Assembly (NCBI GenBank): GCA_030068525.1
Contig: JASJOS010000005.1
Location: 186,001 to 250,000 of the forward strand
Reading direction: 5' to 3'
Length of the DNA: 64,000 bases
DNA from: Xanthocytophaga flava
GTDB lineage: Bacteria; Bacteroidota; Bacteroidia; Cytophagales; 172606-1
Positions 1-64,000 of this stretch are shown here, in pieces (within the stretch, counting starts at the first letter, position 1; each line of letters starts with the position of its first letter). The notes beneath the pieces are model-generated. The model saw nothing but the letters and a program-made list of their open reading frames with translations. It ran no database searches and was not told where the DNA came from. The position numbers and the translations under genes were made by a program.

Positions 1-1
1 C

Positions 2-745
2 TTCTATACTGATTTGGAAGAACCTAATAAAATGGATGAAAGTCCTTTTCTGGAATTCAACATTACAGATCTGAGAGAAAGTGTAATCAGTGAATTAAAG
101 AAATTTCACAAATCAGTTTTTAATGTAGAGGAGATTTTAAGTTCTGCCAGTGAGTTAAAGTATTCACGGGAAATCCGTAGTATCCTTTCCAGTCAGTTGG
201 TTTCTCCTTCTGAGCCTTTTGTCAAATACTTTGCTTCCCAAGTGTATAATGGTCGTCTGACACCTAAAGTAATTGACCAGTTCAGTTCCATTGTCCGTAA
301 AACATTTGCTCAGCTAATCAATGATAGTATCAATGAACGATTGAAGAATGCATTGACTACAGAGGCAACCCAACCTACGATAGAAACTCCTGCAGCTCAA
401 CCTCAACCAACAGAACAACCTATTGTAGAGGACAAGGTGAACAAAGTGATTACCACTCAGGAAGAGATTGAAGCTTTTTTTGTGGTAAAATCTATTTTAC
501 GAGGGAGTGTACGAAGCCAGCGTATTACCTACCGTGATGCTCAGAGTTACTTTGCAATCTTTATGGATGACAATAACCGTCGCCCTGTCTGTCGACTGTA
601 TTTGGAAGGGAAGAAATATATCGGACTGTTTGATGGAGAAAAGAAAGAGAACCGACTTCCAATTGATACACTGGAAGATATTTATACCTATTCCTCACAG
701 TTAACAGAAGCAGCTTTGAGATATCCAGATGATGTGAAGAACTGA
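2..745 (+). CDS. Type I restriction HsdR N-terminal domain-like protein (C-terminal part)
   Basis: The reading frame is open to the left edge, so only the C-terminal ~247 residues are present and the start lies outside the window. The visible part has a helical segment, a proline/glutamine/threonine-rich linker near residues 120-140 and a compact C-terminal domain containing YFAIFMDDNNRRPVCRLYLE and GKKYIGLFDG. This resembles the C-terminal domain that follows the HsdR-N-like nuclease fold in COG4748-type proteins of Bacteroidota. The nuclease part itself is not visible, so activity cannot be judged. Such proteins often occur without HsdM or HsdS partners, and none is seen here. An intrinsic terminator follows directly. 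The family call is a recognition-based inference. Confidence 0.6.
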   Translation, partial: FYTDLEEPNKMDESPFLEFNITDLRESVISELKKFHKSVFNVEEILSSASELKYSREIRSILSSQLVSPSEPFVKYFASQVYNGRLTPKVIDQFSSIVRKTFAQLINDSINERLKNALTTEATQPTIETPAAQPQPTEQPIVEDKVNKVITTQEEIEAFFVVKSILRGSVRSQRITYRDAQSYFAIFMDDNNRRPVCRLYLEGKKYIGLFDGEKKENRLPIDTLEDIYTYSSQLTEAALRYPDDVKN

Positions 746-758
746 TTTTTCATAAAAA

Positions 759-788
759 CAAAGCCTCAATAATAAATTGGGGCTTTTA
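759..788 (+). terminator. Intrinsic terminator after the HsdR-like gene
   Basis: AAGCCTCAA pairs with TTGGGGCTT (one G-T wobble) around a short AT loop and is followed by TTTT. It lies just after the stop codon at 745. Confidence 0.75.
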
Positions 789-893
789 TGTTCTTCAAAC
801 AAGTCCGTCTTTTATAGAAATACATTGTTTGAGTCATTAATTGCATCTCTATCATTTGATACATTACGAGGACACAGTCCGATTAGACACTCT

Positions 894-1478
894 ATGAAAT
901 ATCTATTATTCCTCTTCTTATTTCCTTACCTGGCAATAGCTCAAGATGATCTGTATGGGGATAAAGTAAAACCTAAAATGGATAATGACATGAAGAAATG
1001 GGCAGGAGATAAAGCATCCGTTTGTGAATATCTCAAAAATGAGAAAGACGAGTTTACCAAAAAGCAAGTAATAGAGGTTGGTACAGATCTTTGTACACTT
1101 ATATTGGATGGGGATGAAATATTTTTCAGATATAGCCTAACTATTATTTCATTTTCTGGATTAGGCAATAAACTGCAGGTAGAAAAGGGGTCTACTTTTT
1201 ATCTACGATTAGAGGATGATACAGTCCTTAATCTACTGATTGAAGATGCAAAACATTTAACTAATAGTAGTGGAGGCGGAATAATTATCACATGCCGATT
1301 AACAGAGGATCAACTAGATAGCCTTACAAAACATCCTGCAATTAGGTTTAGAATTAACTTAGGAATTGATAAACAGGATGGAGATATCAATACACGAAAA
1401 GGCCGTAAACTTATGCAGGGGGCTCAGTGTCTAAAAATGCATCTGGACTACGAGCGCTACAAAGCTTCTAAAAAATAG
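894..1478 (+). CDS. Secreted hypothetical protein
   Basis: A 194-residue protein. The ATG at 894 is chosen because it opens a typical signal peptide (MKYLLFLFLFPYLAIAQ), whereas the longer in-frame reading from a TTG at 777 would begin inside the upstream terminator hairpin. The mature part starts with DDLYGDKVKPK, is mixed alpha/beta in character and is rich in charged residues, with two cysteines near the middle (CEYLKNEKDE... and DLCTLI). I do not recognise a family. Its export to the periplasm or outer membrane is inferred from the leader. It stands alone between the terminator and an 89-bp gap. Confidence 0.65.
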   Translation: MKYLLFLFLFPYLAIAQDDLYGDKVKPKMDNDMKKWAGDKASVCEYLKNEKDEFTKKQVIEVGTDLCTLILDGDEIFFRYSLTIISFSGLGNKLQVEKGSTFYLRLEDDTVLNLLIEDAKHLTNSSGGGIIITCRLTEDQLDSLTKHPAIRFRINLGIDKQDGDINTRKGRKLMQGAQCLKMHLDYERYKASKK

Positions 1479-1567
1479 TTCTTTATCTAAAAAACCTCTC
1501 TCTTGGCCAACCTCATTTATGTTAATTCACAATACTCTTACTCTCTGCCAAGTAACAATAAATCCTT

Positions 1568-1915
1568 ATGAGTTATCTAAATCATTTAATGGATACTATC
1601 TCCAGGCATCAAATGAGCCAGGAGGATGCTATCGTATATCTTTGTGCAGAGCGAATTGAAAAAGAAGGCCAATTAATAAGATGTGGGTATGATTTGGTAG
1701 CCATGCTTAATTATAAAACAATATACCCTCAAACAACAATTAGGGCAGATCATTGGGATCTATACAAATCGTATGAGCTTCTGAACTATATGATTGAAGG
1801 ACTTACTAGTGGCTTTGTCTCACGAATTACTGGCTTTGCAGGCCACCCTTTTGATGGATTAGATGAGGAGTTAAGAAGATCGGAACAACAGCTTAAATCA
1901 TTCTTTAATATGTAA
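1568..1915 (+). CDS. Hypothetical protein, 115 aa
   Basis: A 115-residue, probably cytoplasmic, mostly helical protein with no signal peptide or membrane segment. It starts at an ATG preceded by AATAAATCCTT. Notable segments are an N-terminal helix (MSQEDAIVYLCAERIEKEG) and a C-terminal acidic/basic helix (DEELRRSEQQLKSFF). I do not recognise a family. It lies between the chromosomal left edge and the phage-derived island. Confidence 0.5.
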   Translation: MSYLNHLMDTISRHQMSQEDAIVYLCAERIEKEGQLIRCGYDLVAMLNYKTIYPQTTIRADHWDLYKSYELLNYMIEGLTSGFVSRITGFAGHPFDGLDEELRRSEQQLKSFFNM

Positions 1916-2091
1916 AACAGAACTTAAACATATAGTCATTATCGTAGTATACTTAGCAAAAATCTGCTACTTCTCTTCAATCTGCGCAAAAAGACTGCGC
2001 AATAGCACTTTTAGTTTGCCTCACTATGTCTCTATGAACAATAAAGAGAAAACAAAAAATATACAATATCCCCAAGATCGGACACATTAAT

Positions 2092-2763
2092 ATGGAGCAG
2101 GAAGAATCATTAACAAAAAAGCGTGTGTATGAATTAGTTATCTCTACTTTAGGAGAAAATACACTTGGATATATCTATTCAAAATCAAATAATCGACGTT
2201 ATTATTTCCAAAGAAAAGCCTTGAGGCAAGATGCAGTTGATACGATGAAAATTACAGTCTTTTTTAGAAAAGGATATATCAATTGCGAACTACGTTCAAC
2301 TGTCTATAAACACAATGACGGAATACTATTTTCAGACGGAATTCTTAACAGACGAACTTTTTTATTTAATAGTAAGTCAACATCAGCACTTGGTCCGGAA
2401 ATCTGGAGCTATTCCTTTTCCAAAAGTGAAGACTCATTTTTGGAAACATTAGCTTTACTCATGGCAGATTTAGAAAAAAAAGGAAAAGAGTTTGTTAATT
2501 CTTGTGACCAACGTTATTCACATCCTAAGTTTTTAAAGGGCCTAGACTTCATAAACAATTTAACCATTTCCAAAGAACAACTAAAGGCAATTTTCCCTAA
2601 ACACTTTGTCGGATATTGGTGGAAGCTTGATAACGAAAAGTTTATTGAATTAGAGTTATTACTTAATGAGATTGATAAGGATAAAAGTTTTGAAGAAGTG
2701 AAACATTATTGGGAAAATAGTGCTTTTGCTTTTGAGTTTTTTGATAAATACATTTCTGACTAG
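2092..2763 (+). CDS. Hypothetical protein, 223 aa
   Basis: A 223-residue soluble protein, rich in lysine, phenylalanine and tyrosine. The ATG at 2092 directly follows an AT-rich leader. The N-terminal half looks like beta strands (YYFQRKALRQD, MKITVFFRKGYINCELRST) and the C-terminal half is helical (EEVKHYWENSAFAFEFFDKY). No catalytic motif is apparent and I do not recognise a family. The 176-bp gap before it holds a repeated CTGCGCA word (around 1980-2005) of unknown meaning. It may be accessory DNA at the left border of the island. Confidence 0.5.
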   Translation: MEQEESLTKKRVYELVISTLGENTLGYIYSKSNNRRYYFQRKALRQDAVDTMKITVFFRKGYINCELRSTVYKHNDGILFSDGILNRRTFLFNSKSTSALGPEIWSYSFSKSEDSFLETLALLMADLEKKGKEFVNSCDQRYSHPKFLKGLDFINNLTISKEQLKAIFPKHFVGYWWKLDNEKFIELELLLNEIDKDKSFEEVKHYWENSAFAFEFFDKYISD

Positions 2764-3021
2764 AAGACCTGATTTATATAGAGGAGATAGTTGTCTTAAT
2801 ACCCAACAAAAGGCAATATTACATTTGTATCTTCTATCTATGGTGAAACTAAATCGGTTTGCGCCCCCTTTATACATTATCCAAATCTGGATCATCTACC
2901 TCTGACATTATCAGACTCAGGTAGTAACTGGTTACCTGGATCTTGCAATACAAGACTCAGGTCAAAGTAAATGTCAATAAATCGATGTTTCTCATTAGGA
3001 AGAAATATAAGGCATTAACTC

Positions 3022-3036
3022 CCCTCAATTTGAGGG
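3022..3036. repeat. Palindromic repeat CCCTCAA-T-TTGAGGG, copy 1
   Basis: A perfect 7-bp inverted repeat around a single base, just past the 3' end of the 135-residue gene. A second copy, differing in the central base, is at 4243-4257, and both are followed by a TGA-containing flank of similar sequence. Possible roles are an operator, a short terminator hairpin or a repeat of a mobile element border. Confidence 0.6.
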
Positions 3037-3051
3037 TGGTTGATAGACTAT

Positions 3052-3459
3052 CTATCCGGTTTGTCCATCTCTTAATTCTACAAGCTTATGAATGTTTTGA
3101 TTGATAGCTTCTACTACCTTTCCATTAATGTTGGTAATGCCTCCAGTAAAATAGAAACATATATGTGTGTCCTCATATGTCCATACCCTGCCTTGACCTT
3201 CCAATACATCGGGTAGCTTGATAAATAGAGGCGGATTAAGCAAAGCCGCTACTTGTTTATCTGTAAGCAAATGCCCTTTATTCCTTACTGTAAGCATGAT
3301 CCCAATTGAGGTATAAGAGTCGATGATCTGATCAGAAAGGATTTCTTTTACAGGAATAGGACCACCCTGAATACTAATATCTAACACCTCAAAATAGATT
3401 TCCTTTTTACCTGCTTTTATAGTAGCTATCTGGCCTTGATAGTCGTAAATGTGACTCAT
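3052..3459 (-). CDS. Hypothetical protein, 135 aa
   Basis: A 135-residue soluble protein predicted mainly beta (IYDYQGQIATIKAGKKEIYFEVLDISIQ; HICFYFTGGITNINGKVVEAI). It sits 33 bp downstream of the 188-residue gene on the same strand, so the two probably form a transcription unit. No known domain is recognised. Being co-oriented with the phage-derived genes it could be the leftmost cargo of the island, but it could also be chromosomal. Confidence 0.5.
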   Translation of the reverse strand: MSHIYDYQGQIATIKAGKKEIYFEVLDISIQGGPIPVKEILSDQIIDSYTSIGIMLTVRNKGHLLTDKQVAALLNPPLFIKLPDVLEGQGRVWTYEDTHICFYFTGGITNINGKVVEAINQNIHKLVELRDGQTG

Positions 3460-3492
3460 AGAATAACTATTCAGATCTACTTTTTATATTTT

Positions 3493-4059
3493 TCAATTTC
3501 GATATTCTTCAATCTGGTATTTTCTACCAATTAATTCGCATTTCTTGGTCACATTCCAGAAGGCAAACATAGTATCGCCCGTTGGCATATCCCAATATTT
3601 GATTTCTTCATCTGCAAGCATGATACCGAATGGGAGTATATGGCCTTTTTTTTTAGGATGGACAGGCCGCTCTAACAGACCAAGTAAAATACCTATCTTT
3701 CGTAATATACCTATCTTTCTTCTGGCAGTTTCTTCATCCCATAAAGGTCCTTCATGAAAGCGAAACTGCTCATATGGAATTTTTTCCAAAGAAGATTTCT
3801 TTATCTGGATAAAGTGTTCAGTTGTATTAAGAATCCATTCTTCTGGTCTTACTCTTGTCAGCAATACAGGTAATTCGTAGGTAGATAACTTAATCCTACT
3901 TAAAATAGTCTCTCTTTCCAGACCTGGTACTTTATCAAATAAGGTACAGCCTTCCTTTCCTTTGATAGCTTTCTGTTCAAGTCTGTAATATCTCAAATAC
4001 CAAAAAATTATTTGTTCTTTGATTCGACTTGCGCTTTTTACTATTCTTTCTGTTTCCAT
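3493..4059 (-). CDS. Hypothetical protein, 188 aa
   Basis: A 188-residue basic soluble protein starting at ATG 4059. The N-terminus is helical (SRIKEQIIFWYLRYYRLEQKAIKG), and the C-terminal half has two near-identical short segments, RKIGILRKIGILLGLLERP, then a strand-rich end (HILPFGIMLADEEIKYWDM). I do not recognise a family. It leads a two-gene unit with the downstream 135-residue gene. The 393 bp upstream are non-coding and contain hairpins. Confidence 0.5.
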   Translation of the reverse strand: METERIVKSASRIKEQIIFWYLRYYRLEQKAIKGKEGCTLFDKVPGLERETILSRIKLSTYELPVLLTRVRPEEWILNTTEHFIQIKKSSLEKIPYEQFRFHEGPLWDEETARRKIGILRKIGILLGLLERPVHPKKKGHILPFGIMLADEEIKYWDMPTGDTMFAFWNVTKKCELIGRKYQIEEYRN

Positions 4060-4197
4060 TTGTGTTTAGCCTCTGTTACTGGTGTATGTTCTTATGCAAA
4101 GAAATATTTAATTTCATAAAGAAAGCGAAAAGATAATAAATGAGTAGAACAGCAAAGAACCTTCTCAGAAAAAGCAGGATGTAAGCATAACCGACAC

Positions 4198-4229
4198 CCT
4201 CCTGAATATCGAGGTTCTTCATCAGGAGG
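4198..4229. other. Hairpin, 8-bp stem
   Basis: CCTCCTGA (4198-4205) and TCAGGAGG (4222-4229) form a perfect stem with a 16-nt loop. No T-run follows on either strand, so it is not a clear terminator. It lies in the 393-bp gap 4060-4452, which otherwise holds only the palindromes listed separately. Confidence 0.5.
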
Positions 4230-4242
4230 AAGGGGTCAGTCT

Positions 4243-4257
4243 CCCTCAACTTGAGGG
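4243..4257. repeat. Palindromic repeat CCCTCAA-C-TTGAGGG, copy 2
   Basis: The same 7-bp inverted repeat as at 3022-3036, in a similar flank (CTCCC before, GGGT...TGA after). It is 183 bp upstream of the start of the 188-residue minus-strand gene. Confidence 0.6.
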
Positions 4258-4408
4258 TAACTGAGAACTGATATAACTGTACATGTACTTCTGCTAAACA
4301 TGGTTTTATCCCATGTTATAACCAGTACGTGAATTCTACGAAGTGGTTTGACTAAGGTTTTAGTAAAGGGTCTGATTTGAAATTGTAGCCTTACTGTGAG
4401 AGTGAAAA

Positions 4409-4426
4409 ATACCTCATTTGAGGTAT
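4409..4426. repeat. Palindrome ATACCTCA-TT-TGAGGTAT
   Basis: A perfect 8-bp inverted repeat around TT. The CCTCA/TGAGG core is shared with the two palindromes at 3022 and 4243, suggesting a related protein-binding site. It lies just upstream of the truncated Tat-leader reading frame. Confidence 0.55.
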
Positions 4427-4452
4427 TGATCTTCTAGAACTTAAGGTAGAGA

Positions 4453-4647
4453 TTGCGTACTCTTTTTACCCAGTTATATGTAGAATTGAATTTGTCTGCT
4501 AAAGAAAAAAATAAAGGCAAGTTCAAACGCAGAAAATTTATTCAACTATCCACATGTACTTTTAGTTGGACGGTGTTTGGAGATTTATTTAAACCAACCC
4601 TTCTCCTACAGCAACCGCCTGTTTATACTCAATTTGATAAAACTTGA
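4453..4647 (+). pseudogene. Truncated Tat-leader reading frame
   Basis: A 64-residue frame (TTG start, or a lost upstream start) with a twin-arginine-like leader KRRKFIQLSTCTFSWTVFG followed by about 20 residues and a TGA stop. Only one codon separates it from the ATG of the next gene, and both are in the same frame. The simplest reading is the remnant of an exported protein whose body has been lost. It could instead be a short leader peptide, or a coincidence. Confidence 0.3.
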
Positions 4648-4650
4648 CTT

Positions 4651-5565
4651 ATGGATCCACAGGTAATTAAGCTTATTCAAAGAATATTAATGGAACTCAC
4701 AGGTATAGGTCTATTAATTTGGGGAATGGTTTTAATTATTAAAGGAATAACAGGTAGAATAACATTCTTATTAGAAGGGAAGGGTGCAAAGGTAAAGTTG
4801 GCGAATGCTAGTCCTGGCGTTTTTATTGCATTATTGGCATCTATATTAATCTGGTATTCAATACAGGATTTTACTATTACTAAAACCACTACCTCAAATG
4901 AGATAGATCCAATTCAGGTACTTGATCAATGGCTAGTAAATGCAAGTAGAGTTCAAGGAACAGAAAACTATATTGATAGGATTACGGCTGTTATTGGAAA
5001 AGACTCGAATTCTAGACTTAAACTAGAAACTATATTTATCCATCCAGCCATGTCAATAGCTGATATTGCAAAAAAACACTATGGAGATGAAAAATATTGG
5101 AAACTGATTGTTGTTGCAAATGCAGATAGAGGGGAGTTTGATATTAAACAAGTTCAACCAACTACTGTTTTACGCGATAGTGCCTTTTTAGAAATTTGGA
5201 AGGTATCAAGATATAATAGTTTAACTAGAAGTGAATTAATTCAAGTAAAAGCAGCAGATAAAAAAGCAGCATATCAAGAACTATTAAAGATGGCATCTAC
5301 TAAGCCTAACTATAAACCACTTGAACATATGGATGAATTAACTAAATACTATATGGAAAGAGAATTAGGTTTATTACAAACACCCGCAAATTTCTCTGGA
5401 GGAATAGAAACTATTGGAGAGCTAAGTTTAAAGTATTATGGAGATAAAAGCTTATGGCCTGTTATTGTTTGGACTAACCCAAAAGAGTTATCGTATGTGC
5501 GTTCTGCTGATGATAAAGTAAACAAGTCTACTCTTATATTTATTTTGCACTTTGGTCCATCCTGA
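4651..5565 (+). CDS. Membrane-anchored protein with two LysM-like repeats
   Basis: A 304-residue protein. Two hydrophobic segments lie at about residues 8-29 (ELTGIGLLIWGMVLIIKGI) and 52-69 (PGVFIALLASILIWYSI). After them come two LysM-like units: one near residues 130-180 (SIADIAKKHYGDEKYWKLIVVAN) and one near residues 252-285 (IGELSLKYYGDKSLWPVIVWTN). The repeated core (I/L)xx(A/L)xKxYGDxxxWxxIVxxN is visible in both. LysM-type modules usually bind peptidoglycan or other GlcNAc polymers, so an envelope-facing role is inferred. The gene is convergent with the tape measure gene, shares a terminator with it and opposes the phage genes, so it is probably cargo or host DNA rather than a virion component. 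Confidence 0.6.
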   Translation: MDPQVIKLIQRILMELTGIGLLIWGMVLIIKGITGRITFLLEGKGAKVKLANASPGVFIALLASILIWYSIQDFTITKTTTSNEIDPIQVLDQWLVNASRVQGTENYIDRITAVIGKDSNSRLKLETIFIHPAMSIADIAKKHYGDEKYWKLIVVANADRGEFDIKQVQPTTVLRDSAFLEIWKVSRYNSLTRSELIQVKAADKKAAYQELLKMASTKPNYKPLEHMDELTKYYMERELGLLQTPANFSGGIETIGELSLKYYGDKSLWPVIVWTNPKELSYVRSADDKVNKSTLIFILHFGPS

Positions 5566-5577
5566 AATCTTTCAGAA

Positions 5578-5610
5578 ATTAAAAAGAGCCAACTATCTGT
5601 CGGCTCCTTT
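5578..5610. terminator. Bidirectional terminator between LysM-like and tape measure genes
   Basis: AAAAAGAGCC.AAC and GT.GGCTCCTTT form a stem with one wobble around ATCT. On the minus strand the stem is followed by TTTTT, ending the tape measure transcript. It also lies 13 bp after the plus-strand gene. Confidence 0.65.
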
Positions 5611-5650
5611 ACTATGACACTCATCTATGGATTGTGAAACGGTACAGGTA

Positions 5651-8461
5651 TTACCCTCCTGTCTTCTGATTGCGCTTTTGTTCCTGTTCAAAAACAAATA
5701 CTAAGTCTCTACCTGACACAGTAGCTGTTCCTATGATATGAATATCTAGTTGCTGCGACCCAGTAGGAGATACGGCATTGACACTTACAGACTTTTGTAC
5801 CGCTTGTTGTGTTTGTTTGGTATCTATACCAGAAGAAAAACCAGAGGATAACGAAGGGGTCGAAGCGCCTGAACTTGAAGAACTTCCTGAAAGTCCTCTA
5901 CTGCCTATTGACTTAGCCACGCCTGCTAGAGCGACTAATGCAACACCTGCCGCTATAGCAGCATATGGATTTTCTATGAGTGTTTTAAATCTCTCAGAGG
6001 CAATACCTGCGGCTATCAAAGCCTTACCAAAAGCACTAAGGAAATTGGCTACTATATCCATAATCCCCTGGAAGAAGCTCCCTGCATTGAAATCACCCGT
6101 AAATAGTTTCCCCAGTTGTTCTCCCACAAAAACAGCCATTTGTTCCATCGACTGTTCTATAATCTTTCCAACCTCCACACTCCGTTCGCCTAATTGATTT
6201 AAAAAATCTCCTATTTGCATTCCGGAAGCCTGAAAACTGGTAGATAACGACTCTAAACTTATTCCCAACCGTTCACTTGCCTCTATGAGTCCCTGTGCTC
6301 CAACCACTCCAATATTTAACGAGTCTGCAAACCTTTGTATTTCCGGAACAATCGTTGAGGTACCTACCTGTATGCTTGCAAAGAACTCACTGAGTGATAA
6401 GCCCGATGCTTCAAACTGAGCCGTCAGTGTACCTACATCTATCTTTAAGATATTGGCTGCATTTTCCAGAGCCTGTTTTGCATTGAGTGTTCCATCTGTT
6501 AGTGAGGCAGATAACTCTTGTAACTCTTGTGCAACAGCAGACACATTACTTTCTATGGTTACCTGTACCTGCTGAATGACAGGCTTTGGTGTCTGTATTC
6601 TTTGTTGAATAGGCTGCGCTATCGGACTGGTAGCAGGTAGGGCATTTTTCTGTGCTTCTCCTAACATACCCAACTCCTTGATAAGCTTTTGCACAGCAGA
6701 TGACTGGGCATTAAAACCCGATTCTATCAGCGCAGAGATTCCCTTTTCTAATGCTTTTGCTCTTTCTCCTATGTAATCGTAGGAGGCGCCAAAGGCTTTG
6801 TTTTCTTCTTCTACCTGACGGAGCGAAAGACGCACTTTTTCCAAAGCTTTGATCATCTGATCTGTAAGAGCTTTGGTATTGTTAGCCGTTTGGGTTAATG
6901 CCTCATCAGAAGCCTCACGCATTCGATAATACTCTTCTGAGACGGCATCTACCTCTTCTTTGGTGGAATCAGACAGAGACGTAATCGTGAATTTGTACTG
7001 ATCGACAAAATCTTTCACTGTTTGGGTAGTATTCCGTAGTTTTTTAGCCAACGTACTGGACGGATCTATTTTCTCAATCACGCCTGCTATCAAATCCGGT
7101 AGATAGGTAATGGATCTTACAATCAGATCTAAAAGCAGGTTTACGGCTCCTTTCGCTATATTCAGTAAGGATTCCCACAATGCAGACCAGTCCCCACGCA
7201 AAAGGGCAGAAACAGCTTTGAATACATTGGCAATTACTGCAAATATATCTTTGAGGATAGGAAGTACAGCTCCAAATGTTTCACTAATCACAGGCACTAT
7301 AAAGGTTTTAAACCCAGACCATAGATCTTTAATAAGCCCTACCGCATAACCTATTACCACACCTAAAGCCTCTGTTATCTCTTTCACATACGGCTTAACA
7401 CCATCGAGAAACTTGCCTCCCTCTCCTGTTGTAAAGTAGGCTACAATACTATCCCAGTTATCAATAATCAAAGCCACTGCGGCTGCAATAGCGGCTACTA
7501 CCAATCCCACAGGACCTGATAGTGCGGTAAAGGCAGTAGATACCGTTCCAGCTCCTGCTACCAGGGTAGGAAACACAGCGACCAGTTTACCTATTACCAG
7601 TAATACAGGTCCGATAGCGGCTGCAATAGTACCTAGAACCACTACTACCTTTTGTACTACAGGGGAAAGACTTTCAAAGGCATCGACAATCCCTGTAATA
7701 AAGTTTTCCAGTTTAGGTAGGTTCTCCTGCAGATTAAAGGCTTTTGAAATGGCATTCCCAATCCGGGAAAGAGATTGTAAAATTGTATCTCCAATATTCT
7801 CAAAACTTGCGTTAATGCCTGCACTAGCTTTAGGAAGCTTACTTAATTCTTTGGTCGTCTTTTCGACAAATTCCTGTGCAGAGATACCTAGCTTTTGCAG
7901 ATCCTCCGAATTGGATGTACCAAACGCAGCCTGTATAGCCTTTCGGAACTGTGGTACTCTCTCTGCTATTTGATTGATTTCTTCTGCTGATATTTTCCCT
8001 TTGGAGGCTATTTGTGTCAATGCCAGGGTCACACCGTCTAAGTCAGCTTTGCCTTTTCCTACTACTGCCAGTGCATTACCAAAAGCCTGTAATGACTCTC
8101 TGGCTTGTTTGGCAGAAAATCCAGCCGCTTGCAGGTTGATAGATCCCTGTACAGCTTCTTTTAGTCCCAAACCAGGTAAACGGGCTACTTCTTTCAGTGC
8201 CTTTAGTTCCTGAGCTGCTTTCTCTGCGTCTCCTGTTACGGCAACAAGTCCCTTTTCCAACGCTTCCATATCTCCGGCCGCTTTAATAGAAGCACCTCCC
8301 AGCAACGTAAGAGGAACGGTTAAGTACTTGGAGAAACTTTCCCCCAAACCACTTAAACGGTCACCCAGACGCTCTAAATTTTTCCCAAGCTGGTCAACAC
8401 CCTGATCAAACTTATCCAGCGATAGCCCAATGGCTATATTTAATTCTGCAATTGTTGCCAT
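5651..8461 (-). CDS. Phage tail tape measure protein
   Basis: A 936-residue protein. The N-terminus (IGLSLDKFDQGVDQLGKNLE) and the following block (about 60-230: GDMEALEKGLVAVTGDAEKA, GLGLKEAVQGSINLQAAGFS, ISAEEINQIAERVPQFRKAI) are typical of the tape measure domain of tailed phages and phage-like elements. Hydrophobic stretches at about 265-330 and near residue 850 are usual for these proteins, which are threaded in the tail tube and inserted at infection. The middle is coiled coil and Gln/Ser-rich. At the usual ~1.5 angstrom per residue, 936 residues would specify a tail of roughly 140 nm (rule of thumb, not measured). It follows a tail assembly chaperone-like gene, as in phages, but no tube, baseplate or fibre gene accompanies it. 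Confidence 0.9.
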   Translation of the reverse strand: MATIAELNIAIGLSLDKFDQGVDQLGKNLERLGDRLSGLGESFSKYLTVPLTLLGGASIKAAGDMEALEKGLVAVTGDAEKAAQELKALKEVARLPGLGLKEAVQGSINLQAAGFSAKQARESLQAFGNALAVVGKGKADLDGVTLALTQIASKGKISAEEINQIAERVPQFRKAIQAAFGTSNSEDLQKLGISAQEFVEKTTKELSKLPKASAGINASFENIGDTILQSLSRIGNAISKAFNLQENLPKLENFITGIVDAFESLSPVVQKVVVVLGTIAAAIGPVLLVIGKLVAVFPTLVAGAGTVSTAFTALSGPVGLVVAAIAAAVALIIDNWDSIVAYFTTGEGGKFLDGVKPYVKEITEALGVVIGYAVGLIKDLWSGFKTFIVPVISETFGAVLPILKDIFAVIANVFKAVSALLRGDWSALWESLLNIAKGAVNLLLDLIVRSITYLPDLIAGVIEKIDPSSTLAKKLRNTTQTVKDFVDQYKFTITSLSDSTKEEVDAVSEEYYRMREASDEALTQTANNTKALTDQMIKALEKVRLSLRQVEEENKAFGASYDYIGERAKALEKGISALIESGFNAQSSAVQKLIKELGMLGEAQKNALPATSPIAQPIQQRIQTPKPVIQQVQVTIESNVSAVAQELQELSASLTDGTLNAKQALENAANILKIDVGTLTAQFEASGLSLSEFFASIQVGTSTIVPEIQRFADSLNIGVVGAQGLIEASERLGISLESLSTSFQASGMQIGDFLNQLGERSVEVGKIIEQSMEQMAVFVGEQLGKLFTGDFNAGSFFQGIMDIVANFLSAFGKALIAAGIASERFKTLIENPYAAIAAGVALVALAGVAKSIGSRGLSGSSSSSGASTPSLSSGFSSGIDTKQTQQAVQKSVSVNAVSPTGSQQLDIHIIGTATVSGRDLVFVFEQEQKRNQKTGG

Positions 8462-8502
8462 AGTTGTTCTTTACGTTATTTTCAATTAGCCACCTCTTTT
8501 AA

Positions 8503-8539
8503 TTTCCACACCTGATTTCCACACCTGATTTCCACATCA
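8503..8539. repeat. 13-bp tandem repeat, 2.8 copies
   Basis: TTTCCACACCTGA occurs twice head to tail and a third, partial and diverged copy (TTTCCACATCA) follows. It lies between the tail chaperone-like and tape measure genes. Confidence 0.8.
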
Positions 8540-8558
8540 TTTCTGCTCTATAAGGCAA

Positions 8559-8589
8559 CAGGTGCTCTATCATACTAATAGAACACCTG
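8559..8589. other. Hairpin downstream of the tail chaperone-like gene
   Basis: CAGGTGCTCTAT pairs with ATAGAACACCTG (one mismatch) around a 7-nt loop, just after the stop at 8600 on the minus strand. No T-run follows, so it is more likely an mRNA-processing or stability structure separating the chaperone-like and tape measure genes than a terminator. Confidence 0.55.
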
Positions 8590-8599
8590 TATAAGCAGA

Positions 8600-9010
8600 C
8601 TACTCTGATACAGTCTTTGCCAGGGTACTACTTTCCATCTGTGGAAGTTGTTCCTTTAGAAGGCTTTCAATCGTATTACCCATTAGCTTTGATTGTAGAA
8701 ACGTCTCAATGATATCGTTAACTGTCTGAGCTTCCATCTCGCCAAACCATTCCAGACATTGTCCCCGGGTAAAGTCAGGCTTTTCTCCAGCAATTTCGCA
8801 GTTAGCTACTGCGGCACAGTAGATCATGTCAGAAATCATTCGCGGAGATTTAAGGCTGCTTTCTGTTAATGTTTCGCCTAACTGATTCATTGATATTCCG
8901 TAAAGCTCAGTGAGTAATTGCCAAAAGTTCATCCCAAACTTTAATCCCAGCTTGTGTCCACAAACCTGAATCTGAATGTATCCGTTAGCGGGTCCGTTTT
9001 TAGTAGCCAT
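8600..9010 (-). CDS. Tail assembly chaperone-like protein
   Basis: A 136-residue acidic protein. Its start (GYIQIQVCGHKLGLKFGMNFWQLL) is a short beta region followed by helices, with GEKPDFTRGQCLEWFGEME in the middle. This layout, the size and above all the position immediately before the tape measure gene match the small tail assembly chaperones (gpG/GTA-type) that coat the tape measure during tail assembly. The sequence signal alone is modest. I looked for a programmed frameshift extension towards the tape measure gene, as in lambda G/GT, and saw no convincing slippery site; the stop is 138 bp from the next start. Confidence 0.6.
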   Translation of the reverse strand: MATKNGPANGYIQIQVCGHKLGLKFGMNFWQLLTELYGISMNQLGETLTESSLKSPRMISDMIYCAAVANCEIAGEKPDFTRGQCLEWFGEMEAQTVNDIIETFLQSKLMGNTIESLLKEQLPQMESSTLAKTVSE

Positions 9011-9088
9011 AGTCTTATGTATTAATAGTTTTATGTATTAGATGTGTTGATAATAATTGATCATTTGTTGCCTATTCTATTCAGGCAG

Positions 9089-9343
9089 CTATTGAAATCT
9101 ATTTGCCATAGTTTCTACACAGTGAGAGGCCAGTGTTCCCATCTTTTTGAATACCGATAGCATGTCTGTAGGTGGTTCTTCTGCACTTTCTTTGATATGC
9201 TGAAAGGCAGTAGCGCAGATATTTTGTCTTTGTCTGAAACCAGTTAATGCAGCATCAAGCGTACTTTTCACCTGTGCTATAGTTACCTGTTCCATGGTTA
9301 GTTGTGCCATAGTTACCGGTGTTTTTGTTTCTGGTGTTTCCAT
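9089..9343 (-). CDS. Hypothetical protein, 84 aa
   Basis: An 84-residue protein. The first ~25 residues are low-complexity with a repeated pattern (PVTMAQLTMEQVTIAQV), then a helical part with two Cys (NICATAF, ASHCVETMA). It lies between the small paralogous pair and the tail chaperone-like gene, all on the same strand. No family is recognised. Confidence 0.45.
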   Translation of the reverse strand: METPETKTPVTMAQLTMEQVTIAQVKSTLDAALTGFRQRQNICATAFQHIKESAEEPPTDMLSVFKKMGTLASHCVETMANRFQ

Positions 9344-9418
9344 AGGTTTGTTTTGTTTAATTTGTTTAAGATGATTGCTGTTAGAAAGTATGTATTCTGT
9401 ATGTCTGTTTTAGTCCAA

Positions 9419-9745
9419 TTACACGCCCTCTTCTTTGTGTGCATTGGACCCCTTTGGCGCAATGACAGTGATCTGAGCAATAGTAAAGCGTTTTTCCAGT
9501 TTTGCCTTTTGCTCTTCCCATTCCACAACTTGCATTTCTTTTTTTAACAAGCCGGTTTTCTTTGAAGGTGGCAGAGTAAGAGAAACCTGTTCGTCATGGA
9601 TTAGTGCGATGATATAGGGTTTGTTCTCATTGCCTGTTAGTTCTTGGAGGAACTGTTCAGCACTTGTAATTTTGCCTCTGACAAGCCTTTTTAAGGTATC
9701 TGAGGCATTTGATTTATTCTTTCTTGTTTTCATTCTCATTTTCAA
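9419..9745 (-). CDS. Hypothetical phage-island protein, paralogue of its neighbour
   Basis: A 108-residue basic protein. An N-terminal helix pair (SDTLKRLVRGKITSAEQFLQEL) is followed by strands and a C-terminal EWEEQKAKLEKRFTIAQITVI. The 90-residue protein encoded 6 bp upstream has the same order of elements (LKQIAMGKLTRKEATNLL, then EWESARNKYREVLDINKIVL), so the two look like diverged tandem paralogues. Function unknown; position between terS and the tail chaperone-like gene is where small head or neck genes often lie in phages. Confidence 0.5.
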   Translation of the reverse strand: MKMRMKTRKNKSNASDTLKRLVRGKITSAEQFLQELTGNENKPYIIALIHDEQVSLTLPPSKKTGLLKKEMQVVEWEEQKAKLEKRFTIAQITVIAPKGSNAHKEEGV

Positions 9746-9751
9746 GGTTGA

Positions 9752-10024
9752 TTACATGTATGTCTCTAAAGCCTGATCCAATCCATCAGAAAGGACGATT
9801 TTGTTTATATCAAGGACTTCCCTGTATTTGTTTCTGGCAGATTCCCACTCTGAATCGTTATAGACTTCTTTGACGCCGTGATTATTCTCAATGGTGTGGG
9901 TATCTTTTTCCAGGTCAATAGTATAAGTGTATTCCACAGGGGTAAGTAAGTTAGTAGCCTCTTTTCTGGTTAGTTTGCCCATGGCAATCTGTTTAAGTGC
10001 CCTGCGTATGTTTGAATTTTTCAT
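9752..10024 (-). CDS. Hypothetical phage-island protein, paralogue of its neighbour
   Basis: A 90-residue protein starting at ATG 10024, 7 bp after the terminase small subunit gene, so certainly in its operon. It has a short basic helix (NIRRALKQIAMGKLTRKEAT), a beta segment (YTYTIDLEKDTHTIENNHG) and an amphipathic helix with the EW motif shared with the next gene. No known family recognised. Confidence 0.5.
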   Translation of the reverse strand: MKNSNIRRALKQIAMGKLTRKEATNLLTPVEYTYTIDLEKDTHTIENNHGVKEVYNDSEWESARNKYREVLDINKIVLSDGLDQALETYM

Positions 10025-10031
10025 TGTTGTC

Positions 10032-10631
10032 TCAATTGTTTAGTGGAAAATTATCTTCCTCAGAAAGGTGTGGATCAGAAGATTGTGTATCAGATGGCAT
10101 TCGTTTTTCCAGTTCATTAGCCAGATCATTCATCTGCTGGTCTGTTAGATTATCAACCAGATCTTTAATAGAGACGAAGGCTCCCAGATGCTTACCAATC
10201 TTTTCCAACGCAGAGATCTTATCATAGAGTCTGAACTCTGTTTCTACAGTCTCTATCTCTTCATCTCCTTTTCTGAAAATACGTTTCTTTGTTTTAACCG
10301 AACTGACTGCAGCGGCTTTCCTGCGTCTGATTTTGGATAGGTCCTCTACCTGGTTCTCGTCCGTGATATAATCCTGTATGTTGGAAAAGCCAATCTTGGC
10401 CAGTTCTGCAATCACTTTCTCTACGGTAATTCCTGTCTTCTTCTCCATTTGCTTCTGATGCTTTCTGATGTAATCCTGTACGTTAGTATTTGTTAATAGT
10501 CGGGATGCTGCTGCTCGTGCAACGGACTCATTGTCAACCTGATAAGCTTTCATATATGCCTCTGCTGCATTGCCGGTCAACAAGTACTCATTGACAAAGG
10601 CTAATTGTTTAGGGTTAAGGCTACTATCCAT
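10032..10631 (-). CDS. Terminase small subunit (TerS)
   Basis: A 199-residue protein of the Terminase_2 family. The N-terminal DNA-binding part reads LNPKQLAFVNEYLLTGNAAE then AYMKAYQVDNESVARAAASR and LLTNTNVQDYI, the classic helix-turn-helix signature of phage small terminases. A middle region (EKVIAELAKIGFSNIQDYI) is the oligomerisation part, and the acidic tail is variable. TerS recognises the packaging site and delivers the DNA to the large terminase motor. No large terminase is encoded in this window, so if functional this TerS must use a motor encoded elsewhere, as in phage satellites of the SaPI/PICI type. It heads a tightly packed unit with the next two genes (7- and 6-bp gaps). Confidence 0.85.
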   Translation of the reverse strand: MDSSLNPKQLAFVNEYLLTGNAAEAYMKAYQVDNESVARAAASRLLTNTNVQDYIRKHQKQMEKKTGITVEKVIAELAKIGFSNIQDYITDENQVEDLSKIRRRKAAAVSSVKTKKRIFRKGDEEIETVETEFRLYDKISALEKIGKHLGAFVSIKDLVDNLTDQQMNDLANELEKRMPSDTQSSDPHLSEEDNFPLNN

Positions 10632-10702
10632 CGTATCAGGTATTGAATTTTATGTATCTTTGTTATGACACTCCTTGGTGAGTGTATTATTCAACTGTAT
10701 TG

Positions 10703-10733
10703 AAAACCCCGTTTTCAGTGGAGACAGGGTTTT
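10703..10733. terminator. Intrinsic terminator after the 284-residue gene
   Basis: AAAACCC (10703-10709) pairs with GGGTTTT (10727-10733); on the minus strand the arm ends in TTTT. It separates the replication-side genes from the TerS unit, suggesting that terS has its own promoter. Confidence 0.55.
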
Positions 10734-10746
10734 CCTTTTCTGCTTC

Positions 10747-11601
10747 TTAGTGGAGAAATCCGAAAGTGACTGTTTTGATTTGCTGTACGAACTGCAACAT
10801 CTGAGAGTACTCTTCCTTATGGTCCTGATCTAGACTGAGTGACTCAAATAGTTCTCTCACTTGGAATCCTGTTTCAATCGCTTCACTGAACAGATCTGCA
10901 ATGCTCTCATTTCGGATATCCGTATTCATCTCTGCTTCTACTGTATCTGCCAGTGTCATAGGCTCCATGTCTCCTGATTCATTCTGCCTATAAGGTTGCA
11001 GGTCTATTCCTTGTTTTGCCAGAAATTTGAAGGGAGAGAAATCGGATTCATTACGAACCATCAGCAGAAAGTCTGCATAGTCTTGCGCTCTACTGGTACC
11101 TAATCCCTCACCTCTGACTTCACAGTTTTTGCCCTCTTCATGATAGTTGCCTCCAATGTATGAGGATAAATTAGAGTGAAGCGTATAGGATTTGATACTT
11201 TCCCAGTCTTCTTTGTAGCGTATAGAGCCATCTTCATTATAATCTTTGTCATCCCCTCCAAACTCTTCTATAGAAAGCATACGTTCCTGCGTGGCATAGG
11301 CTTTCCAGTCTGCTGTGTACTCATCAAAGTACTTGATTAAATGTTTCTCTACTTCCAGAGTAGCGCTATGAAACTGTCTGAGACCATTGGAAAGGATCGC
11401 TAACTGATAGTGTCTTTCAAAGCGGGTATAAGCATCATAAATACTTTCTGTATCTACCTTTTCCCGGTCAATAGAAGCATTGTGTACTTTCATTGAGTAG
11501 TAAATCGGATCATGGGTAATGTCAATGATAGAAAGGCTATTCATGAAGGCGTTGAATAGTTTAGCCAGTGGAGTATCGGATTTGATAGACTTGAGTCGCA
11601 T
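10747..11601 (-). CDS. Hypothetical protein, 284 aa
   Basis: A 284-residue acidic, mostly helical soluble protein. It contains an acidic loop (EFGGDDKDYNEDGSIRYKED) and a glycine-containing centre (YIGGNYHEEGKNCEVRGEGL). No membrane segment, signal peptide or known motif is seen, and I do not recognise a family. It lies between the primase module and terS, with a terminator behind it. Confidence 0.5.
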   Translation of the reverse strand: MRLKSIKSDTPLAKLFNAFMNSLSIIDITHDPIYYSMKVHNASIDREKVDTESIYDAYTRFERHYQLAILSNGLRQFHSATLEVEKHLIKYFDEYTADWKAYATQERMLSIEEFGGDDKDYNEDGSIRYKEDWESIKSYTLHSNLSSYIGGNYHEEGKNCEVRGEGLGTSRAQDYADFLLMVRNESDFSPFKFLAKQGIDLQPYRQNESGDMEPMTLADTVEAEMNTDIRNESIADLFSEAIETGFQVRELFESLSLDQDHKEEYSQMLQFVQQIKTVTFGFLH

Positions 11602-11642
11602 AGTATTGTGTGTTTTATGTGTGAATGATTTTGAGTCAATGA

Positions 11643-11813
11643 TTAGAATGGAAGAATGTGGTTATAGCCAGTATGCAGGCAATGCACTATCGTTTCACCT
11701 GCTCCTGTATCGTAGAAGATATTATTGCTATCTCTTCCGACTTCAGTTAGAAGATCATGGAATATCAGATTATTGATAGCCAGTTGTAAGGCATCGTTTA
11801 AAACTTCGTTCAT
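11643..11813 (-). CDS. Small protein, 56 aa, overlapping the DUF6371 gene
   Basis: Begins at ATG 11813, sharing the four bases ATGA with the stop of the DUF6371 gene, which indicates translational coupling. The product starts MNEVLNDALQLAINNLIFHD and ends HTGYNHILPF. It is soluble and helical at the N-terminus; no family is recognised. The ATGA junction and full use of an otherwise empty 208-bp gap are the main support. Confidence 0.55.
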   Translation of the reverse strand: MNEVLNDALQLAINNLIFHDLLTEVGRDSNNIFYDTGAGETIVHCLHTGYNHILPF

Positions 11814-12871
11814 GCTGCTTGCTGTATTAAGGGTGTGGGAGAGGATTCTTGTTCGTTATTGACTTGTTCGTTATTGACTTGTTCACTATTGAAAGGTATG
11901 TCCCATTCTTTGGGATAAGACCAGAATTCGAGATAGTTAAATCGGAGTAGGTAGTCTGCCAGATCAAGCCCTTTCTCTCGTTCCTCATCTGTGGCTATGG
12001 TTTCGAGAAGATCTGATACTATTACATTGGAAAAGTCTTTTGTTGTCTCTTTCCATTTTTCGTATCCATTCAGATCCGGAAACAAGATCACTTTTCTATC
12101 CTGGAAAGGTTGTAATCGTTCAGATTTGAGAGTCGATAACCCACCACAGGCAAGCCAGATAAAATCGTAGAAGTAGAGACTGGCTATTACGGCTGTCTTT
12201 TCGCTTTCCACGATGGCAACAGGTTTATCAGAGGGTTCTATATCTAACAGGTGTTCACCAAAGAAGCATTGTTTCAGATGAAAGTCTTCCAGTTTGAGAA
12301 TGGAATGCACCCAATGCACATGGTTGAAAGGTTGCTTTACCCGTTTGCCCGTAGCACGATCATAGAGCATTACTTTACCGGCTCTGGCTTGCCATTCTGT
12401 ATCCAGTTGCCAGAACACAGTTGCACCCGGCCAATATCTGGAAGTACCTATACAATACTTTTTTACCAGATCCTCTGCCTGGGTAGCCCCAAACCTGTCA
12501 AACAGGAAAAGCACAAATGCATTGGTCAAATAAGCTTTTTCATGAAAGGATGCCTCTACAATCTGTTGATCTATGTACGAGGGTTCAACTGTGCTTTTTG
12601 GCAAAAGTGACGGAAGTGATGCAAGTGACGCTTGGGAAAAACATTTATTTTCATTCTCACCTGTTTGAGGGTTATCCTGAAAGTATTGTTTAGGTGTATA
12701 ATGGTAACCACAATTAGACTCTCTATTACATCTTCCTGTAGTATCACTGAGATATTCGCCTGTCTCTGTAGAAATGTATTTGGCAAAGGTCTTTTTCCCT
12801 CCACAGACAGGACAATCATATCTGTTTGCTTTTGTTTGATAGGGTTCGAGTATGTATTTATAGTCTTTCAT
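11810..12871 (-). CDS. DUF6371 primase-like zinc-ribbon/Toprim protein
   Basis: A 353-residue protein. An N-terminal zinc ribbon CPVCGGKKTF...CNRESNCGYH (about residues 20-60) resembles DnaG-type primases. The later segment VAIVESEKTAVIASLYFYDF and the acidic VILFPDLNGYEKW correspond to the Toprim E and DxD positions. This combination matches DUF6371 proteins of Bacteroidota mobile elements. The ATG at 12871 (MKDYKYILEPYQ) is chosen because family members begin this way; an alternative GTG at 12916 would translate 9-bp iterons as QVTQVTV. It follows the SF3 helicase gene and is coupled to a 56-residue gene. Role in island replication is inferred. Confidence 0.75.
   Translation of the reverse strand: MKDYKYILEPYQTKANRYDCPVCGGKKTFAKYISTETGEYLSDTTGRCNRESNCGYHYTPKQYFQDNPQTGENENKCFSQASLASLPSLLPKSTVEPSYIDQQIVEASFHEKAYLTNAFVLFLFDRFGATQAEDLVKKYCIGTSRYWPGATVFWQLDTEWQARAGKVMLYDRATGKRVKQPFNHVHWVHSILKLEDFHLKQCFFGEHLLDIEPSDKPVAIVESEKTAVIASLYFYDFIWLACGGLSTLKSERLQPFQDRKVILFPDLNGYEKWKETTKDFSNVIVSDLLETIATDEEREKGLDLADYLLRFNYLEFWSYPKEWDIPFNSEQVNNEQVNNEQESSPTPLIQQAA
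12605..12631. repeat. Iteron cluster A: three 9-bp AAGTGACGC units
   Basis: Three head-to-tail units on the plus strand (AAGTGACGG, AAGTGATGC, AAGTGACGC) inside the DUF6371 gene, where they encode the repetitive SLASLPSL-like segment. An inverted cluster lies 260 bp away at 12892-12918. Confidence 0.7.
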
Positions 12872-12891
12872 AAGAAAAATGTTTTTTTGGA

Positions 12892-12918
12892 CTGTCACTT
12901 GCGTCACTTGCGTCACTT
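12892..12918. repeat. Iteron cluster B: three 9-bp units, inverted
   Basis: CTGTCACTT, GCGTCACTT and GCGTCACTT, the reverse complement of the AAGTGACGC unit, fill the gap between the SF3 helicase stop (12920) and the DUF6371 ATG (12871). Together with cluster A this is a candidate replication origin of the island. Confidence 0.7.
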
Positions 12919-12919
12919 T

Positions 12920-14344
12920 TTAGATTATGATTACTCTTTTGATGAATACTACCTTTCCGATATTCCTTTTGATAGATTGATATCCTGCTGCTTCCAGTCT
13001 TTTGAGCAGGTTTTTTAAGCTGACAGGCTTGTATCCGTCCAGAGTGCAATACGATTTATATTCAGCATACAGGTCTTGCAGGGGCGTATTGTCTTCTGAT
13101 TTCTGGTAGTTGTGATCTTCCAGAAACATCAGTACTGAATCGGATTCTTTGCGATATTGTCCAACGGCTTTCTCTGCCAGTTCACAATAGGTAAAATTCT
13201 TGTTGGTTAGTAGTCTATCTAATCCGTCCAACACCCAGTTGAGTACACCGGATAATTCATTCTCTATAATTCGTCTGGCTAATGTTTTATCTTGTTTGGA
13301 TTCAGGAATAGTGACTGTAAAAGGAAGAATCAGAAAGCGCCGAAAGAAGGCGTTAGTCTGTTCAGTATCTCGCGGTAGTTCGTTACTATTGAAAATCAGT
13401 TTTGCATAGCGGTTAATGACAAAGGGTCTGCCATAGGGAAGGCGTGCTTCTACAGGCTCACCTGATACAAGCTGTTTGAATGTTGAGGCTTCTAGCTTGT
13501 CATTTATCTCAGAGGCATAGTTTACCAGTCTATTGGCAATCATTGCCCGGTAGTATCCATTGTCATTCGTCAGAGACTGCAGTGTATAGTTGGATACATT
13601 CTCAATCCCAAACAAAGCGGTCACAATCTCAAAGACAACACTTTTTCCATTGGCTCCAGGACCAAATAAGATCAACGCCTTTTCTAACTTTAATCCATTG
13701 GTAAAGATGTATCCCAGGTATTCTGCCAGTACATATTGAGCTGATTGATCAGGTAATACCTCGTCGAGAAACCGTTGAAAAATGGGTGCTTTGGCTGTTG
13801 GATCGTAAGCAAACGTAAGGATATAGGTTAGAAAGTCTTCTGCTTTGTGCACTCTGGGTTTTACCCCTTTGGAAGTAATTTCCAGTGTATAATTCTGTGT
13901 ATTGAGTAAGACTACATCTGTGTTTGTATTCGGCTCTGGTAAGTTTGAGACAGCCAGAAACTGTTGCAATAACTCATTTCTGAACCGATGGTGTTCTGCT
14001 TCTATACTGGGTATACCCATTTTAGCAGCTGCTTTCCCTAAAAACTCAGTCAGATCTGGTTCATTTAGTAAAGACCAGTTCTTTCCATTGTAGACATAGA
14101 TAAAATCATGTCGTTTACAGAGTCCCCAGTTATGTACTTTGGCTACCCGTAATACTTCCCGGATAACCAGTACAACAATCTGTTTCTGATTCAGCTTTTC
14201 ATCTTCTCCTAAACTTGCCTGGTCGCGAAAGTTGACCTCGACAAACTTTGTACATAGAGCATTCAATAAATCTCTATGCTGTAAGGTGTATTCCTTTTTG
14301 TATTCCAGCAAACCATTCAGGTGAGTGCGGATCTGTTCAGACAT
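12920..14344 (-). CDS. P4/D5-type primase-helicase (SF3 helicase)
   Basis: A 474-residue protein from ATG 14344 (a GTG at 14359 would add five residues and overlap the preceding gene by 11 bp). The centre carries the Walker A motif ILFGPGANGKSVVFE, followed by the SF3 features (LVNYASEINDKLEASTFKQLVSGEPVEARLPYG; AKLIFNSNELP; FFRRFLILPF), and a C-terminal winged-helix region. This is the D5-N/Pox-D5 helicase found in phage/plasmid primases of the P4 family. The polymerising primase domain is not fused here and may be supplied by the DUF6371 protein next door. It should unwind the origin of the island; the iterons lie at its 3' end. Confidence 0.85.
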   Translation of the reverse strand: MSEQIRTHLNGLLEYKKEYTLQHRDLLNALCTKFVEVNFRDQASLGEDEKLNQKQIVVLVIREVLRVAKVHNWGLCKRHDFIYVYNGKNWSLLNEPDLTEFLGKAAAKMGIPSIEAEHHRFRNELLQQFLAVSNLPEPNTNTDVVLLNTQNYTLEITSKGVKPRVHKAEDFLTYILTFAYDPTAKAPIFQRFLDEVLPDQSAQYVLAEYLGYIFTNGLKLEKALILFGPGANGKSVVFEIVTALFGIENVSNYTLQSLTNDNGYYRAMIANRLVNYASEINDKLEASTFKQLVSGEPVEARLPYGRPFVINRYAKLIFNSNELPRDTEQTNAFFRRFLILPFTVTIPESKQDKTLARRIIENELSGVLNWVLDGLDRLLTNKNFTYCELAEKAVGQYRKESDSVLMFLEDHNYQKSEDNTPLQDLYAEYKSYCTLDGYKPVSLKNLLKRLEAAGYQSIKRNIGKVVFIKRVIII

Positions 14345-14348
14345 GGTT

Positions 14349-14537
14349 TCATTTTCCACTCACCACCTCCTCTCGAATCTGAGTCAGGATACGTTCGACC
14401 TCTCCGGTGGTCAAACCGAATTTGCTGGCAATAAACTTTTTTCCACTTTCTGAGAAGTAGGTTCCGTATGGGCTGGTAGTGGCATGTTTCAGGCAATACG
14501 CTTTGCATTGCTGTTGAATAGTAGTATCTTTGTTCAT
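14349..14537 (-). CDS. Small hypothetical protein, 62 aa
   Basis: A 62-residue basic protein starting at ATG 14537 and ending 4 bp before the SF3 helicase ATG. Its C-terminal part (SGKKFIASKFGLTTGEVERI) resembles a short helix-turn-helix, suggesting DNA binding, but no family is recognised. A competing frame at 14317-14508 is less plausible in composition. Confidence 0.5.
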   Translation of the reverse strand: MNKDTTIQQQCKAYCLKHATTSPYGTYFSESGKKFIASKFGLTTGEVERILTQIREEVVSGK

Positions 14538-14562
14538 CTCGTCCCCGTTTTCGTTTAAAAAT

Positions 14563-14602
14563 CTTCTGCCCTTGCGTCTAGTCCACGTTTGGGCTTTTTT
14601 TA
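14563..14602 (-). terminator. Possible weak terminator after the HTH gene
   Basis: GCCC...GGGC arms with partial internal pairing lie between the HTH gene and the 62-residue gene; T-runs occur on both sides. Pairing is imperfect, so this is tentative. Confidence 0.3.
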
Positions 14603-14606
14603 TTTC

Positions 14607-14936
14607 TTAGGAAATAGTGGAAAGTGCAGAAGTCTTTTTGCGAAGAGTGTTCTTTCGTTCGAAACGAGGATCTAGCTTCATAGCCGCGTTAACCTCACTG
14701 AGAAGATAGAATTTGCGGTTGCTAATCCAACGCGCAGGAAGTAAGCCTTGATTTTCCCATACAGAGATTGTAGCAATGGATACATCAAGAGCTTTTGCAA
14801 GTTCAGAGGCTTTTAGTGGCTTTTCTGCTCCCATGCTTGTGGAAGATGTGTTCTGGCGCAAAAATTCTGTAAAGCAATCGATAAAAATGTCCTTGATATC
14901 GGACACTGACATGGTTGTGAGGATGGTCTTTTCCAT
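14607..14936 (-). CDS. MerR/excisionase-like helix-turn-helix protein
   Basis: A 109-residue protein from ATG 14936 (a TTG at 14957 would add seven residues). Residues ~40-90 contain PLKASELAKALDVSIATISV then WENQGLLPARWISNRKFYLL, the winged-helix DNA-binding signature of the HTH_17/excisionase-like group, in which the recognition helix is followed by a wing with a basic patch. In integrative elements such genes act as excisionase or as control proteins for int and replication. It lies downstream of integrase and the 450-residue gene, and a perfect 15-bp inverted repeat sits just upstream of it, a natural operator candidate. Confidence 0.75.
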   Translation of the reverse strand: MEKTILTTMSVSDIKDIFIDCFTEFLRQNTSSTSMGAEKPLKASELAKALDVSIATISVWENQGLLPARWISNRKFYLLSEVNAAMKLDPRFERKNTLRKKTSALSTIS

Positions 14937-14979
14937 ATTTTGTCGTTGTTTCAACAAAAGTATGGAGATGCATTGGTAG

Positions 14980-15019
14980 CTATCGAACGTATCGGAGGTT
15001 TGTTCGATACGTTCGATAG
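14980..15019. promoter_or_regulatory. Perfect 15-bp inverted repeat, operator candidate
   Basis: CTATCGAACGTATCG (14980-14994) and CGATACGTTCGATAG (15005-15019) are perfect reverse complements around a 10-nt spacer. The site lies 44 bp upstream of the HTH gene and directly past the stop of the 450-residue gene. No T-run follows on either strand, which favours a protein-binding site over a terminator. The CGTAT/ATACG half-site also occurs in the inverted repeat upstream of the integrase. Confidence 0.65.
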
Positions 15020-15024
15020 AAGGT

Positions 15025-16377
15025 TTATAGCAATTTTATTGCTGTACTAAATCTTGTTTCATAAATATCATATATGTTACTCTGTTGTTTCCTAAATAGT
15101 CCTTCTGCACTATTGAAGTTATGGACTCTGGCATTAATAAGATTGGATAAAATTAAATCACTAGGCCTTTTTATGATAGGATGGCCATTTTTTTTTGTCT
15201 TTTCTAAGACATCTATAAAAGCTACAATTGATTGCTTTTTACGCTCGCCTAATGTATAAATCCAATCGGAGCTAACTGGAGCATCTTCTACACTTATTAA
15301 TAGTGATAAATATGATTGAGCTTTTTCTGGATTTACAAAAATATCCTCCAATAGCTGAGGTTCGTTGATTTGCTTTTTAGGAGAAAGCAATAAGCTATTT
15401 ACATAGTGACGCTTTTTTATTAATAAGATCTTATTCCAAGAATCATACATATAGTTTTCTAAAGCTTTACCTTCCCTGTAAGGCATTATTGATAAGACAG
15501 TATCTAATCCATCAATTAGCTTTTCTGAACTCTCATAGCAAGAGTCTATAAGTAGCATATTGTTCTTCTCTGCTAGTTTTAAGTCTTCTTTTCTTATAGT
15601 CTCAATTTCCTCATGTAGGATTTTCTCTTTTTGGGATGGATAATTGGCAAGTTTTGTTTCTAGATGACCTTTATATATTTTAAAGTTTACTTCTCCTATG
15701 TGAATTAAACGCTCTGCAAATAATTCTACAGTTGGATACTTTGTTGTTGGCAATATCTCCATTAATGTCTGTGCCTCACAAAACTCTATAAGTTGACGCT
15801 CTTTCTCTTCTTCTTCTAAAATCAGAGGAAATACATTTATGAGAATGCTTAATAGTTTAATACTGGATTCAAGGACAAAGACTTTAGAGATAGAAGACTT
15901 TAAATCCTGTAGACGCATATATTGTCGATCTGTTTGATCTATAATTGAGAAATCTCGTTTTTGATAAACAATTGTATCATCATACCACTGTTGATTTCTC
16001 TCAATTACTTTTGTTAGTTCTGCTATTTTTAACTGTAATAACCTGTCCTTGTCTTCAGATGCATCATACACCTTTTTAAATTCCTCAAAAGAATAAAAGG
16101 CTAACATCTCAATTTTTTGAAAATAAAGCTCTTTACGTTTTTCTTCTATCTTATTCCACTCCTCTTCGCTAACCAACACCTTGAATACTTCCTTATCCTG
16201 GAGATATACACCAGCAGTTTCTCCTTTTTCCCATTTCACGTAGGCACCCTCAGGCCTTTTGTTTTCCCAATCTTCAAAAGTTAGCGTCTTAGGTTTCAGT
16301 ACTTTCAATTGAACAGTTTTTGTTTCACCATTTTCCTGGTAACTATAATCCATATATTTCTCTTCCATAGTTGTCAT
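15025..16377 (-). CDS. Hypothetical 450-residue protein coupled to the integrase
   Basis: Starts within the integrase stop (TAATG, one shared base), so it is translationally coupled to it. The 450-residue product is soluble, very rich in Lys, Glu and Leu, with long predicted helices and coiled-coil segments (about 75-130, 175-215 and 235-280). A C-terminal block (SDWIYTLGERKKQSIVAFID, then RPSDLILSNLINARVHNFNS) looks like a small helical DNA-binding or interaction domain. No catalytic motif is apparent and I do not recognise a family. Base composition is more AT-rich than the adjacent genes. It may be accessory cargo (for example defence or exclusion) or a recombination factor; nothing in the sequence decides. 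Confidence 0.55.
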   Translation of the reverse strand: MTTMEEKYMDYSYQENGETKTVQLKVLKPKTLTFEDWENKRPEGAYVKWEKGETAGVYLQDKEVFKVLVSEEEWNKIEEKRKELYFQKIEMLAFYSFEEFKKVYDASEDKDRLLQLKIAELTKVIERNQQWYDDTIVYQKRDFSIIDQTDRQYMRLQDLKSSISKVFVLESSIKLLSILINVFPLILEEEEKERQLIEFCEAQTLMEILPTTKYPTVELFAERLIHIGEVNFKIYKGHLETKLANYPSQKEKILHEEIETIRKEDLKLAEKNNMLLIDSCYESSEKLIDGLDTVLSIMPYREGKALENYMYDSWNKILLIKKRHYVNSLLLSPKKQINEPQLLEDIFVNPEKAQSYLSLLISVEDAPVSSDWIYTLGERKKQSIVAFIDVLEKTKKNGHPIIKRPSDLILSNLINARVHNFNSAEGLFRKQQSNIYDIYETRFSTAIKLL

Positions 16378-17642
16378 TAAATAGCTTTCTTTAATACTTC
16401 CGGCATTTCATTCACTTTCGAAAACTCTTTCATTACCTGATCATCCGTAATAGAGATGTACCGCTTAAAACTCTTGTAGTCTTTGTGACCACTGATAGCC
16501 ATTACAATCTGAGGCCTAAGACCTTTCTCCAGGGAGAGTGTCACGAAGCTTTTTCTCCCACTGTGAGATCCCAGCAGCTTCCATTTAGGTACCGTCTTAC
16601 ATATCCTCTCCCCTCCTCTGAATAATACCTTCTCTGTAGGTGCGTTGATCTGTGCCAGTTCACACACTTCTTTGATGTAATCATTCAGTCTCTGATTGGA
16701 GATAGGTCTTACCAGTCCTGCCAGGTATAAATCAATTATCTGTCTGGCATTGGCAGTAAGTGGTATAGAAAGGTTCTGTTTGGTTTTATGGGTAATGATA
16801 CGCAGGTGATCAGGCCGCACATGCTCTGGACGAATAGAGGATAGATCACCATAACGCAGACCCGTATAGATACCCAGCAAAAACAGATTGCGGGCATTTT
16901 CCAGATACGTCTTATTTGCAGGGATAGTCAGGTTTTCCAATTGCTCTACCTCTTCTGCAGTCAAGGCAATCACAGGTGTTTCTTTCCTCTGCCAGTTGAA
17001 CTTCTTATTCTGATAACCCAGATTACTGTTATAACCTCGCTCTGTAGCAAAGGTCAATATCCGCTTTAGTGTACTGATCTGTTTGGCAATGGTATTGTCA
17101 GTTAGCTTTACTTTATTAAGCAAATAGGTAGTAAACTTGTCAAAGAAACGCAGGTCAATAGTATCAAAAGAGACAGTCTCCTTTTTTGCCTTTTCAAAAC
17201 TACGAAGATGATTTTCCAGGGCTCTGTAAACCTGAGCACTTCGTTCTTTCCCTTTGGCTTCTGCAATGGTTACAAAGTCACTGAATACATCCCATAACGT
17301 GGTAATCCTTACAGGAACAGTTTCTTCCTCTTCTATTTCAAGGTGTATAGACTCCCGTAAGTCATTATCATTGGGAATTACCCCTCTCACTTTGCAAGCT
17401 GTATAGAACTCCCACAGTTTGGCTGCGTACAGTTCCAACAGTCGGTTTAACCGGACATTGCTGGCAAAGCCACGAGTAAAGGCTTTCTGATCATCAAAGT
17501 TCCACTGTCCGGGATCAATAGATTCTCCGGTGTAAATCTTGGTACGTGTCTTATCGTGGATAAAGAGTAGAATAATAGGTGTAGGCTTTTTGCTGTTCTT
17601 ATCTTTTAGAACAAACGTCACTCCCCTTGGCAAGGAACTCAT
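16377..17642 (-). CDS. Tyrosine recombinase / integrase
   Basis: A 421-residue phage-type integrase of the Bacteroidota family with an N-terminal arm-binding domain (~1-85), a SAM-like core-binding domain (~115-205) and a C-terminal catalytic domain. The catalytic set is complete: R263 (TGLRYGD), H360-x-x-R363 (HSGRKSF), H386 (SGHKDYKSFKRY) and nucleophile Y395. It integrates and excises the island at an attachment site that should lie close to its 5' end, near 17.65-18.35 kb. It is co-transcribed with the coupled 450-residue gene. An inverted repeat (17664-17694) lies 22 bp upstream of its start. Confidence 0.92.
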   Translation of the reverse strand: MSSLPRGVTFVLKDKNSKKPTPIILLFIHDKTRTKIYTGESIDPGQWNFDDQKAFTRGFASNVRLNRLLELYAAKLWEFYTACKVRGVIPNDNDLRESIHLEIEEEETVPVRITTLWDVFSDFVTIAEAKGKERSAQVYRALENHLRSFEKAKKETVSFDTIDLRFFDKFTTYLLNKVKLTDNTIAKQISTLKRILTFATERGYNSNLGYQNKKFNWQRKETPVIALTAEEVEQLENLTIPANKTYLENARNLFLLGIYTGLRYGDLSSIRPEHVRPDHLRIITHKTKQNLSIPLTANARQIIDLYLAGLVRPISNQRLNDYIKEVCELAQINAPTEKVLFRGGERICKTVPKWKLLGSHSGRKSFVTLSLEKGLRPQIVMAISGHKDYKSFKRYISITDDQVMKEFSKVNEMPEVLKKAI

Positions 17643-17663
17643 TCAGTATATTTGGTTTGTTTT

Positions 17664-17694
17664 ATCGTATTGATTAGTAACTACAAGATACGAT
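17664..17694. promoter_or_regulatory. Inverted repeat upstream of the integrase
   Basis: ATCGTAT (17664-17670) and ATACGAT (17688-17694) are reverse complements spaced by 17 bp. The half-site shares CGTAT with the 15-bp inverted repeat near the HTH gene, so both may be bound by the island's HTH protein. Confidence 0.5.
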
Positions 17695-17714
17695 TTGTTC
17701 CCCAATAAGAAAAG

Positions 17715-17738
17715 TCAGGGGACAGATTAGGGGACAAG
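17715..17738 (+). repeat. GGGGACA repeat pair, arm-site candidate 1
   Basis: TCAGGGGACAGATTAGGGGACA contains GGGGACA twice, 13 bp apart. A similar block (TCAGGGGACAATAGAGGGGAA) is at 17907-17929. Short direct repeats of this kind next to a tyrosine integrase gene are typical of arm-type integrase sites. Confidence 0.5.
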
Positions 17739-17768
17739 TTCTTCAGATTAACTAGAACTCACCTAAGA

Positions 17769-17902
17769 CTAGACCTGATAAAAACCCTCTAAAAACGCGA
17801 AAAACGGGTCTAGCTTTGGGTAACATCTAGGTGCACCCTAACGGTGAAAGTACCTTCCTCTCTGCAAAAAGCCTTAAATAGCAACTATTTAAGGCTTTTT
17901 TG
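17769..17902 (+). ncRNA. Candidate structured small RNA ending in a terminator
   Basis: CTAGACC (17769-17775) pairs with GGTCTAG (17807-17813); AGGT/ACCT arms follow, and the segment ends in a 15-bp perfect terminator hairpin at 17866-17900. No open reading frame fills it. It could be a small RNA of the island or part of the attachment region. No promoter was identified. Confidence 0.3.
17866..17900 (+). terminator. Strong intrinsic terminator
   Basis: AAAAAGCCTTAAATA and TATTTAAGGCTTTTT form a perfect 15-bp stem around GCAAC, followed by TGTTT. No protein gene precedes it on the plus strand, which is why a small RNA is suspected. Confidence 0.75.
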
Positions 17903-17906
17903 TTTA

Positions 17907-17929
17907 TCAGGGGACAATAGAGGGGAATC
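17907..17929 (+). repeat. GGGGACA repeat block, arm-site candidate 2
   Basis: TCAGGGGACAATAGAGGGGAA, second copy of the block at 17715-17738, in the same orientation and 192 bp away. Confidence 0.5.
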
Positions 17930-18363
17930 TTTTGGTTTACGCCGAGATAGCTGAATATTTAGTTACCTAGTGGCTTACACAACTGATTATTTTATAGTTA
18001 GGTACTTGTCTGCAAGAATACGGCCCTAAGTGGTTAACATATCCCAATGCAGCTGTAAATAAATATTACACTTACTCAACTAATATTTCATCTCCTTCCT
18101 TCTATAATCTCTCCTTAACTTTTGCTAGTAGACATAGTAATTGAAGTAATTGTCGTCTATTTAGGTACACTGGGTCGTACAATTTTAAATCTTATTATTT
18201 ATAAAAATTTCTGATGCTAGAGTTCAACCCTTAACTTTAGCAATAAGCATCTAAGTTGCGGTAGGCTATGTCAACGACAATTTAGCTTCGATCAAGTCTA
18301 TGGCAAAATCCTATATGCCACTTTAAAATTCACAATAGAAAATAAAACTTTGCCTTGAATAAT
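17930..18363. other. Non-coding gap right of the integrase region
   Basis: 434 bp with no convincing gene. AATTGTCGT near 18149 has a reverse-complement partner ACGACAATT near 18274. The right attachment site of the island should be in or near this stretch, but I could not find a matching direct repeat on the left side. Confidence 0.4.
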
Positions 18364-18999
18364 ATGGAAAAATCAACTAATAACCGTTCGACGCTACGTC
18401 TTACCTTACTGATTGCTAGTCTGTTGGGATTGATTCTAACCAGCATTTTTTTAAGCCGTCGTAGTGTAAATCAAATTCAGGAAACATCAGCATCCATTTA
18501 CAAGGATCGCTTGGTTCCAACAGCTATTATTGCCAGTCTAAATTCAAAAGTTTACCAGAAACGGCTACTACTCGAATCCTATGTGCTAGGTAAAACTGAT
18601 TCAAGTGGAAGTTTTATGGGCTCAACTATTAATCGTCTTAACCGCCAGATAGACTCTTTGCTGGTCGAATATGACAAGACTAAATTAACAGCCAAAGAAT
18701 CGGATCAATTCACATTGTTAAAACAACGGCTATCCGTTTATAACCAGTTAGAAGAGGAAATAATAGCTAAGCGAGTCAGCCAACCGAAGGAGCAACAGAC
18801 CTTATTTGCTGGTACTGCCTATACTACATTTGGTCAAGTGGCACAAACTCTGGCAGAACTATCCAGTTTGCAGTTAACTGTAGGCGAGCGACTGTTAAAT
18901 CAGTCAAGAGGCCAGGCTAACTATATGTATGTGCTGACTGCCTTACAGATTGGCCTTGTGTTGATAATTGGATTTAGTCTCTTCTGGCAGCGGTATTAG
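18364..18999 (+). CDS. Four-helix-bundle MCP-type sensor protein without output domain
   Basis: A 211-residue protein from ATG 18364. A first membrane segment (LTLLIASLLGLILTSIFLS, residues ~13-31) is followed by a helical periplasmic domain of about 145 residues (SVNQIQETSASIYKDRLVPT...) characteristic of the 4HB_MCP_1 sensor of chemoreceptors, then a second membrane segment (YVLTALQIGLVLIIGFSLFW) and only three more residues (QRY). HAMP, methyl-accepting and kinase domains are absent, and a terminator follows, so this is a stand-alone sensor module, not an obvious frameshift. Such orphan domains also occur in other Bacteroidota. Ligand and partner are unknown. Confidence 0.7.
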   Translation: MEKSTNNRSTLRLTLLIASLLGLILTSIFLSRRSVNQIQETSASIYKDRLVPTAIIASLNSKVYQKRLLLESYVLGKTDSSGSFMGSTINRLNRQIDSLLVEYDKTKLTAKESDQFTLLKQRLSVYNQLEEEIIAKRVSQPKEQQTLFAGTAYTTFGQVAQTLAELSSLQLTVGERLLNQSRGQANYMYVLTALQIGLVLIIGFSLFWQRY

Positions 19000-19039
19000 T
19001 TAACCAAGAAGTAAGATCACTTATACTGTCAAGTTACTT

Positions 19040-19073
19040 GAAGTAGAGGTTATTTTGGTAAAACCTCTACTTC
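19040..19073. terminator. Bidirectional terminator
   Basis: GAAGTAGAGGTT and AACCTCTACTTC are perfect 12-bp arms around a 10-nt loop, with T-rich flank TTTACTT on the plus side. It lies 40 bp past the four-helix sensor gene and 83 bp beyond the 3' end of the convergent permease gene. Confidence 0.8.
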
Positions 19074-19155
19074 TTTACTTACTATCAACAGAATTTTCCC
19101 GCACTCCTCTTATTTCACCAGAAAGATGAGAATTGTCAATTAAGGTATCCCTACC

Positions 19156-21804
19156 TTATTCACTCTTCAGAATCTTTGCGGGATTACTTCTGGCAGCTTT
19201 CATTGTCTGCGAGCCAATCATAATGAATGCGATAAACAATACGGTTAACAAGCCGACAAATAGCTCAGCGATTTGCACAGGTGTGTGATAGGGAAAATTT
19301 GTAAGTATAACATTTTTGAAGAAGAAGTAAGTTACTGGTAAAGCAATAAGTGCCGATATTGACAACAGCAATAGAAAATCGCGGCTCAGCAAATATATAA
19401 GATTGCTCGAACTTGCACCCATCACTTTGCGGATGCTGATCTCTTTTAGTCTTGTTTCAGTTGTAAATACCACCATTCCGAACAACCCCATCGATGCGAT
19501 AGAAATAGCGAGAAAGGAAAGGAAGCCAATAATCTTGATCATGGAGGAAAATTCACTATAAGCATCTTCTATCGCTTCTTCATAGAATTCAGCTTGAAAT
19601 GGATGAATACGATCAATCTTCTTCCATGTGGACTCAATCTTAGCCATGGTTGCAAGCATATCGGTACTTTTTATTTTGGCATTAATGATTGTCCTGTCTT
19701 CGGGTGTCCATGGCATAAAGGCTACAGGCTCGATTAGGTTGTTGACCTTGCCATAGTGAAAGTCTTTCATTACTCCAACAATAGTCATTTTGCGTCCATG
19801 TCCTTGGGCATTACTGAATGTAATCTCTTCCCCTATTGCTTCTTCGGAGTTGTTGTTGGCAATGTTAAATCTTTTTAAGACTTGTTGATTAACGATCACT
19901 TCTGAGGCAGCTGCGGTTGTAGTGGGATGTGCCATGAAATTTCCTCCAGCAATAAGCTTATAGTCATGCAGAGTCAGATAATTTTCGTCGACGTTGTTGG
20001 TAAGGACCAATACAGAGTCGTGCGAGTCTTTATATTTCATATAGCCGCCCCAAGCATTCCCAACGCTGGTAATTATTAACGACCGGGACAATGCGGTTAC
20101 TTCTGGTATTTCGCTCAGTTCCTTAAGAAGCGCATCAGGTTTATTACCCTGCATATTGATATTAAGGATATTTTCAGTGTTGAATCCGAGATCAAATGCG
20201 AGTATGTTTTTGTACTGTACATAACCAATGGCAGTTGTTGTAATAAAGATCAGTGTGAATGTGTATTGAATAACCACTAAAGCACGCCTGAGTGTTATGT
20301 GTTTGTATACTTTTACAGACGACACATTTCTGAGTGCATTGATTGCACTGATTTTCGAAAAGAATATAGCTGGCATAAAGCCAGCAATAACACCTACTGT
20401 AACAGAAAAGATAACAAAGGTTACGATCATAGAGGAAGTGATCTCAAGTTTTACTGTACGCTGCATCTCCGGAGCCAGGTCTATCAACTGTGGTCTCAAT
20501 ACAAGAAAGATGAAAAACGAAAGAATAAGAGACGCCAGAGAAATTAGGATTGCCTCTGTAAGAAACTGCTGCCGTATCTGGCTCTTACCGGCACCGATAG
20601 CTTTGCGAATCCCAACTTCTTTAAAGCGGCGCATGGCACGTGCGATTGAAAGGTTAGTATAGTTGAAACAGGCAGATAATATCACAACAAGTGCAAGTCC
20701 TCCCAATATCCAAAGCATAACCGGAGGCATATGAACCTGCACGGAACCACGCATATCCCGGAGATTCTCTCCAACTACAATCTCATATAAAGGAAGAAGC
20801 TCAAGTTGTATTCTGGAGTTTTCCTGCGCAAGATTCTCCTCTTTTGCAATTACGTTGAGTTGGGACTGAATGGCAGCCATATTGGTATTTTGTGATAGCA
20901 GCAGGTACACATAGTTTAACCCCATATTCGTCCATTTTTCGAAGTTCCTGTCGCTTTTGTTGAGCTGCTCAGCTGTTGATAATGATACCAATGCTTCGAA
21001 ATTAATATGTGAAAAGAAAGGAACATCCTTCATTACACCAGTTACCTGATAAGTAAGTGTATCGAATTGAATTGCCTTACCAAGTGCTGATTCGTTGCCG
21101 AATAGTTTTCTTGCAGTTGTCTCTGTGAGAACAATTGAGTAAGGGTCTTTCAGCGCCTTGTCTTGATTACCTTCCAACATAGGAAATGTAAATATTCTGA
21201 ACAGCGATGGCTCCGCCCAGTAGCCCTTAACAGGAAGGATATTGTCGCCAACTTTAGCATCCTGCGAAAAGTCTCGCACAATAGTTACATCTTCAATACC
21301 TGTCACTTTTTGTCGGATAAGCCTTCCGGTTTTTATAGAAGTGGATGCAAACTTGCTACTTTGTTCATTATTCGAAGTTAATATATTGGTGATGCGATAG
21401 ATTCTCTCACCGTTCTTATGGAATCTATCATATGAATGCAGGTCCAGCACAAACGCGATCAGTAATAATCCGACGGACATACTGATCGCAAGGCCAACAA
21501 TATTGATAGATGAGAACAATTTGTTGCGCATTACATTGCGTCCCGCTGTTTTGATGTAGCTTCTGATCATGATCCAGTTGATAAAAAGGTTGGCAAATTT
21601 TGGTCTTTGTATCGTATAACTTCTCAAGAACTTTAAAGCATCAATAATGTAAATTAACTTTGCGCGAAATGGCCCAATGGTCTGGACATTCCTCTCAAAG
21701 TATTCGTTAAGATCTCCGATAAGATCCTCTGCGAGTTCGGGTTTACAATACCACTCTATAAACCGCTGTGCCCAAAAAGGTGGATGGTGTTGCTGCTCTT
21801 TCAT
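19156..21804 (-). CDS. FtsX/MacB-type ABC transporter permease with permease-prefix domain
   Basis: An 882-residue inner-membrane protein. Residues ~1-75 (PPFWAQRFIEWYCKPELAED...) form the permease-prefix domain seen in PadR-linked permeases of Bacteroidota. Then follows the MacB-PCD/FtsX architecture twice: a first membrane segment (~98-118), a periplasmic domain, three segments with VVILSACFNYTNLSIARAMR and RFKEVGIRKAIGA (~360-470), a second periplasmic part and a C-terminal repeat (ETRLKEISIRKVMGASSSNL) with three segments. No ATPase gene is adjacent, as is common for this family, so the ABC subunit must be elsewhere. It lies one base after the PadR gene and should be controlled by it. The substrate is unknown; related systems act in envelope stress or antimicrobial peptide export. 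Confidence 0.88.
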   Translation of the reverse strand: MKEQQHHPPFWAQRFIEWYCKPELAEDLIGDLNEYFERNVQTIGPFRAKLIYIIDALKFLRSYTIQRPKFANLFINWIMIRSYIKTAGRNVMRNKLFSSINIVGLAISMSVGLLLIAFVLDLHSYDRFHKNGERIYRITNILTSNNEQSSKFASTSIKTGRLIRQKVTGIEDVTIVRDFSQDAKVGDNILPVKGYWAEPSLFRIFTFPMLEGNQDKALKDPYSIVLTETTARKLFGNESALGKAIQFDTLTYQVTGVMKDVPFFSHINFEALVSLSTAEQLNKSDRNFEKWTNMGLNYVYLLLSQNTNMAAIQSQLNVIAKEENLAQENSRIQLELLPLYEIVVGENLRDMRGSVQVHMPPVMLWILGGLALVVILSACFNYTNLSIARAMRRFKEVGIRKAIGAGKSQIRQQFLTEAILISLASLILSFFIFLVLRPQLIDLAPEMQRTVKLEITSSMIVTFVIFSVTVGVIAGFMPAIFFSKISAINALRNVSSVKVYKHITLRRALVVIQYTFTLIFITTTAIGYVQYKNILAFDLGFNTENILNINMQGNKPDALLKELSEIPEVTALSRSLIITSVGNAWGGYMKYKDSHDSVLVLTNNVDENYLTLHDYKLIAGGNFMAHPTTTAAASEVIVNQQVLKRFNIANNNSEEAIGEEITFSNAQGHGRKMTIVGVMKDFHYGKVNNLIEPVAFMPWTPEDRTIINAKIKSTDMLATMAKIESTWKKIDRIHPFQAEFYEEAIEDAYSEFSSMIKIIGFLSFLAISIASMGLFGMVVFTTETRLKEISIRKVMGASSSNLIYLLSRDFLLLLSISALIALPVTYFFFKNVILTNFPYHTPVQIAELFVGLLTVLFIAFIMIGSQTMKAARSNPAKILKSE

Positions 21805-21805
21805 G

Positions 21806-22138
21806 TTATACTTTTTCCCAAACTAGTAATGGTATGCGGTCCCACAACTGATCACGCATTGACTTGGCATGGACCAGTGCTGCTTTTCCTGGTATGGTCA
21901 ATTGATAGAATCTTTTGCGTTTGCCACCACGAGTCTTTGTTGCCTCGCCTAATTCGCTTTTCACAAGTCCTTTCTCTTCAAGCCGATTAAGTACTGCATG
22001 CACTACACCAAGTTTGATTGAGCGGCCTGTGAGATTGGACAGTTCATCACATATTGCTACACTATATGCCTCTTCCATCAAGGCCACAACAGTAAGTAAT
22101 ACCAGTTCTTCGAATTCACCCAGGTTTGTCCCCTTCAT
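21806..22138 (-). CDS. PadR family transcriptional regulator
   Basis: A 110-residue winged-helix repressor of the PadR family: LGEFEELVLLTVVALMEEAY, VHAVLNRLEEKGLVKSE (recognition helix) and RKRFYQLTIPGKAAL (wing). PadR proteins repress by binding inverted repeats and release on ligand or stress signals. It is the first gene of a two-gene unit with the permease, one base apart, and two palindromes lie immediately upstream. Confidence 0.88.
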   Translation of the reverse strand: MKGTNLGEFEELVLLTVVALMEEAYSVAICDELSNLTGRSIKLGVVHAVLNRLEEKGLVKSELGEATKTRGGKRKRFYQLTIPGKAALVHAKSMRDQLWDRIPLLVWEKV

Positions 22139-22150
22139 CTCTTCTATGAA

Positions 22151-22202
22151 TTAATATATTAATTACATAAATGTATGTAAAATAACCATATTATACATAC
22201 AA
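22151..22202 (-). promoter_or_regulatory. PadR operator candidates
   Basis: ATTAATATATTAAT (22151-22164) is a perfect 14-bp palindrome 13 bp upstream of the PadR start. TGTATGTA (22173-22180) and TACATACA (22195-22202) are perfect arms spaced by 14 bp. The second resembles the ATGT-ACAT spaced operators known for PadR proteins, and autoregulation is inferred. Confidence 0.6.
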
Positions 22203-22322
22203 AGTATGATTAAATAATTTAAAACCTACTTAAGTCTAATAATTTGGCATATAGAAAATTGCGAACAACCCTATTTGATGCATTATAAAAATATCTCACA
22301 ACAACGTCCTGAAAAAATTAAC

Positions 22323-22373
22323 GAATGACTCAAACAAGCTTTCTCTGGCTGATAGAGCATGTTTGAGTCATTC
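22323..22373 (-). terminator. Long hairpin downstream of the VOC gene
   Basis: GAATGACTCAAACA (22323-22336) and TGTTTGAGTCATTC (22360-22373) are perfect 14-bp arms, with further pairing inside. On the minus strand a TTTTTT run follows about 6 nt later, so it may terminate the VOC transcript, although it is about 155 bp past that gene. The rest of the 390-bp gap 22139-22528 holds only the PadR operators and AT-rich DNA. Confidence 0.5.
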
Positions 22374-22528
22374 CATTCATCTTACTCCTTCTTATTTACA
22401 ATCTCATTTCTATCACGTAGAGCTTGTAAAAAAGAACACTATTAAATTGTTCCGAAGTTTAGAGTTAAACTCAACTTTTGTCTACTTTTCTCTTACCTGG
22501 CTAATTCCCCACATATAGCTTATTTCTA

Positions 22529-22987
22529 TCACAAAGTCTCAGACAATTCGATTACATTGCCCCAAAGGTCTGAAAAGAAACCAAGTCGCTTGCCAATAAC
22601 TGGTAGATCAAAAGCATCTCCAAGAATGGTGACACCTCTGTTACGAAGTTGAGCAAGTGTATCATCAACGCTTTTCACATCCATGCAAATGTGATGGTAA
22701 CCAGCAGGATGTAAACTTTCATTTAGATCCTGATAACTGGTTTTAGGTTCTGGATTTCCACCTGCCAGTAATTCAATCCAGAAGGTATCGTCGTTGGCAG
22801 GTGCCAGATAGGCAAGTTGCAGATCTCCAAAAGGCCATTCATGCAATAACCGGAAATCCAGTTTTTCCATATACCATTTTTTAGTCTCATCATAGTTTGA
22901 TACTCTGAGAGCCACATGGGCTCCTCTCATATTAGCAAATACACTTTGTGTATTTTTGGGAGGAATTACAATTGTCGTTTTTTCCAT
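22529..22987 (-). CDS. VOC (glyoxalase-fold) family protein
   Basis: A 152-residue single VOC-domain protein from ATG 22987 (MEKTTIVIPP). Longer readings upstream would overlap the AraC gene and look non-coding. The paired beta-alpha-beta-beta-beta units are visible: AHVALRVSNYDETKKWYMEK...FRLLHEWP...FWIEL, and HHICMDVKSVDDTLAQLRNR...RLGFFSDLWGNVIELSE. Candidate metal ligands are His29-type (GAHVALRV), the Glu of FWIELLAGG, the His pair in GYHHICMD and the C-terminal Glu (NVIELSE). Members are glyoxalases, dioxygenases or resistance proteins; the exact substrate is not clear. An AraC regulator gene lies 76 bp upstream and could control it. Confidence 0.8.
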   Translation of the reverse strand: MEKTTIVIPPKNTQSVFANMRGAHVALRVSNYDETKKWYMEKLDFRLLHEWPFGDLQLAYLAPANDDTFWIELLAGGNPEPKTSYQDLNESLHPAGYHHICMDVKSVDDTLAQLRNRGVTILGDAFDLPVIGKRLGFFSDLWGNVIELSETL

Positions 22988-23063
22988 CTTTTTAGTGATT
23001 AATTTACTAAGACAAAGATGGCAACAAGCTAACGGCAAGTTTATATGGAAAACAAAGTGTCTT

Positions 23064-23996
23064 TTATGAATTTCGAAGGTGATAGTTCTTTCGAAATGCA
23101 GCGGGCGTATAGCCTGTATTCTTTTTGAAGAAAAGGTTGAAATTCGACTGTTCTGAAAATCCGATGCTGTAACCAACGTCTTCCAGTGTCCAGTCTGTTT
23201 GAACTAACAGTATCTTTGCTTCTTCAAGCAACCGATTACGAATATGTGTACTTACGTTTTGCCCGGTGTGTCTTTTCAGTAGAGCATTCAAATAATTTGG
23301 ATGAAGGGACATCTCTACAGCAAATTCCTGCGCAGTCTTAATACGTATGGGTGTCGTATAATTTATGTTGGCCGTTTCATGTTCCAAGAACTGGAAGAAC
23401 TGATGAATATGCTTGTATTCATCTGAGACATGGGTAGGCAGAGGATAATTACCAATCTTAATGCTTTCAATCAGCAATAATTGTAAATATGCCTGTATTA
23501 CATCTTCGCTGAATTTATTTCCGGATAATTCCTCATCATAGATTTTGATAAAAATAGACTCCAGAGAAAGTGCTTCCTGTTGGCTCAAGGTAATGATACT
23601 TTTGGACTTATCAGTAAACAGATTGTATCTCTCAATAGCTGTTTTTAACTGAGGATATTGCCCTAAAAAAGCATTCTTAAATAAACAGTAAAAACCTTTG
23701 TTTTGCTCTGATAGATTCTTCCAGGAAATAATATCGTTTGGATGAATAAATAAAATTGTTGGTTTTTCAATATGATATGTATTAAGTCCAATCGTAAAGA
23801 TTCCGATACCTTCTGTAACCAGAAGTATTTTAAAAAAGTCGCGTCTGTTAGGAGATACATAGTTTCTGCACTCGTGTTCTTTTCTGTCAAAAACCCGAAT
23901 TCCCCAATTCTCATAGTACTCCCGATATACAGGTATCAGATCTGGAATATCACGAAGCATGTCAATGGCTTTGCTATCTAATGTCTGATAAGGCAT
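23064..23996 (-). CDS. AraC family transcriptional regulator
   Basis: A 310-residue protein from ATG 23996. The N-terminal ~170 residues form a cupin-like sensing domain (RRDFFKILLVTEGIGIFTIG). The C-terminal ~100 residues hold two helix-turn-helix units: FAVEMSLHPNYLNALLKRHT and the AraC signature WTLEDVGYSIGFSEQSNFNL followed by FFKKNTGYTPAAFRK. These regulators activate nearby metabolic or stress genes. The likely target is the VOC gene immediately downstream on the same strand. Confidence 0.88.
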   Translation of the reverse strand: MPYQTLDSKAIDMLRDIPDLIPVYREYYENWGIRVFDRKEHECRNYVSPNRRDFFKILLVTEGIGIFTIGLNTYHIEKPTILFIHPNDIISWKNLSEQNKGFYCLFKNAFLGQYPQLKTAIERYNLFTDKSKSIITLSQQEALSLESIFIKIYDEELSGNKFSEDVIQAYLQLLLIESIKIGNYPLPTHVSDEYKHIHQFFQFLEHETANINYTTPIRIKTAQEFAVEMSLHPNYLNALLKRHTGQNVSTHIRNRLLEEAKILLVQTDWTLEDVGYSIGFSEQSNFNLFFKKNTGYTPAAFRKNYHLRNS

Positions 23997-24089
23997 ATGA
24001 CGAATCAAAAAGGTTTACTATCTGAAAATATACTATTACAAAAGTATTGTTTAAAGAATTTTAATATCAGACCGACTTGGTAGGACTAT

Positions 24090-24121
24090 TATATTTCTAT
24101 ACTAATATATTTCTATACTAA
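24090..24121. repeat. Perfect 16-bp tandem repeat
   Basis: TATATTTCTATACTAA occurs twice head to tail, about 95 bp upstream of the AraC regulator start. It could be a paired regulator site or replication slippage. Confidence 0.8.
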
Positions 24122-24226
24122 CCATAGTCCCTTCTAATTGGTATCACTTTGATAATAATCGTGTGTTACAACCCAGCTTTTTGTTGATAATAGTATGCAT
24201 CAACTTAGTATCTATCTTTTCTAAAA

Positions 24227-25144
24227 CTAATTGAATGATTGTTTAAACTCAATAGGTGTTAGATTGGTCTTTTTCTTAAATAGCTTATTAAAAGATTGTG
24301 AATGTTCAAAGCCTAACTGATAGGCAATTTCCGACACGGATAGATGAGTAGAAGTTAAAAAAATCTTTGCTTTCTCGATCAACTTTTCGTGAATGTGCTG
24401 TTGAGCATTCTGTCCAGTTAAACTTCGTAGCATATCACTTAAATAACGTGGGGAAACATGGAGCAGATCTGCCAGATATTCAACAGTTGGGAGCCCTTTC
24501 TCTAAGGTTTGCTCCTCATCAAAATACATAGTTAAAAGTTGTTCCATGCGTGTTAACAAATCATGGTTTACCGATTTGCGGGTCAGGAATTGACGTTTAT
24601 AAAAGCGATTGCTATAATTAAGCAATACCTCGATATGAGATATAACTACATCCTGGCTAAAATCATCAATAGGGTTAGAAAGCTCTTGTTGGATATTTTC
24701 AAAAACAGATACAATAGTTTGTTTTTCTCTGTCAGATAAAAACAAAGCCTCATTGGCTGCATATGAAAAGAAACCAAATGTCTTAATCCGGGTAGCAAGT
24801 GGATAAGTACTGAGAAAGTCAACGTGAAAAAGCAGGGTATATCCCGAATAATCATTTTCCTCTTTGGCACTTGAAATAACCTGATTGGGTGCAATAAAGG
24901 ACAATCCCCCTTCATCAAAATCATAGTAATGTTGTCCGTATTTTACTTTATCTGTCAGGTTTCTCTTGTACGAAATCTTATAAAAGTTCAGCAATAAGGC
25001 TTTAGGCAACTGGGCATAAGGTGTTTTGATGTCAGCATAATTGACCAGACTCACCAAAGGATGTAAAGGCCTCGAAAAACCCAAGGCCCTATGTAGCGCC
25101 GAAATGGAATCAAATTTTTTCGGTATATCTCCTGCTTGTTTCAT
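24227..25144 (-). CDS. AraC family transcriptional regulator
   Basis: A 305-residue AraC protein with an N-terminal cupin-like domain (GLSFIAPNQVISSAKEENDY) and a C-terminal double helix-turn-helix (VEYLADLLHVSPRYLSDMLR; LSVSEIAYQLGFEHSQSFNK followed by LFKKKTNLTPIEFKQ). It lies 27 bp downstream of the SDR gene on the same strand. Genes of this arrangement commonly regulate the linked SDR; two direct-repeat pairs in front of the SDR gene are candidate targets. It is only distantly similar to the other AraC gene at 23064. Confidence 0.88.
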   Translation of the reverse strand: MKQAGDIPKKFDSISALHRALGFSRPLHPLVSLVNYADIKTPYAQLPKALLLNFYKISYKRNLTDKVKYGQHYYDFDEGGLSFIAPNQVISSAKEENDYSGYTLLFHVDFLSTYPLATRIKTFGFFSYAANEALFLSDREKQTIVSVFENIQQELSNPIDDFSQDVVISHIEVLLNYSNRFYKRQFLTRKSVNHDLLTRMEQLLTMYFDEEQTLEKGLPTVEYLADLLHVSPRYLSDMLRSLTGQNAQQHIHEKLIEKAKIFLTSTHLSVSEIAYQLGFEHSQSFNKLFKKKTNLTPIEFKQSFN

Positions 25145-25171
25145 AGTTCTAGTACTTCGTTACTTATTCTG

Positions 25172-25975
25172 CTACATAAACATTTCCTGAATTTTTCTAT
25201 ACTGAGCTTCAGCTCCCATTGCCATTCTTTCTTCATACAATGCAATAGCATCAGATCCTGCAATATAGCGTAATTGATTTTTATCGTCTGTTGCTGCTTC
25301 ATAGATAGTATTTGCAATACTTTCAGGAGTTGAAAACTGACTTACCTTTTCCGCACTATATCCTTGACTTACCTTTTCTACTAATTCCTGATAGGCTTCA
25401 TCTTGTCCTCCATCCATGGAACGTCCTGTAAATTCAGTTTGTATACCACTTGGAGCTATAATCTTTACTTTTACACCAAAGTGAGCCAGGTCATATGCCA
25501 TACTTTCTGAAAAGCCATCTACAGCAAATTTGGTAGCAGTATAAATTGAACAAGTCGGATAACCAATCAACCCGAACATAGAAGTTACATTGATAAAGCT
25601 TCCCTCCCTCTTTCTGCGAAAATACGGCGTAAATGCTTTGCATACTCTGATTACACCTAAAAGGTTAGTATTGACCTGCCGGGTAATCTGTTCATCATTC
25701 AATGCCTCCAATGGCCCAATCAGCCCGTACCCTGCATTGTTAAGCACTACATCTACAGACTGGTCGGCAATTACTTGATTTACTACTTCCTGAATTTGTA
25801 TCGGATCTGTTACATCCAGCTTTAGAACAGTAACATTCGCAAGCTTTGACAATTCGGTTTCCTTCTCAGGAGTACGCATAGTAGCAATTACATCCCACCC
25901 TTTCGACTGAAATAATTTCGCAGATGCTTTTCCTAATCCTGTAGAAGCTCCGGTAATGAAGATAGACTTTTGCAT
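25172..25975 (-). CDS. SDR family oxidoreductase
   Basis: A 267-residue classical short-chain dehydrogenase. The N-terminal nucleotide-binding motif is TGASTGLG (residues 8-15), the NNAG motif appears as VVLNNAGYG, the catalytic Ser is in NVTSMFG and the Tyr/Lys pair in YTATK. The basic residue after the second strand (MRTPEKE) suggests NADP(H) preference. The substrate is unknown; close relatives with linked AraC regulators are generic ketoreductases. It is the first gene of a unit with the downstream AraC gene. Confidence 0.88.
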   Translation of the reverse strand: MQKSIFITGASTGLGKASAKLFQSKGWDVIATMRTPEKETELSKLANVTVLKLDVTDPIQIQEVVNQVIADQSVDVVLNNAGYGLIGPLEALNDEQITRQVNTNLLGVIRVCKAFTPYFRRKREGSFINVTSMFGLIGYPTCSIYTATKFAVDGFSESMAYDLAHFGVKVKIIAPSGIQTEFTGRSMDGGQDEAYQELVEKVSQGYSAEKVSQFSTPESIANTIYEAATDDKNQLRYIAGSDAIALYEERMAMGAEAQYRKIQEMFM

Positions 25976-26000
25976 TTTTCTGTTGGTTTATATTTCACAG

Positions 26001-26064
26001 GCAAAAGTCGGTAGAAAGCAAAAGTCCTCTGTTGCCAAAATGAGTCAGGTTGTAGCCAAAATGA
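26001..26064 (-). promoter_or_regulatory. Two direct-repeat pairs upstream of the SDR gene
   Basis: GCAAAAGTC occurs at 26001-26009 and 26018-26026 (17 bp apart), and GCCAAAATGA at 26034-26043 and 26055-26064 (21 bp apart, two helical turns). Direct repeats on one DNA face are the usual binding sites of AraC dimers, and the partner regulator is encoded next to the SDR. Confidence 0.5.
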
Positions 26065-26173
26065 CGAGTTTGATTCAGAGTAACGTTTCGGGTTTTTCAT
26101 AGTGTAAAACGACTCACATCATGAAGTTTTAACACTTTTGTCAGCGTATTGAGAACTCGAAGGCAGATTAAGA

Positions 26174-26509
26174 CTAATGTCGATAGCCTAAAATCTTAAA
26201 AAGATAGATTAACCCTGCACAAAGTAAAGAGCAAACCAGCGTAGCTACTAAAGGTAGAAAAAGGCCTAAAGGAATACCTTGCCAAGGCAAAGAAGAAAAA
26301 TAATATCGCCAGCCCACCCAGAGTACCAAACCTATAGGGAACAACGCTACTAGTACACAAAGTGTAACCAGGGATTTACCCAGAAAGTTAGCAGAAACAC
26401 TCCGTTTGGTTTCATCAGTAAAGCCTAAAAAGGCCAGAATCCATAGTAGAGCAACGACTGATAAAACCAGTTGGGCAAGTAGACCTAGAATTACTAAAAA
26501 ATTTGACAT
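26174..26509 (-). CDS. Small membrane protein, 111 aa
   Basis: A 111-residue protein with three hydrophobic segments: residues ~4-29 (LVILGLLAQLVLSVVALLWI), ~46-67 (LVTLCVLVALFPIGLVLWVG) and ~79-107 (IPLGLFLPLVATLVCSLLCA). No catalytic or transport motif is visible and I do not recognise a family. It stands alone between short AT-rich gaps. Confidence 0.55.
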   Translation of the reverse strand: MSNFLVILGLLAQLVLSVVALLWILAFLGFTDETKRSVSANFLGKSLVTLCVLVALFPIGLVLWVGWRYYFSSLPWQGIPLGLFLPLVATLVCSLLCAGLIYLFKILGYRH

Positions 26510-26661
26510 TGTGTTGCTTAATTAACAATCTATGATACTAGAAACTGATACTGGAAGCAATAAACTATCTTGAAAATATCAGACAACGTTATTGGAAACT
26601 GCAAAGATGAGTATATTCCCAATTAAATACCCTGAAAGAATAGAGTCAAATGAAATAACTT

Positions 26662-27264
26662 TTAGCTAGCACCAATCTGCTTTTTTAACTCATCAGACAG
26701 TACATATTGTTTCTCAGATGGAAGAAACCGCTTAGCCTGTTCATACTTACCAGCTTTACATAAGGTATGAATCTTTCTGGCCAGAGGTGTATAATCCTTA
26801 ATCTCCAGTATCCATTCTCCTACAAACTCTTCTATCAGATATCGGCTTATACCAACTTGAATACTATTATACTCTAATTTTTGACCTCTCAAATTTCTTT
26901 CAGGGTCCCATTGAATATGCACTTTTGCCTGTTCAAATAACTCATTCCAGATCTGTCCGTCTGGATAGACTCTCTTTTCCGGCGATGTTAGCACTCCTTC
27001 TTGTAGAGCCTTTTCCCACGCAGCCCGGCTTATGCGAATAGCTAATATGTGCTCCTGCCCAGACTTTTGAGCCCAGTTACTCCTTTCCATCAACCAGAGA
27101 AAGGAAGGTTTGATCCAGGTCATACGGGTGAAAGAAAATGGCGCTTCAAAAGTTTGATTCTTGATAGCAGCAGAAGCAATCTGTTCAGAATAAGCCTGAT
27201 AAATAACGATACTTTGGGAATCAAAATCTGCTCTTATTTCATATGCAGCTGGCATTGGGTACAT
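26662..27264 (-). CDS. DUF4291 domain-containing protein
   Basis: A 200-residue soluble protein matching DUF4291 over its full length: an N-terminal IVIYQAYSEQIASAAIKNQT, the highly conserved FTRMTWIKPSFLWLMERSNW, then LAIRISRAAWEKAL, VHIQWDPERNLRG and a C-terminal IQVGISRYLIEEFV. The biochemical role of the family is not known to me. An alternative start three codons inside (MPAAYEIRA) is possible. It has no obvious operon partner. Confidence 0.85.
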   Translation of the reverse strand: MYPMPAAYEIRADFDSQSIVIYQAYSEQIASAAIKNQTFEAPFSFTRMTWIKPSFLWLMERSNWAQKSGQEHILAIRISRAAWEKALQEGVLTSPEKRVYPDGQIWNELFEQAKVHIQWDPERNLRGQKLEYNSIQVGISRYLIEEFVGEWILEIKDYTPLARKIHTLCKAGKYEQAKRFLPSEKQYVLSDELKKQIGAS

Positions 27265-27330
27265 ATTTAATAAAGTTTCAGTAACTTACCTATGGTTAAG
27301 AAAATAACCTCTGTACTTAAATAACCTCTA

Positions 27331-27747
27331 TCATCCACCCTCTCCATGAATCCAGATCAAAATCTCCTGTTTGTCGGACTGCCTTATAACTTTCAAGGTC
27401 CCTCTGCTCAACCATACTTCATCACCTGTTTGCTTTACTGTTTTTGTATCCTCAACGACAGTATATCCTCCTCCTTTATAAATAGATGCCTTGGTGTGTT
27501 TGTCATTTGTCTGTTTAAGGAGTATTTGCTCCCTATTGATTCTGACAAATGCTAAACCCTGGAGATTGGTAATGAAAACATACTTACTCTTTCGGTAATC
27601 CAAAGATCCATACGTATGATAATGCCCACATCCATCTATTTCTACTGGTATCTTATCAAATAAGCTTAGCTTTATAGGAGTTTGTTGCACTCTCTGTATG
27701 TTGATATATATTCCAATGGCAAGAACTGCCATAAGGAGACGCATCAT
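27331..27747 (-). CDS. Hypothetical exported or anchored protein, 138 aa
   Basis: A 138-residue protein whose first ~20 residues are hydrophobic (MMRLLMAVLAIGIYINIQ), an N-terminal anchor or signal peptide. The rest is predicted beta-rich (YVFITNLQGLAFVRINREQI; DEVWLSRGTLKVIRQSDKQE). No family is recognised. It ends 66 bp before the DUF4291 gene on the same strand. Confidence 0.5.
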   Translation of the reverse strand: MMRLLMAVLAIGIYINIQRVQQTPIKLSLFDKIPVEIDGCGHYHTYGSLDYRKSKYVFITNLQGLAFVRINREQILLKQTNDKHTKASIYKGGGYTVVEDTKTVKQTGDEVWLSRGTLKVIRQSDKQEILIWIHGEGG

Positions 27748-27787
27748 TTCGTCGTTATTTTCAACTATTAATTAAACGTCTTACATG

Positions 27788-28744
27788 TTATTTCTTACCT
27801 TTTGTTTTTCCACTTGTAGCAGAGGCAGGCTTAGGTAAGAAGCTATCTGTTTCAACATATGCATTAAACAAAGCAATTTCACCTTCTTTTCCAGGTTTTG
27901 CATTGCCGTGTTCCATACCTAATATTCCCTGCCAGCCTTTTTCGTGAATATGTTTAAAAATATTCTTATAGTTCATCTCGCCAGATGTAGGCTCTTTACG
28001 TCCTGGGTTGTCACCAATCTGAAGATAGCCTATCTCTGACCATGTACGATCTAAGTTTGCGATGATATCACCTTCATTACGCTGCATATGATACATATCA
28101 AACAATATCTTGCAGGCAGGGCTATTTACTGCACGACAAATCATGTAGGTCTGATCAGAGTTTCGTAGAAATAGCTCAGGTGTATCACTTAATGGCTCTA
28201 ATACCATAGTTAATCCATGTGGTGCCAGTATTTCAGATCCTTGACGTAATGCATCAATCACATTACCTGTCTGAACACCTATGGGTATATGCCTTTCAAA
28301 AAATCCAGGTACAACAGTCATCCATTTGGCGTTGCATCGTTTGGCTACTTCTACTGCTGCTCGGCAAGTTTTTAGAAATGTATCTTTAAATTCCTGTTTA
28401 CCTGTCGTTAGAGAAATTTTCCAGTTATCACCTCCATCGATTACAAACACACCCATAGTCATCCCATATTTCGCCAATGTCTCGCCAATCTTTGTTTGTA
28501 CTTCTGGCGTACGTCCCATCATACCATTATCTTCTATAGCCGTGAACCCCAGTTCTGACATTACCTTAAGCTGATCAAATAAATCTTTGCCAGCCAGGTT
28601 TTCAAACATACCAAAATGAGGAGCATATTTGAGATTGAACTTATTTTTAGCTGGAAGAGGATTATCATCAACTTGTGTAGGAAGAGTTATTCCTGTTACT
28701 CCCGCAACAGCCAGACTTTTTTTAACAAAATCACGACGAATCAT
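27788..28744 (-). CDS. Tat-exported TIM-barrel isomerase/epimerase-like protein
   Basis: A 318-residue protein. It opens with a twin-arginine leader (MIRRDFVKKSLAVAGVTGI), so export in folded form is likely. The body is an AP-endonuclease-2/hydroxypyruvate isomerase-type TIM barrel, with typical elements GFTAIEDNGMMGR, WMTVVPGF, LTMVLEPLSDTPEL (metal-binding Glu), ACKILFDMYHMQRNEGDII (Asp/His), GYLQIGDNPGR and GILGMEHG (Glu/His). The FDMYHMQ and QIGDxPGRxEP motifs are those of the hydroxypyruvate isomerase branch. Exported Bacteroidota members are thought to act on sugars, but the substrate is not known. It stands alone. Confidence 0.82.
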   Translation of the reverse strand: MIRRDFVKKSLAVAGVTGITLPTQVDDNPLPAKNKFNLKYAPHFGMFENLAGKDLFDQLKVMSELGFTAIEDNGMMGRTPEVQTKIGETLAKYGMTMGVFVIDGGDNWKISLTTGKQEFKDTFLKTCRAAVEVAKRCNAKWMTVVPGFFERHIPIGVQTGNVIDALRQGSEILAPHGLTMVLEPLSDTPELFLRNSDQTYMICRAVNSPACKILFDMYHMQRNEGDIIANLDRTWSEIGYLQIGDNPGRKEPTSGEMNYKNIFKHIHEKGWQGILGMEHGNAKPGKEGEIALFNAYVETDSFLPKPASATSGKTKGKK

Positions 28745-28938
28745 AAGTGAAAGAAAAATAAGTGGTGTGTAATTTTTGTGAGTAAAAATAGTATATTTTT
28801 GATAAATGCCATAAGTAGGGCAACAGATTTGAGTAGTAGAGTGACATAATTATGCTTGCTATCTATGCAACTTTGTACAAATCTTCCAATTAACAGCCTG
28901 AACAAAACGGTATTTGTGTATGTTCATATAAATGTCTG

Positions 28939-28969
28939 TTGAAATTAAATAACGGTTTCTGTATTTTTA
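28939..28969 (+). promoter_or_regulatory. Possible promoter of phoH
   Basis: TTG (28939-28941) and TATTTTTA (28962-28969) are spaced 20 bp, near the Bacteroidota TTG-N19-TAnnTTTG consensus with one mismatch at the last base. It lies 73 bp before the phoH start. Confidence 0.35.
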
Positions 28970-29041
28970 CAGACCAACCCCAATTAATACCATTTTATAA
29001 ACTAATATTCATTTTTCATTCACTCAAAGTACTAGAAGCGT

Positions 29042-29995
29042 TTGGTAGAAAAAGTAATCACGTTAGAAGATGTCTCCCTGATTGATTTTTTGGGGGTAGA
29101 AAATTCAAACATCAAAGAAGTAGCTGCGGCATTTCCCAATAGCCGTATTATTTCAAGAGGTAATGAAATTCGCATCAAGGGTACAACACCCGAAATTATT
29201 AAGATCAGTGATATTCTGAATGCTTTACTTGAGCACTATCATAAATTTGGTAATATTACTCAGGAAAACATCCAGAACTATATCCGTCAGGAAGAAGATG
29301 TAGTTGTTCCGAGTCTGGCTCTTGATAACGATATTCTGGTGTATGGCACCAAAGGTCTGATCATCAAGGCTAAGACTGCCAATCAAAAAAAATTGGTAGC
29401 GACTGTAATGGAACATGATCTGGTTTTTGCATTGGGACCGGCAGGTACTGGTAAAACATATATATCAGTAGCTATGGCTGTCAGGGCGTTGAAAAATAAA
29501 GAAGTACGAAAAATTATCATTACCCGTCCAGCAGTAGAAGCAGGTGAAAACCTAGGTTTTTTGCCTGGAGATCTGAAAGAAAAAATAGATCCGTATCTGC
29601 GACCTATTTATGATGCACTCGATGATATGATACCGCCAGAGAAGTTGAAACAATATCTGGAGAATCGTGTGATTGAGATTGCACCGCTAGCCTATATGCG
29701 TGGACGTACACTGCATGATGCCTTTATCTTACTTGATGAGGCTCAGAATACAACACCCATGCAGATCAAAATGTTTTTGACACGTATGGGCCCTAATTCG
29801 AAAGTGATTATCACAGGAGATCAATCACAGGTGGACTTGCCTAATCGTCAGAAATCCGGATTAAGTGAGGCACTACATATATTACGTAATGTATCTGGGA
29901 TTGGGTTTGTAGAACTCGATACGCGGGATGTGGTTCGTCATAGATTGGTAAAAGCAATTATTGATGCATATGATAAGGCAGAGAAATCTGCTTAA
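29042..29995 (+). CDS. phoH: PhoH family ATPase
   Basis: A 317-residue PhoH-like protein. An N-terminal KH-like region (~1-100) precedes the P-loop domain with Walker A GPAGTGKT (132-139), the conserved RPAVEAGENLGFLPGDLKEK block and a Walker B-type ILLDEAQNTTPMQ, then SKVIITGDQSQVDLP. PhoH proteins are cytoplasmic ATPases related to SF1 helicases and linked to RNA metabolism and ribosome maturation. The TTG at 29042 is used as start because family members in Bacteroidota begin at this point (VEKVITLEDVSLIDFLG) and no nearby ATG fits; this is an unusual start codon. A hairpin terminator follows. Confidence 0.9.
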   Translation: MVEKVITLEDVSLIDFLGVENSNIKEVAAAFPNSRIISRGNEIRIKGTTPEIIKISDILNALLEHYHKFGNITQENIQNYIRQEEDVVVPSLALDNDILVYGTKGLIIKAKTANQKKLVATVMEHDLVFALGPAGTGKTYISVAMAVRALKNKEVRKIIITRPAVEAGENLGFLPGDLKEKIDPYLRPIYDALDDMIPPEKLKQYLENRVIEIAPLAYMRGRTLHDAFILLDEAQNTTPMQIKMFLTRMGPNSKVIITGDQSQVDLPNRQKSGLSEALHILRNVSGIGFVELDTRDVVRHRLVKAIIDAYDKAEKSA

Positions 29996-30035
29996 TACAC
30001 TATTAGAATTCTGAAGTAGTTTCCATATTATTTAG

Positions 30036-30076
30036 TACTACCAGAATGATTAACATGGTAAATCATTCTGGTAGTA
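30036..30076 (+). terminator. Hairpin terminator after phoH
   Basis: TACTACCAGAATGATT and AATCATTCTGGTAGTA form a perfect 16-bp stem around a 9-nt loop, followed by TATTTAT. The T-run is short. Confidence 0.65.
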
Positions 30077-30119
30077 TATTTATGTCCTGAATTTGCTACA
30101 TACTCTTATCCTATTTTTT

Positions 30120-31442
30120 ATGAGACCATGGGGTTGGTTTTCCATTGCATTCTGTATAGTATTTTATTTATCAGAAAAATCAATTGCTCAAACTACAATA
30201 CAGAGATGTGCTACCACCTCATATGATTCTTTATTAAAAGCAAAAAATCCTGTTTATCGTAAAAGCAGAGAGCGATTCGAAGAATTACTTCAACAATACC
30301 AGAAATCAGGAAAAGCTGCACGTATTGCAGAAAATACACTTACTATACCTGTGGTTGTCCATGTGATACATAACAATCAGAATGGCACTGTTGGTGGGAC
30401 AAATAACTCGAATATTTCTGATGATCAGATCCATGAGCAAATCAGAGTATTGAATGAAGATTATCGGAGAAAGGAAAATACAAATGGATTCAATACAAAC
30501 CCTATAGGAGCAGATGTCAATATCCAGTTTGTACTTGCCAGTTCTGACCCGAATGGCTTGGCAACTGATGGTATTATTCGCACTTATTCTTCAAAATCAG
30601 GTTTTGATCCTGAAAGTAGTGAGGACAGACATACATTAGCTACTATATCTGGTTGGCCTACAGATCGCTATCTCAACATTTGGGTTACTACACTTTCTGG
30701 CAATACAATAGGATATGCTCAATTTCCAGATGGTACGGGACTAGCAGGTCTGGATGCTATAAACGGATATGAAGATAGTGATGGTGTATTTATTCATTAT
30801 GGAGCATTTGGTGTGGGGCCCTATATCTCCAGCTCTATATATGATCTTGGTAGAACAACCACTCATGAAATTGGCCATTGGCTAGGATTATTGCATACAT
30901 GGGGAGATACCTATTGTGGTACAGATTATATTGATGATACTCCTGTTGCTGCCAGTGCCAATAACAGTTCATCATTAAACTGTGTCCCTGTCTATTCTAA
31001 TTGTACTGATACTCAAACCCGGAATATGATAGAAAACTACATGGATTACTCACCGGATCTATGTATGAATATATTTACGTTAGGACAGAAAGACCGTATC
31101 TGGCTAACACTGGATCTTAGTCCTCGTAGAAAGAAACTTGTTCAGTATGTACAAACAGAGAACCAACTGCCTGAATCTGACAAACTCACCATACGCAACA
31201 GTTATCCCAACCCTCTTAGTAGCGATAACCGGAATTTACGTTTAGAAGTATTGCTTAAAGGAACACAAGATATTACAGTGGATATTATCAATCGTTTGGG
31301 AGGAATCGTAAAAACATCTCAATATCCACAAATAGCTAGCAGCAATATTGGTATTGATCTTACTACGATGGCGCAGGGAATTTATCTGGTGCGTGTACGT
31401 ACTGCAAATGAAGAGAAGGCAACAAAAGTTATTGTGTATTAA
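30120..31442 (+). CDS. Secreted M43-type zinc metalloprotease with type IX sorting domain
   Basis: A 440-residue protein from ATG 30120 (signal peptide MRPWGWFSIAFCIVFYLSEK, cleaved near SIAQ). A pappalysin/M43 (cytophagalysin-like) catalytic domain carries the extended zinc motif HEIGHWLGLLH (residues 249-259) and the Met-turn ENYMDYS. The last ~75 residues (SYPNPLSSDNRNLRLEVLLK ... GIYLVRVRTANEEKATKVIV) are a type A C-terminal sorting domain of the type IX secretion system, so the enzyme should be exported across the outer membrane. Function: extracellular proteolysis. The TTG at 30093 would add nine residues before the leader and is less likely. Confidence 0.9.
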   Translation: MRPWGWFSIAFCIVFYLSEKSIAQTTIQRCATTSYDSLLKAKNPVYRKSRERFEELLQQYQKSGKAARIAENTLTIPVVVHVIHNNQNGTVGGTNNSNISDDQIHEQIRVLNEDYRRKENTNGFNTNPIGADVNIQFVLASSDPNGLATDGIIRTYSSKSGFDPESSEDRHTLATISGWPTDRYLNIWVTTLSGNTIGYAQFPDGTGLAGLDAINGYEDSDGVFIHYGAFGVGPYISSSIYDLGRTTTHEIGHWLGLLHTWGDTYCGTDYIDDTPVAASANNSSSLNCVPVYSNCTDTQTRNMIENYMDYSPDLCMNIFTLGQKDRIWLTLDLSPRRKKLVQYVQTENQLPESDKLTIRNSYPNPLSSDNRNLRLEVLLKGTQDITVDIINRLGGIVKTSQYPQIASSNIGIDLTTMAQGIYLVRVRTANEEKATKVIVY

Positions 31443-31704
31443 CTACCTTTCTAATTTGTTATTGATACTATCTGCTATATGAATAAACTTTTCTGCACAA
31501 ATCTGAGTTATTCCTTTACTCACTCACTATAGATTAAAGATTTTTTACATCCAAACTAAAAGCTAATAGGCCGTTTCTCTGCAAGGCCTCACAATAGCTT
31601 ATTTTCATAAGACAGGTTATCAAAAAACATAAAAAAACAGTATCTTTCTAAAAGACAGTCTATTGTCTAACATTTCTACCAAACTTTCAACTAATATATA
31701 AGCT

Positions 31705-32805
31705 ATGCTTGGCTACCGCTTTTCTAAATATACACCCCCACCAAATGAGGGAAAACCAAGTTTTGAAAATCTTTTGAAAATGTTTATGCAATTACTAACT
31801 ATTACAGCTGGTGATGTGCAGGAAGCGTTGGACTGGATGAACAGCCTTGACAGGCAATATGGGATTACCGATGACGATTATGGCATGGGAGATTTTATTC
31901 AGGACCTGAAAGACAAAGGATACATTACTGATGAAACACCTGATGGTCAATTTGTCATTACAGCTAAAAGTGAACAATCCATCCGGCGAAGTGCATTAGA
32001 AGAGATTTTTGGTAAACTCAAAAAGAATAAAACAGGTAATCATCATACTCCTTTCCAGGGAACCGGAGATGAACTTGGTTCGGATATTCGTGATTATGAG
32101 TTTGGTGATTCTGTTGAGCAGATATCCATGCTGGAGTCTATCAAAAATGCCCAAATTAATCATGGCTATACAGAAGATTTCTTTCTGACAGAGCGGGATC
32201 TTGAAGTTGTAGATACAGAATTTAAATCACAGACGTCCACTGTACTGATGATCGATATCTCCCATTCTATGATTTTATATGGAGAGGATCGTATTACACC
32301 GGCCAAGAAAGTAGCGATGGCTTTGGCCGAGCTAATTACAACCAAATATCCCAAAGACACACTGGATATTATTGTATTTGGAAACGATGCCTGGCAAGTC
32401 ACAATTAAAGATCTTCCTTACCTGCAAGTTGGCCCCTATCATACCAATACGGTAGCAGGTCTGGAACTGGCAATGGATCTGTTGCGCCGTCGAAAAAATA
32501 AGAATAAACAAATCTTTATGATAACAGATGGTAAACCTACGTGCTTGAAAGAAGGTATCCGTTATTATAAAAACAGCTTCGGTTTGGATAAAAAGATTCT
32601 CAATAAAACGTTAACACTTGCAGCACAATGTCGTAGGTTGAAAATTCCGATTACTACCTTCATGGTAGCATCAGATCCATATCTACAACAGTTTGTTCGT
32701 GAGTTTACTCAGGTAAATCAGGGACGCGCTTATTACAGTAGTCTTAAGGGGTTGGGAAATATGCTCTTTGAAGATTTTCAACGCAATAGAAGAAAGACAT
32801 TTTAA
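31705..32805 (+). CDS. VWA domain-containing protein, partner of the AAA+ ATPase
   Basis: A 366-residue cytoplasmic protein. The N-terminal ~180 residues are helical (FENLLKMFMQLLTITAGDVQ). The C-terminal ~190 residues are a von Willebrand factor A domain with MIDISHSM (MIDAS DxSxS), the Thr position in NTVAGLELA and the Asp of ITDGKPT. VWA proteins of this type work with MoxR/Mg-chelatase-like AAA+ ATPases to insert metals or remodel protein complexes. The partner ATPase is encoded 94 bp downstream on the same strand. The precise client is unknown. Confidence 0.85.
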   Translation: MLGYRFSKYTPPPNEGKPSFENLLKMFMQLLTITAGDVQEALDWMNSLDRQYGITDDDYGMGDFIQDLKDKGYITDETPDGQFVITAKSEQSIRRSALEEIFGKLKKNKTGNHHTPFQGTGDELGSDIRDYEFGDSVEQISMLESIKNAQINHGYTEDFFLTERDLEVVDTEFKSQTSTVLMIDISHSMILYGEDRITPAKKVAMALAELITTKYPKDTLDIIVFGNDAWQVTIKDLPYLQVGPYHTNTVAGLELAMDLLRRRKNKNKQIFMITDGKPTCLKEGIRYYKNSFGLDKKILNKTLTLAAQCRRLKIPITTFMVASDPYLQQFVREFTQVNQGRAYYSSLKGLGNMLFEDFQRNRRKTF

Positions 32806-32899
32806 ACAAACACTTTCTGATGTATATGGAAACACTACTTTGTCTCCATTTTACTTTTTTTCCGGAAAGAGTTTTAAACCGTAAAACAACGACAGCTAA

Positions 32900-34456
32900 A
32901 TGAACTACAATCAACTAACATCCGACCAGAAACTAAAAATTAAAAACATAGCAGAATTAAAAGCTGCTGGATATGAGCCTAAATCAATCAAACAAGAGCT
33001 GAGAGATAACCTAATACAGAGACTACGGAAAAAAGAAGAAGTATTTTCAGGAATATGGGGATATGAAGAAACGGTTATCCCTGATATTGAGCGAGCAATT
33101 CTTTCTATGCATCATATCAATTTACTGGGTTTACGAGGACAGGCCAAAACACGTATAGCTCGACTGATGGTAAATCTGCTGGACGAATACATTCCTGTTG
33201 TCAAAGGTTCCGAATTGAATGACGATCCTTTACAACCTCTCTCCCGGTTTGCTAAGGATCTGGTTGCAGAGCATGGAGATCACACTCCTGTAGAATGGAT
33301 GCATCGAAATGATCGATATACAGAAAAACTGGCTACACCTGACGTATCTGTAGCAGATTTGATTGGTGATGCAGATCCGATTAAAGCAGCCACATTGAAG
33401 CTACCCTATTCAGATGAACGTGTAATTCATTTTGGTCTGATACCTCGTTCTCATCGTGGAATCTTTGTTATCAACGAATTGCCTGATCTTCAGGCTCGAA
33501 TTCAGGTATCTTTGTTTAATATTTTACAAGAAGGAGATATTCAGATCAGAGGTTTTAAGATACGATTGCCATTAGATATTCAGTTTGTCTTTACTGCAAA
33601 CCCTGAAGATTATACCAACAGGGGAAGTATAGTAACCCCATTGAAAGATCGTATCGACAGCCAGATTATTACTCACTATCCTAAAAATAGTGAAATAGGT
33701 AAGCGAATTACAAAACAAGAGGCAGTTGTTAAAAAGGGCCAAGATTCTTTAGTGAAAATGCACGAGATCATGGCAGATCTGATAGAGCAGGTGGCAATTG
33801 AGGCTCGTAGTAGCGAATATGTTGATGCGAAGAGCGGAGTTTCTGCGCGTCTTACTATCTCTGCTTATGAAAATTTGTTGAGTGCTGCCGAACGTCGGGC
33901 ACTAGTAAATGGTGAGAAGCAAACACTTGTTCGGATCGGTGATCTGTGGGGAGTAGTTCCTGCCATTACAGGTAAAGTAGAATTGGTATATGAAGGCGAA
34001 CAAGAAGGGCCACAAATTGTAGCCCAGAACCTTATAGGCAAAGCTATTCGTACGTTATTTCTCACTTATTTTCCTGATCCGGAGAAAACAAAGAAACAGA
34101 AAAGCAATGGTTCAAATCCTTACCGCAGCATTACAGACTGGTTTGGAGAAGGAAATACCATTGACCTGATGAATGATATGTCAAATCAGGAATATCGAAC
34201 GTCTTTACTTGGCATTAAGGGATTACGTGAACTGGTAAAAGAACGTCATAGTGGCCTTGAGGAATCTGAACAATTATTTATGATGGAATTTGCTTTACAT
34301 GGTTTAGCAGAATATTCTCAGATTAGTAAAAATGGCTTAACTGCTGGCTTACAATTTAAGGATCTCTTAAGTAGTATGTTTAGTGGGTCCAACTTTGGGA
34401 AGGACGATTTTGATGATGACGACGAAGATTACGGCGGAAAAAAGAGAAAATATTAA
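32900..34456 (+). CDS. MoxR/Mg-chelatase-like AAA+ ATPase
   Basis: A 518-residue AAA+ protein. Walker A reads GLRGQAKTR, with the A-K-T ending typical of MoxR proteins; the Walker B-type segment is IFVINELPDLQARIQ, followed by LQEGDIQIRGFKIRLPLDIQ and the sensor-1 FVFTANPEDYTNRG. The C-terminal ~150 residues form the helical lid and an acidic tail (DDFDDDDEDYGGKK). It pairs with the VWA protein upstream to form a chaperone or chelatase-like machine. No chlorophyll or cobalamin genes are adjacent, so metal insertion is not implied. A strong terminator follows. Confidence 0.85.
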   Translation: MNYNQLTSDQKLKIKNIAELKAAGYEPKSIKQELRDNLIQRLRKKEEVFSGIWGYEETVIPDIERAILSMHHINLLGLRGQAKTRIARLMVNLLDEYIPVVKGSELNDDPLQPLSRFAKDLVAEHGDHTPVEWMHRNDRYTEKLATPDVSVADLIGDADPIKAATLKLPYSDERVIHFGLIPRSHRGIFVINELPDLQARIQVSLFNILQEGDIQIRGFKIRLPLDIQFVFTANPEDYTNRGSIVTPLKDRIDSQIITHYPKNSEIGKRITKQEAVVKKGQDSLVKMHEIMADLIEQVAIEARSSEYVDAKSGVSARLTISAYENLLSAAERRALVNGEKQTLVRIGDLWGVVPAITGKVELVYEGEQEGPQIVAQNLIGKAIRTLFLTYFPDPEKTKKQKSNGSNPYRSITDWFGEGNTIDLMNDMSNQEYRTSLLGIKGLRELVKERHSGLEESEQLFMMEFALHGLAEYSQISKNGLTAGLQFKDLLSSMFSGSNFGKDDFDDDDEDYGGKKRKY

Positions 34457-34490
34457 AAAAAGAGCTCACATTAAATGTGAGCTCTTTTTT
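34457..34490 (+). terminator. Strong intrinsic terminator
   Basis: GAGCTCACAT and ATGTGAGCTC pair around TTAA-like loop bases, with A-run before and TTTTTT after, directly behind the AAA+ gene. It can act on both strands. Confidence 0.9.
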
Positions 34491-34517
34491 ATGTGTGTAA
34501 TCTTTAGTTTCAATTTT

Positions 34518-35138
34518 TCAAGGCATTGTTCCAAAGATATAGTCCCACAATGGCGAAGATACTCCAAATGCCTTGTGTCCGTCTTTGTAATGATGCATAC
34601 TATGATGAATCCACAACTGACGAAACTTATTCTTAGGAGGAGCATATGCATGAGTGATATAATGCACAAATAAATAACCAGCATAGCCCAATACAAAACC
34701 AGGTAAAAAGGCAAATGCATACTTATTCATAATTAAGTATGTAACACCCAATAGAAGTGTTGCAATGGTAATACTAATAATAGGAGGCATTGCCAGACGT
34801 TCTTTATCCTTCGGATATTCATGATGTACTCCATGCATAGTATACTGAAGTTTGGCTCTTGTCGTAGTATGTGTGCTCATATGGAATACATACCGATGCA
34901 TCAGATACTCGACTAGGGTAAAAAGAACAAGGCCACTAAAAAACAAAACCCCAATTACAAGATAGGGTAATTGAGCCATTGTAAATGCGTATGTAAGCAA
35001 TCCTATCGAAAATAGAACAAAAATTGAAATAGGAATGGAAATGTGTGTGCGGGTTAAACGCTCTAGAACTGGGTTTTCAAAAAGTTGTTTTCTACCTGAA
35101 TTTTTGGGTTTAGGAGTAGTTTGTTGGTTTGTTTCCAT
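34518..35138 (-). CDS. Fatty acid 2-hydroxylase-like (FA2H/Scs7-type) membrane protein
   Basis: A 206-residue integral membrane di-iron protein from ATG 35138 (METNQQTT). Histidine clusters are HRYVFH (81-86), HGVHHEYPKDKERLAMPP (from 102), HYITHAYAPP and HHSMHHYKDGHKAFGVSS. The HGxHHxxPxDxxRLxxPP block is characteristic of the fatty acid/sphingolipid alpha-hydroxylases FA2H and Scs7 rather than of C-4 sterol oxidases. It therefore probably 2-hydroxylates the N-acyl chain of ceramides or a related lipid; this is inference. Four membrane segments are visible. It is followed on the same strand, 137 bp upstream, by bshA. The cytochrome b5 domain of eukaryotic FA2H is absent. Confidence 0.8.
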   Translation of the reverse strand: METNQQTTPKPKNSGRKQLFENPVLERLTRTHISIPISIFVLFSIGLLTYAFTMAQLPYLVIGVLFFSGLVLFTLVEYLMHRYVFHMSTHTTTRAKLQYTMHGVHHEYPKDKERLAMPPIISITIATLLLGVTYLIMNKYAFAFLPGFVLGYAGYLFVHYITHAYAPPKNKFRQLWIHHSMHHYKDGHKAFGVSSPLWDYIFGTMP

Positions 35139-35275
35139 ATGCTCAGTGGTTAAAGGGATGTTAATAATAAAAATAGATACTAACACCAAAAAAATAATGC
35201 CTCATTACTGAAGACAACTAGGTCTTCACTAATGATTTATTATTTCTGGCAAAATATTTAATTATTACGAATAAA

Positions 35276-36430
35276 TTATTTACTGATAGTAAGAAGGTTA
35301 GCCGACTTACTTTCTTCCACAATACGTTGGTAATAAGATTCATATTTTGGCAAAATTGTCGAAATATCAAATTCTGCTGCTCTGTCTTTCGCTTGTTTTT
35401 TAAAAGTGGGAAGGTTCTCATCTTTTAAAACAAATAATGAATTTTTAACCATATCATCTATATCACCGACCGGGCTCAGAAATCCGGAAACACCATTTAC
35501 ATTTAGTTCAGGCAAGCCCCCTGCATTAGATGAAATTACAGGTATTTCACAGGCCATTGCTTCCAGTGCTGCCAATCCAAAACTCTCTTTTTCAGATGGC
35601 ATAATAAACAGATCAGAAACTGAAAGAACTTCTTCTACTGCATCAAGTTTACCCAAAAAGCGTACCGCATCCGCAATATCCAGTTGGCGACACATTCTTT
35701 CGATTCCAGCACGTTCCGGACCATCACCTACCAGTAATAGTTTACTAGGTATTTGTTTATGTACTTCGGCAAACACTTTTACCACATCTTCAATACGCTT
35801 TACTTTCCGAAAATTAGAAGTATGAATCAGGATTTTTTCATTATTGGGAGCAATTGCCATTTTAAAATGCTCTTTCTTCTGTTTCCTAAAACGTTCCAAG
35901 TCAATAAAGTTTGGAATTACCTCGATCTCACGCGTGATTTCAAACTGCTGGTAGGTTGATTTCTTAAGATCATCCGACACTGCAGTTACTCCATCTGACT
36001 GATTGATACTAAATGTAACAACAGGTTCAAATGACGCATCTTTTCCAACCAGTGTAATATCTGTTCCGTGCAATGTGGTAACTACCGGTATATGAATGCC
36101 ATATGTCTTCAGGATTTGCTTAGCCATATAAGCAGCAGAAGCATGTGGAATAGCATAGTGAACATGTAAAAGATCCAGTTGCTCATAACGCACTACATTG
36201 ACCATTTTACTGGCCAGTGCTAACTCATAAGGTGCATATTGAAATAATGGATAGGTAGGAATCGATACCTCATGATAAAAAACATTCTCATTAAAGAAGT
36301 CCAGCCTGGCAGGCTGAGTATAGGTAATAAAGTGTACTTGATGACCTTCTTTGGCTAATGCTTTGCCTAGTTCTGTAGCAACGACACCACTTCCTCCGAA
36401 GGTAGGATAACAGACGATTCCGATTTTCAT
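35276..36430 (-). CDS. bshA: N-acetyl-alpha-D-glucosaminyl L-malate synthase (bacillithiol)
   Basis: A 384-residue GT4-family glycosyltransferase matching BshA along its length: MKIGIVCYPTFGGSGVVATE, the acceptor-loop LDLLHVHYAIPHASAAYMAK, HGTDITLVG, the nucleotide-sugar binding DLFIMPSEKESFGLAALEAM (E-x7-E motif) and SSNAGGLPELN. It catalyses transfer of GlcNAc from UDP-GlcNAc to L-malate, the first step of bacillithiol synthesis. BshB and BshC are not in the window. The organism is therefore expected to make bacillithiol as its redox thiol, as is usual for Bacteroidota. The gene begins just after an AT-rich 692-bp gap. Confidence 0.92.
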   Translation of the reverse strand: MKIGIVCYPTFGGSGVVATELGKALAKEGHQVHFITYTQPARLDFFNENVFYHEVSIPTYPLFQYAPYELALASKMVNVVRYEQLDLLHVHYAIPHASAAYMAKQILKTYGIHIPVVTTLHGTDITLVGKDASFEPVVTFSINQSDGVTAVSDDLKKSTYQQFEITREIEVIPNFIDLERFRKQKKEHFKMAIAPNNEKILIHTSNFRKVKRIEDVVKVFAEVHKQIPSKLLLVGDGPERAGIERMCRQLDIADAVRFLGKLDAVEEVLSVSDLFIMPSEKESFGLAALEAMACEIPVISSNAGGLPELNVNGVSGFLSPVGDIDDMVKNSLFVLKDENLPTFKKQAKDRAAEFDISTILPKYESYYQRIVEESKSANLLTISK

Positions 36431-36731
36431 TTGAAAAAAATAGAAAATATACTTAAAAGGACAACGATTAAAGAAAAAAAAAGTTCGATTAGTTATATTA
36501 TGTTTTAATAACCTTTTGAATTTGAGTCCATTGTATACTGATTATGATACTAAAAACCTCTAAAGCAATAGAAGCTATATATTAGTAGTGAAGATATAGG
36601 AACAAAGAATAATAACAAGCTTTTATTTGTTGGCTGGAGTTGTATGAACAATTACAGAATAAAATCTCTAGGTATACTAATCATAGATCTGTAGAAAACA
36701 AATGCAACTACCATCAATGATAATTGCTGAT

Positions 36732-36873
36732 TTGCGTATTATTCAAAGCAAGAGATTTTTTCGTGAAGGGCAGGCATGCTGTCTGATCAATGAAGAGCTT
36801 GCATATTATTCACAGCAGATTTTATTTTAATCTGAATTCTGGTCATTTTCACTCTTGCACATTATTCACGGCA
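36732..36873 (+). repeat. Three 19-bp direct repeats in a 692-bp gap
   Basis: The word TTGCGTATTATTCAAAGCA (36732-36750), TTGCATATTATTCACAGCA (36799-36817) and TTGCACATTATTCACGGCA (36855-36873) occur in the same orientation, 67 and 56 bp apart, each followed by a T-rich stretch. The gap 36431-37122 between the SelW-like gene and bshA holds nothing else I can identify except the terminator at 37065-37096. Possible regulatory sites or a decayed tandem unit. Confidence 0.65.
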
Positions 36874-37064
36874 AAACATTTTTTGAGCGGAACTCACTGC
36901 AAGAAAATACATGCATAAAGGCACTTTCCTCCATAGGCGGTGTATACACAACATACTGCCTTATTGAGTCTGTAAGCATGTCGTTTACGATGAACTAACT
37001 GTAATAGAAAGAAAGTAAAACAAGGCACAGGAATAGCACCTATGTAAAATGGGGGAACAAGTCA

Positions 37065-37096
37065 AATAAAAAAACCATACATAAACTGTGCATGGT
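37065..37096 (-). terminator. Intrinsic terminator after the SelW-like gene
   Basis: On the minus strand, ACCATGCA and TGTATGGT (one G-U pair) form a stem around CAGTTTA and are followed by TTTTTT. It lies 27 bp past the stop at 37123. Confidence 0.8.
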
Positions 37097-37122
37097 ATCT
37101 TTTACTGTGAATAAGATCAAAA

Positions 37123-37413
37123 TTATGATTTGACACTTTTAGAATCTGAGTGACCAAGAGATTTATCAGGAAAGGCTTTATCCCGAATGAGTTGTTTAAG
37201 TTCTTTAGGCTCCGGAAAATGACCCGCTTGTTTTCTGTCAAAAATCACTTCATCGTTCAGAAAAACAAGGTATCTACCTGCTATTTCTCCTGGACGTAAT
37301 GTGACCTGCCCAAGGTCTTCCGAAAAAGTTGTCAGTAATTCCTGTGCCATCCAAGCTGCCCGTAACAGCCAACCACATTTGGGACAATATTCTATTGTTA
37401 CTGAGGGTTTCAT
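37123..37413 (-). CDS. SelT/SelW/SelH (Rdx) family protein
   Basis: A 96-residue thioredoxin-like protein with the redox motif CPKC near the N-terminus (VTIEYCPKCGWLLRAAWMAQ), then LRPGEIAGRYLVFLNDEVIF and DRKQAGHFPEPKELKQLIRD. This is the Rdx/SelW signature, with cysteine in both motif positions (no selenocysteine). A role in thiol-based redox handling is inferred. It starts 11 bp after the 3' end of the NagZ/beta-lactamase gene and may share its transcript. Confidence 0.85.
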   Translation of the reverse strand: MKPSVTIEYCPKCGWLLRAAWMAQELLTTFSEDLGQVTLRPGEIAGRYLVFLNDEVIFDRKQAGHFPEPKELKQLIRDKAFPDKSLGHSDSKSVKS

Positions 37414-37424
37414 AAAAAACGATT

Positions 37425-40400
37425 CTATTGCTTGATACTGGCTGTCTGAATCTGGTAATTGGAAATAGACTTATATATCCAATCCTGGATTCTTTTCCGA
37501 ATACCATATCTTGCCAGTTTATTATTTTCAGGATTAGGATATACACGATTAGAAAGAAATATGTATACCAGATTTTCATCAGGGTCAACCCATACAATTG
37601 TACCTGTAAAGCCTGTATGTCCAAAAGAATTTTTGGAAGCAAATTCTGATACACTGCCTCCACCATCATTTCTGGGTCTATCCCATCCTAATCCTCTTCG
37701 ATTGCCTTTATTATAAGATCTCGTGAAAGTAGGTAATGTATTATCCTGAAAATAACGTCTTCCTCCATAATAGCCTTTTTGCAGATTCATCTGCATAAGT
37801 ATAGCTAGATCATTTGCAGTACCAAATAATCCCGCATGTCCAGCCACTCCACCCATCATGGCCGCCCCCTGGTCATGAACAGTTCCCCGAATCAGAGTGC
37901 GACGAAAGTATACATCTCTTTCTGTAGGAGCAATACAGTCCTGTCCGTATGTACAAAGAGGATTAAACAACAACTCATCTGCTCCCAGTGGATCATAGAA
38001 ATTTTGCTTTAAAAACTGATCAATGGGTTGATTTAGTAGCCGTTCTGCTATCTTATGTAAAATATAAAAGCTCACATCACTATACTCAAAATTATATTTT
38101 TCCTGAAAAGCTGGCTTATGCAGCAAACGTGAGCCAATAGTCCATTTCCAGATAGAATCTCTCATAAACGCTGTTCCATACATTCCAGGAGTGACTTCTA
38201 CATTAAACTTATCTGATTTCTCAGGACTATAGTATTCTGGTAACCAGCCCTGACGGGTAATTGTACGATCCCAGTGAGACTGAAAAGCAACCAAACCTGC
38301 CTGATGCATTAGTACATCTCTAACTAGGATATTTTCTTTATTTGTCCCAATCAACTCTGGCAAATAAGCAGATACCTTCTCATTGACATCTAATATGCGC
38401 CTTTCATGTAAGAACATAATAGCCTGTAGCGTTGCGGATACTTTTGTCACGGAAGCAAGGTCATAGATAGTATGTTTACTTACAGGTTCCAAGGTATCAT
38501 ACGTCATATATCCATAGGCCTTATCAAAAATCACTTTTCCATCTTTGGCTACCAACACCTGGCATCCTGGCATTGTATGATCTTCAATGGCACGTAAACA
38601 TATTTTGTCTATTATTTCCAATGTTTCACCTTTCATACCAACCCGCTCAGGGACTGAATATCCCAATCTGGCAATGGACGTTGTGATAACACCTGTTCCA
38701 ACTTTTAATACCTCGCTTGCAGTTACAGGCAGACGACCTGTGGCACCTAATGCCCCAAATAAAACCTGAGGAACCAAACGTCTGGTAATCTCATTATCTT
38801 CGTAGGCACAAAGCAGTGTATTTATTTTGTCAAAATATTTAAGACTATATGGCGTTCCAAAAACGGCTAATACTACATTCGTTTTTGTTCGAAGCCGTTC
38901 TATCAGACTACGGGAAGAGGCACGTATCCCATATCCTTGCCCAGGTAGATTATTCAAGTCATGCAAACTAATAATTACAACTTTGTATTGACTCAACCTT
39001 TTTATCATCTTTTGCAAGGCAACTTCAGATGTGTCTTTATCTGCAATAGCATAGTTTGCAACAGTAGCATAATTGCCAACTATTTCCTGGAATGTATTTC
39101 CTTTTGGCAAACCAATGGATACACACGCAAATGTTGTTGTATCCAAATGAACTAGTGGAACAATTGTATTGGTATTTTTTACAACTGTAATTGCCTGCTC
39201 GTATAACTCTTCGTTAATTGCCTGGATCTCTGGTTTATTTAAATCGCTATTCAGTGATTCGGTTTCTATTGGTTTGCGAATATGCAATCCAGTCCAGTAT
39301 TTGGTAGCAAGTATCTTCTTTACACGAGTATCTACGTCATTCTGCAATGAATTTTTTCCTTTTAATGCTTTCTTAACTCTGGCAACTGCTTCCGGTACGT
39401 TTTCAGGAAATAATAAGACGTCATTTCCAGCCTGAATTGCCATTGCTTCAATATCGCCGGGCTTGTAAAGTTTAGTTACAGCTTTCATATTTAAGGCATC
39501 AGTAAATACTAATCCTGGAAATCCAATCTGTTCTTTTAATAAGTCTGACACTACTGCTTTTGACAGAGTAGAGGGTATGATCTTTCCTTTTTCAAAAGAA
39601 GGAACAGCCAAATGCCCCACCATTAAACCACGTAGTGTATCCTGAATAAGACGTCTGAAGGGAAACAACTCCTGCTGTTCCAACTGATCCAATGTCTTAT
39701 TTAAAACAGGCAGTGACTGATGAGAATCTGCATCAGTATCTCCATGTCCGGGAAAATGTTTGGCAACTGCCAAAACACTATTACTCTGAAAACCTCGCAG
39801 GTAGGCAACTCCTTTAGCTGCTACATTCAGTTTATCCTCTCCAAAAGAACGATAACCGATAACAGGATTTCGGGGGTTACTATTGATATCAACAACAGGA
39901 GCAAAATTAATCTGTACACCTAATCTTTTACACTGACGAGCAACTTCTGCACTCATACGAAGAATAGTTTCATTACTACGTATCGCCCCTAGTGTCATCG
40001 CATATGGAAATCTTACCGTACTATCCAGGCGCATAGAAAGTCCCCATTCTGCGTCCATTCCTATCAGAAGAGGCACTTTTGCTAAAGATTGATAGTGATT
40101 AGTAAGTTGTGCTTGAGCCAGAGGGGTACCCTGAAAAAAGATAATACCACCTATATGATAGGTGTTAATCAGTGTCTCAATGCCTTTGATATCAGCTTTT
40201 GCGCTATCTGAATAAGCTGCCACCATGAACAATTGTCCTAATCGTTCATCAGGTGTGAGAGCATTAAATACACTATCTACCCATTGGCGTTCTTTCTCGC
40301 TATAGGGAATCTGTGGCTTTATTGTTTCTTTCCGAACTGTTGTCGCAGAGAACAGGATCAGCGAAGAAAACAATATGGCGACTAAGATCTTTTTCAGGAA

Positions 40401-40472
40401 AACAGGCTTCAATGCCTTCACTTTAAGGAAATTCAAATCCAATGATGCGGTTCTTGGTAATGTAATCAGCAC
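37425..40472 (-). CDS. NagZ-type glycoside hydrolase family 3 / beta-lactamase-family fusion
   Basis: A 1015-residue protein, probably membrane-anchored or exported (hydrophobic segment ~28-44). Residues ~55-420 are a GH3 domain with the NagZ motif KHFPGHGDTDADSH (238-251) and a nucleophile-type Asp in GLVFTDALNMK (D325). A GH3 C-terminal-like domain follows, then a C-terminal ~400-residue serine beta-lactamase/PBP-type domain: SxxK motif SVTK, a YSD in place of YxN and HTGFTG in place of KTG. Together they would hydrolyse terminal GlcNAc and act on peptide or ester bonds in peptidoglycan turnover. This fusion is also known from other Bacteroidota. A TACTTTTG -7 box lies at 40667-40674. Long alternative starts are possible. 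Confidence 0.85.
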   Translation of the reverse strand: MLITLPRTASLDLNFLKVKALKPVFLKKILVAILFSSLILFSATTVRKETIKPQIPYSEKERQWVDSVFNALTPDERLGQLFMVAAYSDSAKADIKGIETLINTYHIGGIIFFQGTPLAQAQLTNHYQSLAKVPLLIGMDAEWGLSMRLDSTVRFPYAMTLGAIRSNETILRMSAEVARQCKRLGVQINFAPVVDINSNPRNPVIGYRSFGEDKLNVAAKGVAYLRGFQSNSVLAVAKHFPGHGDTDADSHQSLPVLNKTLDQLEQQELFPFRRLIQDTLRGLMVGHLAVPSFEKGKIIPSTLSKAVVSDLLKEQIGFPGLVFTDALNMKAVTKLYKPGDIEAMAIQAGNDVLLFPENVPEAVARVKKALKGKNSLQNDVDTRVKKILATKYWTGLHIRKPIETESLNSDLNKPEIQAINEELYEQAITVVKNTNTIVPLVHLDTTTFACVSIGLPKGNTFQEIVGNYATVANYAIADKDTSEVALQKMIKRLSQYKVVIISLHDLNNLPGQGYGIRASSRSLIERLRTKTNVVLAVFGTPYSLKYFDKINTLLCAYEDNEITRRLVPQVLFGALGATGRLPVTASEVLKVGTGVITTSIARLGYSVPERVGMKGETLEIIDKICLRAIEDHTMPGCQVLVAKDGKVIFDKAYGYMTYDTLEPVSKHTIYDLASVTKVSATLQAIMFLHERRILDVNEKVSAYLPELIGTNKENILVRDVLMHQAGLVAFQSHWDRTITRQGWLPEYYSPEKSDKFNVEVTPGMYGTAFMRDSIWKWTIGSRLLHKPAFQEKYNFEYSDVSFYILHKIAERLLNQPIDQFLKQNFYDPLGADELLFNPLCTYGQDCIAPTERDVYFRRTLIRGTVHDQGAAMMGGVAGHAGLFGTANDLAILMQMNLQKGYYGGRRYFQDNTLPTFTRSYNKGNRRGLGWDRPRNDGGGSVSEFASKNSFGHTGFTGTIVWVDPDENLVYIFLSNRVYPNPENNKLARYGIRKRIQDWIYKSISNYQIQTASIKQ

Positions 40473-40666
40473 GACAGTTCTGAAATTGTAAACGGTGAAT
40501 GGATAAGAAAGTTTCGGCTGAGAGCAGTATTCTTATGGTTTATAAAAAAGTTGTTTAAACTCATCTCCACTTTATAATCTTCTTATTGCTTTATATCCGT
40601 AACTCAGATCAGAAATAAAAGGACAAAGTCTCACAAAGTTTTTATAAAACCTTTGAATTATTAACG

Positions 40667-40674
40667 CAAAAGTA
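40667..40674 (-). promoter_or_regulatory. -7 box candidate for the NagZ/beta-lactamase gene
   Basis: Read on the minus strand, TACTTTTG is an exact match to the Bacteroidota TAnnTTTG -7 consensus, 195 bp from the gene start. No clear -33 element was found. It also lies in an AACGC/GCGTT hairpin. The rest of the 550-bp divergent gap 40473-41022 shows no gene. Confidence 0.4.
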
Positions 40675-41022
40675 GCGTTTTTCAGTGAGATCTCTATCTA
40701 CTTTGTATTGGTATGTATGTAAAAAGTCAATAAAACAAGTAAAACTTCATTAATTTGGTTCTCATTTTCAGAAAAATTCATTCTTAGCAGATAGTCAGAT
40801 ACATACATATGACTATCAACTGAACTTTTAACTTCTCTTTTTACTCCCGAAAAATATGCGCATTTTTGCATTATAGTTATGAAATAGCAGATGACAATAA
40901 AATGTAATAGCTATTCTGAAAGATAAATATATTGAAGATCTGGAGAGTAAGTGCCATTAGATCAGATAGTTTGTCAATCGAAAAAATGTGATTCTGCCAC
41001 GTCTTTTTTATGTACTATCTTT

Positions 41023-42948
41023 ATGAATGATATCATTAAACTGCTACCCGACTCTATTGCTAATCAGATAGCTGCCGGAGAAGTAGTACAACGCCCGGCA
41101 TCAGTAGTCAAAGAATTATTGGAGAATGCGATTGATGCACAGGCAAAACATATCCAGCTAATTGTAAAAGATGCAGGGAGAACTTCGATTCAGGTTATCG
41201 ATGATGGGATTGGCATGACAGAGACAGATGCACGTATGTGCTTTGAGCGTCATGCAACCTCCAAGATTCGACAGGCGAATGATTTGTTTGCAATCCGTAC
41301 TATGGGGTTTCGTGGAGAAGCCATGGCATCAATAGCTGCTGTGGCTCAGGTTGAATTACGCACCCGACAAGCTCAGGCAGAGATTGGAACAATGATACGT
41401 ATTGAAGCTTCTGATCTTAAAGCTCAGGAGCCTGTCAGTACACCTGTAGGTACTCATATTCAGGTAAAAAATCTATTTTTCAATGTTCCTGCCCGTCGCA
41501 ACTTTCTGCGATCAAATGCTGTTGAAATGCGACATATTCTGGATGAATTTCAGCATGTAGCTCTGGCTCATCCTGAGATCTCATTCACCATGTATCAGAA
41601 TGATCTTGAAACATACAATCTGCCTGCAGGAAAGCTAAGTCAACGAATTGTTAATTTATTTGGAAAATCGTATCGTGACCAGCTCATATCCTGTCAGGAG
41701 GGTACTGATTATGTAACTATTACAGGGTATATAGGTAAACCTGAGTTTTCCAAAAAAACACGTGGAGAACAGTTCTTCTTTGTAAATAAACGATTTATCA
41801 AGCATAACTATCTTCATCATGCAATTATGACTGCATATGAAGGTTTATTAGCAGATGAAAGTTATCCTTTTTATACATTATTTATTGAAATAGATCCTGC
41901 TCATATTGATATTAATGTACATCCTACCAAGACTGAAATAAAGTTTGATGATGAAAGGGCTATTTACGCAGTAGTGCAGTCCACTATACGCAAAGCGCTG
42001 GGAATGCATCATTTATCACCTACTTTGGACTTTGACCAAAGTACCAGCTTTATGTTTTCTACACCTGTCACGGAAAACAAGAACACAAATAGCCATCCAT
42101 CGTCAACCAATCTCTTTTCTAATCCACCCAAAGCAAGCGGTAGTACCAATAGTACTACTAGTAGTTCTGAAAAGGATAATGTAAATTTCATTACTATTGA
42201 AAGTGATCTGCGCAGACAAAACAATCAGAAAAACTGGTCAGTACTGTACAAAGACTTTCAGGAAGCATTTCCGAAAGAACAGGTAAAACAGGAAGAGCCT
42301 GAACAGATTGTTCTTACACTTGAAAGTAAAGTCAACCGATTGCCAGGAGATACAATATCTTCGTCATCTGAGCGTCTTGAAAATGAAGGGTTGGCATATC
42401 AGATGCACAACAGCTATATTGTATCACAAGTATCCAACGGTATGATGTTGATAGACCAAAGAGCAGCTCACGAACGTATTCTGTATGAGAAATTTCTGAA
42501 TACGCTGAGTAAGCGTAATGCAACAAGTCAACAACTTTTGTTTCCTAAAGTTGTTGAACTCAGCTCTCCGGATTTTGAGCTTATTATGGAAATTACAGAT
42601 GAGATCAAACACCTGGGCTTTGAGATTGGAATCCTTGGGCGAAACACTATTGCCATACAGGGTATTCCAGCTGAGATTCCAGATGGTCAGGAAAAAGAAG
42701 TACTGGAGGGTCTTATTGAACAATTCAAATGGCATCAATCCGAATTGAATCTGGGGCGTAGGGAAAATATTGCACGCTCACTTGCCAAGCGTTCTGCTAT
42801 AAAACATGGCCATAAGCTTACAAGTATAGAAATGCAGACCCTAATAACTCAATTGTTTGCCTCATCTAATCCTAATTATGCACCAGATGGTACTCCAACA
42901 TTGGTGATCTTAACACTGGACAAAATAGGAAGCTTCTTCACTAAATAA
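41023..42948 (+). CDS. mutL: DNA mismatch repair protein MutL
   Basis: A 641-residue protein from ATG 41023 (MNDIIKLLPDSIANQIAAGE). The GHKL ATPase domain has IAAGEVVQRPASVVKELLEN, DDGIGM, ATSKI and GFRGEAMASIAAVA. A Ser/Thr-rich linker (~345-400) follows, then the dimerisation domain. In that domain the endonuclease metal motif survives as DQRAAHERILYE, with Arg for the usual His, and the C-terminal CPHGRP block is replaced by APDGTP. MutL couples MutS mismatch recognition to repair; whether this one nicks DNA is therefore doubtful. It is separated from the divergent NagZ gene by 550 bp. Confidence 0.95.
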   Translation: MNDIIKLLPDSIANQIAAGEVVQRPASVVKELLENAIDAQAKHIQLIVKDAGRTSIQVIDDGIGMTETDARMCFERHATSKIRQANDLFAIRTMGFRGEAMASIAAVAQVELRTRQAQAEIGTMIRIEASDLKAQEPVSTPVGTHIQVKNLFFNVPARRNFLRSNAVEMRHILDEFQHVALAHPEISFTMYQNDLETYNLPAGKLSQRIVNLFGKSYRDQLISCQEGTDYVTITGYIGKPEFSKKTRGEQFFFVNKRFIKHNYLHHAIMTAYEGLLADESYPFYTLFIEIDPAHIDINVHPTKTEIKFDDERAIYAVVQSTIRKALGMHHLSPTLDFDQSTSFMFSTPVTENKNTNSHPSSTNLFSNPPKASGSTNSTTSSSEKDNVNFITIESDLRRQNNQKNWSVLYKDFQEAFPKEQVKQEEPEQIVLTLESKVNRLPGDTISSSSERLENEGLAYQMHNSYIVSQVSNGMMLIDQRAAHERILYEKFLNTLSKRNATSQQLLFPKVVELSSPDFELIMEITDEIKHLGFEIGILGRNTIAIQGIPAEIPDGQEKEVLEGLIEQFKWHQSELNLGRRENIARSLAKRSAIKHGHKLTSIEMQTLITQLFASSNPNYAPDGTPTLVILTLDKIGSFFTK

Positions 42949-42949
42949 G

Positions 42950-42989
42950 AAAAACAAGCAGGTATTTATATATATACCTGCTTGTTTTT
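42950..42989. terminator. Strong bidirectional terminator after mutL
   Basis: AAAAACAAGCAGGTAT and ATACCTGCTTGTTTTT are perfect 16-bp arms around an 8-nt AT loop, immediately behind the mutL stop. Confidence 0.9.
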
Positions 42990-43060
42990 CTTTACATTAT
43001 TATTTTTTTAGCGATTATTGTATTCAGACATTTATAATACTACAACCTTGATTATATACG

Positions 43061-43858
43061 ATGGGCTTTTCTATCACACCAATGGTAAGAAATCTCTTAC
43101 TCATAACTATTGTAATATTCTTCCTTCAGGGACTTTTTGACCTGATACCTAAATTTGCACTTTATCCTTTCTTATCCAACTACTTTATTCCATTTCAACT
43201 TGTAACCTATATCTTTCTGCATGGAGGTCTCGGACACATATTCAGTAATATGTTTGGGTTGGTGATGTTTGGCCCAATGTTGGAACGAGTATGGGGACCA
43301 TCCAGATTTCTGATATTTTATCTCATCACGGGTATTGGAGCAGGGCTAATTCATAATGGAATAAATTATTATGAAGTTGTCAAGATGGAGAAAGCGGCCA
43401 ATGTATATTTGATGGAACCTACGGCCTCAAATCTTTCCACATTTACGAGTGAAAATGAACATTTGCTTTCACAAAGGTTCACAATGGAGTTTCTGGACAA
43501 GTTTGATAAAGATCCCAATAATCCGGACTATATTCAGCTAGGGAAGAAATTTGTTCGGGATCAAATTGATGAATATCTCAATAACCCTAACCTGGGCACA
43601 GTTGGAGCCTCTGGTGCATTATTTGGCATTATGGCTGCATTTGCCCTGCTTTTTCCAAATACTGAACTACTATTTTTGTTTTTGCCAATTCCAATCAAAG
43701 CAAAGTATTTTGTACTTTTGTATGGTATCTATGAGTATTATTCAGGTATACACCGTACAGAAGGTGATAATGTGGCTCACTTTGCCCATTTGGGTGGCAT
43801 GTTATTTGGATTTATCCTTGTAAAACTTTGGGGAACAGACCGACAACGCTTTTATTAA
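43061..43858 (+). CDS. Rhomboid family intramembrane serine protease
   Basis: A 265-residue polytopic protein. The catalytic Ser is in the GASGALFGIMAAFALLF motif and the His in NVAHFAHLGGMLFGF, the conserved rhomboid dyad. The first loop contains LHGGLGHIFSNMFGLVMF and a soluble insertion of about 65 residues (YYEVVKMEKAANVYLMEPTA...) lies between transmembrane segments. Rhomboids cleave transmembrane substrates within the membrane. A second rhomboid follows 107 bp downstream, in the same orientation. Confidence 0.88.
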   Translation: MGFSITPMVRNLLLITIVIFFLQGLFDLIPKFALYPFLSNYFIPFQLVTYIFLHGGLGHIFSNMFGLVMFGPMLERVWGPSRFLIFYLITGIGAGLIHNGINYYEVVKMEKAANVYLMEPTASNLSTFTSENEHLLSQRFTMEFLDKFDKDPNNPDYIQLGKKFVRDQIDEYLNNPNLGTVGASGALFGIMAAFALLFPNTELLFLFLPIPIKAKYFVLLYGIYEYYSGIHRTEGDNVAHFAHLGGMLFGFILVKLWGTDRQRFY

Positions 43859-43965
43859 ATAGGATTCATTGCTTTTAGCAATTTTTGATTTTAAAATTCT
43901 ATTTTTGTTCTGAGAATTAAGCAATAACTTGTATCTGTGCATTCTGGCACATTGACACAACGACT

Positions 43966-44868
43966 ATGACCGGCATTGTTGATGATTTTAAAAATGCGTT
44001 TCGTAAGCAAAATAATGGATTGGTGCAGATTATTCTCATCAATGTGGTTATTTTCTTAGTAATGGTTACTCTTTTCTGGATTTTTAAGGCAGCAGATAAA
44101 CGTGAGTATTTCATGTTATTGGAAGAAAATCTATATCTGCCAGGTGATATTAAAAAATTCCTTTTTCATCCCTGGACTTTAATTACCTACTTTTTTGTCC
44201 ATAGCCTGGAAGGACCATTCCATATTTTATTTAATATGTTATTCCTTTATTGGTTTGGGAAACTAATAGATGAGTATCTGGGAAGTCGCAGATTAGTTAA
44301 CTTGTATATACTCGGAGGGTTTGCTGGAGGTATCTCCTATCTGATTCTAGCCAATCTCATCCCCGGTTTTTCAAATAGCCAGTTATTGGGGGCATCAGGG
44401 GCTGTTTATGCCGTTGTAGTTGGTGCAGCAACCTTAATGCCTAATTATACATTCTTCCTGTTTCTTCTTGGTCCTGTCAAAATCAAATATATAGCTGGCT
44501 TTTATATAATTACATCTTATATAAGCCTTGCTGTAAATGGTGAAAACATGGGGGGGAATATTGCTCACCTGGGTGGAGGGCTGATGGGATTTTTATTTAT
44601 CACCCAACTAAATAATGGGAACGATCTGGGACGCCCTATTAGTCGATTTTTAGAATGGGTAAAAGGTTTATTTCAGAGTAAACCTAAAATGAAGGTAACT
44701 TACCGAAGCACCACTACTGTTACCACTAAAGCAACTTCCCCTACCTATAGTGGCACTCCGGATGACGATGAGATTGATGCTATTCTGGATAAAATTAATC
44801 GATCAGGCTATGAAAGCCTAACCAAAGAAGAAAAACAGAAACTTTTCCGCGCCAGTCAAAAGAATTAA
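43966..44868 (+). CDS. Rhomboid family protease with DUF6576-like tail
   Basis: A 300-residue protein. Six membrane segments span ~25-215, with the serine motif GASGAVYAVVVGAATLM and the His in GGNIAHLGGGLMGFLF; FHILFNMLFLYWFGKLI is the first conserved loop. The C-terminal ~65 residues are soluble: a threonine-rich linker and DDDEIDAILDKINRSGYESL, the short DUF6576-like helical tail found on Bacteroidota rhomboids. It is adjacent to the first rhomboid; both share only the catalytic core, so they are likely ancient paralogues. Confidence 0.88.
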   Translation: MTGIVDDFKNAFRKQNNGLVQIILINVVIFLVMVTLFWIFKAADKREYFMLLEENLYLPGDIKKFLFHPWTLITYFFVHSLEGPFHILFNMLFLYWFGKLIDEYLGSRRLVNLYILGGFAGGISYLILANLIPGFSNSQLLGASGAVYAVVVGAATLMPNYTFFLFLLGPVKIKYIAGFYIITSYISLAVNGENMGGNIAHLGGGLMGFLFITQLNNGNDLGRPISRFLEWVKGLFQSKPKMKVTYRSTTTVTTKATSPTYSGTPDDDEIDAILDKINRSGYESLTKEEKQKLFRASQKN

Positions 44869-44887
44869 TATACTAATAGGTTATACA

Positions 44888-44928
44888 TAAAGGAAAATGA
44901 CTAACTATAAGTCTTTTCCTTTTATTTT
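44888..44928 (+). terminator. Terminator after the second rhomboid
   Basis: AAAGGAAAA.GACT and AGTC.TTTTCCTTT pair with small bulges around a short loop and are followed by TTTATTTT. Confidence 0.6.
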
Positions 44929-44939
44929 ATCTGAAAACA

Positions 44940-45584
44940 ATGGACTTCGCCACTATGAAAGCCTTGGTTAAGCAGGGCGAAGGGATGAATATTGAATTTA
45001 AGCTTAAAGCTGCTCATCCAGATAAAATTGTCAGGGAAATTGTAGCATTTGCCAATTCAGAAGGAGGAAATCTTCTGGTTGGCATCAGCGATGATAAACA
45101 GATCAAAGGAGTGAAATTTGTAGATGAAGAAGAATATATCCTGACAAGAGCCATTGAAAAATATTGTCACCCACCTATTAGTTACCAAACATACCGCATT
45201 CTTGTTGGAGAAGAGCGACATGTATTGGTATTGACTATCCCTCCCAGTAATGAAAAACCTCATTATGTAATACACGATATAACTAACAACATTGGAAAGG
45301 CCTACGTGCGGTTAGCAGATAAGAGCATCCAGGCAAGCAAAGAAGTACGAGAAGTTCTGAAAGGAGAAAGAAAACAGCGTAACATACGTTTTCAATATGG
45401 CGACAAAGAAAAAATACTTATGCAATATCTGGGAGCAAACCCATATATCACAGTAAGTCAATTTATGGAGGCTGCCAATATTTCCCGAACTATTGCTTCC
45501 CGAACTTTGGTACTTTTGGTTTTGGCCCATGTACTGAAAATATCCCCTCATGAAACTGAAGACCAGTTTACTGCGATAGAATAA
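44940..45584 (+). CDS. AlbA_2 (Schlafen-type) domain transcriptional regulator-like protein
   Basis: A 214-residue protein. The N-terminal ~130 residues are an AlbA_2 domain: GEGMNIEFKLKAAHPDKIVR (E-x-K motif), EIVAFANSEGGNLLVGISDD and GKAYVRLADKSIQAS. The C-terminal ~60 residues look like a winged helix (YITVSQFMEAANISRTIASR). Such proteins are putative DNA/RNA-binding regulators. It follows the rhomboid pair after a terminator and may be transcribed alone. Confidence 0.8.
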   Translation: MDFATMKALVKQGEGMNIEFKLKAAHPDKIVREIVAFANSEGGNLLVGISDDKQIKGVKFVDEEEYILTRAIEKYCHPPISYQTYRILVGEERHVLVLTIPPSNEKPHYVIHDITNNIGKAYVRLADKSIQASKEVREVLKGERKQRNIRFQYGDKEKILMQYLGANPYITVSQFMEAANISRTIASRTLVLLVLAHVLKISPHETEDQFTAIE

Positions 45585-45741
45585 ATTAAGTTCCACTCAA
45601 TAGAACTATTTTACCATTTTTCTTACGTCTGAAAGTCACACCTATTTTAGATATAAAGTATTTCCTTCTAAAAAGCAATGGATATTTTCACAGAAAAACA
45701 AGTGTAATTTTATTTCCTTTCTGCTACTTTTTATTCGAAAG

Positions 45742-45888
45742 ATGTATATAGCTACATTCTTTCCTATCATATTTTTTATAATCATCTACTTTCTTACTCT
45801 TTACTTTCCAGAGATCTTTGGAAAAGGCAGAATGATACAGGAACTTTGTATTGCATTATTAGTTGGATTAGAAGCGCTTAGCTTTTAA
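45742..45888 (+). CDS. Possible 48-residue membrane peptide
   Basis: ATG at 45742 opens MYIATFFPIIFFIIIYFLTL, a strong hydrophobic helix, followed by a short polar stretch and a second weakly hydrophobic segment ending LLVGLEALSF. It is the only candidate in the 377-bp gap 45585-45961. It may be a small membrane protein or chance; no ribosome-binding site or family supports it. Confidence 0.3.
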   Translation: MYIATFFPIIFFIIIYFLTLYFPEIFGKGRMIQELCIALLVGLEALSF

Positions 45889-45961
45889 TCATGAATTATG
45901 GCTTAGGCTAATTTTTTTACCTTTCTACACTGTTATATTTTAACCAGAAAAACAATTGCTT

Positions 45962-47728
45962 ATGCAGTTAAATTTACGAGTTTTCAGCCTGCTGTTTTTT
46001 TGTTTTGTAGTTGGATATTACGGACAAGCGCAGAATTCCGGAAAACCTGCTAAGGGACAAACTAAACCTAAGGCAAAACCGAAACCAGTGAACACATCTC
46101 CCTGGCATTTTACGCGTTATGATAGCTTACGAGGTAATCTAAGTCCTCGTAGAAGCTGTTATGATGTATTCTTCTATCATTTGAATTTACGCGTAAATCC
46201 TAAAGATAGTACCGTTAGCGGATATAATATCCTTGCCTATCGTGCAGAATCAGACTTCAAGACTATTCAGGTTGATCTGTATAAGAATATGCATATAAGT
46301 GCTATTACCTATCATGGAAAGCCTCTTTCTTTTAAGCGGGATAGCAATGCTGTTTTTGTAACTTTTACAGAAATACAGCGCAAAGGTACACTGGATTCGA
46401 TTGTTATTCATTATGCTGGTAAACCTCGTGTTGCCAAAAATCCACCATGGGATGGCGGATTTATCTGGGTAAAGGATAAAGTTGGTAAGCCTTGGGTTAC
46501 AGTAGCCTGCGAGGGTGCTGGCGCCAGTCTATGGTGGCCATGCAAAGATCATTTGTCTGATGAACCAGATAGTATGTATATCAGTATAGAAGCTCCATCT
46601 GATTTGCAATGTATCAGTAATGGTAATCTAAAACAGATGGCTTATTTACGTGGTGGCTATGCCCGGTTCGACTGGCGTGTTCATTATCCAATAAATACAT
46701 ACAATGTAACAGTAAATATTGGAAACTATGAGCATATGACAGATACCTATCAGTCAAAAGATGGCAAAACTCTTGCGTTAGATTATTATATAATGCCTTA
46801 TAACAGAGGAAAAGCTGAAAAGCAGTTTAAACAGGTTAAACCTATGCTTGCAGCGTATGAAAAGTATTTTGGTAAATATCCTTTCTGGAATGATGGGTAT
46901 GCGTTAGTTGAGACACCTTATCTGGGAATGGAACATCAGAGTGCTATTGCTTATGGCAATGACTATCTGCCAGGATACAAAGGCAAAGATCTTTCCGGTG
47001 TTGGTCTTAACTTTGACTACATTATTATTCACGAAACGGGACATGAATATTGGGGTAATAATGTGAGCATGGCAGACCATGGGGAAATGTGGATCAATGA
47101 ATCTTTTTGTACCTATGCTGAAGCTTTGTTTGTAGAAGAAATATATGGTAAAGAAACTGCCTTTAAATATGTAAAAGGACAATCTGCACTGATACAGAAT
47201 ATAGAACCGATGCTAGGACCTTTACATGTAAATTTTGAAGATTATAAGACAACAGATATCTATTTTAAGGGAGCAAATATGCTTCATACATTACGCAATG
47301 TCATTGATAATGATTCCTTATGGGTTGATGTTTTACGCGGTATACAGCAGGATATGAGATTAAAACAGGTACATACACAGGATATTGTTAATTATATAAA
47401 TCAAAAAACAGGTAAAAACTTCAACGCTTTCTTTAATCAATACCTGAAATATCTATCTCCTCCTACATTGAGTTGTGTGCTTACTCAAACAAGCCGGAAA
47501 GAAATAGAACTTCGCGTAAAATGGACTGCAGATGCAGCAGATTTTGCAATGCCTGTGAAGATAGCCTGTACAAAGGATAAAGATGAAAAACTCATCTTCC
47601 AGACTATACAACCTACCAAAGAATGGCAGACTCTTACTTTTGAAGGAAAAATAGAGGATTTTCAGATTGCTGACAATCTGTATTACATCATAACAGATAT
47701 TCAGGCTAAAAGTGCAGATCCAAAATAA
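45962..47728 (+). CDS. M1 family zinc aminopeptidase, secreted
   Basis: A 588-residue protein from ATG 45962 with a signal peptide (LRVFSLLFFCFVVGYYGQAQ). The N-terminal beta-sandwich precedes a catalytic domain with the substrate-binding GMEHQSAIAYG (the M1 exopeptidase motif, in the GxMEN position) and the zinc motif HETGHEYWGNNV...WINESF, in which H, H and the downstream E are ligands. A Pro/Lys-rich low-complexity stretch follows the leader. It lacks the long C-terminal helical domain of PepN. Function: N-terminal amino acid release in the periplasm or outside the cell. Confidence 0.88.
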   Translation: MQLNLRVFSLLFFCFVVGYYGQAQNSGKPAKGQTKPKAKPKPVNTSPWHFTRYDSLRGNLSPRRSCYDVFFYHLNLRVNPKDSTVSGYNILAYRAESDFKTIQVDLYKNMHISAITYHGKPLSFKRDSNAVFVTFTEIQRKGTLDSIVIHYAGKPRVAKNPPWDGGFIWVKDKVGKPWVTVACEGAGASLWWPCKDHLSDEPDSMYISIEAPSDLQCISNGNLKQMAYLRGGYARFDWRVHYPINTYNVTVNIGNYEHMTDTYQSKDGKTLALDYYIMPYNRGKAEKQFKQVKPMLAAYEKYFGKYPFWNDGYALVETPYLGMEHQSAIAYGNDYLPGYKGKDLSGVGLNFDYIIIHETGHEYWGNNVSMADHGEMWINESFCTYAEALFVEEIYGKETAFKYVKGQSALIQNIEPMLGPLHVNFEDYKTTDIYFKGANMLHTLRNVIDNDSLWVDVLRGIQQDMRLKQVHTQDIVNYINQKTGKNFNAFFNQYLKYLSPPTLSCVLTQTSRKEIELRVKWTADAADFAMPVKIACTKDKDEKLIFQTIQPTKEWQTLTFEGKIEDFQIADNLYYIITDIQAKSADPK

Positions 47729-47768
47729 AATAAATACGATAAAAATAAGTAGCGATTAATTTTATTAC

Positions 47769-47776
47769 TATATTTG
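47769..47776 (+). promoter_or_regulatory. -7 box candidate of rpmE2
   Basis: TATATTTG matches the Bacteroidota TAnnTTTG consensus exactly. It implies a leader of about 100 nt before the L31 gene. No clear -33 TTG element is seen. Confidence 0.5.
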
Positions 47777-47782
47777 CAGCCC

Positions 47783-47881
47783 GTTTTTGGGGACTTATCT
47801 GACCCGATTGCGTTTAGTTTAAGAATAAAAGCCAGATAACTTTTAAAAGCATTTGCAAATAAGTAATCCAACAATAAAATT
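47783..47881 (+). promoter_or_regulatory. Possible structured 5' leader of rpmE2
   Basis: TTATCTG (47795-47801) pairs perfectly with CAGATAA (47833-47839) around a 31-nt loop. Ribosomal protein genes are often autoregulated through such leaders, but no match to a known L31 leader could be tested here. Confidence 0.35.
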
Positions 47882-48130
47882 ATGAAACAAGATATTCATC
47901 CTGATTATCATCCGGTTGTATTCTGGGATCAGCAAGCAGATTATAAATTTCTGACCCGTTCAACTATGACTTCCAAAGAAACTATTCAGTGGGAAGATGG
48001 CAATACGTACCCTGTAATCAAAATAGAGGTAAGCTCACAGTCTCACCCTTTCTATACAGGTAAAAATGTATTGGTGGATACTGCTGGTCGTATCGAGAAA
48101 TTCAACAAACGTTACGGAAAACAACAATAA
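47882..48130 (+). CDS. rpmE2: 50S ribosomal protein L31 type B
   Basis: An 82-residue protein matching type B L31: [53 protein letters not shown] and [12 protein letters not shown]. It lacks the four zinc-binding cysteines of type A L31, as expected for the zinc-independent form. It is part of the large subunit at the central protuberance. Single-gene unit with a leader and a strong terminator. Confidence 0.95.
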
Positions 48131-48151
48131 TTTCTTCCTCGTTTGGATAAA

Positions 48152-48186
48152 ACAAAAAACCTCGGCTTGCAGTCGAGGTTTTTTGT
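48152..48186. terminator. Bidirectional terminator after rpmE2
   Basis: ACAAAAAACCTCG and CGAGGTTTTTTGT are perfect 13-bp arms around a 9-nt loop, shared by rpmE2 and the convergent hydrolase gene. Confidence 0.92.
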
Positions 48187-48202
48187 TTAGTATGAAGTAA
48201 TA

Positions 48203-48985
48203 CTATAATAGTATCTCAGAGGATTGTATAAATGGGATACCAGCCGCCTTCGCTTCTGCATAAATAGGATCTCCCAGATAGCCAAATCCTGTTACATCAG
48301 ACATAATATCATCGATAATAACAAACTTCTTAGCTAGTTCCGGAGCATACTGAATTACTTGTTTCAAACTGGTAGCAACACAATGGGATTTTGCTTCACC
48401 ACAAAGAAATATCTGGTCATATGCCAGCAATTCATTAATAAGTTTAGTATTGAGTTGTGTTTCTGGGGCCCCATCAATTGGAATCTGCGCTTTGAAGATA
48501 CCAAAATGCTCTGTCATTGGATTTGTCCCCTTTTCTATCGTATGATACTCTTTACCTGTGTGTGCAAAATGACGCAATGCTTCTAAAAGAGAGTCTTCCA
48601 ATGCAGCGCCTCGTGAACCATGCAAACAATGTTCTGGCCAGATACAATGGATAAACTCGCCTTGAGCCTCTAATTTTTCCAGATAGTCTAAAACCTGTTC
48701 CGGATTAAAACGTGGCGTCCATTTTCCTGACTTTACATCTTCGGCTTTAATCAATGTAAAGGGTGCGGGTTCCTGACCTTCCGGGCTTGCCCAGAAAGAA
48801 GGATGGGAAATATCATTAACCGGATGTGTATCCAGTGTGACATAAATTGCATCTATCTTATCAGAATAAGTGGTAATAAAGTGACTTAAACGTTGTATAT
48901 CCTCTTGTGCACCTGGAACATATAATGCGCCATTAGGGTTACAGAAGTCGTATTGTGCATCAATGATGAGAAAAGCCGTTTTCAT
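48203..48985 (-). CDS. Nicotinamidase-like cysteine hydrolase
   Basis: A 260-residue isochorismatase-fold hydrolase. It has FLIIDAQYDFCNPNGALYVP (catalytic Asp and metal region), DTHPVNDISHPSFW, IWPEHCLHGSRGAALEDSLL (the H-W-P-x-H/HC metal-site block) and the nucleophile Cys in FLCGEAKSHCVATSL. The WPxHC and HPxxHxSF features favour nicotinamidase (NAD salvage: nicotinamide to nicotinate) over other family members. A longer family-typical size is explained by an inserted helical loop. It is convergent with rpmE2. Confidence 0.8.
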   Translation of the reverse strand: MKTAFLIIDAQYDFCNPNGALYVPGAQEDIQRLSHFITTYSDKIDAIYVTLDTHPVNDISHPSFWASPEGQEPAPFTLIKAEDVKSGKWTPRFNPEQVLDYLEKLEAQGEFIHCIWPEHCLHGSRGAALEDSLLEALRHFAHTGKEYHTIEKGTNPMTEHFGIFKAQIPIDGAPETQLNTKLINELLAYDQIFLCGEAKSHCVATSLKQVIQYAPELAKKFVIIDDIMSDVTGFGYLGDPIYAEAKAAGIPFIQSSEILL

Positions 48986-49185
48986 AGGAATATAGAACTA
49001 AAATAATAGTGTAAAAGTGAAATAGAATAATACAACAAATAAAGTGTATTATATACAATAAGTAAAGTTTTATGAGAATATTTTTATTGCTCTCCAACAA
49101 ACATTGAGTTCAGTAATTTTTTGAGGAAGAGAGGTGACTTATGTATATTCTATAGTAAATAGCCCATTTCTCTTAAAAAAGATAC

Positions 49186-49193
49186 TAATTTTG
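49186..49193 (+). promoter_or_regulatory. -7 box of smpB
   Basis: TAATTTTG is an exact TAnnTTTG match, 43 bp before the smpB start. No convincing -33 element. Confidence 0.5.
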
Positions 49194-49235
49194 CAAAAGA
49201 TAGTAGCTACTATCTTTAAAATTGAAAAGTAAACT

Positions 49236-49694
49236 ATGGCAAAAGAAAAAATTGAGAAGATTGTTAATATAAAAAATAAACGGGCTTCATTTGAATATCA
49301 GTTCCTGGATACGTATGTAACAGGAATTATGCTGACAGGTACAGAAATAAAATCAATCCGTCAGCAGAAGGTAAACTTGCAGGATGCGTATTGTTATTTT
49401 CACGACAATGAATTGTTCATTAAGAATATGAATATCTCAAAATACAGTGAAGGCACCTATTACAATCATGATCCTCTTAGAGAACGAAAGTTGTTAATGA
49501 AAAAGAATGAACTGCGCAAACTCGAAAATAAACTGGACGACGGACTAACAATCGTTCCTCTGCGCTTATTCATAAACGATAGAGGGTTAGCTAAGATGGA
49601 GATTGCTCTGGCAAGAGGAAAGAAACTATATGACAAACGAGAAGACATTAAATCACGTGATGTATCGCGAGAGATGGCTAGAGAACGTTACTAA
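49236..49694 (+). CDS. smpB: SsrA-binding protein SmpB
   Basis: A 152-residue protein matching Smp[61 protein letters not shown] and the basic C-terminal tail [20 protein letters not shown] followed by [14 protein letters not shown]. It binds tmRNA and guides it into stalled ribosomes for trans-translation. The tmRNA gene is not in the window. The SGNH lipoprotein gene starts 12 bp later, so the two may be co-transcribed. Confidence 0.97.
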
Positions 49695-49706
49695 ATTTAT
49701 CTCAGT

Positions 49707-50429
49707 ATGAGAAGTTATAGAAATATCTGCAATATACTTATTGCATTATGTATTCTTGCCGTTTACTTATCTTGTCAGCAACCACTTAACTTCCAAGCTT
49801 CTATTATGCAGCAACCTTCTTCTTCTACAGAATTATCGTTTCTTTCATTAGGTGATTCTTATACTATTGGGGAGAGTGTTGCAGAGAATGAACGATGGAG
49901 TGTACAACTGGCAGAGATGCTTCGTCAAAAAGGAATACCAGTCAATAATCCGGATATCATAGCCCAAACTGGCTGGACAACAGAAGAACTGGCAAATGCT
50001 ATTACAAAGAGTGGCAATACAAAGACTTATGATCTAGTATCACTTTTAATTGGCGTAAATAATCAATATAGAGGGCAAAGTACTGAACGCTATCGTAAAG
50101 AGTTACAAGAGTTATTAAAAACATCTGTTCGTTTTGCCAAAGGTAATCCAAAGCACGTTTTTGTTCTTTCTATACCTGATTGGGGAGTAACACCTGCAGG
50201 TGAAAGTCGAGATAGACAGCAAGTAGCTAAGGAGATAGATTCATTCAATGCAGTTTGTCAGGAAGAGTGTAAGAAGGCAGGTATTGTCTTTTTTGACATC
50301 ACGCCTTTATCCCGCACAGCTGCCACAGACAAAAATCTGATTGCCAGTGATCAGCTACATTTTTCAGGAAAGATGTATCAGCAATGGGCTACTCATGTAC
50401 TAGAGGGTGTTACAAAACTGTTAAAATAG
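49707..50429 (+). CDS. SGNH/GDSL hydrolase lipoprotein
   Basis: A 240-residue protein with a lipoprotein leader (ICNILIALCILAVYLSCQQ; lipobox near YLSC, residue ~23). Block I is SLGDSYTIGESV (catalytic Ser), block III contains VSLLIGVNNQYRG (Gly/Asn), and block V is ASDQLHFSGKMYQQW (Asp-x-x-His). These are the SGNH family catalytic residues. It is expected to be an esterase or acetyl hydrolase in the periplasm, on the membrane; substrate unknown. Close behind smpB (12 bp). Confidence 0.87.
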   Translation: MRSYRNICNILIALCILAVYLSCQQPLNFQASIMQQPSSSTELSFLSLGDSYTIGESVAENERWSVQLAEMLRQKGIPVNNPDIIAQTGWTTEELANAITKSGNTKTYDLVSLLIGVNNQYRGQSTERYRKELQELLKTSVRFAKGNPKHVFVLSIPDWGVTPAGESRDRQQVAKEIDSFNAVCQEECKKAGIVFFDITPLSRTAATDKNLIASDQLHFSGKMYQQWATHVLEGVTKLLK

Positions 50430-50452
50430 CTATAAAATAATATTTACCAAAT

Positions 50453-50489
50453 GAGAGGCGCTTTTCTTCAGAAGCGCCTCTCGCTTTTA
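50453..50489 (+). terminator. Intrinsic terminator after the SGNH gene
   Basis: GAGAGGCGCTT and AAGCGCCTCTC are perfect 11-bp arms around TTCTTCAG, followed by GCTTTTA. It lies within the longer in-frame reading of the next gene, which argues for the start at 50541. Confidence 0.85.
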
Positions 50490-50540
50490 TGGATAAATTA
50501 CTATATTCACTCTCTCTCAGACCTAACCATCAACACAAAC

Positions 50541-53111
50541 ATGAAGAAAATTCTATTTCTTGTATCTTCTTTTCTTACATTTCTCGTTGCACATTCACAG
50601 GAAAAGCTGTCATTGTCCTATTACCTTCCTCAGCATGTTTCTTATAATTCAGAAATTCCTACACCTGAATCCTTTTTCAGTTGGCAAGTAGGTGAATGGC
50701 ATGTATCACATGATCAATTAGTAAGCTATTTACGTGAAGTAGACCGGATTTCGGATCGGATGACAATGGAAATCTATGCCCGCTCCTATGAAGGACGTCC
50801 ATCTATCTTACTTACTGTAACTGGGGCTTCTAACAGAACAAATCTGGATAAAATAAAATCAGATCATCTCAAGCTTTCCGATGCATCTCAGTCAAGCTCA
50901 TTGGATGTAAGTAAAATGCCCGTAGTAGTTTGGATTGGAGCTAGTGTACATGGAAATGAACCTAGTGGTTCCAATGCTATGCTATTACTTACGTATTACC
51001 TGGCAGCGGCCCAAGGACCTTCAATAGATTCTCTACTAAACGAAACTGTAATCCTAGTCGATCCGGCATTTAATCCGGATGGTCTTCAACGGTTTTCACA
51101 TTGGGCTAATACAAATAAAAGTAAAACACTAATGACAGATCCTAGTAGCCGAGAATTCAATGAAACCTGGCCAGGAGGTCGATTCAATCATTATTGGTTT
51201 GATCTCAATCGGGACTGGTTATATGTCCAACATCCGGAAAGTAAGGGACGTGCTACAAAATTTCAGGAATGGAAACCCAATATTTTGACGGATCACCATG
51301 AGATGGGAGCAAACAGTACATTTTTCTTTCAGCCAGGGGTTCAAAGCAGAGTCCATCCTCTTACACCTAAGATTAATCAGGAGTTAACTCAAAAGATAGG
51401 TACTTTTCATGCAAAAGCACTGGATAAATTGGGTTCTCTCTATTTTACAGAAGAAAACTATGACGACTTTTATTATGGTAAAGGATCTACCTATCCGGAT
51501 GTACAAGGCTGTATAGGTATTCTTTTTGAGCAGGCTAGTTCACGTGGTCATGCACAGGAAACTGTAAATGGTGTATTATCTTTTCCTTTTACTATCCGCA
51601 ATCAGTTCACTACTATGCAATCTACTTTAGCAGCAGCACGTTCACTACGTATTGACCTGCTGAACTTTCAACGGGATTTTTATCGAGGTGTGGTCAATGA
51701 AAGCAAAGCTGCTTCAGGATATATATTTGGGAATCAATATGACAAAGCCAGAAATTATGAAATGCTGCGAATTTTGCTGCAACAGAAAGTAGAAGTATAC
51801 CCCCTAAAAAATAATATAAGTGCAGAGGGTAAAACCTTTACCTCAGAAACTTCTTATTTTATTCCAGCCAATCAGCCACAATACCGTCTGGTAAAGGCAA
51901 TGTTTGAAAAACGAACTACTTTTGAAGACAGTTTATTCTATGATATTTCTGCATTCTCACTACCACTTGCTTTCAATATGCCCTATGCGGAAGCAAAAAC
52001 AGCTAGTGTGGGTGAAAAGTTAACAACTATCAGTTTTCCTGAAGGAAAAGTAGTCGGTGATAAAAATGTATATGGGTATGTATTTTCCTGGGATAATTAT
52101 TATGCACCCCGTACCGTCAATGAACTTCTAAAAAAAGGATATCAGATACGTGTAGCAACTAAACCTTTTACAAGTGTTATAGAAGGAAAAACACAGACAT
52201 TTGATTATGGTACGATCCTAATTCCTCTAGGCCTACAAAGTCAATCACAGGAAGCTATCCTAGCAGATATGCAAGCTTTCGCGAAAAGAGATGGCTTGGA
52301 TATAACAGGTATTTCAACTGGCCTGACGCCAACGGGTATTGACTTTGGAAGTAGTAACTTTGCAGTTGTCACTGATCCAAAGGCTATGTTGTTGGTGGGT
52401 ATAGGGGTCACTGCTACAGATGCAGGTGAGGTATGGCATCTGCTTGATCAACGCTATAATATGCCTCCTGCCATTGTTGATCTGAGTTATAGTAACCGAG
52501 TAGATTTTGAGAAGTACAATACTATTATACTATCTGGTGGGAATTACAATGGATTAACAGGAAATGCTCTCTCAAATCTTAAACGGTGGATACAAAATGG
52601 CGGAACTTTGGTTGCTATGTCTGAGGCTATTCCCTGGGCAGTATCCAATGGACTAGCTAATGTAAAATTAAAGAAAATACCTAGCGACTCTACAGGTAAC
52701 AAACCCTATGTTTTTCTGGATGAGTACTCACGGGCACAGGAAATTGTGGGTAGTATATTTCAAATACGTCTGGACCGTAGCCATCCACTCGCATTTGGAT
52801 ACAAAGAAGAAACAATTCCTGTGTTCAAAGACAATACCGTATTTATGGAAAAGGCGAAGAACCCCTATGCCACTCCAGGACAGTATACGGCCAATCCACT
52901 GCTGAGTGGCTATATTTCTAAACAAAATCTGAAGCAGTTTAGTAATGCAGGCTCCATACTTGTCAATTCTTCCGGAAACGGTAAGGTTATTTTGTTTGAT
53001 GACAATCCTAATTTTCGTGCATTCTGGTTTGGCACCAACAAACTATTTATGAATGCTCTTTTCTTTGGAAGAATCATTAATAATACAGCCACTGTGAGAA
53101 CTGAAGAGTAG
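50541..53111 (+). CDS. M14 family zinc carboxypeptidase, secreted
   Basis: An 856-residue protein from ATG 50541, which opens a signal peptide (MKKILFLVSSFLTFLVAHSQ); an in-frame ATG at 50451 would begin inside a terminator. The N-terminal ~350 residues form an M14 carboxypeptidase domain with zinc ligands in ASVHGNEPSGSNAML (HxxE) and a His in ILTDHHEMGANSTFF, plus VDPAFNPDGLQRF and WFDLNRDWLY. The C-terminal part (~560-850) has a ThuA/GATase-like segment (VIILSGGNYNGL... TLVAMSEAIPW). Function: C-terminal amino acid removal outside the cytoplasm. A hairpin terminator follows. Confidence 0.85.
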   Translation: MKKILFLVSSFLTFLVAHSQEKLSLSYYLPQHVSYNSEIPTPESFFSWQVGEWHVSHDQLVSYLREVDRISDRMTMEIYARSYEGRPSILLTVTGASNRTNLDKIKSDHLKLSDASQSSSLDVSKMPVVVWIGASVHGNEPSGSNAMLLLTYYLAAAQGPSIDSLLNETVILVDPAFNPDGLQRFSHWANTNKSKTLMTDPSSREFNETWPGGRFNHYWFDLNRDWLYVQHPESKGRATKFQEWKPNILTDHHEMGANSTFFFQPGVQSRVHPLTPKINQELTQKIGTFHAKALDKLGSLYFTEENYDDFYYGKGSTYPDVQGCIGILFEQASSRGHAQETVNGVLSFPFTIRNQFTTMQSTLAAARSLRIDLLNFQRDFYRGVVNESKAASGYIFGNQYDKARNYEMLRILLQQKVEVYPLKNNISAEGKTFTSETSYFIPANQPQYRLVKAMFEKRTTFEDSLFYDISAFSLPLAFNMPYAEAKTASVGEKLTTISFPEGKVVGDKNVYGYVFSWDNYYAPRTVNELLKKGYQIRVATKPFTSVIEGKTQTFDYGTILIPLGLQSQSQEAILADMQAFAKRDGLDITGISTGLTPTGIDFGSSNFAVVTDPKAMLLVGIGVTATDAGEVWHLLDQRYNMPPAIVDLSYSNRVDFEKYNTIILSGGNYNGLTGNALSNLKRWIQNGGTLVAMSEAIPWAVSNGLANVKLKKIPSDSTGNKPYVFLDEYSRAQEIVGSIFQIRLDRSHPLAFGYKEETIPVFKDNTVFMEKAKNPYATPGQYTANPLLSGYISKQNLKQFSNAGSILVNSSGNGKVILFDDNPNFRAFWFGTNKLFMNALFFGRIINNTATVRTEE

Positions 53112-53121
53112 AAAAGTTTAT

Positions 53122-53150
53122 CTGGATCTGAGCTGTATGTTCAGATCCAG
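53122..53150 (+). terminator. Hairpin terminator after the carboxypeptidase gene
   Basis: CTGGATCTGA and TCAGATCCAG are perfect 10-bp arms around a 9-nt loop, followed by CTATTTCTTTT. Confidence 0.7.
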
Positions 53151-53199
53151 CTATTTCTTTTCAAATAGACATCACTTATAGATACCCTCTATGTTTATT

Positions 53200-53949
53200 T
53201 TATATACTAGTGGCCAGCTTTACCTTATATCGATATATACCCTTATAAAACTCTTCCATCTTTAACACTTCCGGGTTTTGTTTTGTGATCCAGAAAGTAG
53301 CGTAACTATCTGCATTGTAATCAATGCGTAACATCCAACAATCTGTTTCTTTTCCTGTACTCACTTCTAATTTTTCACTGCCTGTTACTTTATATGTATA
53401 ATAAGCAGGTGTTTGAGACCCACCTGGGTGATAAAAATCAATGATGAAAGTTTTGCCTATTCCCAGAGGTAACATTTCAAAGGTTTCCAGATCCAGTTCC
53501 CAGTTAAAGGTAGGATGCTTTAATGCAACCTGAAAATCTTTTTTTGTATTATTGTCAACACTATCTGCTCCTGTAATTTGTTTCGCTCCAAAATTAAATG
53601 CGGCTACACCCATCTTTGGCATGTAGGTGTAATGATATACAGGCTCAAAGTTATCTTTCTTACACAAAGACCAAAGTTTTCGGTTTGTCAATGTATCCTG
53701 CCCTGACCATTGCTGACTAATCACTACCATATCTTTCTGGAATGAGACTTCTCTTGTCCATAATGATACATTGGTAATCAGATTGTTCTTTTGAGGAATT
53801 TTAAGATAAACCATGTATTGCCTTTTAGTTGGTTTAAGCTGGCGGATAAGTAATTTTTTGTTTTTCACATCAATAGTATCTGTCTGAGCCCAAACAGAAT
53901 ACATATGGGATAATACTATACATAGTGTAGTAGCAAAAAAGCGTAGCAT
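53200..53949 (-). CDS. Secreted hypothetical protein, 249 aa
   Basis: A 249-residue protein with a signal peptide (MLRFFATTLCIVLSHMYSVW, cleavage after AQ). The mature part is beta-rich and contains DCWMLRIDYNADSYATFWITK and NPEVLKMEEFYKGIYRYKV, a C-terminal strand pattern like that of DUF3108/LolA-like lipid-binding barrels, but this comparison is weak. It is convergent with the carboxypeptidase gene and divergent from the first sensor kinase gene. Confidence 0.55.
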   Translation of the reverse strand: MLRFFATTLCIVLSHMYSVWAQTDTIDVKNKKLLIRQLKPTKRQYMVYLKIPQKNNLITNVSLWTREVSFQKDMVVISQQWSGQDTLTNRKLWSLCKKDNFEPVYHYTYMPKMGVAAFNFGAKQITGADSVDNNTKKDFQVALKHPTFNWELDLETFEMLPLGIGKTFIIDFYHPGGSQTPAYYTYKVTGSEKLEVSTGKETDCWMLRIDYNADSYATFWITKQNPEVLKMEEFYKGIYRYKVKLATSI

Positions 53950-54197
53950 AGATATAAATGGTTAGTAAGAGTGAAACACAGGCAATATGCCTGGTCTCAT
54001 ACTCCCTGACAATTTTATTCAACCATTACCAGTATTGATTCAACCGTTTCCCATAAATATCTGCTCTCTAGAGAAGACATATGCGTTAGAGGTTGTCTAA
54101 TAAAGGCCAAACTGTTGAATAAATACTTCCAATGGTTAAAAACATACTGGATATAGATAGTATTCTGGTTATTTTTACCCATCTGAAATTATTGTTC

Positions 54198-55217
54198 ATG
54201 CCACGTAGTATTACCTCATTTCCTCTACACTGTATCCAGCTTATAGCCTGGCTATTGTTTTATTGTATCAGTGTACTCTATCTTCTGCCTCAGGACCCTA
54301 TCCATACTGCCCTTATTAATCCATTGGTATCTATCTCTTTTTACATAGTAATCATTTATGGTAATGCATATCTTCTGATTCCCTGGCTGTATGAGAAACG
54401 AAAGCCAGGATACTATGCACTTGTCTTGTTTATATTCTTTGTAGCAGTGGTTAGCCTGCGTGTATTTCTATACCATGAACTATATTTCAAGATCCGGAAG
54501 GAAAGCTTCTTTCAATATACTTTTGCACATATAGCTTATGCGGCATTTTCCACATTTCTAACACTCTGTATCAGCATAATTTTTAAGATAGCTCTTAATT
54601 ATTTTGCTCTTCGAAAAGTCCAGGAAGAGCTTAAAGCAAAGCAATACCAGACAGAACTTAACCTCCTCAAATCACAGATACAACCTCACTTTCTATTTAA
54701 TACGCTCAATAATATCTATTATGAAGCCTACAAGGAATCTCCTAAAACTGCCTATCTTATCGAAAAGCTATCGGAGGTGATGCGGTATTTTATAGATGAT
54801 TGCCCGCAAGACTTAGTTCCTATCTCCAGAGAGATGCAGTTTATTCATCACTACATTGAGTTGGAAAAGATTCGGATGCGCTACCCAATACAAATAACTA
54901 TCAATAGTAGTGTATCTACTGATTATCTCCTTCCTCCTATGCTTTTGATGCCCTTTGTCGAAAATGTATTTAAGCATGGTATCAATAAAAAAAATGATAC
55001 AAATGAAGTGGTGATCGAATTGATCGAAAAAGAACAAACACTCCATTTTACAGTAAGAAACACGTTGTTAAAGGAAACCACTTTATCATCAGAAGGCGGG
55101 TTTGGCTTGCGCAATCTCAAGGATCGACTGGAACTGATTTTCCCTAACCGCTTTACACTTTCTGCCAAAGTATCTGACGACTATTTTATTGCTTCACTTA
55201 GTATTCCTAAACCATGA
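54198..55217 (+). CDS. Sensor histidine kinase, LytS/YehU type (copy 1)
   Basis: A 339-residue protein from ATG 54198 (MPRSITSFPLHCIQLIAW), chosen because its paralogue at 57049 begins at the matching point; an upstream ATG at 54132 would add 22 residues. Four membrane segments lie at ~12-31, 41-63, 73-93 and 108-132, then a coiled coil and the His_kinase domain LLKSQIQPHFLFNTLNNIYY (phospho-acceptor H164), and a HATPase_c region with LLMPFVENVFKHGI and GFGLRNLKDRLELIF. It phosphorylates the LytTR regulator encoded next; the ATGA overlap couples their translation. Signal unknown. Confidence 0.88.
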   Translation: MPRSITSFPLHCIQLIAWLLFYCISVLYLLPQDPIHTALINPLVSISFYIVIIYGNAYLLIPWLYEKRKPGYYALVLFIFFVAVVSLRVFLYHELYFKIRKESFFQYTFAHIAYAAFSTFLTLCISIIFKIALNYFALRKVQEELKAKQYQTELNLLKSQIQPHFLFNTLNNIYYEAYKESPKTAYLIEKLSEVMRYFIDDCPQDLVPISREMQFIHHYIELEKIRMRYPIQITINSSVSTDYLLPPMLLMPFVENVFKHGINKKNDTNEVVIELIEKEQTLHFTVRNTLLKETTLSSEGGFGLRNLKDRLELIFPNRFTLSAKVSDDYFIASLSIPKP

Positions 55218-55915
55218 ATATTACCTGCCTGATTGTTGATGACGAGCCCAACGCAGTAAACCTACTGCAAGAATACATTCGTCAGATACCATTTCTTACA
55301 CTTTCACATCAATGTTATGATGCTGCGGAAGTCCTGGAATACCTTCAAACACATCAGGTCGATTTAATCTTTCTGGATATCAATATGCCTGGTATCTCAG
55401 GAATGGAGTTAACAGAATTTTTATCTAAAGGACAAAAAATCATCTTCACAACAGCTTATACCCAATATGCTATTGAGAGCTATGAAAAGAATGCAATTGA
55501 TTACCTGCTCAAACCCATTACATTCAAACGTTTCTCGCAAGCTATAGCCAAGTTGCATTCCGGTTATCTGTCAACAGGTACTCCTCAAGTTAATTCTGAC
55601 ACCAATTACTTCTTTGTAAAGTCTGGCAAACAATTTCTCCGGCTTGAATATGATAGTATTTCGTATTTTGAAGGCTGGAAGGAATATGTTTCTCTCTATA
55701 CTCAGGACAGCAAAATACTCGTCTATAAACGTATGAAAGAACTGGAAGACAGCCTTCCTGATTATTTTCAACGTGTTCATCATTCCTATATCATTAATAT
55801 TCATGCAATACATAAGATTGAAGATAACCATATTTACATTCAGGAGGTTCGGATACCTATAAGTGAGAAATACCGCACAGCATTTATGCAGATAGTTCAA
55901 CAGAAGTTATTATAA
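55214..55915 (+). CDS. LytTR family response regulator (copy 1)
   Basis: A 233-residue protein starting within the kinase stop (ATGA). The receiver domain has the acidic pocket D9/D10, phospho-acceptor D55 (LIFLDINMPGISGME), the Thr/Ser switch (FTTAYTQYAIES) and Lys (LLKPITF). The C-terminal ~100 residues form the LytTR DNA-binding domain (SYFEGWKEYVSLYTQDSKIL, RVHHSYIINIHAIHKIED, ISEKYRTAF). It is near-identical in a central tract to the paralogue at 58119. Confidence 0.9.
   Translation: MNITCLIVDDEPNAVNLLQEYIRQIPFLTLSHQCYDAAEVLEYLQTHQVDLIFLDINMPGISGMELTEFLSKGQKIIFTTAYTQYAIESYEKNAIDYLLKPITFKRFSQAIAKLHSGYLSTGTPQVNSDTNYFFVKSGKQFLRLEYDSISYFEGWKEYVSLYTQDSKILVYKRMKELEDSLPDYFQRVHHSYIINIHAIHKIEDNHIYIQEVRIPISEKYRTAFMQIVQQKLL
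55442..55525 (+). repeat. 84-bp tract shared by the two response regulators, copy 1
   Basis: Identical to 58347-58430 except for one base, while flanking codons differ at many positions. It encodes the end of the receiver domain from IFTTAYTQYAIESYEK to LLKPITF. Confidence 0.85.
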
Positions 55916-55969
55916 CAGATAGCCTACAAAGCAATACCATTTTCAGCCTGTTTTCATTGGTTCTTAGCA

Positions 55970-56851
55970 TTAATGTGCTTGTTTTCTTAACGTCTCCAGT
56001 TGTAACTCTTTCAGTTCAACCTGATAAATATTCTCCTCCAATTTTTTTCCTCTCTTTACACGAGAGAAATAGAAATAGTTGCCATCAGATGACATAGAAG
56101 GACAAAACTCTCCGTGTGTAGTATTTATAACATTACCCAGATTTTGGGGTGTTGTCCAGCCTGTTTCTTTTTTAAAGGTGATGTATAAATCAGAATCGCC
56201 ATATCCATCTTTTCGATCCGTTGCCAAAAAAATCAGAAAATCTTCCTTGGGTGATATATATGGATTAGACTCAAATCCAGCAGTATTCACAATGTTACCT
56301 AGATTAACAGGTTTGTTATATTTACCCTTATCCTGTGTAGCTACATAGATATCTGTTTTTCCATATCCTCCAGCCCGGTTGGAAGTAAAGTATATATTTC
56401 CACTGGATGCCATTGTTGCATAAAAATCAGAAGAATCGGAATTGATAACCTTTCCTAATGAGGATGGTTCACCCCAGCTGTCCTTCTCTTTTTTAGCCAT
56501 CCATATATCAAAGTTTTTAGGATCATTAAATCGGTTTGAATTAAAAAGGAGCGTTTTGCCATCTGGTGCAAAGAAAGGATCAATATCTTTAAATTTACGT
56601 GTAGTGACCGAAAACGGAGCAGGTTGAGGAGTACTCCAGTGATTATTAACTTTATGGGAGGTAAGAATCATGAGACTGTCTCGTCCGCCCCATGATTTAA
56701 CCCAAAAGGCTTCTGTCTGATCTGCATTAAGAGCCAGTCCAAAAACATCATTGGTAGAGATTGTGTCAGGTGCTACAACACGTGTCTGGCAGATAGAAAC
56801 ATCTATCCAAAAACATACTACTATACAAAGAAAAATGTGGTGAGGTTTCAT
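55970..56851 (-). CDS. Secreted beta-propeller (PD40/WD40-like) protein
   Basis: A 293-residue protein with a signal peptide (MKPHHIFLCIVVCFWIDVSI, cleavage near CQT). Four to five TolB-type PD40 repeats are visible, with the recurring F-APDGKTLLFNSNR, GNIYFTSNRAGGYGKTDIYV, EDFLIFLATDRKDGYGDSDL and SSDGNYFYFSRVKRGKKLEE pattern. The first ~30 mature residues are a beta strand that may complete the propeller. Such proteins act in protein or sugar interactions at the cell envelope, often in PorE-like or OmpA-linked contexts, but a specific role is not shown. It lies between the two two-component systems on the opposite strand. Confidence 0.78.
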   Translation of the reverse strand: MKPHHIFLCIVVCFWIDVSICQTRVVAPDTISTNDVFGLALNADQTEAFWVKSWGGRDSLMILTSHKVNNHWSTPQPAPFSVTTRKFKDIDPFFAPDGKTLLFNSNRFNDPKNFDIWMAKKEKDSWGEPSSLGKVINSDSSDFYATMASSGNIYFTSNRAGGYGKTDIYVATQDKGKYNKPVNLGNIVNTAGFESNPYISPKEDFLIFLATDRKDGYGDSDLYITFKKETGWTTPQNLGNVINTTHGEFCPSMSSDGNYFYFSRVKRGKKLEENIYQVELKELQLETLRKQAH

Positions 56852-57048
56852 AAGTTTATCAAATGGTTATGCAATTTTATAAGCCATCTTTTTCTTTTAC
56901 CACTTTTTTAGACAAGTGAGATCCTATTTTAGATCATCAGACTAAAAGATATACAAATGGGAGAATGTCGAAAAAAAGGGGGCTGTGGCCGAAAAAAAGG
57001 TGGAAGAGAGCAAAATTTCACGAACTTGACACATTGAAAACACCCAAG

Positions 57049-58074
57049 ATGAGACCTCTTTCTATAAATATAAAGCTGTTGCAAGTCGCAGCCTGGATCA
57101 TTTTATACTTATTTCTTATGCTTTATAGCATTCAGAAGTGGGAAGATTGGATGTATGGCCTTGCGCGAGCGTCCATTTATACTTTCTTTTATATTCTGGC
57201 TGTTTACACACAAAGCAACTGGCTTCTGACTGTCTACTTTCGGAAAGGGGTTTATACCAGATATATCATTGTGTCTCTCCTTATACTTATACTGTTAGTG
57301 ACATTGCGGATGTTTACCGAATATTGGGTATTATATCTGAATCTGACGTATCACCAGTTTTACGGATTTAATCTGAGCCATTGGGCCTTTGTATTTGTCA
57401 CTCAACTTCTAGCTTCGCTATTTGGGATACTATTACGCATCGCAATGAACTATACCTGGTTATTGCAAACACAGGAAAAAATTCGCACACAGCAGTTAAT
57501 GGCAGAAATGAACTTGCTTAAATCGCAGGTCCAACCTCACTTTCTATTTAATACCCTGAATAATATTTATTATCTGGCTCACAGCAAGTCAGAGAAGACG
57601 ACTGTAATGATTGCCAAGCTATCTGATATGATGCGCTATTTTCTGGAAGAAGCTCCTAAGGAAAAGGTTCCTCTTTCTATAGAGGTTGAGTTTATTAAGG
57701 ATTATATTGAGTTAGAAAAAATCCGGATACCCTATCCTGTACAAATAGAATTATGTCTGGATGGCTTAAAAGAAGAAGTGCTGGTCTCTCCTATGTTATT
57801 AATGCCATTAGTGGAAAACGTCTTCAAACATGGTATTGACAAAACACAATCGAAGAGCTGGGCAAAAATGAAACTGCATACTGAGACTAGCTATGTTCGG
57901 TTTGAAGTTACCAATAGCCTCTGGCCTCAATCGTCCAACACAAAAGGATTAGGGCTGAAAAATCTCAAAAAACGACTGGAAATGATTTATAATGGCAATC
58001 ACATATTAACTATCCAATCTGATATAGGTCAGTTTACAGCTATTCTTCAGATACCATTGCAGGATGCTTCATAG
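57049..58074 (+). CDS. Sensor histidine kinase, LytS/YehU type (copy 2)
   Basis: A 341-residue protein from ATG 57049 (MRPLSINIKLLQVAAWIILY); the in-frame ATG at 56965 would add a highly basic 28-residue leader and is unlikely. Four membrane segments, then NLLKSQVQPHFLFNTLNNIY with the phospho-acceptor His, and LLMPLVENVFKHGI and GLGLKNLKKRLEMIY in the ATPase domain. It is a paralogue of the kinase at 54198, retaining order and spacing but with a diverged membrane region. Its regulator starts 45 bp downstream instead of overlapping. Confidence 0.88.
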   Translation: MRPLSINIKLLQVAAWIILYLFLMLYSIQKWEDWMYGLARASIYTFFYILAVYTQSNWLLTVYFRKGVYTRYIIVSLLILILLVTLRMFTEYWVLYLNLTYHQFYGFNLSHWAFVFVTQLLASLFGILLRIAMNYTWLLQTQEKIRTQQLMAEMNLLKSQVQPHFLFNTLNNIYYLAHSKSEKTTVMIAKLSDMMRYFLEEAPKEKVPLSIEVEFIKDYIELEKIRIPYPVQIELCLDGLKEEVLVSPMLLMPLVENVFKHGIDKTQSKSWAKMKLHTETSYVRFEVTNSLWPQSSNTKGLGLKNLKKRLEMIYNGNHILTIQSDIGQFTAILQIPLQDAS

Positions 58075-58118
58075 AAACAACTCACTTTATCTTCTCACAT
58101 ACCTTCAAAACAAAAAAG

Positions 58119-58832
58119 ATGAAAATTAAATGCCTGGTAGTGGATGATGAACCCCTCGCTGTTCAGTTATTGTGTGATTACATTGAGCAGATTCCTTTTC
58201 TGACTTTAGAAAAGACCTGTTACAATGCGATGGAGGCTTTGGACTTTATGCATCTTCATAAAGTAGATCTCATTTTTTTGGATATCAATATGCCTCATAT
58301 TACAGGTATGGCTTTTGCCGATTTACTTGACAAACAGCAGAAAGTTATCTTCACAACAGCTTATACCCAATATGCTATTGAGAGCTATGAAAAGAATGCA
58401 ATTGATTACCTACTCAAACCCATTACATTCGAACGTTTCATGAAAGCAATTACCAAGATAATTGCTCTTTCAAAAGACTCTTCTCCAGTTACATCTCCTA
58501 GTGAAACGGAAGCAGACACAGAAAGTGTGTTTGTAAAAACGGGAAAGTCTGTTGTAAAAATAGACCTGAGACAAGTTTTGTTCATTGAAGGATTAAAAGA
58601 CTACGTTATTTTTTACATAGAGCAGGAAAAACATATTGTTTATAAACGTATGAAGGAATTGGAAGATATCCTTCCTGAATATTTTCATCGCATCCACAAC
58701 TCTTATATTGTAAATATTCACACCATTCACAAGATTGAAGACAATCATATTTATATTCATGAAACCAGATTGCCAATAAGCGAGAAGTACCGTGTTACAT
58801 TTATGCAGATAATTCAACAAAAACTATTGTAG
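58119..58832 (+). CDS. LytTR family response regulator (copy 2)
   Basis: A 237-residue protein. The receiver has D9/D10, D55 (LIFLDINMPHITGMA), FTTAYTQYAIESYE and LLKPITFERF. The LytTR domain (VVKIDLRQVLFIEGLKDYVI, RIHNSYIVNIHTIHKIEDNH, ISEKYRVTFM) binds DNA. The linker between the two domains is longer and unlike that of copy 1, so specificity could differ. It is likely to control envelope or surface genes, a common LytTR role. Confidence 0.9.
   Translation: MKIKCLVVDDEPLAVQLLCDYIEQIPFLTLEKTCYNAMEALDFMHLHKVDLIFLDINMPHITGMAFADLLDKQQKVIFTTAYTQYAIESYEKNAIDYLLKPITFERFMKAITKIIALSKDSSPVTSPSETEADTESVFVKTGKSVVKIDLRQVLFIEGLKDYVIFYIEQEKHIVYKRMKELEDILPEYFHRIHNSYIVNIHTIHKIEDNHIYIHETRLPISEKYRVTFMQIIQQKLL
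58347..58430 (+). repeat. 84-bp tract shared by the two response regulators, copy 2
   Basis: Counterpart of 55442-55525, one mismatch in 84 bp. Confidence 0.85.
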
Positions 58833-59074
58833 TGGAGCCAATTGACCTTATTTATCCCCGCCTCATTTTTCTCCTTTATTCTGTATGTGGCATTTGCTTT
58901 CAGGCATATTATTTTATAAAGTTTCATTGCGACAGCCCTGTATTGTTGTTTAGCTACAGTTTTCTATAAACTCTCTAGTAATCAGAAAGTTTTATCAAAA
59001 TTATGGACTTAACGCCTTGCATCTATTCATAGATTTCGTATTTTACATAAGGTTACATCTAGCTCCTTACACAT

Positions 59075-59647
59075 ATGAAACAACACTACTTTTATCTCTT
59101 TTTTTTCATACTGCTTGGGCTATTGCCAGAAGTAAAGGCGCAGAGTATGCAGTTTACAGGAAGTAACCCTATGCTCATTAGCATATCTGATGGGAAGAAG
59201 AACTACTTGTTTACAGCTCCTGAGATTAAAGGTAGATATAATAACCGGCTTAAACGGTTTGAATTTGTTCTGATGGTTGCTAATATATCTCCCAAACCTA
59301 ATAGCTCACTTCTGGTTTCACTCTTTAACTTTATTTTTCACCCTGACCAATCAGAGGAAGTGCGTATGTTTGCTTATCTACCATCTGAAACCCGTGGTTT
59401 TGAAGGTTTTGTGAATCCGCGAACGCTTCTATTGACAGGTCAGATTGAGATTGCGGGTAAATCCTATCAATTGCCGATTACCATGAATCTAAAATATACT
59501 AGTGGCATACTCTATTATGGTTTGCAGGGATTGATTGCGTCTGATTTTGGCATTATAGCCTCTACAGGTGAGGAAAAAGAAATTCATCCAAGAGAAATTC
59601 AATTTGTGATTCCGGAAAGCCCTATGGGGATTTATATGGAAGATTAA
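59075..59647 (+). CDS. Secreted YceI-like hypothetical protein
   Basis: A 190-residue protein with a signal peptide (MKQHYFYLFFFILLGLLPEV, cleavage after KAQ). The mature part is beta-rich with FEFVLMVANISPKPNSSLLV and LLLTGQIEIAGKSYQLPITM, the internal pattern of YceI-type lipocalin-like barrels. The similarity is suggestive only. No cysteine lipobox. It is followed by a strong terminator. Confidence 0.55.
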   Translation: MKQHYFYLFFFILLGLLPEVKAQSMQFTGSNPMLISISDGKKNYLFTAPEIKGRYNNRLKRFEFVLMVANISPKPNSSLLVSLFNFIFHPDQSEEVRMFAYLPSETRGFEGFVNPRTLLLTGQIEIAGKSYQLPITMNLKYTSGILYYGLQGLIASDFGIIASTGEEKEIHPREIQFVIPESPMGIYMED

Positions 59648-59661
59648 GTATAAAACACATT

Positions 59662-59705
59662 ATAAAAAGAGAACGGCCACAGATTTGTGGCCGTTCTCTT
59701 TTTAT
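59662..59705. terminator. Strong bidirectional terminator
   Basis: ATAAAAAGAGAACGGCCAC and GTGGCCGTTCTCTTTTTAT are perfect 19-bp arms around AGATTT, between the convergent genes at 59647 and 59716. Confidence 0.93.
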
Positions 59706-59715
59706 AACAATGCTG

Positions 59716-60501
59716 CTACATATAATTGAGGTCATTATTGGGCTTCAGTTTTATAATATGCAATGCATTGAATAAAAGTATAAATGGATAAGCGGGATCA
59801 AACTCATGCCATTTAATACCAAAGTTAGCACGCCCTCCAAATTTGTGGTGGTTGTTATGATAACTTTCACCAAACATCAGAAAGTCAAGAGGTAACAAAT
59901 TCTTAGCGGTATCATTTACTTTAAAATTCACGTAGCCAAACTTGTGAGCAAACCAGTTAATAATTGCACCATGTACAGGTCCCATCAGGTAATGGATTGG
60001 TAACAAAAGAAACATCCACCAGTGTGTGGCAAAATGTATATAAAACAACGTATAAAGGGTTCCCCAAGCAATGCGGCTAATCCAACGATCTCCCAGCCAT
60101 TCCAGAAACTTCCAATTAGGAACATTTTTAGTGAACTTAGGATCTATATTGGCTTTTCCTGTAAGGATATCATTGTAAATATTTTTTGTCTTCCACATCA
60201 TATCAAACAAATTATCGGAATACTGAGGTGAATGAGGATCTTTTTCCGTATCTGCATAGGCATGATGAAGACGATGCATTACACCATAGGTATAAGGGCT
60301 CAAAAAAGAAGATCCCTGCGAGATCCAGGTAAGAACATAAAACGTTCGCTCCCAGAACTTGTTCATGGTAAACATCTGATGGGCGGCATACCGATGTAAA
60401 AAGAAAGTCTGAAAGAATAGAGATAGGTACCAGTGGGCAATAAAGAAAATTAAAATTTCCATGAATAGGTAGATGAAAAGATCCGGATAATAATACGCCA
60501 T
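59716..60501 (-). CDS. Acyl-CoA desaturase (delta-9 type)
   Basis: A 261-residue protein from ATG 60501 (MAYYYPDLFI); a TTG 36 bp upstream would add 12 residues. It has membrane segments (~8-30, ~160-190) and the three histidine boxes of membrane desaturases: HRYAAH, HRLHHAYADTEKDPHSP and HNNHHKFGG. The E-K-D-P-H-S segment and HNNHH are typical of acyl-CoA delta-9 desaturases. It introduces a double bond into fatty acyl chains and so tunes membrane fluidity. The N-terminal region is short for the family, but all active-site boxes are present. Confidence 0.87.
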   Translation of the reverse strand: MAYYYPDLFIYLFMEILIFFIAHWYLSLFFQTFFLHRYAAHQMFTMNKFWERTFYVLTWISQGSSFLSPYTYGVMHRLHHAYADTEKDPHSPQYSDNLFDMMWKTKNIYNDILTGKANIDPKFTKNVPNWKFLEWLGDRWISRIAWGTLYTLFYIHFATHWWMFLLLPIHYLMGPVHGAIINWFAHKFGYVNFKVNDTAKNLLPLDFLMFGESYHNNHHKFGGRANFGIKWHEFDPAYPFILLFNALHIIKLKPNNDLNYM

Positions 60502-60590
60502 AAAAGTAGAGTCTGCCTTCTGAAGAGATAATGACAAATATCATTATCCAAAAAGATCATTCGCATCAAATATCTGTTTGTAAATCCATC

Positions 60591-60632
60591 AAAAAAAAGA
60601 AGAGGGTAACTGTTTTCACAATTACCCTCTTT
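60591..60632 (-). terminator. Terminator after the DEGS-like desaturase
   Basis: AAGAGGGTAA and TTACCCTCTT are perfect arms around a 12-nt loop; on the minus strand a TCTTTTTTTT run follows. Confidence 0.88.
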
Positions 60633-60667
60633 TACAGCTTTACAGTATTACCCTTAAATCACCTGTT

Positions 60668-61690
60668 TTAATACTTTTGTAGTTGCTCCTCCGCTGATAT
60701 TACCTGTAGGTCTGGTGTAGAATTATCGTTCAATTTAACCTTACCTCTTTCTTTACGCACGATTCGGGAAAATAAACTAACCTCCTGACTAAAAAGAAAT
60801 GTAAAAAACAATTTAGTAAAAGAAGTATGATACTTTAAATTATCATAAAACTCGGGGGCGATAGATTTCAATTTAGGCAAGTTATTCCAAGGAATAGAAG
60901 GCATATCGTGGTGTTCGTTGTGATAGCCTACATTCATATTCACTGTATTTAAAACACCATAGTAGCTATAAGTCTCCTGATTCTTATCTAATACCAGATA
61001 GTGTTCCTGAATCCAGCGTGCACCTAGTGGATGCAATCCTACTGAGAATAGAAAACTAGCTCCCAGATATCCCAATGCAGGCCACCCCCAGAAGTATACA
61101 ATCAAAACATCAAACAGAATCTGGAAAATAATGTTCATAGCTACATACTTGTCTACTGCTGCCAGTTCAATACAACGAAGTGTACGAATAGCCTGGAAAA
61201 CCGGGAAGAATAACAACCATATCATTTTTCCAATGAAATAATTATTAATCAGACGTGCTTCCCAATAATCTGGCAGATCCGCATCCAGTTCATGTACTCC
61301 CTGGAAAGCATGGTGCTTCAGATGGTAATTTTTAAATGAAATAGCTGTTGGAATCAATGATGGAAAGTTGGCAATAATACCCGCTGCCACATTAGCCCCA
61401 GGCTTTTTGAATATAAGATTATGTGCCGCTTCATGGATACAAACAAATAAGGTATGTACCGGAAATGCTCCAATCAACCAAGCTGCAGCAAGTATGATAT
61501 ACCAGGGCTGGTCTTTAAGCAGATAAGCCATTACCAGTTGAATTCCCACACATACCAGTATCCATACCATTGTTACTGGATTCTTCGAGATTAGCTTTTT
61601 TACTTCCGGATGCGACTTTAAAATTTGACGTGTACGAATACGATGAGGTTCTGTACCCGTTACATAAGTAAAATCTTTAGGAGAACTCAT
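60668..61690 (-). CDS. Sphingolipid delta-4 desaturase-like (DEGS-type) membrane protein
   Basis: A 340-residue di-iron membrane protein. Histidine boxes: HEAAH (86-90), HLKHH (123-127) and HNEHHDMPSIPWNNLP (from 257). The N-terminal block TEPHRIRTRQILKSHPEVKK and the segment ETYSYYGVLNTVNMNVGYHN closely resemble eukaryotic dihydroceramide delta-4 desaturases (DEGS/DES1), which share HRxRRxxILxxxP, ETYSYYGxLNxxxxNVGYHN and IPxxxLPxxxxIAxEFYDNL. Eukaryotic enzymes insert a C4-C5 double bond (or hydroxyl) in dihydroceramide. Bacteroidota make sphingolipids, so a sphingoid-base substrate is plausible here but is inference. It lies upstream of the acyl-CoA desaturase on the same strand, with its own terminator between. 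Confidence 0.85.
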   Translation of the reverse strand: MSSPKDFTYVTGTEPHRIRTRQILKSHPEVKKLISKNPVTMVWILVCVGIQLVMAYLLKDQPWYIILAAAWLIGAFPVHTLFVCIHEAAHNLIFKKPGANVAAGIIANFPSLIPTAISFKNYHLKHHAFQGVHELDADLPDYWEARLINNYFIGKMIWLLFFPVFQAIRTLRCIELAAVDKYVAMNIIFQILFDVLIVYFWGWPALGYLGASFLFSVGLHPLGARWIQEHYLVLDKNQETYSYYGVLNTVNMNVGYHNEHHDMPSIPWNNLPKLKSIAPEFYDNLKYHTSFTKLFFTFLFSQEVSLFSRIVRKERGKVKLNDNSTPDLQVISAEEQLQKY

Positions 61691-61863
61691 AAAATCAGTT
61701 ATAATATTTACAGATAATTCAAACTACAATAGACAATGACACAAGGCCAAAATTTTATGTCCTTTTTCAAAATTAATACAACATTATCTGTAAATTATCT
61801 TTTTGTCATCTTTTATTATGCAAATCTTTACAAGAAATAATTAACGAGGCAATTTCTTACTTT

Positions 61864-63441
61864 CTATTTTTTCACTGAATTTATATGAAACTCCTGAATT
61901 AATGGATTCTTTTCCGGGGTTAAGGTAAAGCTTACCTGAATATCAGCTTTCTCTCCTTCCATTATAAAAACACCTCGTAGTTGGTTTTCAGGAATTATCT
62001 CTCTTACCTTAATAATTTTACCTGTATTAGCGAACACCTCTGCACTTTGCGTTTTCAGAATCTCCAAAGGATTATCGGGAAAGAAATTTCCTGCAAAGAT
62101 CCCACTACTCAAAGCATTCTTCCAGTCAGGCAATAATTCAATGATTTCATTTTTTCGCTTCTTAAGAATAGAAGATACAGGTAATTTACGTGGTTTAAGT
62201 TCAGCCAATGTAATCAGAGAATCCAGCACCTGTATGTTAATAACACCAGTAGGCGCATAGGTCAGATTACTAAAACACACAACACCAATGCCATAGCCAT
62301 AATCCGGCAGAATAGACCAATTGCTGCCAAAGCCTGGCAATCCCCCACTATGACCTACAGACATACGGTTATCACAGTCTTTTGCCCAACGTAATCCAAA
62401 ATTATAGCCACTTACTGTTGGACACAAACGACCACCTGGATACTTATACTGTGCATTTAATATATTGATACGTCCCAGTTGATGCATTTCTCTAAGTGAG
62501 GCTCTTTTGATAATTCCATTGTCTGCCTCATCTCTGGGAGGCCAAGCTTGCAGATGCAAGGCCATGTATCGGCTAAAGTCCTCGATAGAGGTTAACATTC
62601 CTCCCATAGCTCCATAGGAACCATCGTGCAGTAGTGTTTCCTCTTGCCACTGGTCATTGAGACGTCGATAGCCATGCGCCAGTTGATCTGTTGGAACTTT
62701 AGTATATTCCCAATAGGTACCTGTCATACCAAGAGGCTTACAGATAGTTTCCATAATATATTGTTGATATGGTTTACCGGAAACTTTTGTCACAATATTA
62801 CCCAGCAAGGCAAATCCCAGATTACTGTATTCATATTGAAGTCCAGGTGCATTAGAGAAAGTTATACCACCTTCAATCAATTGAAGTAGTTCAGCATCTG
62901 TATCTGCCAGTTGTCGATCTCCCCATGGATTATCTTCTGGAAAACCAGCAGAATGAGTAAGCAAATGACGAATGGTAATAGGTGGAGAATCGTTGGTTAA
63001 GGTTTGTACTTTCTTAAACTGAGAGATATACTTTGAAACCGGGTCATCCAGATTAAGTTTACCTTCATCTCGAAGTTTGAGGATCGCCATTGCTGTAAAG
63101 CTTTTAGTCATTGAAGCAATCCGAAAAACAGATTTAGTATTTACAGCAGTTCTTTTCTCCAGATTGGTATAACCTGTATTGCCTGCATAGACCAGATTTC
63201 CATCAACTACCACACCAAATACAAAACCGGGAAAATTATTTTTTTCAGCATACCTCTTGTAAAGCTCTTCAATAGCAGGAATGGCTTTTTTAATCTTGGT
63301 TAGCCGATTGGTATCTTCAAAGTATGGAGGCTGATATGATTTTTGTGCATAGAGGTTCAAAGGAATTACCCCTATAAGCCATAAACAACAGTATATCTTA
63401 GAAGGGATAGAGGTTATCTGGTTTACAGTAGTTCTGTTCAT
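61864..63441 (-). CDS. Beta-lactamase-family serine hydrolase, secreted
   Basis: A 525-residue protein with a signal-like hydrophobic N-terminus (YCCLWLIGVIPLNLYAQ) ending at AQK. The serine beta-lactamase/PBP4*-type domain has SxxK in RIASMTKSFTAMAIL, YxN in YEYSNLGFALLG and the third motif as GHSGGLPGFGSNW. DSPPITIRHLLTHSAGFPED is the usual conserved segment before the active site. The C-terminal ~110 residues form a small beta-rich domain found in this group. Probable D-aminopeptidase, esterase or PBP-like hydrolase acting on the cell wall or small peptides; true beta-lactamase activity is not implied. Confidence 0.85.
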   Translation of the reverse strand: MNRTTVNQITSIPSKIYCCLWLIGVIPLNLYAQKSYQPPYFEDTNRLTKIKKAIPAIEELYKRYAEKNNFPGFVFGVVVDGNLVYAGNTGYTNLEKRTAVNTKSVFRIASMTKSFTAMAILKLRDEGKLNLDDPVSKYISQFKKVQTLTNDSPPITIRHLLTHSAGFPEDNPWGDRQLADTDAELLQLIEGGITFSNAPGLQYEYSNLGFALLGNIVTKVSGKPYQQYIMETICKPLGMTGTYWEYTKVPTDQLAHGYRRLNDQWQEETLLHDGSYGAMGGMLTSIEDFSRYMALHLQAWPPRDEADNGIIKRASLREMHQLGRINILNAQYKYPGGRLCPTVSGYNFGLRWAKDCDNRMSVGHSGGLPGFGSNWSILPDYGYGIGVVCFSNLTYAPTGVINIQVLDSLITLAELKPRKLPVSSILKKRKNEIIELLPDWKNALSSGIFAGNFFPDNPLEILKTQSAEVFANTGKIIKVREIIPENQLRGVFIMEGEKADIQVSFTLTPEKNPLIQEFHINSVKK

Positions 63442-63624
63442 ATTTCTATATGTTGGTTAGGTAGGAATGGATTTCTCAGGTTCACCAAAATACGGAAATC
63501 TTTTAAACTCTAGGTCACCAGCCTTTACTTATCATAGTAAAATTGGAAGATCTATCTATGCACTGATTATTTCTTCAGCTAACTTTATCAGGCAACATGC
63601 TTTTTCAATCTAAAAATTACAACA

Positions 63625-63999
63625 CTATCCCCTATCAATCAACATGTTAACCACTTTCCACACAGAATTTACATCTTCAAGGCTTCGAATGGGAGATAGT
63701 TTTAAGATATCTTTACGAAGGTAGTTAAGCTGTTTTATGTCTAGTTCAGAGATAGTCCCTTTCTGCCATATTAAAACACCTATGGCTGTTTTTAGTGTTG
63801 TTGCTTTAACTCTTATTGTGTGCATAGAATAGCGAGCGGGATGGATATGGATATACTGCCCAGTTCTTTCCCCAAATCGTAAGATCCATGAAGACCCATC
63901 ACTCAGGAAAACAGAACGGAATTGCTCCGGATGCAAAAATTCTTTAAAATCTACTTCAGATAAAAGATTGGCTCTTGTAAGCTGTGTAATTACTTCCTC
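63625..63999 (-). CDS. Hypothetical protein, C-terminal part
   Basis: The frame is open to the right edge, so its start lies outside the window. At least 124 residues are visible, ending LEDVNSVWKVVNMLIDRG. Internal segments (EFLHPEQFRSVFLSDGSSWI; RPARYSMHTIRVKATTLKTA-like stretch IHPARYSMHTIRVKATTLKT) are mixed alpha/beta. No family is recognised. It is separated from the serine hydrolase gene by 183 bp. Confidence 0.45.
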   Translation of the reverse strand, partial: EEVITQLTRANLLSEVDFKEFLHPEQFRSVFLSDGSSWILRFGERTGQYIHIHPARYSMHTIRVKATTLKTAIGVLIWQKGTISELDIKQLNYLRKDILKLSPIRSLEDVNSVWKVVNMLIDRG

Positions 64000-64000
64000 C

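What the first reader, a model, noticed from the sequence alone, without database searches (positions are those of the whole stretch)
3052..17642. Phage-derived island with TerS and tape measure but no terL, portal, capsid, tube or lysis genes
Seen: a co-directional set of intact genes, integrase to tape measure, containing an SF3 helicase-primase, TerS, a tail chaperone-like protein and a 936-residue tape measure protein, with no other head, tail or lysis gene. Known: SaPI/PICI satellites carry int, a control gene, primase and terS, and redirect packaging of a helper phage. Inference: this may be a Bacteroidota satellite that hijacks a helper with its own TerS and additionally supplies the tape measure, which would set tail length or tail identity of the particles. 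No frameshifts or gene fragments were seen among the phage-like genes, which argues against simple decay, but a deleted prophage cannot be excluded.
Basis: partly seen in the sequence, partly recalled or inferred. Interest (0 to 1): 0.72.

Follow-up and report, generated by a model that had tools for sequence, protein, structure and literature searches.

The report
Phage parasite carrying its own tail ruler
A 22.9-kilobase DNA element inserted at a serine tRNA gene of a bacterium related to Xanthocytophaga carries a packaging-tag gene and a gene for the protein that sets phage tail length, but no recognisable gene for a virus head, so it is likely a parasite of phages that would travel in another phage's particles while dictating how their tails are built.

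Summary
It is a 22.9-kb insertion in tRNA-Ser(GGA), starting 5 kb left of the window and ending at window 17865. The congener X. agilis has the empty site. It encodes integrase, regulators, D5 helicase, DUF6371 protein, TerS, a tail-chaperone-like protein (TAC) and a tape measure protein (TMP). No TerL, portal, capsid, tube or lysis gene was found. Four relatives in the two genomes each carry a TerS-family gene plus a tail-module gene: different TMPs in B and C, a protein whose phage homologue adjoins the TMP in A and L198 (A also has TerL). None has a recognised capsid or portal. Backbone genes are under purifying selection, so a decayed prophage is unlikely. In this order 11 of 66 TMP loci examined are int-TMP islands without recognised head genes, and their TMPs are scattered among phage TMPs. 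Vibrio cholerae PLE satellites make chimeric tails with their own TAC and TMP (PMC12987554), so this is a Bacteroidota variant of a recently discovered kind. No helper is known, nothing was tested in the laboratory, and TMP is a minority trait of islands with this primase (6 of 101; 0 of 20 others sampled).

The parts
1..17865 (.). part of the 22.9-kb island inside the window; it continues left to C55:180943 (window -5057)
   Evidence: tRNA-Ser(GGA) L005:14868-14955; 13-bp repeat of its 3' end at L005:14943-14955 and window 17853-17865; empty site in G002
17853..17865 (+). attR: 13-bp copy of the tRNA-Ser 3' end, followed by the original tRNA terminator
17717..17737 (+). arm-like repeat (two GGGGACA boxes), 20 of 21 bases repeated just inside attL (L005:15000-15020); likely integrase arm site
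16377..17642 (-). tyrosine integrase, 421 aa
15025..16377 (-). 450-aa protein of unknown function next to int
   Evidence: no significant family; PADLOC none
14607..14957 (-). HTH (MerR/Xis-like) regulator, 116 aa
   Evidence: phrog_66, E 1.9e-7
14463..14564 (-). block of about 100 bp conserved in W, A, B and C at the head of the replication module (overlaps the 62-aa ORF 14349-14537); possible operator or origin
12920..14359 (-). D5-type SF3 helicase, 479 aa (95% identical in element C)
11810..12916 (-). Zn-ribbon + DUF6371 protein, 368 aa, likely primase partner
   Evidence: PF19898, PF21957
10747..11601 (-). 284-aa protein, the anchor gene shared by W, A, B and C; a distant homologue lies in prophage L173
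10032..10631 (-). terminase small subunit (TerS), 199 aa
9752..10024 (-). 90-aa protein between TerS and TAC
   Evidence: no significant family
9419..9745 (-). 108-aa protein, 39% identical to an ORF directly before the TMP in element B
9089..9343 (-). 84-aa protein
   Evidence: no family
8600..9010 (-). tail assembly chaperone-like protein (TAC), 136 aa
   Evidence: phrog_183 E 3e-4; homologues 0.1-0.4 kb upstream of the TMP in five phage loci, E 3e-5 to 0.04; low-confidence model matches annotated tail assembly chaperones
5651..8461 (-). tape measure protein (TMP), 936 aa
   Evidence: PF20155 E 1.5e-23; phrog_12798 E 4.5e-42; phage-type C-terminal motif kept
4651..5565 (+). 304-aa accessory ORF with LysM-like repeats; possibly cargo
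   Evidence: weak phrog_7145/phrog_380 hits
3493..4059 (-). 188-aa accessory ORF (98% identical over 140 aa in element B)
3052..3459 (-). 135-aa accessory ORF
   Evidence: no significant family
2092..2763 (+). 223-aa accessory ORF (93% identical in element A)
1568..1915 (+). 115-aa accessory ORF
777..1478 (+). 233-aa accessory ORF
1..745 (+). 3' part of a 364-aa HSDR_N nuclease-like gene (starts at window -349; 99% identical in element C)

Best explanation
A 22.9-kb element integrated in tRNA-Ser of a Xanthocytophaga-type genome is likely a phage satellite that is predicted to replicate with its own helicase-primase, to tag its DNA for a helper phage's packaging motor with its own TerS, and to supply its own tail chaperone and tape measure so that the helper's tail tube is built to the satellite's specification. 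Shown by sequence: a discrete tRNA-targeted insertion with an empty site in the congener; int, regulators, D5 helicase, TerS, TAC-like and TMP genes without recognised TerL, portal, capsid or tube genes; a family of mosaic relatives with TerS and an exchanged tail gene; purifying selection on the backbone. Inferred: excision and replication on helper infection, packaging by helper TerL into helper capsids, and incorporation of the satellite TMP into chimeric tails, which would set tail length and might matter for DNA delivery or escape from tail-directed defence. The helper is unknown and need not be resident.
For: Boundaries and empty site. Gene content. Relatives: C shares 3.9 kb of replication + 284-aa module with W at 86% DNA identity but has another int, another TerS type (phrog_83) and another TMP; A and B share a different replication module (92% over 4.2 kb) and share with W the 284-aa gene, a block of about 100 bp and, in B, the 3' part of TerS. 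B has TerS + a TMP of another family; A and L198 have TerS + a 730-aa protein (97.5% alike) whose homologue in Elizabethkingia phage TCUEAP1 lies between the terminase genes and the TMP. dN/dS of the 17 gene pairs compared is 0.02-0.49: 284-aa 0.09-0.14, D5 and D5-like 0.07-0.11, DUF6371 0.09, TerS 0.28. Analogous islands: L166 is int-D5-DUF6371-TerS-TAC-TMP, and its TerS, TAC, a small ORF before the TMP, and TMP have homologues in the same order in full prophages L172 and L176 (TMP 47-50% over about 400 aa), which add TerL-position, portal, protease and capsid genes. In genome G286 a TerS-TerL-TMP locus without recognised head genes (L134) coexists with a full prophage (L137) alike at TerS 55%, TerL 85%, TMP 71%. 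Precedent: PLE TMP/TAC, tmp deletion cuts transduction 96 to 99.9% (PMC12987554 section 8).
Against: No helper for this island was found. TerS, TAC and TMP are not close to those of any one phage seen: the closest TMP (contig L049, 53-55% over the N-terminal domain) comes with a TerS of another type, and W's TerS found no match in the 80 viral loci. TAC identification is weak in sequence (no second protein found) and its model is low-confidence (pLDDT 62). TMP is optional: among 101 DUF6371 places only 6 lie near a TMP_3 match, and 0 of 20 others sampled held one. No capsid-redirection or helper-induction gene could be named. At 22.9 kb it is larger than typical satellites.
Confidence: 0.7

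Rival explanations
1. TMP and TAC act as interference rather than supply: the island is a defence-bearing integrative element whose tail genes poison tail assembly of infecting phages, and its own transfer uses the helper's TMP or another route.
For: Tail-assembly inhibition is a known satellite-borne defence (Tai, PMC11364771, passages). Many islands with the same primase appear to carry defence-like cargo and no TMP (cargo read from sequence, not from a family search). The island carries an HSDR_N nuclease-like gene.
Against: The TMP is full-length with the N-terminal TMP domain and a phage-type C-terminal motif, sits with TAC and TerS in phage-like order, and is accompanied by TerS in the Xanthocytophaga relatives. 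PADLOC gave no convincing defence match in 10 island proteins.
Confidence: 0.13
2. Remnant of a prophage that lost its head, tube and lysis genes by deletion.
For: TMP, TAC and TerS are phage-derived; in L134/L137 the shared genes are 80-86% alike in DNA and could reflect a deletion as well as a capture.
Against: Five related elements lack the same genes while holding different TMP/TerS types in one slot. All the named genes are open. dN/dS is well below 1 for the compared genes. The congener's site is empty. Satellite TMPs are scattered in the TMP tree.
Confidence: 0.06
3. Integrative mobilisable element moved by conjugation that picked up TerS and TMP by chance.
For: Island families with the same primase but without TMP are common in the order.
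Against: No relaxase or mobilisation family was found in 29 ORFs. TerS is present in W, A, B, C and L198, which chance does not explain.
Confidence: 0.06
4. Domesticated tail-like particle or gene-transfer-agent locus.
For: Tail genes without head genes.
Against: No tube, sheath, baseplate or fibre genes found; has int, att sites and replication genes.
Confidence: 0.02

Closest known systems
PLE satellites of Vibrio cholerae (ICP1 parasites); PMC12987554, section 8 read in full plus passages
   Same: Satellite-borne TMP with a neighbouring tail assembly chaperone and no capsid gene; TMP/TAC come in exchangeable types; PLE11 also has a baseplate hub protein, comparable to the TMP-neighbour tail protein in elements A and L198.
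   Different: Different phylum and gene set; this element has a Terminase_2-type TerS, a D5 helicase with DUF6371 protein, and a tyrosine integrase at a tRNA. Function is shown for PLE, inferred here.
PICI / SaPI satellites
   Same: int, regulators, primase/helicase, terS and accessory cargo in a discrete insertion.
   Different: 22.9 kb against about 10-15 kb (figure from PMC11364771, passages); carries TAC+TMP; no capsid-redirection gene recognised; no homology to known PICIs was tested.
cf-PICIs (capsid-forming PICIs)
   Same: Some are reported to carry putative tmp genes (figure legend in PMC12987554).
   Different: Those encode capsid and head-assembly genes; this element has none recognised.
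PICMI minimalist satellites (PMC10803314, abstract in listing)
   Same: Small integrated element without capsid-remodelling genes.
   Different: This element is much larger and carries tail genes.

Membership tests
Phage satellite (functional class) | discrete chromosomal insertion between att repeats with its own integrase | tested here: met
   13-bp att repeat at tRNA-Ser, empty site in G002
Phage satellite (functional class) | own replication and regulation genes, not enough virion genes for a particle | tested here: met
Phage satellite (functional class) | induced, packaged and transferred by a helper phage | not testable with these tools
   needs infection and particle sequencing; no helper identified
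PICI/SaPI | int, regulator, primase and terS in one element | tested here: met
PICI/SaPI | size about 10-15 kb | tested here: not met
   22.9 kb; figure from PMC11364771 passages
PICI/SaPI | Stl- or AlpA-type control and capsid-redirection or helper-interference genes | tested here: inconclusive
   HTH/Xis-like regulators present; no capsid-redirection family hit; PICI-specific models not run
PLE | tac and tmp genes conserved in the family | tested here: inconclusive
   met by the analogous genes in W; relatives B and C have TMP; A and L198 have another tail gene
PLE | sequence homology to PLE genes; Vibrio/ICP1 association; PLE-type integrase (recalled as a large serine recombinase) | tested here: not met
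   host is Bacteroidota and int is a tyrosine recombinase; direct sequence comparison with PLE was not run
Chimeric-tail satellite (TMP supplied by the satellite) | satellite TMP found in satellite particles in place of the helper's | not testable with these tools
   gene content only
Complete temperate phage (Caudoviricetes) | portal, capsid, TerL, tube and lysis genes | tested here: not met

The most novel reading that the evidence does not exclude
Cytophagales harbour a large, mosaic class of tail-piracy satellites that redirect the helper at the tail rather than the capsid: an integrase-replication backbone with exchangeable packaging/tail cassettes (TerS with TMP and chaperone, or TerS and TerL with a TMP-neighbour tail protein), captured again and again from different helper phages, so that the tape measure is the satellite's own signature of its particles.
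Probability: 0.4. Interest if true: 0.8.

Novelty: new variant of a known kind. Interest (0 to 1): 0.62.

Why it matters
Satellite-borne tape measures were first reported in March 2026 for one family in Vibrio, whose authors note putative tmp genes in PLE-like elements and cf-PICIs. If this reading is right, the same trick arose many times in another phylum, without capsid genes, so tail control would be a general axis of phage parasitism. It also gives natural pairs (L134 and prophage L137 in one genome; L166 and prophages L172/L176) in which one can ask why a parasite needs its own tape measure: tail length, DNA delivery, escape from anti-tail defence, or particle identity.

Tried and rejected
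A resident helper: TMP_3 search of 8 genomes gave in G000 only the island and a 717-aa frame that I read as a chemotaxis receptor; the phrog_2 TerL search of 4 genomes missed element A's own TerL, so its negatives carry little weight. The 284-aa gene in public collections: no relative in genome contigs or viral contigs, two other proteins in the large protein search, structure uninformative (pLDDT 44). The weak G017 match to it (E 8e-4) sits among what look like tryptophan-synthesis and other housekeeping genes and was dropped. A frameshift extension of the TAC was looked for; no slippery heptamer was printed. TAC against the annotated chaperone of phage FPSV-S18: no similarity. PDB fold search for TAC: nothing. 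att sites of A and B and of L142, L143, L155, L167 and L129 (5 of the 8 loci): none convincing. PADLOC on 10 proteins: one marginal hit. PDB sequence searches of the 730-aa, 608-aa and TMP proteins: nothing. L131, L135, L136, L150, L152, L160, L168 and L177 also showed no head genes but no integrase and were not counted. L125 has an integrase upstream of its TMP but a post-TMP tail gene, and L159, L161 and L164 have int-TerS-TerL-TMP with post-TMP tail genes; these four were set aside as ambiguous. L118 and L119 were not recognised by my TMP models.
Full report
WHAT IS THERE. The window is G000:C55:186001-250000. Extending left, ARAGORN finds tRNA-Ser(GGA) at C55:180868-180955. Its last 13 bases recur at window 17853-17865, just beyond the integrase, and a 21-bp arm-like repeat (20 of 21 bases alike) lies inside each end. 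In the congener G002 the tRNA-side flank ends at C5:213739 and the right flank begins at C5:213737 (94% and 82% identity), and the sequence there reads tRNA-Ser followed directly by its terminator. So the island is a 22.9-kb insertion whose left 5 kb lies outside the window.

CONTENT. Reading from int: integrase, 450-aa unknown, HTH regulator, D5 helicase, Zn-ribbon/DUF6371 protein, 284-aa anchor protein, TerS, three small ORFs, a TAC-like ORF, TMP, then mixed-strand cargo including an HSDR_N nuclease-like gene, a leucine-rich-repeat protein, two HTH genes and a WYL_2 protein at the left end. In 29 distinct scanned ORFs no TerL, portal, capsid, tube or lysis assignment appeared. The TAC call rests on phrog_183 (E 3e-4), on homologues 0.1-0.4 kb upstream of the TMP in five phage loci (E 3e-5 to 0.04), and on a model of modest confidence (pLDDT 62). 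In the viral fold library that model's first four matches are uncharacterised proteins of uncultured phages; proteins annotated tail assembly chaperone appear from rank 5 (E 4e-3), mixed with some annotated tail tube. A search of 5.8 billion proteins found no second copy.

RELATIVES. The 284-aa gene led to three further elements, one in the same genome (A, G000:C1) and two in G002 (B, C4; C, C16). C spans 20.1 kb between 15-bp repeats at tRNA-Leu(CAA). W and C share 3.9 kb of replication module at 86%; A and B share another 4.2-kb module at 92%; W shares with A and B the 284-aa gene, a block of about 100 bp, and, with B, the 3' part of TerS. After the 284-aa gene each has a TerS-family gene and an exchanged tail cassette: W TMP 936 aa (phrog_12798), B TMP 785 aa (phrog_26804 and phrog_5062), C TMP 807 aa (phrog_1533, with a phrog_83-type TerS), A a TerL plus a 730-aa protein. 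The 730-aa protein matches an 821-residue gene that lies between the terminase genes and the tape measure gene of Elizabethkingia phage TCUEAP1 (26% over 40%). L198 (G000:C60) has int, D5 (49% to W), DUF6371 (81%), TerS (34%) and the same 730-aa protein (97.5% to A) but no 284-aa gene. No capsid or portal was recognised in any of the five. dN/dS for 17 gene pairs runs from 0.02 to 0.49, 0.07 to 0.14 for the backbone genes.

SURVEY. TMP_3 occurs at 96 places in 61 of 390 genomes of the order. I fetched 20-kb stretches (fewer at contig ends) for 60 of them, plus wider or shorter stretches for the six in the host family, 66 of 96 in all. Head genes were sought with models seeded from annotated Bacteroidota phages and by shared families. 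Seven of the 60 (L142, L143, L149, L153, L155, L166, L167) and W, B, C and D have an integrase upstream on the same strand and no recognised head gene between: 11 of 66. Three more (L129, L134, L157) look alike but have TerL or a missing end. Exact att repeats bound W, C, L149 (13.3 kb), L153 (12.1 kb) and D (9.7 kb). ORFs of these were partly checked with PHROGs: replication, ParB-like and unknown hits, no head gene. L142 and L143 lie in one genome and have the same TMP domain. Limits: my head-gene models come from nine phage records and can miss divergent capsids (Mu-like heads had to be added by shared gene families).

INDEPENDENT CAPTURE. In a quick tree of 142 TMP domains the 15 rows labelled satellite need 13 changes of label (at least 10 forced by well-supported branches; shuffled mean 14.5, 54 of 500 shuffles as low), so they do not form a lineage. 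Four of those rows (F, L129, L134, L157) are the less certain islands, some rows counted as phage may be unrecognised satellites, and several branches are long. Closest relatives are phage-side for 11 of 15 by score. L166 is the clearest case: its TerS, a small ORF, TAC, the ORF before the TMP, and the TMP have homologues in full prophages L172 and L176 in the same order, and it skips the genes between (the TerL of these prophages is assigned by position). L176 is in the same genus as L166. In genome G286, L134 and full prophage L137 share TerS 55%, TerL 85%, TMP 71%; in the prophage 10.5 kb separates TerL from TMP, in L134 0.5 kb.

RESULTS AGAINST. Anchoring on the primase partner instead of the TMP gives 101 DUF6371 places in 82 of 390 genomes; only six lie within about 10 kb of a TMP_3 place (compared by eye). 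Of 20 others fetched (two of them cut short by contig ends), none has a recognised TMP. In four of the six printed in full (L201, L204, L207, L213) a small basic protein of the KGQSGNP.GRP type (which I recall as DUF5681, TerS-associated) lies next to DUF6371; the cargo in some looks like restriction or other defence genes by eye. So TMP is an optional module on a wider island backbone. No helper for W is known.

MECHANISM AND NOVELTY. [quoted passage not shown] Full-text searches for satellites with tape measure or Bacteroidota terms returned no Bacteroidota satellite with a TMP in the lists shown (open-licence PMC papers only, preprints and subscription journals largely absent). I therefore file it as a new variant of a known kind: same working principle inferred, different phylum, genes and packaging module.

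Noticed in passing
window 14463-14564: A block of about 100 bp is conserved (75-78% in W-A and W-B, within the longer W-C match) at the head of the replication module although the modules differ; possible shared operator or origin.
   Followed up: partly
G000:C1 about 98.2-124.9 kb (L013, L014): Element A encodes TerS and a 395-aa TerL with ATPase-like motifs (motifs read by eye) plus a 730-aa protein whose phage homologue lies between terminase genes and TMP, but no recognised capsid or portal.
   Followed up: partly
G286: L134 (C17) and L137 (C54): A head-less TerS-TerL-TMP locus and a full prophage with related TerS, TerL and TMP in one genome: a natural satellite/helper candidate pair.
   Followed up: partly
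L201, L204, L207, L213: Int-HTH-D5-DUF6371 islands with a small basic KGQSGNP-type protein, several with restriction- or defence-like cargo and no TMP: a wider island family in Cytophagales.
   Followed up: no
L205:9151-10977: 608-aa protein in the slot after a 134-aa ORF in a DUF6371 island of the window's own genome; no phage or PDB match found.
   Followed up: partly
window -349..745 and C16:178351-179445: HSDR_N nuclease-like cargo gene 99% identical between W and C with dN/dS 0.02, the lowest of the 17 pairs compared.
   Followed up: no
window about 8500-8536: Three short repeats (TGTGGAAAT-type, 12-14 bases apart) lie between the TAC and TMP genes.
   Followed up: no
L005:18208-18870 and C1:120747-121409: A leucine-rich-repeat cargo gene is 99% identical between W and element A in the same genome, suggesting recent exchange.
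   Followed up: no
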